Origin: Spirogloea muscicola
Lineage: Eukaryota > Streptophyta > Zygnematophyceae > Spirogloeales > Spirogloeaceae
Length of the DNA: 34,862 bases
Direction: 5' to 3'
Assembly (NCBI GenBank): GCA_009602725.1
Contig: WELB01000117.1
Location: forward strand, 167,583 to 202,444
Shown here piece after piece: positions 1 through 34,862 of this stretch. Position numbers and translations under genes: made by a program. The notes under the pieces were generated by a model. The model made no database searches, was not told where the DNA came from, and saw only the letters and a program-made list of their open reading frames with translations. Numbering within the stretch: position 1 is the first letter of the stretch; every line of letters starts with the position of its first letter.

Positions 1-2
1 TT

Positions 3-3000
3 GCGGTGCTGCTGCTCGCTGCCGCGGCGGTGCTGCTGCTGCTGCGCCGCGACCGCGTCCTCACCTGGCTCCTCGCGCGGGCGCTGCGCCGCGTTGCCGC
101 CGGCCCCGGCGCCACCGCCGCGCTCTCTGCGACGCTGCGCAAAGGTGCGCAAAGCTGCTCCAGCTCCTTCTCCGGCTCTGGCCTCGGCACCACCGCGCTC
201 TGCGACTGCTCGCGACTCACGCCGCCGCGCGCGGCGCGACTGGGGCGCGGCAGGGCCCGTGCTCAGCATCTGCGGCCTGCAGCTGCTTCCGGCGGCTCTC
301 GACGCCCTCGACTTGCCCTTCGCCGCCAAGGAAGGTGCGCAACGCCGCACCTCGCGCAATGCCGGAGGCTCCTGCAATGCGAGCTGGCACTCGATCTGCT
401 TGCCCACGACCTGAGGACGTCTGGGAAGCTGCCTCGCCGCAAGCTGCTGCCGGCTAAGAATAACCACCATAAGTAGCAGTAGTAGTAGTAGGATCACAAT
501 AGCAGTAGTACAAAGTAGTAAAAAGAGTAGTAATAGTAGTAGAAGATAGCTGGTTTTCTGCGAAAGTTTCGCCCCAGCAACTGCTATCCATATGCGGCGG
601 CGCTTGCTCTAAGCTCCAAGGCCTCCTCGTCTAATCGCTCAGTCGTGTCTCCGCAGCGAGGATCGACCTGGTGGAGCTGCGGTGGCCCTGGTGGCCCCTG
701 CTGTGGGGCGGCAGGATCGCGCTCACCGTGCAGGGCGTCCACCTGATCGTCACAAAGCGGAGCTTCCCGGTGGTGCGCATCGCTGGCCCTGGCCGCTCTG
801 CAACGCTTGGCAGAAAGGCCGCCGCCGCGGCTCTTACGGCAGAGCCTGAGGCTGAAGCCTTCGCTGCATGCAGCACAAGAAGGCGGGCATGCTCGACCGG
901 CAGCTGCTGGCCCGGCGGCAGCGGCAGCAGGCCGCACAGCTCGCAGCTGTGGACTCCATCCTGTGGGGCGAAGCGACGTCAACCCCATCCATTGGTGCGT
1001 TTTGCAAGTCGATCATGAGGAATTGCTGCCGCTCCTTCAGCGAGGGCGGCTCCTCGCCGGCTTGCGGTCCCATGCTTGTCGTCTGCCTGTCCCTCCTCCA
1101 GCCGCACTGCAGCCAAGCGAACCCTGCTGGCGAGAATGTACCACCGCGCTTGGTCAGGCGCTGACCGCAGTCGGGATACTGACTGCAGCTGGCTCCACCA
1201 TTGTCCCCTTCCCGCAGCCAAGCGTGCCACTGCTGCGCTGGCCAAGCCTTTAGTGCGGCTGCTGGCACAGCCCGCCGTCAAGGCGCTGCAGCTGACAGTC
1301 AAGAGCCTCAGCTTCGGCTTTGACATTGGCGGCGCATCCAAGGTAGGGCTAGCACAATCGCCAGTGACCCGAGGACGAGCAAGCCAGCCAGGTAGAGATG
1401 GCAGCTAGCAGCAACTCACGGCCTGCCCAGTGTGGCCACGCCCTCCAACTTATTGTGCACAGTGGGCTCCTCTCTTCAGGGAGAGCCCTACGCTGGTCTG
1501 CTGCTGAGCATGGACAGCCTCCAGCTCCTCCAGGTGCTGCACATTGCCTCCATTGGACGGCCACTGTGTTCAGCAGTCCTGGCTGCAGTCCAAACCCTTA
1601 GTGCATATTGAGTCTTTTAAGTGCATTATGAATGTGAGTCCAGCTGCTCAAGTGTTTGCATCTGTGCGCAGGCGAAGGACGCCGACGCCGCCGCCCGCCC
1701 AAGCATTCTGCTCTGCAAAGTCTGGCCTACACAGTCCCTCCAGCTCACTCATGGGGCAGCTCGTTGACTGATGGAGATGCAGGCAGTGCCTACAGTGCTA
1801 TGTAGCACTGCATGTTCTCTTCAAGCTCTGACTACCAGGTGCCTGCTCCTGTCCGCGGCATTTCAGGAGATCCGCCTCAAGGGCTTGAACCTTGAGATTG
1901 TGCACAGTGGGCAGCCTCAAGCTGGAGTGGTCAGAACAACTCCCTCATAATATATTCTCCACTGCCAGCCTGTTTACTTGCAGCAGTTCATGCTAAAAGA
2001 TCAGGCGCTCTGTTAGAGCTTGATGTGAGTCGAACCACGTCACTTGAGTAGTCAAGTGACGTTGCGACCATGAAAGTTCAAGCACGTGTAAACAGCCAAC
2101 CTTGGGTCGTCTTGCCTCATACGCTATGAAGCTTAGACTGTTTTCCTGACCGTATCCAGGATGACCATGATGGTCGAGCAACACGCGAGGCCATCATCAA
2201 GCGGTGGAGTGCCACAGCTCAGGCACGCTTGTTAGCCATCTAGGCCTGCGCCAGAGGGGAGCCCACCAGAAGTGCACTTACTGAGAAAAGAGGCCAGCTC
2301 CGATAGCTTTGCAATGAGCGTTGCATCTTGTATACCTGCTGCCCTCGGAGGACAGGAGGTGACAAAGTCACTACATGATGCTCTTTGAGATGGCATGCTG
2401 GACCGCTGCTTGTGTGATAGCAACTGGAATATAACACTTTCCAGATGGTGTGATGCAGCTTATCATCTCGGAGGCTAGGCGCCTTGCCGGTCTCAGAGCC
2501 AGTGCAAGCCTTTCTGTGGGAGCTCTGATCATCAGCGCAAATGAAACCGTCTTGGAGTGTCTGGTCGAGACACTCCATCACATTCGCCTGTTCACCAAAT
2601 TTAAGCAGGTTGACTTGGTTGACTTGGTTAACCGCCAAAAGCAAGGCTGCTGGTGTTTCGCGTGTACAGCCTTGAATAGGATGATCAGTAAAGAGCAGCT
2701 CTGCTGTGCACTTTAGCGTCGCAGCATGGAGAGGCGTTAGTGAAAAGCATGAGTGGCAGAGCATTTTTTCATTTGTAAGTCTGCCGTTGCAAATGGCAAA
2801 GTCTTATTCTTGCGCACCACTGCTATCCAGTTCAGGCAGCCCCGCCCACAGTCGACTGTGCTGGAAAATCCTGCGGCTTGGTGGCGCCATGCTAGTAAGC
2901 TTCCTGTCAAGCGGTGCTCTTCCAGCCAGGACAGCTTGCCATCATATAATGGTTGCAGAAGACCATTGCCTGTTCATTTTGTCAGTGATTAGCTATTTCC

Positions 3001-6000
3001 TATCTAGAGGTTCGTTGCATGTGCAAGCCTCCAGCGACAGCTGCATCCTCTCAATGGCAACCCATGTCTTTAATTGCAGCAGGATTCAGTACGTTGCTGT
3101 CCAGGGTGTTCATGATTGTTGAGGAGGCAGAAGGTTGCTGGGCTGACCCTGCCAGTGGCATGTATGTGCGTGCCAGTCTCTGCTGTCCTCAGGGCGCACA
3201 GAGAAGCGAATCCGGGGCGCCCTGTGCGGCCAGTAAGGCTTGCGGAGATTCGCCAGCTCCGGGAGCTTTACAGTAGTGCCTATGCCCATTATCATCTCTC
3301 ACCACAGCAGCTCAGCAGGTGTGCCAGCAAGCGTAAACCCTAACCCCTAACCCTAAACCCTAAAACCCCTAACTGTTAAATTCTGGGACCTGCAGGCTAT
3401 GATGCAGACAAGCCTTCACAGCAATATAAATCTGGACGGCATGTTTCACGGTGATGACTGAGGTCTCAGGATTACAGCTTATAGGCTCAAGTTTGCCTTG
3501 AGAGAGCTATTATGTAGCATCAAACAGTGACAGGCATCATGCTCTTCGTGTCAACCTATTGCACGGCCCAGGGAAGAGAGGACTCTGATGCGGGAGGTGG
3601 AGACCTTAGTTGGTACAAAGATTACAGCTCTTATTCGCTGGAGAGTCGTAGCCGAGATGCGAAGGGCAGACTGGTCAAGACGCTGGCAGGTGCGCCATTT
3701 CTGTGCCCGCAACGAAATGGACTTTCAAAGAAGTATTGCCAAATATGTTAACCAGGATCTCCTTTGCTCAGTGTTCATCTACTAGCACCAGGCTGGAGCA
3801 TGACACTTAATACTCTGCAGAGATGCTAAGCACTGTGCCTAGAAGTTGCCCTGGGGTGGTCAGGCTGGGCGATTCGATGCATATCTCAAGGAGATTACAT
3901 CAATGCTGGACAACGTTGACCTTGTTCTGCAAGGGGTCAAGATATCAGGTTGGTTAACAGGACAGAGCTTCCATCTAGCTTGTATACAATGTAGACTGTG
4001 CAAGGCTTGCTGCAATGCCAGCCACTTTCTCAAAAGCACAACTGCACTTGTGCAGCAAAGGAAGCTGCAGCACCAACTGAATGTGATATTCAGCTGGCTT
4101 GCCCCCGGGTACGCAGTCACTGAGTTGGTAGTCTGTTCTGCTCAATCACATAGAAAGGAGGTGGCTGCTCGAAGTTTCAGGAGCCTTCAGCTCTGATGAC
4201 TTGGGCAGAAGGGTTTCTTCTAGGCAATACAGCTTCTTATGGGCCATTGGCATGGGCGGGACAGATTAGCCTACTTCTGTCCACGTCAGAGAGCTTGGAT
4301 TGGGGTGGAGAGGTGTCCATCAAGCAGATAGCAGCCAACATTCAGGTGAGTCCTTGCAACCATTAGATCTGCCGGATTTAGGTTTGATCGTGTGGATTTT
4401 GAAAGTATCTACTTAGCATTTCAAGTTGTAGTCCAACAATGAGTAGTCCAACATTGACTAACGTCTTCTTCTGTAATGTGCACAATTTGCAGGCCGGCAA
4501 GGCAGGAGTGAGGCTGGAAAGCGGCATCCGCGCCATGCTGATAAAGGATAGTCAAGCATCTCCGCAACCACATGGTTGTGACTTCATTCTATCTAGGCAA
4601 GTTTGTCACTCGGACTGACAACATGTCTTCCAATCACAGCCTCAACTACTACATCTATTTAGTTGCCATCCTGGCATTGCCTCTCAGCAATGCATTTTCA
4701 AAGATGGCTAGCACTAAGTTGGTCATATTTCTTGCAGTCCTGCTCAAGGGGACCAGACAGGAGCACCAAGTAAAAGTGGCCAGTACCTGTTCGTGTCCGT
4801 GGTCCTCCAGATGCCTTCCAAAAGTGCAGCTCTGGACACCTTGCCCAGCTTAGCTTGCCGCATCTCCGCCACCGACATTGTGTTTCTCCCAATCTGGACT
4901 TCACGTCTGCTTCTTCTTCTCGACTCGCTTGCATTGGTAAACATTCCGCCTGAATACCAGCGTGTGCCACACTTGACAGTAGATTGTTTCTTTAAGTTTG
5001 TCCTTGAAGTGCGTATACAAGCTGTACCAGAGCATGCGAGGCATGTTGTGCCTCTGTATGTGCACGGACCTGGTTGGTGTCTGAAAGAGGAAGTCCTGAC
5101 AGGGTTTTGTCCTTGTTCATTGGTCAGACTGGTCCTTCGGAAAGGGGAGAAGCAGGCCGGAAGCAAGGAGAAGGAGCGGCGGAGTGGATGCCTGACCTGC
5201 GGCGGCAGCAGCGGAGGTTCTTTCGCGGGCAGCAGCAGATGCAGGGTCCTGCAGAGGCCGCTGCCTTGCTGCACCCGAAGGTGGTTGTGCGCAACAAGGC
5301 CAGAAGGCCGCTCAAGCTTGAAGTTGTATCTGGCACCATACGCCTGCTTGTGCCGTGTCACGGCATGGTGAGTTGCCCATCAACAACCCCTTGGCTAACT
5401 GGATACTTGATGACATTGTTGGCACTCTGTGTACATTATTGATCTTGTGACGCATTGTTGGCTTTGTCAGGCTGGCCAGTCATCAGTAGAGAGTCCAATC
5501 CAGGAAGGTGTTGAAGCAGCCGGAGGTGGCTCAGAGCCAGGGCCCCACGCCCTACTCGTCATCATTGACGAGCTCTCTCTGCAGACTGAGCGGTGACCTT
5601 CCACCTCTGAAAAAAGTTGCACAAACTGAGCAGAGTTGCTTGCTTGATATTTACATGTGTGATGGCAGCGTTGCCAACTTGATGGACTTTGCCCTCTGCG
5701 CGCAGCCCTGTGAGCCACAAGCTTGCTCAATCAGGCCAAGAGGACACAGCTTGGATCATGAAGTACCACAGCCACAGCACTGCGCCACTCCGCTTCCAGA
5801 AGCTTTACTGCCAGCTGACGCTGGAAGCTTGCCTTGCCAGGACGCCAGACTTCTCGGACAGGTACTCTGTGAATGTCTCAAAGGGCTACTCATACCTGAC
5901 AGGTCATTTGATTCAGCATCAGTGTGTACTCTGAATGGGCTGTGACAGGCCTCCTTCGCAAACGCAAATCCGCCTGTGCAGGGTACCTATCTTGCAAAAG

Positions 6001-9000
6001 CTAGAGGTCTATGTTGCGCTCATCCTCTGCGCCCAGCCTGCGTCACTTACTGTCACGAAGGTGAATGCTCGTCCACTTGATCATATAGTGAGCGGAGGTC
6101 ATACATCAGGTCATATGATGACGTCTTCATCTTTGGATGAGCAATTTTCACTTACTGTCAATGAATACCACTCCCTATTGGATCTGGTCATCTGGTCCTT
6201 AAGCAGAGAGAAAGACTCTTCCAGTAGAGGGCGATGACTGAAATTGGCCAGCCCAGAAAAAGAATGAATGAAGTTCTAAGCAGGGTTCTCTCCCCCTGTG
6301 CAATTTCATCAGCTCCTTCACCTGTCTTTGAACTTCTCTACGATTTTGCTGCTGGTGTCACCTATTGCTGCAGCCGAAGTGGCACGTTTGAAGCAAAGGT
6401 TAGACCAATTATGCTACAATCCAGTCCAACTCTTCCCTTCCATGGAATGTAATCGCCAGTACTGCACAGCACCTTTTATCCTGCGCATAGGGCATCTGGG
6501 CATGACCAATTTTCACTCTAGTCCACTTGAAGCAAGTGTTTGGATGCTGAGACTTGCCAATCTTTGAACTTAAAGCCTGACAGACATCAGCAAGAGCCAT
6601 GGGCAACGGCCAACCCGTAGTGCTGCCAAGCCAAGTGGGAAAAGCTCAGGAGGAGGAGGGCTTGTTTGGCTTCTTGAAGTGCAGGTATGGACAAGGAGGT
6701 CCAAGTGTGCATGATCTTTCCCTCTCCCTCTCTCCCCCCCCCCCCCTCCCCACCACCCCCTCTCCCTTGCACTCGCTCCATGCGCTCTTGCACTGAAAAA
6801 AGCATGGTCTGTAACTCTTGTACTCATGGCAATGATGATCGGCATTGATGGGTGCACAAAGCTGTTCACAGGTGCCAGCTGTAGCAGTGAAGGTGCTGCA
6901 GTGGAGACCTGAGCTGCATTCAAGGATGTGTGGCTGCGATAGCTGCGATGACAACAATGAGATCTGCTGGCTGGATCGAGAAAGGCCTCTCTATCTTTTC
7001 CAGCTCAGCTTGCTCAACGTCGTTGTCAAGAAGCTGGGCGAAGGGGTCAGTTCCTGTTTCTGCACTGTGTTGATTGTCAGCTGTTGCTGTGCAAAGTCGC
7101 TTTCCAGGTATGCCAACACGAGCGAGAGAAAAGTCTTCCAGTAGAGGTCGTACACGAGCCAGCATGCAATGAGCTGATGAATATTGCTACTGACTTGCAG
7201 TTGAAGGTCCTGGTGGGTCTGGGTGGGCTGATTGCTGCAGACCTCCAATTGAAGGTACTGCTTCAAGATTTCACGGTCAAGAAATGAGAGGCAGCTAGTA
7301 ATGCCCTTTTCAAGCCCAGCAATGATCTACTTCTACTTTGTAATGTGTAAGTAAGGCTGACATGGGGCAGAGTCATGATGTCTGTGCCATGCATGATTTT
7401 GCAGCTTGACCTGCCAGAAAGCTACATCATCAGCCCGTTGCTGGAGTATGAAGGCGACAAGCTTCACCGCCTCCAAAGAGTACTTTATCTTTTACTTTCG
7501 CCCATTCTTGTATCATCAGTCATAACGCGCTTAGCCGACATGGTACACACGACTTATTCTGCTGATACAGGTAGTAAGGAAGTGGAGGGAGGCTGCTGCA
7601 GCCAGAACGGGACGACCTAGGCGAGACGCGGCCAGTGGAATGACAAGTTTCGTACGTCAGGTTGGCAGCTCACACCTACGCAACTCATGTCATGCCTAGT
7701 TTGAGTCCCTCATTGTGCTGAGGAGTAAGGGGCTCATGCGCATTTGGTCAATGTGTAACGTCTCGATGCAGATCAACACGCAAGTTCTTATGCAGCCCAT
7801 GCGACCCACTATTGTGGACGTCCACATCACCACCATACCTGTCTGCTGGTAGGCTGTCTAACTATCGCCAAGGCTGTGAGGTGAAGGCAACACACGAGGC
7901 TCTATAACGGCTGGTTTTCATGCTGGTTTTCATGTACATTATGATGTACATTACCAACAGAATCAAATCACACATTCTATGTGCAGGAGCATAGGCTGAT
8001 TCATTCAAAATGCGTTCATGCAGCCACCTTGAGTCCATGGTTGATCTTCTCCATTGCTTTAGCAAATTGAAGCGAGTTGTCAGCAAGGTGGTCATCAGCT
8101 CCAACGCAGTCAAGAGCACGTCAAGCCAGGTTGAGAGTACCCAAATTCAGAAACCTGCAGAACTAGTAACACAATCAGCAAGTGACGGTCCAGACGGCCC
8201 GTTGTGGAGGATTGGGCAACCTGGCCTCAGCGACCTGTCGCAGAGCTTCTCTTTCTTCAAGAACCCCATTGCAGAACCAGAGCAGCCTGAGGACACTACA
8301 GTTGAGGATGTCCACTTTGAGGTCCTGAGGACAGACGCGGCATCGCAGCTCAGAAACAGGCCAGCAAGCACTTCAGGCGACCTGGCGGCGCAGTTGTTCC
8401 AGAAGCACGCGGGTAACAGAGAGACGGGGCTTTCAGCCAAGGGCTTGCAGCTGAAACTACAGCTGGCGGCATTGGAGCTGAGGGTGGGCACGCTTGATCA
8501 CGCCTTCATGAAGCTCACAGCCGGAGGAGTGCGCACGACATTGAGCACTGCCGGGACACCCGAGCAGCACAAAGACGGAGGCAACGATTCAAGGAGTAGA
8601 GATAGAGAAGCAAATGGCAAAGGCGCGGAAGAGAACAAGGGAGGGCTGTTCCTTGTGCTACAGGTCAACACTTTGAAGGTTGAGGACCTCTGCTTCAAGG
8701 ACAAGAAGTACCGCTACATTGTCTCCCCGCAAGGCAGCCTTCCTTCTGTCACGGTGCAGATCAGCACACGCCACGAGCAATGGGTCTCTTCTCTCCCTCC
8801 ACTTCCCCAGGTACTGGGCTTCTCACTGCCGGTCAATTACATTGACATCTGGAGTCATCGAACTATGGTCTGAAGGACACTCGCAGCACTGAGGCTGGTG
8901 TTGTTAGTAGCGTATGACTACTTTCTTATTGCAAAAGGTCATGGTGGTTGCTTTCTGCAGATGAAGATCTGGGTGGAAGGCAATCAGTTGAGGCTTGTGG

Positions 9001-12000
9001 TTATCCTGAGGTTTATCAAAGACATAATCTTCCTCATAGCACGACTGAAGGAGCTCAGATCCAGAGGTGGTACCAAAGCGAAGCCACCACCCAAGAAGAT
9101 CTCATCTGAGGGTCCATTGAATAAATACTCTCTTCTCATATACATCACTCTCTGTGACCTCACAGCAATGATGGCAAGGTCTGAAGCTGGTGCCCTTGCC
9201 CCCTGAGTATGGTCAACTGCACACACGGCCTTTCACTGTGATACCCTGGTGGCAAGAACCTCACCTAAATATATGCAGTATTGGGAAGCTAAGGCAGCTA
9301 AGGCCTGTCCAGCAAGTACATTGTCAGTACTTGTCCACTAAGCAAGAGGGTCCAGGCTGATGTGATCTGAGTTGCCAATGTCCAGGCATTCGTGGGAAGA
9401 AGAAAGATACGAGATTCGAGCCCGCAAGGTTGCCTGCACGATTCCCAGCGTTCCTAGTGTCCAACTCGCGGAGTACTATTGTCGCCAGCTCGGGAATATC
9501 CCGTCAGAACACGCCCAATTTGCCATGCCACCAGACTTCTGGAGGCCCTTCCAGCACACTCCCGGCACGCGTCCTACGATTGCTATCCACATGATGGACT
9601 ACTGCTTCTACTATGTCAGTCCAGAAGGTGTAGACCGGCCATGCACTACAGGCAGCAGTGATGTCTCTGCCATCATCCAGGTATGCGAGTGCAGGTATTT
9701 CATACCTGGACAATGATAGGACATGCATAGCGCATCCAAGATTAATTGCAGTGTGCTTACCTTTGTGAGCTACCTGCTGATTTTAGTGGAATATGCTTCT
9801 TAATTTGGAGAGACTTCATTGCGCCAGGTTCATCCATTTCGTCTACGAGTTTTATGGACGGAGTTTGTGTGCATCTTCGGGGAGATACAGTATGCCCTCC
9901 TAATGGGCCTTATCTTTGACCAATCCGAGGAGCCAGGATCCTATGCAGGTACACTGCTAAATACCCTACATCTTCTCAATCCTCATTGCACCTCAGGTGA
10001 CTGATCTCAGCTAAGTGCACCACCAACATGTGTTTCATGCTTGTGCCAGGTCCGGAGCGGGGGTTTAACCCATACGTGGGTCAAGTGCAGGGAGGTTTGT
10101 TGAGCGATGTTGTGCCAGACACAGACCTCACTGGCATGCAAGCCTCCTGGGAACTCCGGTTTGAGGTCGTCAATGCCACTATCACGGTGGAGATGCCTCC
10201 CAAGCTCCTCCCCCACTTTGGTCGAGGAGAGCCGCTGAGCACGGTCGCCATCCAGAAGCTGAAGGTGACAGTGGGAAGCTACTGGCCCCCACCCCCGACG
10301 TCACGCTTCCTGGAGCTGATTGTCAGTGGTCACAGTGTCGCAATCACTGATGACCGCTTTCAGAGTGTCACGCCCGTGCCTCTGGAGATCGTAAGGTGCC
10401 CCCACGATGTGAAGTTTGGCTCCAGGGATGCTGACAAGTTGGGGGGCGATCAGCTTTGCACAGCGGATTACAACACCTTTGTCCTGCAATATGCCATCAA
10501 GAAGAATCACACGCACGCCATGGAGATCACGTTGCTTCGCTGCAGCAAAATCTGGGCGTACTTTTTCCACTTTGGATATGTGAGGGCGATCATTGACACG
10601 TTTGCGGGCTACTTCTTGAAGCCCCTGTGCGCCTTCGGTCCCAGGAGCTTAGATCCTGACAGCTTCTTCTTCATCAATGTCATCACTCAGGTGCCCATCA
10701 CTTTCACAGCATCCCTAAGTCTCCCTGTAGTCATGGCATCTTTGCAGTGGCTTCTGTTCCTCTTGTTAGCATCTTACGTAACGTTGTCTGACTCGCAGGA
10801 CTCAGAGGCCTTCCTTCCCATCCCCGATCCAGCGATAGCAGCTGAAGGAAGGCTTTGGAACCTAGATTCAGATGAGGAGCATGACGAGGTCTGGCGGTTT
10901 GTGTACGAGGTGGGGGTGTGGAGCAGCGCATTGAGTACTTACTTCCTCAACATCAGAGATCAATCACTTAGGCTGAGATCCAAGACAATGCGAGTCTCTT
11001 ATAGCTGGGGAGGGGATAAGAGGTCCAAGCTCCGAGTGGACTTGGTCGGATCCAGGGCCTGCCAAATTCACCAAGTAGAGGTATTGGCTGTATCCACATC
11101 CTGAATAATGAGCATTTGGACCTAGAGTTTATAAGTGCCTAACATGGACAAATCACAAATGAACATGAAGTTGTCACCTAACGTTGGCCTTCACTGCATA
11201 TTTGCACATTGATTTGGCTGATAAGGGGACTACCATCTCCGCTTTCATCAATCTATGCAGGCATTTGCTTTGAGGGACTTCTTAGGCCCGATGGATGCGT
11301 CGTTCCAAATGGACGTGCATGTGCCAAAGCGTGGCAATTCTCGAAGCACCAAGTTCCTGTTCGATTGCTCTGTGCAGTCTCCTGACAAGCCCAGGAGCTG
11401 TTTGCCTATCTATCTCGTCTTCTCGGTATTGCACCTTACATTGTCCTTTCACGCACACATCTATGATTGAAGGATATGTTGGATTCCCTTGTTTACAGTC
11501 CTTATGATTGACCTGCTGCTCCTTTTGTTGCCAGCACATAACGCTTGTTAAAGCTGCCGTGGAGGTCCTCTTTCTCCGCCTCCGTGAGAAAGCAGACAAG
11601 GACACCCGTTCCTTAGAATCAAGGCCTTTCCTGCCGTCTGCTCTTGCTGTCTCTGTCAACCTAGACAAGCTAGCTCTTGCTTTGGTTGACGACAGGTGAA
11701 GAGCGTCTCTCCTACAGTCACTCACACTCTGCCTTTCAGCTGCTTTTTGCTAGCTGCTAGTTGTACTGGGAGGCCTTCAGCTACCAATTTGCTTGCCAGA
11801 GCTCTCAAGCATATACCATGTTGCACCCAGAGAGCACCCAGTGCAAGCAGATATACTGGGGCTGTACTGATTGACACTCAGTAGCTTGGTCTCTGTCATT
11901 GATTGATTTTGACTGCAGTGCTTTGTGGTGACTTCCCGGCAGGCTAGGGACGCCAGCCACAATTCTGGAAGTCATAGCAGACACATTGAGTTTCTCCTGG

Positions 12001-15000
12001 CAACTTGAGAAGGCAATGGAGGCTAAGCTTCCTTCACAGTTGGCAGAGCTCAATCTTTTCCTTTCTGCAGTCTACCTTAACGATAACATTGAGGTCATAC
12101 CCTTACACTGCTAACCTCACAGCTTGATCGTGCGCGTTAACGTCTTCATCACTGTTCTTGATACCCCTTCTGAGACTGATAGTGATTACGAAACTGGCTC
12201 AATGTATGGTTTAGACTTTGAAAGGTGGCCTGTTGATAATCTCACTAGGAGCGTGTCGTGCCTATTTGCAGATGATGGATCCAGTCATAGAGCGGTGGCC
12301 AGCGAAGGTCTCTTTAAATTCAGAGGGTGGGAGGTACCACTTGGTCACTGAGTCTAAGCAGCTACTGGCTATAATCTTCACGCCCACCCAGTTGAGAGCG
12401 TATGGTGATGCCCTTGGCTTCTTCCAACTGCTGCTGAAGGGATTGCAGTGGAAGCAGAAGCCCAATGCGTCAGAGGCCACTGAGGGCTCTGGTATAGAGG
12501 TTAGTCCATAGTCATTGATGGTATTTGGCAGGTCCATCTGCTGCTATCTGTCTTACAACAGGTCCTGCATCTGCATGTACGAATTTCTCTCTAGTTAGTA
12601 GTTTGTGCATGGTTCGTGGCCCTCTTATAGGACTGCTATGCAGTCCGAGGTCCTTAATCAATTGCCGTGCTTGAAAGTTGCAGGCTACTCCCTCTGGCCT
12701 TGCCAGCATGGGAAGTGAGGCAAGTTGGCTGGGAGAGGTCAGTTTTTATGCAAGTGCATATATTTTCCACATTACAGATACTAGTTGAGCATCACATTGC
12801 AATCATTACAAGCACTGTACTTCACTTGATTGTGATTTACATTGTAATTTTGCTCACATATTCTTATCGTCACTTGGGTTTCAGGCCAAGGAAGAACCTC
12901 TTGTGTGTGAGGACACTTCTTTACAAGCTGTCAGTGTGGCCGCTGAACAGGTAGATCCTAGCGAGGTCAGTCATCCGTCAGCTTCTAGTGCTTTTGCACT
13001 GACCATCAGTGAGTACTCCAGGTACATGCCATGTGGTGACTGAAGATCCTGGGCTATGCTACTGAACGAAAAGCTGGCTCTGGATACAGGTTTCTGTCAA
13101 AGAGTCATTGAATCTGATGACTGATGACCTGCGGAAAATGGCTCGATATCGACTAGAAAATCAGACGGGCCATAAGCTTTACTACTGGGCAGGTTGGTAC
13201 TGTGTCTTCATGCCTCTTTGTATATCACACTAATGAGAGAACAGGTAGTGGGCCTCGAGAGCTCTCCATGGACTTTGCAATAGATTTCTAGAGCATCTGA
13301 TATTGATTGCGACTTTCTGTTCACCAACTTCAGAAGAAGGTGTCAAGACACAGGCTTACTCCGTGGAACCTGGGCAAGAGTGTGTACTCCAAGTGCAGCC
13401 TGTGGAGAGAGTCATAACCTTGTTTGACTCGCGAAAGATTGTGGCTAGGACTATTTGCCTCCAGCCCCAGAAGGGCTGGGCCCCGGTCTCAGACGTGGTG
13501 GTCGATAAAGTGCGTATACTCAGCTAAGATCCTAGCTCTGAGGTCTGCCTTGCCTGCACACTGCTGCGGCACCTCCGGCAGTGAGCTGCAACTTTTCAAT
13601 CTGTCCGCAGAGATGTGAAATTCATCGTTGTAGTCTGTACACTGATTATCTTGCTTAAGGGTCACATTCAAAGCGTTCTTTATACTACTCAGGGGCATAA
13701 GTGAGGTGATTAGAGCACCATATGCATAGCTTCAAGGCACTGAGTATGGTGGAGCTCCATGGTCCTTGTGCATCTAGGTGGGCAAGTACGTCATGGAGCT
13801 GCAGTCGCCCCAGGGTGGTGCAAATGTGCCCCTTGTGGTGGATGTGATCCTGGAGGAGAGGACGAAGAAGGTGGTGGTGCACTCGACCCTCCAGCTAACC
13901 AACTGCTCCACTCACTCGCTCTCCTTCTCTCTCAACCTCCCCTCGTCTCCACCTGCTGCCATTGGTAAGTTGAGGGAAGTGACAACTACCACTATTTATA
14001 TCTAGTCTGGACATGGGGTGAAGGTCAGATGTCTCTGTAAGTGAGCACTAGATGTGAACAGGCACAGTGTGGCTAAGGGCATGTCATCCTCATGATACTG
14101 CTCTAGTCAAGCAAGACTTCAGGAGAAGCTTGGGTTGTCGGGCAAGTTGGTCCTTGTACCACCCAGTCTGGATGCTGTGAGCCAGCTGTCAGATGTGCTC
14201 CTAGCCAGCCGTACTTTGTTTGTGGCAGGCCCCCTTGTTGCAGGCGAGTCCTTGTACCTTCCCATACAGGCCCTCCTGGGTGGCAAGCTCTACCTACAAG
14301 CTCAGGTGACGCAGCAGCCAGCTTGTCTAAGCTTCTGCAGTCGTGAGGTGCTGCAACTTAAGTCAAATACCTCTCAGGACATGGCAACTCTACTGGCTGC
14401 CAGTGATCACTACCTCTGTCCAGTTGAGGCAAACAGCTGCCATGGGCTCAGTAAGTATAGCTCCTCATGGTCGCACACGATCTGCAGGGTTATGCCAAGG
14501 GGGAGAAGGACGTGATAAGCTTGTCAAGCAGCGGACTTCTGGAGCAGCAGGGCCTCCTTGCCTGCGCCTCTCTCCAAGCAGACAGCCCTCCGTTCTTCTG
14601 CTGCCTGCAAATCATATCTGACCCCGCTACACGGGCAGCCAGCGGTGGTGCAATAGAGGTCAGCTGACTTGCTAATGGACTGTGCTTCTGCTGAAGTGGT
14701 GGCCTCTCTGCCAACATTGGTTGCTCCTCTTGCCCTCACGCTTATGTCCACAAGTCAAGCAGGAAAATTGTTTGCTTGTGTCGTCTACTTAGCTTTCTCT
14801 TACATTCTTTTCTCTTACATTCTCTTCAGGAGCATTCGCTGTCTTTTCATGCCCCACTGGTGATCAGCAATGCACTGCCCTTTCCGATGGAAGTTGTACT
14901 GCACAGCGTTGAAGGGAACTCAAGGGACTCACTACACATTGCCTCAGGTACATTCTGGTCATTGCATCACTACTGCCTATCTGCTGAAAAGCCCAGTACA

Positions 15001-18000
15001 TGCCTGAAAGCTGCAGCTTCGCTGCTGCTCGCTTGTTGACAGTGTACTTCACTTATTGCAGGGAAGGATGTCCACATTCACAATGTGAGCTTAGACCACC
15101 ATCTTGAGGCAACAATTGATGTAAGTACCTGGCCTTCGCACAAATGAAAGTGACTCTCTGTAAGTCCTCCTTGTCTGTGTTGCCAGCAGGTCATGTTATG
15201 ATTCTGCTATGGTAAAATCACCTTGCATTTTTGGTTCTGCAATGCAGGTTCAGGCCTTCAAGTCTAACGCAGTACATGTACACCATCCTCCAAAGTAATT
15301 CTCCTAGCTTTCTGCCCTGGATGTCTGGGATGCCTGTGAACTCAGAACGCATGTTAGACAGACTACTCTCACGCCTGCTGGGATGAGAATAGTAATCAGT
15401 GCTAAAGCAGTCGGTTGAAGGCTTGATGCTGAGGTGCATTGTCAGGAGGGTGCTGCAAGACCGCATTGGGAGCACTCTGGTCTCTGAGCTGCCGGGCTTT
15501 CGACTGCCTCATGACTGCACGCTAACCTCTGCTGTGGGAGACCAGAAGCTTCTGCTGGGCATTGATAACCAGTGAGCCTCGTAAAGCTTGCTGCAGGCCT
15601 TATGTGGCCGCCTGTATGTCCCCTCGCACACTATACACTCCAGTATTATGGTTTGTTAGACCTGCAAACAGCTGAAAGCTCATTCCGTGTGCATGAACTC
15701 TCCCCACTCTCTACATTTGTGGAGCCTTGATGGGCAGACAGAGCACTTGGCCGTGACTGAAACAGGCACTTGGGCTGTTCAAGTGACGACCGATTGCTCC
15801 ATCATGCAGGGCGAGCAAGCGGTCGAGGCAGCGGAGAATATCTCTGTTCTCGCCTTATTGGATCATCAATGAGACGGGCCTGACCCTCTTCCTGAAGAGC
15901 TGGTCGAGCAGTGTGCCCCCCATTCCCTGCCCTCCTGACGAGGTACTTTGCCGCCACGAATCCTTGGTGGGCTGCTCTTAAAGTTTACTTACGCTTGCGT
16001 CGTGTTGCTTCGACTCACTTGGATCCTTGTTGACTATACAATACAGGGAGGGGCTCTGCAGCCGGTCTTGTTCAGTGCCAGCAAAACCTTTGGCTCACAC
16101 ACCGCCTTGAAGGTCGCTAGCTCAGATTGGTCAAAATCAATCCCACTAGACACTGTTGGCATCAAGGGCGCAGTGCATACCACTACCCGGCCTTTGAAGA
16201 AAAATCAGCAGACTCAGGTTCTCTCCTTCCGTTTCCATGTTAGTGATGAAGTAATTAAGGAGAGGACAAGAGGAAAACAGCCCAAAGTTAGACTACAGGT
16301 CCCCAAGTTATCACTTGAAATTGATGGAATTTGTGTTTTACACTCTCTACTTACATGCTGCAACTTGTTCCGTGTGCATCAAAACGATACAAGACTTGCA
16401 AGATGAGGTTTACTCAGGTAAGCATGCAGGGATATTTTTATGTCTTTGTTTTGCAGGTAAGTAGACGGTATGAGTTTGGCGTGGAGATCAGCTTGGCTCC
16501 ATCTCCATTCCATCGCACAAAGGTGGTCACAATTACGCCACGTTTTGTACTCAAGAACCGGACAGGCATGCCGCTTCTCTTCAAACAGGTGTCGGCACAG
16601 GTTGAGCAGGTCAGTAGAGCAGGCCTTGACCTGCCGCAACGAGATTCTGCAGTCCATTCACAGCCATCGCCCCCTTTGGAGAGGAATATCGCTTTCCAGC
16701 CTGCACAGATTTCTGAGCATGGGTAACGCAGCAGCACCCGCCAAGTTTCACATAGGCGGTTCACATTGCTGTAGGTGCTTGCAAATGAAGCCACAGTGGC
16801 ATATCACTGGGACAGTGATAAAGGAGAGGAGTCCTTGTGCATCAAGCCGACAGATGGAGACTCTTGGGACTGGTCTGGGGCATTTGACATTGACAAGGCT
16901 GGTGAACTTGGTCTGCGGATCCACAATAAGCAGACAGGTACATAATCTCCCAACCTCCATGAGAGCGAGAGAAATGCAAGTGTGACTATGCCTATCTACT
17001 TGTGTCCACGGGCTTGCTTGCGGGTGCACATAAGAAGCAACACTGTGCAAGGTCGTTCATAGAAGGGCTCCCAAGAGTTTCTAAGGGCCCCGTCTCCTTC
17101 CCTTCCCTTGCCCTTCACTTCGAGGTATATCACAATATTGCGTACAATGCAGGAGGAATGAGGATCATAATTGTTGATGTATCGCCCAATGGTCCTTCGG
17201 CGTTAGTGACCTTCACTGCCAGCTCCAGCAAGGGGAAACGAGCACCCTACAGGCAACCTCTATTGCGATCCAAGATCTGCTTGCTGCGCAAGTGGCTTCT
17301 GCTGTTGCTGTCTGTATAGTACCCTAGAGACAGTGGTGGAGCTGCCAGGTCTACCCAGAGGCAGTTGTCTATGTCTGTGCTCACAAGTCATTGTTGGGCT
17401 GCCACTGCCAGGTTAGTGAACAGATGCGCAAGGCTTGAGATATTCTTTTACCAAAAGCATGTGGAGCAGAATAAGCAGCACCTTGGTCCCAAGACTGTTG
17501 CTCCATATGCTTGGGACAAGGTGCGATCAGATTCTCTACCTTTGAGATGCTAGCTGTGTGACATAGAGATGAAGTTGGTGCTTTTACACCCTTTTGAATG
17601 AGATTGGACTGTCAGGAAAGAGACAGAGCATCAGGGGCCAGCATAGACTGTATCTGCTGCTCCGTTGCATTCTACTCCTGTTCCTACATGTCTTAAGTGA
17701 TTTTAGCTGAGAGAAGTGTAAGTAGATGCTGCGATATGCTGTAAGCAGATCATGTCTGGCAGGGTACTCTTTCATCATGGGAGATATTCTGGATAGAACA
17801 ATAATTTCAAGGTGATTTACTAATGCGATTGGACGGGCTATCCGAAATTTGGCTGTTGTCTGCAGCCAAAGCTCCCCCACTTGATTGTGGTGGAGTTGCC
17901 TGAATTCGGCATCTCTCAGGAGTACAGTGTGGATGACCTCAAGCCACGCCAACCCATTCTGCTCCAACAGCAACAATCAAGGTCTTGACTTGCATCTCAT

Positions 18001-21000
18001 TAACATTCTGGTTGCTGGTTTGGGCATACCTTATGAGGATGCAAGAAGCAACATGCGCAGGTCTTGATGGCAATGCTCAATCAGGTGGAGCTTGAAGTTC
18101 TGCGTTGTCCTTGCTGCGCAGCTTCTTTGAAGGCTTGATGGCACCCAAGCTTGGAAGGGAAGTGCTGGGTAAAGTATACGTGCACATACAAGCAGACAGG
18201 GCGACGCGGGTGCTGTCGTTCTCTGATGACGAGATCAAGTCCTTCAGGTGCTCCTAGTCACGGGTATATCAAGTCGCAGAGCATGTGAGCTGGTGGTCGA
18301 AGCTTTGGCGCTTGTCCATGTCCATCACTGATGCTGCTGCTACTAAACAGGTAGGACGGCGGTTTTCTTTTGGATAGCTGGAGTAACTGAAGCTGCGATG
18401 TGGCTCGTGAACAGGGAGTCAGAGGATGAACATAAGGAGCAGGTGTGGAAGCATATCAAGTTCTTGGAGGAGAAGAGTGTCAGATTGCAGCAAATGGTGG
18501 AGGCCCACCTTGGCATGGTGCGTAGATAGACAAGGCATTATCTGAGTTGGAACACTGTGCAGCTGTGTCGCTTGCATGATAGAGTACTCACAGCATGGGC
18601 TCTAACGCATCTCGTATCTTTGAAAATCGTGTCTGCCATGTTCAAGGACTTGAGCACTCTGGAAGCTGCGCCTGCGGCTAGCCAGCCTGCACCTTCTGAT
18701 GACTCGAGCTTTGAAGACCCTGCTTTGCAATTCGACCCCAAGGCAGAGCAGGCGCTGAGCATTGTGGCCACCAGGGCTCGCCAAGCATTGAATGCTGAGA
18801 ACCCTGATCCTTTGCCTGCACCAATACTTCTGAATTCTACATCTGATCCAGAGACTGCCAGTGAGGAACCAGAAATGGACATCGTTGCACACCCCGAGAT
18901 GTTTGTGCCATCATTCAGAGGGTTGAGGCCTGTGCCAGAAGGAGAAGAAGAAACAGGGCATGGCCAGGAGATGGCCCACGTAGTCAAGGAGCCTTCTGAT
19001 AGGCTTCCAAGCTCTGAGGAGTTGAGCACTCCAGATGCCCCTTTGGAAACTGGAGGCGAGCTGACAGGCAAGAGGGAAAGCCGGATCCTCTCTGCGGCGC
19101 TTACTGCTAAGTCCAAGACACTTAGTAGCTTGCTGGTGCACAGCGGTGGCGGCAGCAGTGCCAAGGCCAGAGGAGGAGCGGATGAGGGACCGAAGAGCGT
19201 ATTGACGAGGAACGCCGTCGAGGGGAGCAGTGAGAGCGTCGCTGAAGCGGACGAGGAGGTCCGGCTGCCTCTCCACAATGTTGCTGAGGAGACGGGCCTG
19301 GTGGGCCAGCTCAGCCGGCTGGGCGGGGACCTCCAGGTGAGTGTGGTGGGCGGCCAGAAGCTGGCCAAGAAGGAGGACGGGTGCAGCCCATATGCTGTCG
19401 TGGAGGTGAGCTGCATGGCCCAACCTTGGGCGTAAGACCCTGCCACAGAAGCAGGAGGCGTCATTCTTGTGGTGCCTTTTCCAGGCTGTGGTGTCACTTG
19501 ATTATGTTGAGGTTGATTATGTTGCGGTATGTATCACAGGGGTTTTGGGTTATAACAAAGAAGTAGGTGTAAGCATTTGGATTAGGAAGTCTGAGAGCAT
19601 CCAGAGGTTGCTTCTCTACGTACTTGATCCATGCCTCGTGACAAGTCTTCTTGCCCGCTGCAGGTGGCTGGGCAGCTGAAGCGGACGACTGTGCGAAGGA
19701 AGACGGCCAGCCCAGAGTGGCATGAGGAGCTCTCCTTCAAGTCTGTACCCACAAACACCGATGTCAAAGTCACCGTCTATGATCACGAACTTCTTGGTCG
19801 CGACTCTTTCCTTGGAGAGGTTCGTACATGTCGCAAGTCTGAAAAGCTGTCCGACACTGGCAGTGTAGGCACTGTGCATAAATTCAATCATCTGCTTGCA
19901 CTCAGTATCTGCTCAGTCTTTCAGATCCTAATGTGGATGCCTTTTGCCTTTATCTGGTCCTGTGCAGGTTGTGATTGCCCTATCTGATGGCGGGTTGGAC
20001 AGGTCTGCAGAGTGGTATGTCCTTGGTAGGCGCGGAGCTCAGGACAGGGTCAGTGGTTCGATTGCCCTTGCCTTCAGCTGGACAACGACAAAGATTGACC
20101 TTCTGTCACAGATGGTAAGAGCTGGCATCTTCTTATGATTGGCGTCCATTTGTTCTACATTCAGAATTCGATCCTATTTCCATTGGCTGTCTCCCAAGAC
20201 CTTGTTCAAATACTATACTTCTGTCTAAGACTGTCAATTAGTGATTGATGAGTACTACATTTTTTGCTACTGTACTTGATGACCCTTGACAAACTCCCAT
20301 CTTACAGCTAATGTCAAGGCAAAAGGACCTTGAGCAACTCGAGGAGCTACTTGCTATCCAGCGAGAGCGTGAGATGCAACAGCAAAGGCAGTCATCACAC
20401 ATCAATGCATCCTCTTCCACAGTCACTGAGGAGCACCAATCACTTCTATCACCTCCACCTTATCGACAACAATTTGGTCAGCTTGAGGTAAAGACATGCC
20501 AATGACAAGGACGCTCATCGCATGTTGTAGAGTGCTGTTGAGATTCGCTTGTACGTGTTGCTCTTACTTACACTATGTTGTTCTGCCACTTCACTCCAGG
20601 TCAAGGTGGTGGAAGCTAGACATCTGCCAGTCCCCACAACATGGCGGTTGTCAATGCACATGCGTAATGCATATGCCACCATCACCTGTGAAGACAAGCC
20701 GACACAGAAGACCAGAGTCGCCTCAAGTAGCTTCTTCCCCGTTTGGAATGAGACTTTCTTCATCCTTGGTGTGACCTCCTCCTCTACCTTGAAGATAGAG
20801 GTAAGTGTCTGTCTCAGCAGCGAGACTTAGTGCTGTTGCTGAGGACTGGCAGACTCACACAAGGAGCAAGCATAAGGTCAGGGACGTCAAAGACCGACTT
20901 GCCTGTCCGAATGACTATAACAAGCATCCGTGATGTTCTGCTGCAGCTATTTGACCACTTAAGTGTAGGTGCTGATGAGTTTCTTGGAGAGGTCATTCTG

Positions 21001-24000
21001 CCCATCTCCGCTCTCGAGGTGAATGGGTGCTGCTGCATAATAACAGCAGCCAGCAACTTGTGTTAGCTGCTCTTCATGTCCTCAAGGGAGGCGTTCTCAG
21101 CTCATGTGTTTGCAAGCATGCTGCTTAGACATGCTGCATCTACATGTGTCAAATTGGGCATTGCACAAGTTGCTGGCTTCTGAATAGATGGCTTGTGAAA
21201 GCAGGAAGGCTTCCCGCAGTACTTCTGGCTCAAATTGCACCAGCATGACAGCAAGGTTAGTCGCACTTGCTCAATGATCATGCTTGTCTATATTCAGGTG
21301 CATAGTAGACCTCAATGAGGGAGCTTGCCTGTCTGTAAGAGAACTCTCATTGTGTGTATCAGTGTGTGTTCAGGAACCCTTACCTGGAGAAGTACGGCTT
21401 AGGCTACATTGGCAGCACGACAACAGCAGTATCAACAAGCCTCATGGCCTTATCGCTGAGGTGGGGCACGGAGACTCTGTCTGTCTGCATCTGTTACTCA
21501 AGCAGGAGACTGGCATGCTTGACAGGCTGTTTGTGGTGCATTATTTGCCGCATTTGCTAAGTCCAATTGACCTGCTAGTGCATTTTCCTGCTGGAAGCAT
21601 TGGCTGTCTGGCTCAGCAAACCATCATCCTTCTCCAGAAGGTGACTCGATGATGTCCTGCATTGCAACCCCGTGTCAATGGAGTCTTCCTCACTTCTTCT
21701 ATGTGGCTTGACGGAATTTGTGCAGCTCAACGTGGAGGGCATTAGCCTCTCGGTTGTGGACAATCTACCTCGAGAGATGCTGAATATAGTTTTCAGTGGC
21801 CTTGGTATCAGTCACCACAGAACTGTAAGGCACTCTGCTGCTCTTAGGAAAGACAGTGGAACGTGGTTACTGTGGCACTTAACATAGAAGCTGTACAGAG
21901 CAGCCAATGGGGCAACTTTTCTGTGCTGTCCAGTGCATGAGTCTGCATGGCAAGATTCAAGAAATATAACACTTGTTTCACCCATGGTCTTGACCATCCA
22001 GGTGCATGAGGCTGGCACGAAATTTACAGTGCAGTCACTGCAAGTGGATAACCAGCTTCTGACAACCCAGGTTCCTGTGGTATTCTGTCGGGCCGTCAAG
22101 GAGGTAAGCATCTGTTCGGCCTTGTATATGCAAACTGTATAGAGGTTTTTATGTGACCAAGCTGACTGCCTTTCCGAGACTACAATTGCAGGACAGGAGC
22201 TGGCAAGAGCTGCGTCACAAGAAGACTGCGGAGCAGCCCATGATACTCCTGGAGTGGGAAAGAATGAAGCACAATCCAACGATCCTGTATTTCAAGTCCT
22301 TCCAGCTCATGCTGCAGGAGGCAGATTTGCACCTGGAAGAGGACTTTGTGGATTCCCTGGTCAATTACTTCACAAGCCTGCCCATGTCAGACCTCTGGCA
22401 GCAGCATTATCATAAGGTGCAGCCTTCATTCATTACCTCTTACTTTCTGTGCAGTGATGCGCCTCTTCATGCAAAGATTCCTTAAAGGTCACATACGAGC
22501 AGCTTGTGCATGTCTAGAAAATTTTTAACCCTGCCTTCCAGTGCCCACGTGTGACTTGAAGCTCTGTGCCTGTGCTCTGTAGACAAATGAAGCAGACGTG
22601 GCCAACTATGCAAGTACATACACTGTCCCACTAGAGCAGTGGGTCGCAGGCAAGCAGGTCAGCAAATACAGGATCTATCACAAAGGGCAATACATCTAAT
22701 GTATCATGGCACGATGCCAGTATTGCTGTTATGTGTCAGAGCCCCTCTAGTATGCAGCTAAGTTGTATACTGTAGGCATGCTCAAAGCAGGCGGTGTGCT
22801 GTCTGCTAACACAATGTGCACTGTTGTGGCAAGGTGGTGAGGTGGTACTTCGAGAGGCTGCATATCCAGCCAGTAAGGATCAACGTGACATTTGTGACAG
22901 TGGATGTTCGAAGAGAGGTGCAAGTGGCAGGCAATGAAGTGTGGCACTTGCGGCAGGTTGCAGCTTCTGCAGGCTTTCCTCTCGTGACCCTTGTCTCGGT
23001 GCCTCTGCGCCTCAACAGGTCTGCAGAACTCCTCTAGAGATTTTTCTCTGTGACTGCTGAAGTTGCTTGGAGCACTCTTTGCTGCACTTCCCAGTCTGCC
23101 CAGCTTTTGGACAGGAGCCTCACATCCTGCATGAAATTGAGAGGTCAACTCCTTGCAATTTCTGGTGCAGTCTGGTCATCGACAATGCCTTCCAGAATAA
23201 CGATACGCTTGTGAGGAGTGTGGGCCGCCACTACATCCTCCAAGCTTTGCAGGAGATTCACAAGATTCTGGGTTCTGTTGACTTCCTTGGTGACCCTGTA
23301 CGACATTTCTACCTGTCTCTTTGCTCGTTTCCAATCTCCTCATTTGCATTTATTGCATGCAAGAGGGGTGCTGGCATAGCTTTCACGCCAAGCCAGCTAG
23401 ACACTTCATCACTCTTCTTTCATTTGTCTTTCCTGCTCCTGAGACTCGCTCATAAATTCTCAAGAGCTTTTCTCGTTCTTCAAAAGCCCACGGGAGAAAG
23501 GTTAACCCTTGTGGTTGGTCCTCTATATTGCCACGACAGATGAGCCTGGTGCATAGCCTCGGCACAGGCGTGATGGACTTCTTCGTGGAGCCTGCAAAAG
23601 CCACAACGTCTGTGTCCAGCATCTCCTCCATTAAAGCATGACTGTGCATCAGGAGGTAAACTGGAAGGCTTGTTGTTGTTGAGGGCCCATTTCAAGCTTT
23701 TATGTTCCTCTTCTTGTCCTGCATTACAGGCCGGAGGAGTTCTTGAAGGGCACCATGGCAGGGTCAATTAGCCTCATCAAGAACTCCACTTACGGGGTCC
23801 TCAACACCGTGAGCAAGCTCACTGGAGGTGTCGGCAAAGGCTTGGCCCTCCTGAGCTTCGATGACGACTACGTGCAACGGTTAGCACCTCCGACTTTCAT
23901 GCTCACAGCAGGCGGCATAGATCCTGAGCGTTCCTTTCTCTCACCTGGCTCCTCTGACACTGACTCTCGATATGAACACGTCCTCTGAATGTCCAGTTTC

Positions 24001-26238
24001 AGTCAGAGGCCGGCAGATGCACAGGAGACTCTTATCAGGGGGGCTCAGGTACAGTGCTATGCTTACTTACCTTCTCAGGGTTGCTCTTGCCTAATGGTAA
24101 ATGCTTGATACAGTGTGCTCTTGCAAGAACAAGGCAGAAGCCTGCCAAATCTCTTACGCACTCCATCAAATGCCACAGGACTTGGGTGCGGGCTTTTATG
24201 AGGGTATCACAGGACTAGTTACGAATCCTGTTGCTGGTCTTGAGCATGGAGGGACAGTTGGTTGCGTCAAGGGCGTCGGCAAAGGAATGGCAGGTACAGC
24301 ACTGAAGAATTTATGCCGTGCTTGACTTTACAAGAGCTTATTCTTGCTCCCTGGAAGTGGGCCCCTTAGACAAAGCGCACACGTCTATAATGGCAGGGAC
24401 TTGTGGTCAAGCCGGCATCTGGCATATTCGAATTCACTTCAAAGACAACAGGAGGGATCGGAAGCGGCATTCAGTCGCTAGGCGATGACGTAGTTAGAGC
24501 ACCGCGCCAGCGATCACGAGCGCCGCGCACCTTTGGTCAAGAGAGCGGTCTTGAGGTATGACAGCCCCCCTTGATGTTGATGCTGTGGCACTCTGTAAGG
24601 AGTGAGGACATCAATAAAGTAGAAAGAGAATAGCAGGGCATATGAGTTGACAGATGTTGATTGGGAGAAACAAGGACGGACGATTCTCCACCTCAATTAC
24701 TGCCACTGTTGCTCCCAACCAGTGAAAAGGTAGTGCTGCATGTGAGCTAGCGCAGGCCTCGGCAAGTTGATTGACTCTGCTAGATAAACAATCTGTTGGT
24801 GCCTGATGGTCAGAACGTGGTTGACACCCTACTTTGATGCATTATCTGGGCATACTTGGCTGGGCCGCAGATGGCATCCCAACAACTTGAGCAGCTGAAA
24901 GATGTGTTGGACCAGCTTGATCACGGCAAGTATCGGGATGAGAAGATTGTTGACTTCCTGCAGACAAAAAGCAACAAAGCCGTGATGCTCACCAGCAGCC
25001 GGATCCTGTACTACAGCACCGTGCAACAGCACCTGCGCTGGCAGATACCATTCTCAGGTCTCTTAGGACCTCATATCCTACGCCCTGAGGTTTTGTCTGG
25101 TGTTGGACATTTGAGGTGGCAGGACAACAAATTCACTGACATGCATGCTCTGAGTACACACCAAGTAGTGGCTGCGGCAGCGCTTGAAGCATCCTGCCTC
25201 CTCGTGCAGACATATCGTCGATTGTGGCCATGGAGGGCCGGCTTGAGGTGATCATCATGTCGTCGCACGCCCTGGGTGTCCGTGGTGTGCACCTGAGTGT
25301 GAAGGTACCGCGGCGGAGCACCGTCAAGTGCTCCACGCGCAACCTCCACCAGTCCCTCCTTGTCAAGCTCAACAAGTACTGCCCCACGCCCATCGCAGTG
25401 AGCAGTCTCCAGGGGGTAAAGGATACGGTAAGTTCCTCAAGTGCTTGGTTTTATCAGCTGTGTGTCATACAAAGCTATCAGATGCCCATCACTAGGCTTT
25501 GGCTCCAGGGTTCTATATCGTCATATCATGATTATGCAGGCTTATTGCTCTCAAGATTGATAGGCTTTACCTGGTTTTACGAGTCAGGTGAGCGAGGCCT
25601 CCGTGAAGACCACCACCGGTCGACTCATGGCCAGCATTCCGGGCATCACCCAGCTAAAGAGCATGATGCAGCATAAGAAGGGCGGGAAGAAACCCCAGTT
25701 TGCATCGCCGCCGCTGTCAAGCGTGCAGGCCGAAGACGATGCCGCCAGCCGGCTTTCCATTGCAACGACCGCGCCTGCGGAAAGCCTGATCTCCACGAGC
25801 CACCCTGAGTTGTTGCCCGTGTTGGAAGAAGCAACGTCCAATGGCGGGGCCAAGGCTGGCGGCAGCGCCCAACGGAATCAGTCTTCGGAGGCTGCATCTG
25901 CAGACGCCCTTTACAGAGAAGTCATGCAGGAGCTCACAGCCATTCAGGCTGTGGCCAGGGCGCCGCCAGCGAACATGCAGCCCGCAATGATGTCCGTCAA
26001 GATTCTCTGCAACAGCCTGCTGCAGCGCCTTGAGGGTCAAGCTGGCAAGGGCTCTGCGGTGGGCCCAGTTGACGGCGTCGTAGCCCTCTTGCAGTGCATT
26101 GAGAGCGTGGCAGAGCAGTCTGCCCGCGAGCCGTCTGACAGGGCCGCAGCGTCGTTGGACGCTATTGCTGCTCTCTGTAGGCAGGCCATGCAGCACGCGC
26201 AGGCCGAGCTTGGCGCCAAGGCTGAACCTGCGGCATGA
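3..26238 (+). CDS. VPS13: VPS13-family bridge-like lipid transfer protein, multi-exon, 5' partial
   Basis: A giant gene of about 78 exons, roughly 12.3 kb coding (about 4,100 residues), beginning before the window and ending at a TGA at 26236-26238. Exons supported by splice sites and continuous phase include 3-144, 254-334, 657-772, 874-994, 1218-1342, 1480-1533, 2831-2894, 3193-3318, 3572-3689, 4493-4596, 4738-4936, 5128-5367, 5471-5592, 5706-5861, 5982-6060, 6313-6398, 6591-6684, 7201-7254, 7405-7479, 7571-7651, 7772-7848, 8024-8810, 8961-9178, 9386-9680, 9828-9948, 10050-10690, 10799-11080, 11261-11425, 11535-11695, 11943-12093 and 12272-12499, then those listed under the domain entries. 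Family hallmarks are LDALDLPFAAK, AWWRHA, FSPYWIINETG, ILGSVDFLGDP and VMDFFVEPAKA. Known role of the family: bulk lipid transfer at membrane contact sites. Exons are unresolved at about 1930-2600, 2895-3192, 6685-7003, 15272-15809, 16589-16774, 17248-17411 and 18248-18414. Family assignment is very secure; the exact exon list is a manual model. Confidence 0.93.
474..549 (+). repeat. imperfect (AGT)n trinucleotide microsatellite in an intron
   Basis: Irregular AGT/TAG triplets run through this stretch inside VPS13 intron 335-656, with interruptions such as GATCACAA and AAAAAG. Likely length-polymorphic; no function seen. Confidence 0.8.
2037..2062. repeat. perfect 11-bp inverted repeat with 4-nt loop
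   Basis: Arms ACGTCACTTGA and TCAAGTGACGT flank the loop GTAG. It lies in a poorly resolved, probably intronic stretch of the VPS13 gene (1930-2500), where I could not place exons with confidence. Confidence 0.85.
3335..3373 (+). repeat. interstitial telomere-type tract in a VPS13 intron
   Basis: About five degenerate CCCTAAA-type units (variants CCCTAA, CCCCTAA and CCCTAAAA) lie in intron 3319-3571. The tract starts 16 nt after the GT donor. Flanking exons 3193-3318 and 3572-3689 join in phase (AG plus G gives Arg), so the intron is well defined. Confidence 0.92.
4595..4602 (+). other. GC-AG intron donor in the VPS13 gene
   Basis: Exon 4493-4596 ends ...TCT AG followed by GCAAGT. Splicing here to 4738 (AG plus T gives Ser) keeps the frame into PAQGDQTGAP. 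The nearby GT at 4601 would leave phase 0 and break the frame of the next exon. AG|GCAAGT is the classic GC-donor consensus. Confidence 0.75.
6717..6774 (+). repeat. polypyrimidine tract with 13-C run in an intron
   Basis: A CT-rich tract with an uninterrupted run of 13 C at 6734-6746, just inside the intron after exon 6591-6684. It is a likely length-variable, error-prone spot; no coding potential. Confidence 0.8.
12684..18247 (+). other. VPS13 adaptor-binding (VAB / SHR-BD) domain exons
   Basis: Exons 12684-12737, 12885-12965, 13090-13192, 13334-13509, 13778-13964, 14112-14305, 14488-14658, 14830-14947, 15062-15120, 15248-15271, 15810-15942, 16047-16217, 16457-16588, 16775-16937, 17153 to about 17247, 17412-17520, 17866-17981 and 18122-18247. 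Five repeats each show the invariant Asn: ENQTG (codon at 13159), TNCST (13901), SNALP (14869), INETG (15868) and KNRTG (16556). Other signatures are FSPYWIINETG, SIPLDTVGIKG, KVVTITPRFVL, WSGAFDIDKAGE and APYAWDK. In VPS13 proteins this domain binds short adaptor peptides that recruit the protein to a given organelle. The region 15272-15809 probably hides one or two more exons. Exon 15810-15942 starts with a very basic patch (SKRSRQRR). Confidence 0.88.
18415..19326 (+). other. coiled coil and long disordered linker of the VPS13 protein
   Basis: Exon 18415-18517 encodes a charged helix (EDEHKEQVWKHIKFLEEK) that looks like a coiled coil. Exon 18563-19405 then gives about 250 residues rich in Glu, Ser, Pro and Ala with no recognisable fold, ending at the start of the first C2 domain. 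The intron I place between them (18518-18562) is only 45 nt. Minus-strand open frames over the same span are shadows of this biased composition. A linker here would let the C2 domains reach a membrane away from the rod; that is inference. Confidence 0.65.
19327..20114 (+). other. first C2 domain of the VPS13 protein
   Basis: Exons 19327-19405 (end of a longer exon), 19664-19819 and 19968-20114 join in phase 0 to give a C2 domain: GDLQVSVVGGQKL, then SPYAVVE, KTASPEWHEELSF, VKVTVYDHELLGRDSFLGE and a closing strand SGSIALAFSW. C2 domains bind phospholipid headgroups, often with calcium held by Asp residues in loops 1 and 3. Loop 3 keeps Asp residues (YDHELLGRD), but loop 1 reads EDGCSPY rather than the usual SDPY, so calcium binding may be weak or lost. 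That reading is inference from the motif. Confidence 0.88.
20308..20487 (+). other. Gln/Glu-rich coiled-coil linker between the C2 domains
   Basis: A 60-codon exon, in phase with its neighbours, encodes a helical stretch (LEQLEELLAIQREREMQQQ) followed by a Ser/Pro-rich segment ending in QFGQLE. It separates the two C2 domains. No function is recognised. Dimerisation through the helix is possible but not shown. Confidence 0.7.
20600..21640 (+). other. second C2 domain and following exon of the VPS13 protein
   Basis: Exons 20600-20800, 20947-21018, 21205-21255 and 21374-21640 join in phase 0. They encode VKVVEARHLPVP, the strand AYATITCEDKPTQKT, FFPVWNETFF, LKIE-LFDHLSVGADEFLGE and YFWLKLHQH, then GEVRLRLHW. 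The fold signature is clear. Loop 1 (HMRNAYATI) lacks the usual Asp pair, while loop 3 keeps two (LFDHLSVGAD), suggesting a calcium-independent C2 domain. The rest of exon 21374-21640 (HLLLKQETG to TIILLQK) leads into the conserved C-terminal region; it could instead contain a short unspotted intron. Confidence 0.85.
21726..23297 (+). other. conserved C-terminal VPS13 channel block
   Basis: Exons 21726-21824, 22002-22103, 22192-22416, 22583-22657, 22834-23018 and 23171-23297. The translation reads like a textbook VPS13 carboxy half: ISLSVVDNLPREML (family iGiSlVd..p.Ei), LQVDNQLLTTQVPVV (family IQiDNQl....PVvl), ILYFKSFQLMLQEADL, WYFERLHIQPVRINVTF (family YFE.L.i.Pi.i.lSF) and RHYILQALQEIHKILGSVDFLG split across the final exon (family HY....l...ykiLGS.D.LGNP). 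GNP is here GDP. This segment closes the lipid channel next to the C-terminal membrane-facing helices. All listed junctions keep phase. Confidence 0.93.
23540..24555 (+). other. VPS13 C-terminal helical (ATG2_C-like) domain exons
   Basis: Exons 23540-23613, 23730-23879, 24009-24048, 24179-24293 and 24397-24555. Signatures are SLGTGVMDFFVEPAKA, EEFLKGTMAGS, VGKGLALLSFDDDY, GFYEGITGLVTNPVAG, KGVGKGMA, GLVVKPASGIFEF and RAPRTFG. In VPS13 and ATG2 proteins this amphipathic helical region inserts in the acceptor membrane, for example at lipid droplets. The join between 24293 and 24397 is one base out of phase with the conserved reading (see findings). All other joins fit. Confidence 0.92.
24871..26238 (+). 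other. PH-like C-terminal domain and tail of the VPS13 protein
   Basis: Exons 24871-25057, 25210-25415 and the terminal exon 25588-26238. The first gives QLKDVLDQLDHGKY and NKAVMLTSSRILYYST, matching the VPS13 C-terminal pattern of a short helix followed by 'lit..rvl'. The second gives VAMEGRLEVII and VKCSTRNLHQSLLVKL, the end of a PH-like fold. The last exon encodes a Lys-rich turn (HKKGGKK), a disordered segment, and a helical Ala-rich tail (LYREVMQELTAIQAVARA onward) that is longer than in common VPS13 proteins and which I do not recognise. The stop is at 26236-26238. Confidence 0.85.
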
Positions 26239-27119
26239 CTGGTGGACTTACTCGATCACATTAGTCTAGATAGTCTTTGCGACAGTTTGTAGCATTGCCT
26301 TTGTGCCATCCTTTGGGCTGGCTCCTATTCTTTGGTTGACATATTTAACGATCCATGTCATCTTCCCCTGTGTCGAAATTGCTACTTTAGAATCCGCTCT
26401 CAGAAAGCTTGAAGGTGTGCCACAGGTTCCACAGGCAGTGGCGCCGATGCTTGTGACCATTGTTGCTGCAGGAAGCAACTGCAATTTGCACTTTTAAGGG
26501 TACGGTGAGCTACACTCCTCCATCGTATAGCGCCCCTCCTCCCCCCCAACTTTCCCTCCCCTCCGATGCTTTCTCCTCGTTGTCTACAGGTTCTTGACTA
26601 GCTACACACTAAGGGCTCTTGTAGCCTAGTTGATTGTAGAGTGCTGAATTGTGAAGACAGATATTCACATGCAGCACATTCAAAGTATCTGCTCACTGTC
26701 CACGGGGGTGCCCTTAGTCATTGCCCATTCGTAAGCCCAAGCAATTGCTCACATCAAATACCACACAACGTCTCCGCCAGACGTACTGTAAGAAGCTACG
26801 GCTGGTCGAAGTGCCATGAGCTGCACATGCATCAAACGAGTTGCATACTTGACAGTGCCCTGAAAGCATAAGCCTCCTCCAATACACTGGGGAGCAGGAG
26901 GGACCTTGAAGCCAAGTCTTGGCTCATTTGGCAGCCCCAAGTTGTCAACGTCCTTGGCTTTTCCTTGATCTTGTAGTCATGAGGAAACAGGTATGCTAGG
27001 AAGCTGGCATGAAGAGCACACGGCACCAAGAACAGCTACCAGATATTCAAGCAAATCATGCAACTGTAAGCGCATGCTTGACTAGCCTTGTCAATCCCAA
27101 CAGTCTTACTCAGCCTTAT
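26239..27119 (+). other. VPS13 3' untranslated region and spacer, no gene seen
   Basis: After the VPS13 stop there is no convincing coding sequence. A pyrimidine-rich stretch occupies about 26515-26580. TGTAA, the usual green-algal poly(A) signal, occurs at 26788-26792 and again at 27065-27069; either could end the VPS13 transcript. Short open frames here, such as one at 26303-26497, match nothing I recognise. Confidence 0.5.
26788..26792 (+). promoter_or_regulatory. candidate TGTAA poly(A) signal of the VPS13 gene
   Basis: First TGTAA pentamer after the VPS13 stop codon, about 550 nt downstream. Green algae commonly use TGTAA. A five-base match is weak evidence by itself. Confidence 0.3.
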
Positions 27120-27555
27120 TAAATGCCTCTTCGCTGAGAGAAGAGCTCTTCTAGAGGGGGGGCCTCTCTGATCTGCGGCTGCTTAGCAGAGGTTACTGAG
27201 TGATTCGTAGCAGCTATGCTTCGTTTTGTGCTTGCTTTCCTTAGCGCTTCCCCCTCTCCTTAATGGGCGAGCCCTTTGTCTTCTAGAGGGGGGGCGAGGG
27301 CTGTGAAAAGCCAGCCACAAGAGTTTGACAAGTCCAAAGTGCGCAATTACCACTCTTGGCTGCACGTCCTTATATGAATCCCCACGTATGATCCATCAGT
27401 GCTGTGTTGGACCCACTTATGCACTGGCCATGGTGGAGTGGCATTTACTAGTTAAAGACTGACCTCACAAACCTTCGCCCGAGCTCGTCCATCAGGCCTG
27501 CTACTAGGGCTCGTCATGGCACCCACATCCACCACATGAGAATGCCATTACTTGC

Positions 27556-28440
27556 TTGGCTTCTCCAAGGTGGCCTCATTCTGGCGCCTTCCGCCCAACA
27601 CTTGCCTCGACTGTCGTGGTTGTTGCCGTCAACTGTCAAAAGCGGGCCAAGCTCTTTGTTGCTCTGGATTCCCTCTGGTCAACGGCACACGATTGGCATC
27701 TGCGTGCCGGTCGCGCCCTGGCTGCAGCTTCTAGCTTTAGACAGGGGACCTGCTACCCGGAGACTACTTTCTCTGACTTGCGGCTGCTCACTAGGAAGGA
27801 TTGAGCACCCACGTGCCACTTGGATCGCGGTGTGCTTTCAGCCCTTTTCTGGCCCCTTCGATTTCCGTTCTTTCTGTTTCTGGGCTGGCGCATCACAGCC
27901 ATCCCCCTCTGCTGGAAGATTCTCTCTTTGGGCACATTAAGTTGGCTGTCCCCTCTGGGCCCTGCTGTTTGACGCTTGGCGTCGTGGTCAGGGGGGCAGC
28001 TTGGGACCTCAGCACTATGTCGTACATGGCACTACCCGAGAGGCTGATACCGATCAGTGCTCCTCAGCAATGCCCATCCTTGTGTTTGTGGACGCCCTTG
28101 ATACCGCACACGTTGACTGCACCATTTCCAAGTGGTTCGCAACTCTTGGCCTCCATTTTGCCATGGAATCTCCTACTGAGCAATACAGGGCTGTTCTGGG
28201 GTGGTGAAGAGCTGATGCTATAGCATCCACTCTTCATTCTGCTTGCAGCACTCGCGAGCTACTGTGCCACAGTTGGTAAGCTGGCCAAGCACTGGCTGCT
28301 GCACCGCTCTTGCCAGGGCGAACGTAGGCGCGGCTTGATGTATCAGGTCTGAGGCCCATGGTCATTGAGTTTCTCTGGGCTGGCACTGGCACACATCGAC
28401 AAAGAAGCCACTGGCAAACATGGGTGAGAGCACAGAGGTG
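27556..28440 (+). pseudogene. possible degraded coding remnants interrupted by repeat copies
   Basis: Two stretches read like protein but match no family I recognise: about 27600-27740 (STVVVVAVNCQKRAKLFVAL) and 28001-28207 (MPILVFVDALDTAH, then ISKWFATLGLHFAMES). They lie in different frames, and a repeat copy (about 27740-27930) separates them. They could be remnants of a gene or element, or chance open frames. A third scrap near 28345-28430 (GLRPMVIEFLWAGTG) is similar in kind. Confidence 0.25.
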
Positions 28441-28660
28441 AAGCGCCTGGAGGCTTGTAGCCCAGTCGTGGCCACGGTGTGCAAGCGAGCTGCGATGGAG
28501 CAGCCGGCCACACTGCCTTGCCCATGCTCCTTGCTCCGTTTGTGGGCTGCCTTTTCATAGCCTCGCCCCTTTGCGAGAGCTGCTTCCTCTGCTGGCAGCT
28601 AGTTTGTCGGATCTGAGGCTCCTCACTCGTAACTACTGAGTGATCCATCCTCCCCCTGTG

Positions 28661-28918
28661 CTGACATGACATCTTCAGGCCCCTCTGTAGCTGCTAAACG
28701 CTTGTCGGCCCCTCCGAACCCTTGTCAATTCTTTTTGGGCTGGCTTATCACAGCCCTTGCCCCCATTTGGAGTGCCACTTCTTTCAGTTCTGACATAACA
28801 TCTTCCGACCCCTTTGTAGCTGCTTCACGCTTGTAGGCCCCTCCGAACCTTTGTCAATTCTTTTTGGGCTGGCTTTTCGCAGCCCTTGCCCCCATTGGGA
28901 GTGCCACTTCTTCTGCTG
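28661..28918 (+). repeat. 129-bp tandem duplication inside the repeat cluster
   Basis: Units 28661-28789 and 28790-28918 are near-identical head-to-tail copies. Both start CTGACATRAC, share CCCCTCCGAAC and GTCAATTCTTTTTGGGCTGG, and end with GTGCCACTTCTT. They differ by scattered substitutions, so the duplication is not very recent or has drifted. Confidence 0.88.
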
Positions 28919-29053
28919 GGCCCTTTCAAAGAGCTTCTTCTCTGTTGACAGTCATTTTAATTTGCGGCTATGACCAGGGAGCCTCTCTGTCCTTTGCTGG
29001 GTGGTCGATTGCTCCTTTCCAAGTTGGGGCTTTCCCCATGACCTCCCCAGTCG

Positions 29054-29063
29054 TTTAGGGTTT
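29054..29063 (-). promoter_or_regulatory. telo-box-like AAACCCTAAA on the minus strand
   Basis: The plus strand reads TTTAGGGTTT, the reverse of a plant telo-box, within the repeat cluster. No gene start is nearby on the minus strand, so a promoter role is unlikely. Ten bases could occur by chance. Confidence 0.2.
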
Positions 29064-31611
29064 GCCCTTTCTCAGCCACCGCCTCCTCGTACGGTGTGCA
29101 TGTGATGGAAGGGAGGCCAAGCAGAGCCAGTAGTTGTTAAGGCACGATTTAGTGCAATGGGGCTACTAAAAGCGAAGTCCTAGAGGGGCTATGGTAACAG
29201 GGCGAGAGAAACAGCTGTTTTAATATAAGGCAATGGCTGTGAGAGGCCAGACCAAAAGGTACGTACAAGGTCTGAAAGGGCGAAAGCACAGCTGGAGGGG
29301 GACTACAGTACCCACAAACTGAGCACAACAACTTCGACAGGCTTGCGCCCAGCACGCTGATGAATGGCTAAGACTGAAAGGTATGCAATTTAAGCAAGAG
29401 CCGCATCCAGTAAGACGCAACAATGCCTGCGGAGTGCCAGTCTGCCTCAAGCTGCACCTATAACTACGATGGCGCAATTGAGAGCATTCCCGAGGGTGGC
29501 GATGGTGGTGAGAGGCCAGCCCAAAAGAAGTGAGCTAGTACGAAGGGGGCGGGAGCTGTGAAAAGCCAGCCCAGAAAGAATGGACAAGGCTCATAAGGTG
29601 TAGATCTTCAGAAGAAAGGGCTCGCCCATTCAGAGGGGGCGAGGGCTACAGAGGTCCATACAGCAGGGGGACGCCAACCCGGCTGCTAGTACTTCTGACT
29701 TGCAACTAACATTCTCCATTCTAATCTGGCCGATCACAGTTATCGCCTTCTACTGGAAGAGTCTTTTTCTCCTTTACTAGGGGTCACTGAGCGGCCATCC
29801 GCATTAATTTCTCCCTGGAAGAAGGAAAGAAAGGAAAGGACAGGCGTTGAGTGTACGCCGGACTTGGCCCTAGACCTTGTCCAATTTTGGGCTTGCCATC
29901 CACAGCCCCCGCCCCCTTTTGAAGAGCTCACTTCTTTAGACAGACGAAGAAGAATGCAGCTGCTAATAATCAAAAGAGCGGCTGTAAGAGACCAGCCAGA
30001 TGCATACAGGTGCTCATGACGGAGCCACCAGGCTAGGCAGACAGGGCGCTCTTAGTACCCCCGTGTCAGCAGCAGTAGGAAGTCAAATGAGCTGAGGGGA
30101 GGAAGAGCAACCCCGCTGCGCAAGTCAGAGGCTGCTGCAAGGGTGCGACCGGCTTGGCGGTGCAAGGCAAGCGCTTGGGACCGCTGTAGGGACATAGATA
30201 AACGCATGCGGTAGTAGGACACAAAACTCAGAGGCACTGAGCCTCCAGGAAGTGCGAAGAAAGATAGTGGCTCTTCCAAAGAAGAATGTGCTCGCCCAAG
30301 GCAACAGCTCTTCCAGTTTATGGCAATGGCTGTAAGAGGCCAGCCCAAAGGAATGTACAAGGCCTGAAAAGGCCGGACAGCGAAAGAAGAAGAAGTGCTC
30401 GCCCATAGAGGATAGGGGCTGGGAAAGGCCAGCCCAAAAAGGATGAACAAGTCACGAATGGGCCAGGGGAATCGCTGTAAAGCTAGCACAGAAGCAACTA
30501 AGCAGCTACGAAACACTCAGTGACCCCTGCTAAGCAGCCGCACGTCTGAGAAACTGGGCTCCTGTTAGCAGGTCCGCTGGCCAGGGCCAGAGGCAGCAGC
30601 GAAGCAGGATATTACTCTCCAAGACGTCAGCAAGAGGCGCTCAATAACCTCTAGTCCGCAAGTGCATTTCAGAATAACCAGAGGGCGGAGAAGCGTCGCC
30701 CTGACCGAAGTCGGAGGCAGCAGCCAAGGCGCCGAGCAGCCAAGCAGCCGGAGGGTGCGAGGGCTGTGAACAAGAAGAAATGACGCTTCCAGGAGAGGGC
30801 AGTGGCTGTGAAAGACCAGCCCAAAAACAAGATGAACAAAGTGCGGAGGGGCCAGGGAAAGCTCAAAAGCACACAACGAATGAAATAGCTACGAGAGCCA
30901 CTTGGGAGATCCACTTCTTCGCTTAGCAGGGGTTACTGAGTGCTTCATAGCTGCTTAGTTTCTATTTGTGCTTTGTTTTTCTTAGTGCTTCCCCTGGCCC
31001 CTTCTCGTACTTTGTTCATTCTTTCTTGAGCTGGCATTTTCCAGCCCCTATCCTAAATGGGCGAGCTACGAAGCAATCAGTACCCCCTGTTGAGCAGCCG
31101 CAGGTCGGAGAAACTAGTCTCCTTTCTGGCTTTTGAACATTGTCCAAAGGCCTTTTTGGGCTGGCTTTGCCAGCCCCTCTTCTCTATGGGCGAGCGATTT
31201 CTTTCTCTGTCTCCGGTACAGCCACCCCGAGGAAACCGTGAAGTCACGTACAATAGCACGGAAGGTACTGTGCGTCCTCACGCAATAGTACCTGTTATCG
31301 GCTTTAGCTTTTTTGGCGCCTTCCGGCCCTGTACAATCTGTTCGTGGCCTCTAACATGCCCCCTTCCCCCGATCCCTGAACCCCTCCGTCCCGGGACCTT
31401 GTACATTCCTTTGGGCATGGCCTTTCACTGCCTTTGATTTGGAAGACTCTTTCCCAGTAGGATGGGAAGTAAGCTCATTCGGGGGGGCAACCGGCTCCGC
31501 CTGGAAGTGTCCACGTCGGCGCACGACACGCCGGCCGGCGGGCGGGCGGGCGGGCGGCGGCGGCGGCGGCGATGAGGGTGCCAAGAGACGCGGCGGCAAC
31601 TGCGGCATGGA

Positions 31612-32843
31612 ATGCGGCGGCGAAGGCGGTGGCGACGGCGGCGTGCCGCGGCGGCCCTCCGGCGCCGACAGGGACTGGCAGCGGAACGAGCGGCTGGGGA
31701 GCGGCACCCTTCGGGCCGCGTTCACACTGGCATGGGCATCCGACGGCGCAGGTCCCCCGGCCGAGGCCCAGATCCACGGCGCCGAGGGGCCCGGGCCGGC
31801 GGTTCGCACGACAGCAAGTGTGAACCGGGCCCAGGAGCTCCCGTCCTCCTCCCTTCCTGGCGACATGCAGTCTTGTCCGTCCGTACGCTCTCCTCCCTCG
31901 CCGCCGGCGGCCTCTGTCGCGGCGGCGGCGGCGGCGGCGGCGACGGCTGCGGCAGCGGCAGCGGCGGCGGCGGCGGCGGCGGCTGGGGCCTCGCCGGCGC
32001 GCTGCTGGCCGACCGCGTCGTGCTGGAGAAGCTCAGTGTCCGGCGTTGCGCCTTCCGCCGCGGCGACGTCGTCGTCCTCAGGTCCTCCCCTCTGCCGCTA
32101 GCTCGGCCTCCACGACGGCGCCTTGCCGCTGCCGCCGCCGCCGCCGCGCATGGCGCTGACCCACGACGGCCTTGCCGCCGCCGCCGCCGCCGCTGCGCAG
32201 GGCGCTGACCCACGACGGCCTTGCCCATGCCACCGCCGCCGCCGCCGAGCTTTGCGCTGACCCACGACGGCCTTGCCCCGCCGCCGTCGCCGGGCATGGC
32301 GCTGACTCCTTGGCGGCGGGCGGCGCCCCCAGGTCGCCCGAGGAGCGCGGCGCGCTGCTGGTCAAGCGGCTGATCGCGCTGCCGGGGGACTGGGTGACCG
32401 TCCCTGGGAGCTTCGACGTGGCACAGGTGCCGCAGGGCCACTGCTGGGTGGAGGGCGACAACGCCGCCATGAGCTGCGACTCCAAGCACTTTGGCCCGGC
32501 AAGCCTCCGCCGCAACCCTAACCCCTTAAACCCTAACCCTAAACTCCAAAGCCATGAGTAACGGCCGTCGCCACACTGCTGCGGCGGCCATTGAGAACTG
32601 TGTGTCACTTCCCTTCTACGGGTCAGGTTCCGCCTTATGGGGTCCACGCGTGTGCCTGCAGCCGACGGCAGCGTGCGGTGCTGACTGCCATCTCCGTCTG
32701 TCGTGGAATTGCTGTGTCGCGCGTGGCAGGTGCCGCTGGCGCTGATAGAGGGCCGCGTGACGCACATCGTGTGGCCGCCCCAGCGCATCGGCCGCGTTGA
32801 GAGCCACTTGCCTGAGGGCCGAGTGCTGCTGCAGCACCAGTGA
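31612..32843 (+). CDS. IMP2: mitochondrial inner membrane protease subunit 2-like S26 peptidase; 5' part uncertain
   Basis: Exon ending at 32081 gives LLADRVVLEKLSV then RRGDVVVLR. Exon 32333-32498 gives SPEERGALLVKRLIALPGDW and CWVEGDNAAMSCDSKHFGP. Exon 32730-32843 gives VPLALIEGRVTHIVWPPQRI and the stop at 32841-32843. These match plant IMP2: RGDVVVLRSPE, the catalytic Lys in VKRLIAL, box GDN...DS..FGPV, and the C-terminal VIWPP.RIG. IMP2 cleaves intermembrane-space sorting signals at the mitochondrial inner membrane. Phases agree (AG plus G gives Arg at the first join; phase 0 at the second, through a GC-AG intron). The frame is open upstream to an ATG at 31612 giving an Arg-rich start, but the Gly-x-Ser-Met catalytic serine block is not found there. 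The true start and first exon are therefore unknown. A chloroplast S26 relative is less likely. Confidence 0.82.
31920..31982 (+). repeat. GGC/GCG trinucleotide run in the IMP2-like 5' region
   Basis: Near-continuous GCG/GGC triplets encode Gly or Ala runs depending on frame. A shorter CGG run lies at about 31540-31572. Such GC-rich repeats are prone to length change and assembly error, which may explain the missing 5' exon structure. Confidence 0.75.
32106..32310 (+). repeat. 45-52-bp minisatellite in IMP2-like intron
   Basis: Intron 32082-32332 is largely tandem units anchored by GCGCTGAC(CC)ACGACGGCC and TTGCC plus variable GCC runs. Anchors start at 32154, 32202, 32254 and 32299, giving periods of 48, 52 and 45 bp. 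A diverged leading copy begins near 32110. Confidence 0.85.
32497..32504 (+). other. GC-AG intron donor in the IMP2-like gene
   Basis: Exon 32333-32498 ends GGC CCG followed by GCAAGC. Joining to 32730 gives FGP-VPLALIEG in phase 0, exactly the family sequence. No GT donor fits at this codon. Confidence 0.8.
32514..32543 (+). repeat. interstitial telomere-type tract in an IMP2-like intron
   Basis: About four to five degenerate CCCTAAA-type units (CCCTAA, CCCCTTAAA, CCCTAA, CCCTAAA) lie in intron 32499-32729. They start 15 nt after the GC donor and have the same orientation relative to transcription as the tract in the VPS13 intron. Confidence 0.92.
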
Positions 32844-33505
32844 TGGCTGCAATGACGGATGCCTGCATCTTCGCCCCGCCCGGCGGCTCTAGTAGCCGCC
32901 CGGATGGCCACGCAGAGGCCGTCGTCGCACTTTGCCGCCATGGTGCCTCTGCTCACACCTTCAGATGGATGGCGTAGCACTGACCTCCTCCACGATCCCG
33001 GCTTCAACCACGAGCAACCACGAGCCGTGGAGTCAACTGGCCAGTGTGAATGTTTGTCAGTGCTATCGATTTTGTTGCTTATACGACGTTCTTCTTAGCG
33101 GTGGCCCATTGGCCTCCACAGTGACTCTCAACTTCAAAGCCTGCTACAGGAAACATAGGTAGGATATATATTAAGACAGCTCCGTAGTCGAACGTAAGAT
33201 GCTTTGCAAGAACTAATGGCATGGTTGCCTTTACAGCGTGGAGGCCAGATCTTGCCCTCCATGTGCAGTGCATGTGCTGTGCCATCCAGCAATTCTGCAG
33301 TCTGCAGCCTATCAAGTTGCATCCGCTGCCACCAATGATCTTGCACCCAGGCAGCGAGTCCCTCAGAGTCTGTCTTTGACTGTCAGCTCCGCGGATCATG
33401 GGGCCATGCCATCTGGGCATCTTTGTGGCGTCACGGTACAAATACTTGCTCAAGATATTAGAAATCAGACGAGCCGTCTGTCCCAAGTGTGAGGAGTGAT
33501 GGTGT
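32844..33505. other. convergent intergenic spacer, no gene seen
   Basis: Holds the 3' flanks of the IMP2-like gene (plus) and RPS2 (minus). Open frames here have no recognisable similarity. No plus-strand TGTAA was found for the IMP2-like gene; a minus-strand TGTAA is listed separately. Confidence 0.6.
33231..33235 (-). promoter_or_regulatory. candidate TGTAA poly(A) signal of RPS2
   Basis: The plus strand reads TTACA, so the minus strand has TGTAA about 270 nt downstream of the RPS2 stop. The position is plausible for a green-algal 3' UTR. Support is limited to the pentamer. Confidence 0.4.

Positions 33506-34862
<1,357 letters not shown>

Follow-up and report, generated by a model that had tools for sequence, protein, structure and literature searches.

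Degenerate telomere-type tracts in two introns of Spirogloea muscicola are probably ordinary short interstitial telomeric sequences

Introduction

Short internal telomeric arrays that decay with age are described from mammals as short interstitial telomeric sequences (short-ITSs; PMC7215372, PMC2246262). In the accessible text of the human study, the intronic share is 31% and none lie in exons, the pattern predicted for random insertion (PMC7215372); the work on rodents and primates, in its available sections, describes one-step insertion at breaks, with microhomology (PMC2246262). The tracts that we describe here resemble these in being short, internal, age-decayed, and present in introns, with none seen in a supported exon. 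They differ in their plant-type unit, and for the window tracts insertion is a proposed origin. They also look denser (~11-16 per Mb), but this density comes from a loose word count and is not directly comparable with the human figure of 229, which the available text gives under stricter rules.

In plants, telo boxes or short interstitial telomere motifs likewise place the plant telomere word in or near genes (PMC3022908). As characterized in the accessible part of that report, they consist of one unit plus one base, are enriched in 5' UTRs, and occur with site II or TEF boxes, whereas the tracts here are longer decayed arrays, several of which lie in introns between coding exons. A green alga, Chlamydomonas reinhardtii, also has internal telomeric repeats, seen as a Bal31-insensitive band of ~200 bp and as repeats in genome sequences (PMC6549138); the available text of that report gives no position relative to introns. 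Among literature titles and abstract openings, we found no study on telomeric tracts near splice donors or on a MITE with a telomeric palindrome, which does not prove that there is none.

Two intronic tracts in the window

The window is a stretch of 34,862 nucleotides from contig WELB01000117.1 of Spirogloea muscicola. The original prediction, made from its letters, was that two degenerate CCCTAAA tracts lie in introns at a shared distance from the 5' splice site. Both tracts are genuine: their cyclic alignment scores are 28.5 (tract 1) and 25.0 (tract 2), compared to a maximum of 11.0 in eight dinucleotide shuffles, and no other telomere-like segment on either strand of the whole window scores above 11.0. 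TRF also picked up tract 1. Both sites hold, with ends shifted relative to the predicted 3335-3373 and 32514-32543 (Table 1). The C-rich strand is in the transcript in both cases, each tract begins 15 nt past the first intron base (15-16 nt had been predicted), and GCAAGC is present at both expected places (3327-3332 and 32499-32504).

Table 1. Coordinates of the tracts, their host introns, and neighboring features in the window
Feature	Position	Strand	Details and evidence
VPS13 intron with tract 1	3319..3571	+	GT-AG, donor GTGTGC; reading frames, splice dinucleotides
GCAAGC hexamer 5' of tract 1	3327..3332	+	sequence
Tract 1, degenerate CCCTAAA/CCCTAAC/CCCCTAA repeat	3334..3372	+	alignment score, TRF
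IMP2-like (S26 signal peptidase type) exon, 3' part before intron	32380..32498	+	Pfam Peptidase_S26
IMP2 intron with tract 2	32499..32729	+	GC-AG, donor GCAAGC; Pfam across junction
Tract 2, degenerate CCCTAAA-type; cleaner portion 32514-32543	32514..32553	+	alignment score
IMP2-like last exon including stop codon	32730..32843	+	Pfam on joined exons; sequence

Both tracts had been called intronic. For tract 2, this is confirmed by homology across the junction, as the joined exons match Pfam Peptidase_S26 (5.4e-9, residues 15-55, junction after residue 40), which also backs the GC donor; the gene name IMP2 was read by eye. The VPS13 intron is predicted from the reading frame, with stops in all three frames within it and open frames on either side. 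The exon pieces around this intron gave no Pfam match, and the upstream piece gave no PDB match. The gene at ~1-26 kb is VPS13 based on Pfam VPS13_VAB (5.7e-9) and C2 (8.9e-9), both matched elsewhere in the gene. Both introns end in CAG. Introner elements would likewise yield many introns that share sequence, but outside the tract the two window introns match each other at no better than E 0.29.

Tract abundance across the genome

We estimate that 1,700-2,400 decayed CCCTAAA tracts are dispersed through the 153 Mb genome. Genome-wide, exact CCCTAAACCC occurs 3,633 times vs 166 for the reversed word, and two 14-nt tract words occur 134 vs 1 and 128 vs 1 times against their reversed controls. 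In 6.02 Mb, there are 73 separate tract places, or ~11/Mb net of chance. Units are spaced 6, 7, or 8 nt apart in 93, 177, and 100 cases. The repeat at contig ends is plant-type (TTTAGGG)n, found as plain CCCTAAA at C10:1-28, C22:22-77, and C29:3-33, and the window tracts are built of the matching unit. Given this estimated abundance, 6-10% of windows of this size are expected to hold two tracts, so the argued improbability of two in 35 kb is not confirmed. Because the genome seems to hold well over a thousand tracts, the pair with equal spacing in one window is most likely a coincidence and not a new splicing or intron-making system.

Samples and searches

Set 1 comprises 98 loci from 134 matches to the first tract word, and the replicate set 2 comprises 80 loci from 128 matches to the second word (100 places listed for each). 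Before counting, we dropped 15 MITE-family members, L067, L073, L087, L094, and then L083 from set 1, and L105, L115, L149, and L150 from set 2; pooling left 154 tract loci, some of which contain runs of N. Forty loci chosen by eye (22 C-rich, 18 G-rich) were searched against databases, with support defined as E up to 0.0094; several matches lie below the Pfam curated cut-off (L021, L039, L071, L130, L144, L092, L142, and L161). Genes read by eye without search support (e.g. L003, L045, and L128) were left out of counts. Gene finding by codon usage was discarded, as it collapsed onto GC-rich sequence and scored known exons low.

Tracts and splice donors

In the 40 nt on the 5' side of the C-rich strand, donor-like AGGT was enriched in set 1 (22 vs 10.1 expected) but not in set 2 (13 vs 10.9), where AGGT ranked 76 of 256 and AGGTNNG occurred once (2.6 expected). 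In the 154 pooled loci, the count is 35 vs 21 (p 0.003); the excess is spread broadly over 0-100 nt, with no sharp offset. G-rich tracts near donor-like AGGT are at background, not below it (21 vs 21 expected; 154 loci). Genome-wide, CAGGT lies beside the C-rich core 85 times on the 5' side vs 44 on the 3' side, or 81 vs 39 after overlap removal (p 0.00016); for the remaining two configurations, the counts outside the tract are 28/76 and 36/89 among the matches listed (100 of 125 in one search). In 25 of the 81 matches, near-identical copies included, the tract begins 12-15 nt past the donor-like GT, a peak absent from sets 1 and 2. Position +5 in these matches is G in 23/81, unlike a strong donor. 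The donors of this genome look weak, so the +5 base does not decide for or against true donors.

The 15-nt offset was picked after the fact; its nominal probability by chance is 0.053 in one of the window's two introns and 0.057 in the other. After four genome-wide patterns and two samples, with a replicate lacking enrichment, we rejected a donor-offset rule; the fixed distance in the original prediction is not supported, and what is left is a weak donor-side, C-strand excess. Its proposed link to GCAAGC is not seen either, as GCAAG within 40 nt upstream of tracts occurs 6 times in each of two counts, where 5.2 and 5.3 are expected (154 loci), and the hexamer 5' of tract 1 is probably a coincidence.

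Tracts beside genes

Introns with a tract 8-33 nt past the donor, beside database-supported exons, occur in the HslV, AK6, phosphatase, SerB-like, GLTP-domain, release factor, and Tic22 genes (names as read from the loci). Tic22 and the TTTAGGG telomere would be consistent with an alga that has plastids; the chlorarachniophyte of PMC12730881 (GC 27%, TAACCC) is a poor match. G-rich tracts also follow predicted donors, in DGAT1 (L175) and P5CS (L154), and C-rich tracts also lie right before acceptors (L046, L048, and L021). Both orientations occur beside genes. Support was found for 18/22 C-rich vs 6/18 G-rich loci (p 0.023), and under stricter support (above the Pfam cut-off or PDB <=1e-4) for 13 vs 3 (p 0.021). 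Protein-like ORFs, a set that includes many non-genes, show no orientation bias, with 42 C vs 49 G after low-complexity removal and 51 vs 61 before. The C-rich excess beside genes is unsettled.

In C-rich genes, a predicted donor lies no more than 40 nt from the tract start in 8/18 cases, a figure inflated because most of those loci were sought through AGGT; of the 15 supported loci that ORF composition brought up, two have the tract near a donor and at least three have it near an acceptor. Among the 24 loci with support, no tract was seen within a supported exon, in a non-systematic look at an unannotated genome. Tract-bearing introns measured 93 to ~600 nt.

A MITE with a telomeric palindrome

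We found a second dispersal route for telomeric repeats, a MITE of ~470 bp with a telomeric palindrome, its repeats in the inverted arms. It apparently belongs to a DDE transposon family, and its terminal inverted repeat is ACAGTCAAACCTTGTTATAGGCAC. Sixteen of the 98 fetched loci of the first tract word belong to this family, which would allow the window tracts to be its remnants. However, ACAGTCAAACCTTGTTATAGGCAC has no match in the window even when 3 mismatches are allowed, and no opposite-strand telomeric arm scoring at least 9 lies within 600 nt of either tract, making such a derivation highly improbable.

Origin of the tracts

We consider it likely that the window tracts are short interstitial telomeric sequences of the ordinary kind, which probably entered in the course of break repair and are tolerated where they do not fall in coding exons. 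Plant-type (TTTAGGG)n DNA would have been inserted in a gene region, most likely during double-strand break repair, in which telomerase extends one end or telomeric DNA is captured, followed by end joining. The inserted array would then decay into units of 6, 7, and 8 nt, and copies, with selection as the presumed filter, would persist in introns and non-coding flanks, not in coding exons. Such survival would be expected because each repeat strand has a stop codon and the 7-nt unit rotates through the frames; as introns are short, a share of copies must begin within tens of bases of a donor. Of the origins offered earlier, a break-repair-type insertion of telomere-type DNA is the best reading, stripped of the fixed offset and the GCAAGC link. 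Around the 154 tracts, flanking direct repeats number 0 vs 0.3 expected at 7 nt, 4 vs 1.3 at 6 nt (control maximum 3), and 8 vs 4.65 at 5 nt (control maximum 8); the 6-nt count means that some target duplication is possible. In L135, a short telomeric stretch sits inside a repeat whose relatives in L061, L063, and L087 are without it.

Random insertion predicts no donor-side excess, and the AGGT (35 vs 21), CAGGT (81 vs 39), and orientation (18 vs 6) counts stand against it. They would instead fit retention of C-rich tracts just past donors. The opposite orientation may do harm there, since UUUAG/GG resembles a 3' splice site and could fold into G-quadruplex RNA; alternatively, the C-rich strand, in which CUAAC words resemble branch points, may aid recognition of weak donors. 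The CAGGT asymmetry before overlap removal (85 vs 44), the other configurations among the matches listed (28/76 and 36/89), strict support (13 vs 3), and the 8/18 tracts near predicted donors point the same way. Nevertheless, set 2 alone shows no AGGT enrichment, the excess spreads across 100 nt, ORFs show 42 C vs 49 G, donor-adjacent G-rich tracts match background, and the inflated 8/18 compares with 2/15 near donors and at least three near acceptors among ORF-found loci; retention is therefore unlikely.

Introns could also have been born of telomeric DNA inserted at proto-splice sites. The 93-nt intron of the GLTP-domain gene (L130) is mostly tract (43 nt), and the donor side often extends only 8-15 nt ahead of the tract, but the clean tract is a minor part of the other measured introns (~140-600 nt). 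The window introns are dissimilar outside the tract, and their remainders (tract excluded) match nothing in 189 loci at E 1e-3. Intron gain is very unlikely on these grounds, and neither it nor the splicing element suggested alongside it is borne out. We are doubtful, too, of a combined scenario in which C-rich scraps lying up to ~30 nt from weak 5' splice sites were selected as intron-definition elements (or intron seeds), the palindrome transposon helping their spread. Regulatory elements of the plant telo-box type share the word family (AAACCCTA), and Arabidopsis telo boxes are commoner in the first two introns, according to the accessible text of PMC3022908; the window tracts, however, are decayed arrays of 30-40 nt and not single boxes, leaving this reading with next to no probability.

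Implications

An attractive coincidence of shared geometry was over-read and is now corrected. What emerges is a genome in which decayed telomeric scraps number, by estimate, one to two thousand, with several demonstrably intronic, and a transposon family with telomeric repeats in its inverted arms as a second way of scattering them. The collection of tracts is a natural data set on the entry of telomeric DNA into chromosomes and on any disturbance of splicing that it may cause. If the selection or seeding reading were true, telomere-derived DNA would have been recruited into splicing.

Two telomere-like tracts within introns

The window, G000:C117:167583-202444, carries two degenerate CCCTAAA-type segments on the + strand, tract 1 and tract 2, each inside an intron. 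These are real: their alignment scores are 28.5 and 25.0, vs 11.0 both for the window's third-best telomere-like segment and for the top of eight dinucleotide shuffles. Homology supports the intron with tract 2: once joined, the exons around it match Peptidase_S26 in Pfam (5.4e-9, residues 15-55), and the splice junction falls after residue 40. The first gene was identified as VPS13 by matches to VPS13_VAB (5.7e-9) and C2 (8.9e-9); the exon pieces flanking its tract-bearing intron are covered by no database match.

Window features, tract-bearing genes, and members of the MITE family
Feature	Position	Strand	Tract past donor	Intron	Support
Tract 1, telomere-like	3334-3372	+, C-rich			
Intron with tract 1 (VPS13)	3319-3571	+		GTGTGC...CAG	
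Tract 2, telomere-like	32514-32553	+, C-rich			
Intron with tract 2 (IMP2-like)	32499-32729	+		GCAAGC...CAG	
129-nt tandem duplication and further pieces resembling the dispersed repeat of locus L135	28661-28912 and 30388-31203				
Proteasome family, read as HslV		C-rich	33 nt	~340 nt	Pfam
AAA_18, read as adenylate kinase 6 (AK6)		C-rich	21 nt	~140 nt	Pfam
Metallophos		C-rich	9 nt	~600 nt	Pfam
HAD, read as SerB-like		C-rich	8 nt	~460 nt	Pfam; downstream exon 0.0012
GLTP		C-rich	12 nt	93 nt	Weak Pfam match, 0.0094
RF-1		C-rich	15 nt		Pfam
Tic22		C-rich	~8 nt, by eye		Match 1.9e-21 across junction
Utp13 gene		C-rich		Clean tract part late in ~310-nt intron	
DGAT1		G-rich in transcript	10 nt (predicted donor)		
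P5CS		G-rich in transcript	34 nt (predicted donor)		
MITE family members	L080, L185, L188 and 15 further set 1 loci				
MITE copies, examples	G000:C45:664019-664486; C120:84927-85394				

Abundance of tracts in the genome

We searched the genome (153.1 Mb, 471 contigs). The telomere looks plant-type, because plain CCCTAAA repeats were found at the ends of contigs C10, C22, and C29. Exact CCCTAAACCC occurs 3,633 times genome-wide, vs 166 for a reversed-word control. Merging hits within 400 nt on contigs C1, C2, and C3, as far as the last match listed, gave 73 tract places in 6.02 Mb, a net 11.0 per Mb, or about 1,700 places in the genome provided that these contigs are typical. Since CCCTAAACCC occurs in 58 of 82 tracts that another word had selected, the genome may in fact hold close to 2,400. 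At these densities, 0.39-0.54 tracts are expected per 34.9 kb, and a stretch of that length would hold at least two with a probability of 6-10%; thus two tracts, whose shared placement in 35 kb the original prediction had deemed unlikely to be chance, are in themselves unremarkable. Elsewhere, G000:C27:905787-906313 holds a long perfect internal telomeric array with a strand switch, G-rich then C-rich on the + strand, as would be seen if two ends had fused head to head or if the assembly were inverted there.

Position relative to splice donors

We analyzed two samples of tract loci. Set 1 comprised 98 of 134 loci fetched with CCCTAACCCTAAAC, a word present in both window tracts, and set 2, a replicate, comprised 80 loci fetched with CCCTAAACCCCTAA; dropping a repeat family and duplicate loci left 78 and 76, respectively. 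Up to 40 nt upstream of the C-rich tract, AGGT occurs 22 times vs 10.1 expected in set 1 (top of 256 4-mers) and 13 times vs 10.9 in set 2 (rank 76 of 256), while AGGTNNG occurs 11 times vs 2.7 and once vs 2.6. Pooled AGGT counts over the 154 loci, with an expectation of 21, are 35 (5' sense), 22 (3' sense), 15 (5' antisense), and 21 (3' antisense). This excess is broad, at 6.0, 4.7, and 5.3 per kb for 0-25, 25-50, and 50-100 nt from the tracts; past 100 nt the density is 3.5-4.1 per kb. The original prediction had noted that both tracts begin 15-16 nt past the 5' splice site, with GCAAGC just upstream. Neither sample has a fixed donor offset, and GCAAG is not enriched within 40 nt upstream of the tracts (6 vs 5.2 in set 1, 6 vs 5.3 in set 2). 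Altogether, the intronic tracts stand as observed, but the common, non-chance geometry drawn from them is not borne out. Within the window itself (1000-26300), sense-strand AGGT is in excess (169 vs 102), and donors appear weak, with G or T about equally at +5 (46 and 49).

A genome-wide pattern search for a donor-like word, a 2-30 nt gap, and a telomeric word found CAGGT 85 and ACCTG 80 times 5' of CCCTAAACCC, and 125 and 44 times, respectively, 5' of GGGTTTAGGG. We removed overlaps and, for ACCTG-CCCTAAACCC and CAGGT-GGGTTTAGGG, also motifs that are decayed telomere. This left 81 CAGGT 5' of CCCTAAACCC, 39 ACCTG 5' of GGGTTTAGGG, 28 of 76 ACCTG 5' of CCCTAAACCC and, among the matches listed, 36 of 89 CAGGT 5' of GGGTTTAGGG. 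Based on 81 vs 39, the donor-like word is ~2x commoner 5' than 3' of C-rich tracts.

Genes that carry tracts

Donor candidates and protein-like ORFs beside tracts were examined singly. For the C-rich genes from HslV to Tic22 in the table, Pfam backs an exon on one or both sides of the intron; downstream exons of the HslV, AK6, Metallophos, HAD, GLTP, and RF-1 genes were recognized by eye in translations. Database searches covered 40 loci selected by eye, of which 22 were C-rich and 18 G-rich. An adjacent ORF with a match (E up to 0.0094) was found in 24 of the 154 loci, 18 with the C-rich and 6 with the G-rich strand in the transcript (p 0.023). A stricter count (above the Pfam cut-off, or PDB at 1e-4 or better) gave 13 and 3 (p 0.021). 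Protein-like ORFs without a database test, low-complexity ones dropped, number 42 C-rich and 49 G-rich. Among 15 database-supported loci that had been picked up through ORF composition (L021, L038, L039, L046, L048, L092, L093, L100, L142, L144, L154, L159, L161, L162, and L170), the tract lies ≤40 nt after a predicted donor in two (L154, L162) and ≤40 nt before a likely acceptor in at least three (L021, L046, L048), about what random placement in short introns gives. At loci L024, L097, and L104, gene-like sequence adjoins homopolymer runs, of A or T, that are 120-124 nt long.

A MITE family with a telomeric palindrome

A second carrier of telomeric repeats is a single MITE family, to which 16 of the 98 set 1 loci belong. 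Its paired ends lie ~470 bp apart (461-503 among 23 pairs listed, most 466-470). The termini are a 24-nt inverted repeat, ACAGTCAAACCTTGTTATAGGCAC, next to T, i.e., TA-CAGTC...GACTG-TA, and between them lies a telomeric palindrome whose G-rich arm precedes the C-rich one. At up to three mismatches, the terminal repeat occurs 127 times, none of them in the window. The telomeric part is absent from five other same-ended elements, one of 208 bp and four longer ones that we fetched (1.76 kb twice, 2.2 kb, and 4.05 kb). The 4.05-kb element encodes a DDE_1 transposase (3.5e-26); this and the TA ends point to what we take to be a pogo / Tc1-mariner-type DNA transposon.

Age and origin of the intronic tracts

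The Tic22 paralogues L024 and L083 have a common first exon (97.7% over 128 nt) and a strongly diverged intron, with the tract at the same place just past the donor, of unequal length and with indel differences, so the insertion probably predates the gene duplication and the tract evolves quickly. Locus L135 has a telomeric stretch of ~2 units around 298-338 within a dispersed repeat and forms a small filled/empty comparison with its relatives L061, L063, and L087, which lack the insert. Direct repeats flank few of the 154 tracts (7-nt, 0 vs 0.3; 6-nt, 4 vs 1.3, control maximum 3; 5-nt, 8 vs 4.65); target duplications, if there are any, would be rare. Tract unit spacing is a mixture of 6, 7, and 8 nt.

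The leftover donor-side (~2x) and orientation (~3x) excesses are weak and in conflict with other tests. Acceptor mimicry by UUUAG|GG would be one simple cause, with G-rich copies near donors being removed; however, these copies are no rarer than background (21 vs 21). By analogy with mammals (PMC2246262, PMC7215372), break repair would be the likeliest origin of the tracts. Both window tracts belong to an already known kind, the intronic short interstitial telomeric sequence, which is apparently frequent in this genome.
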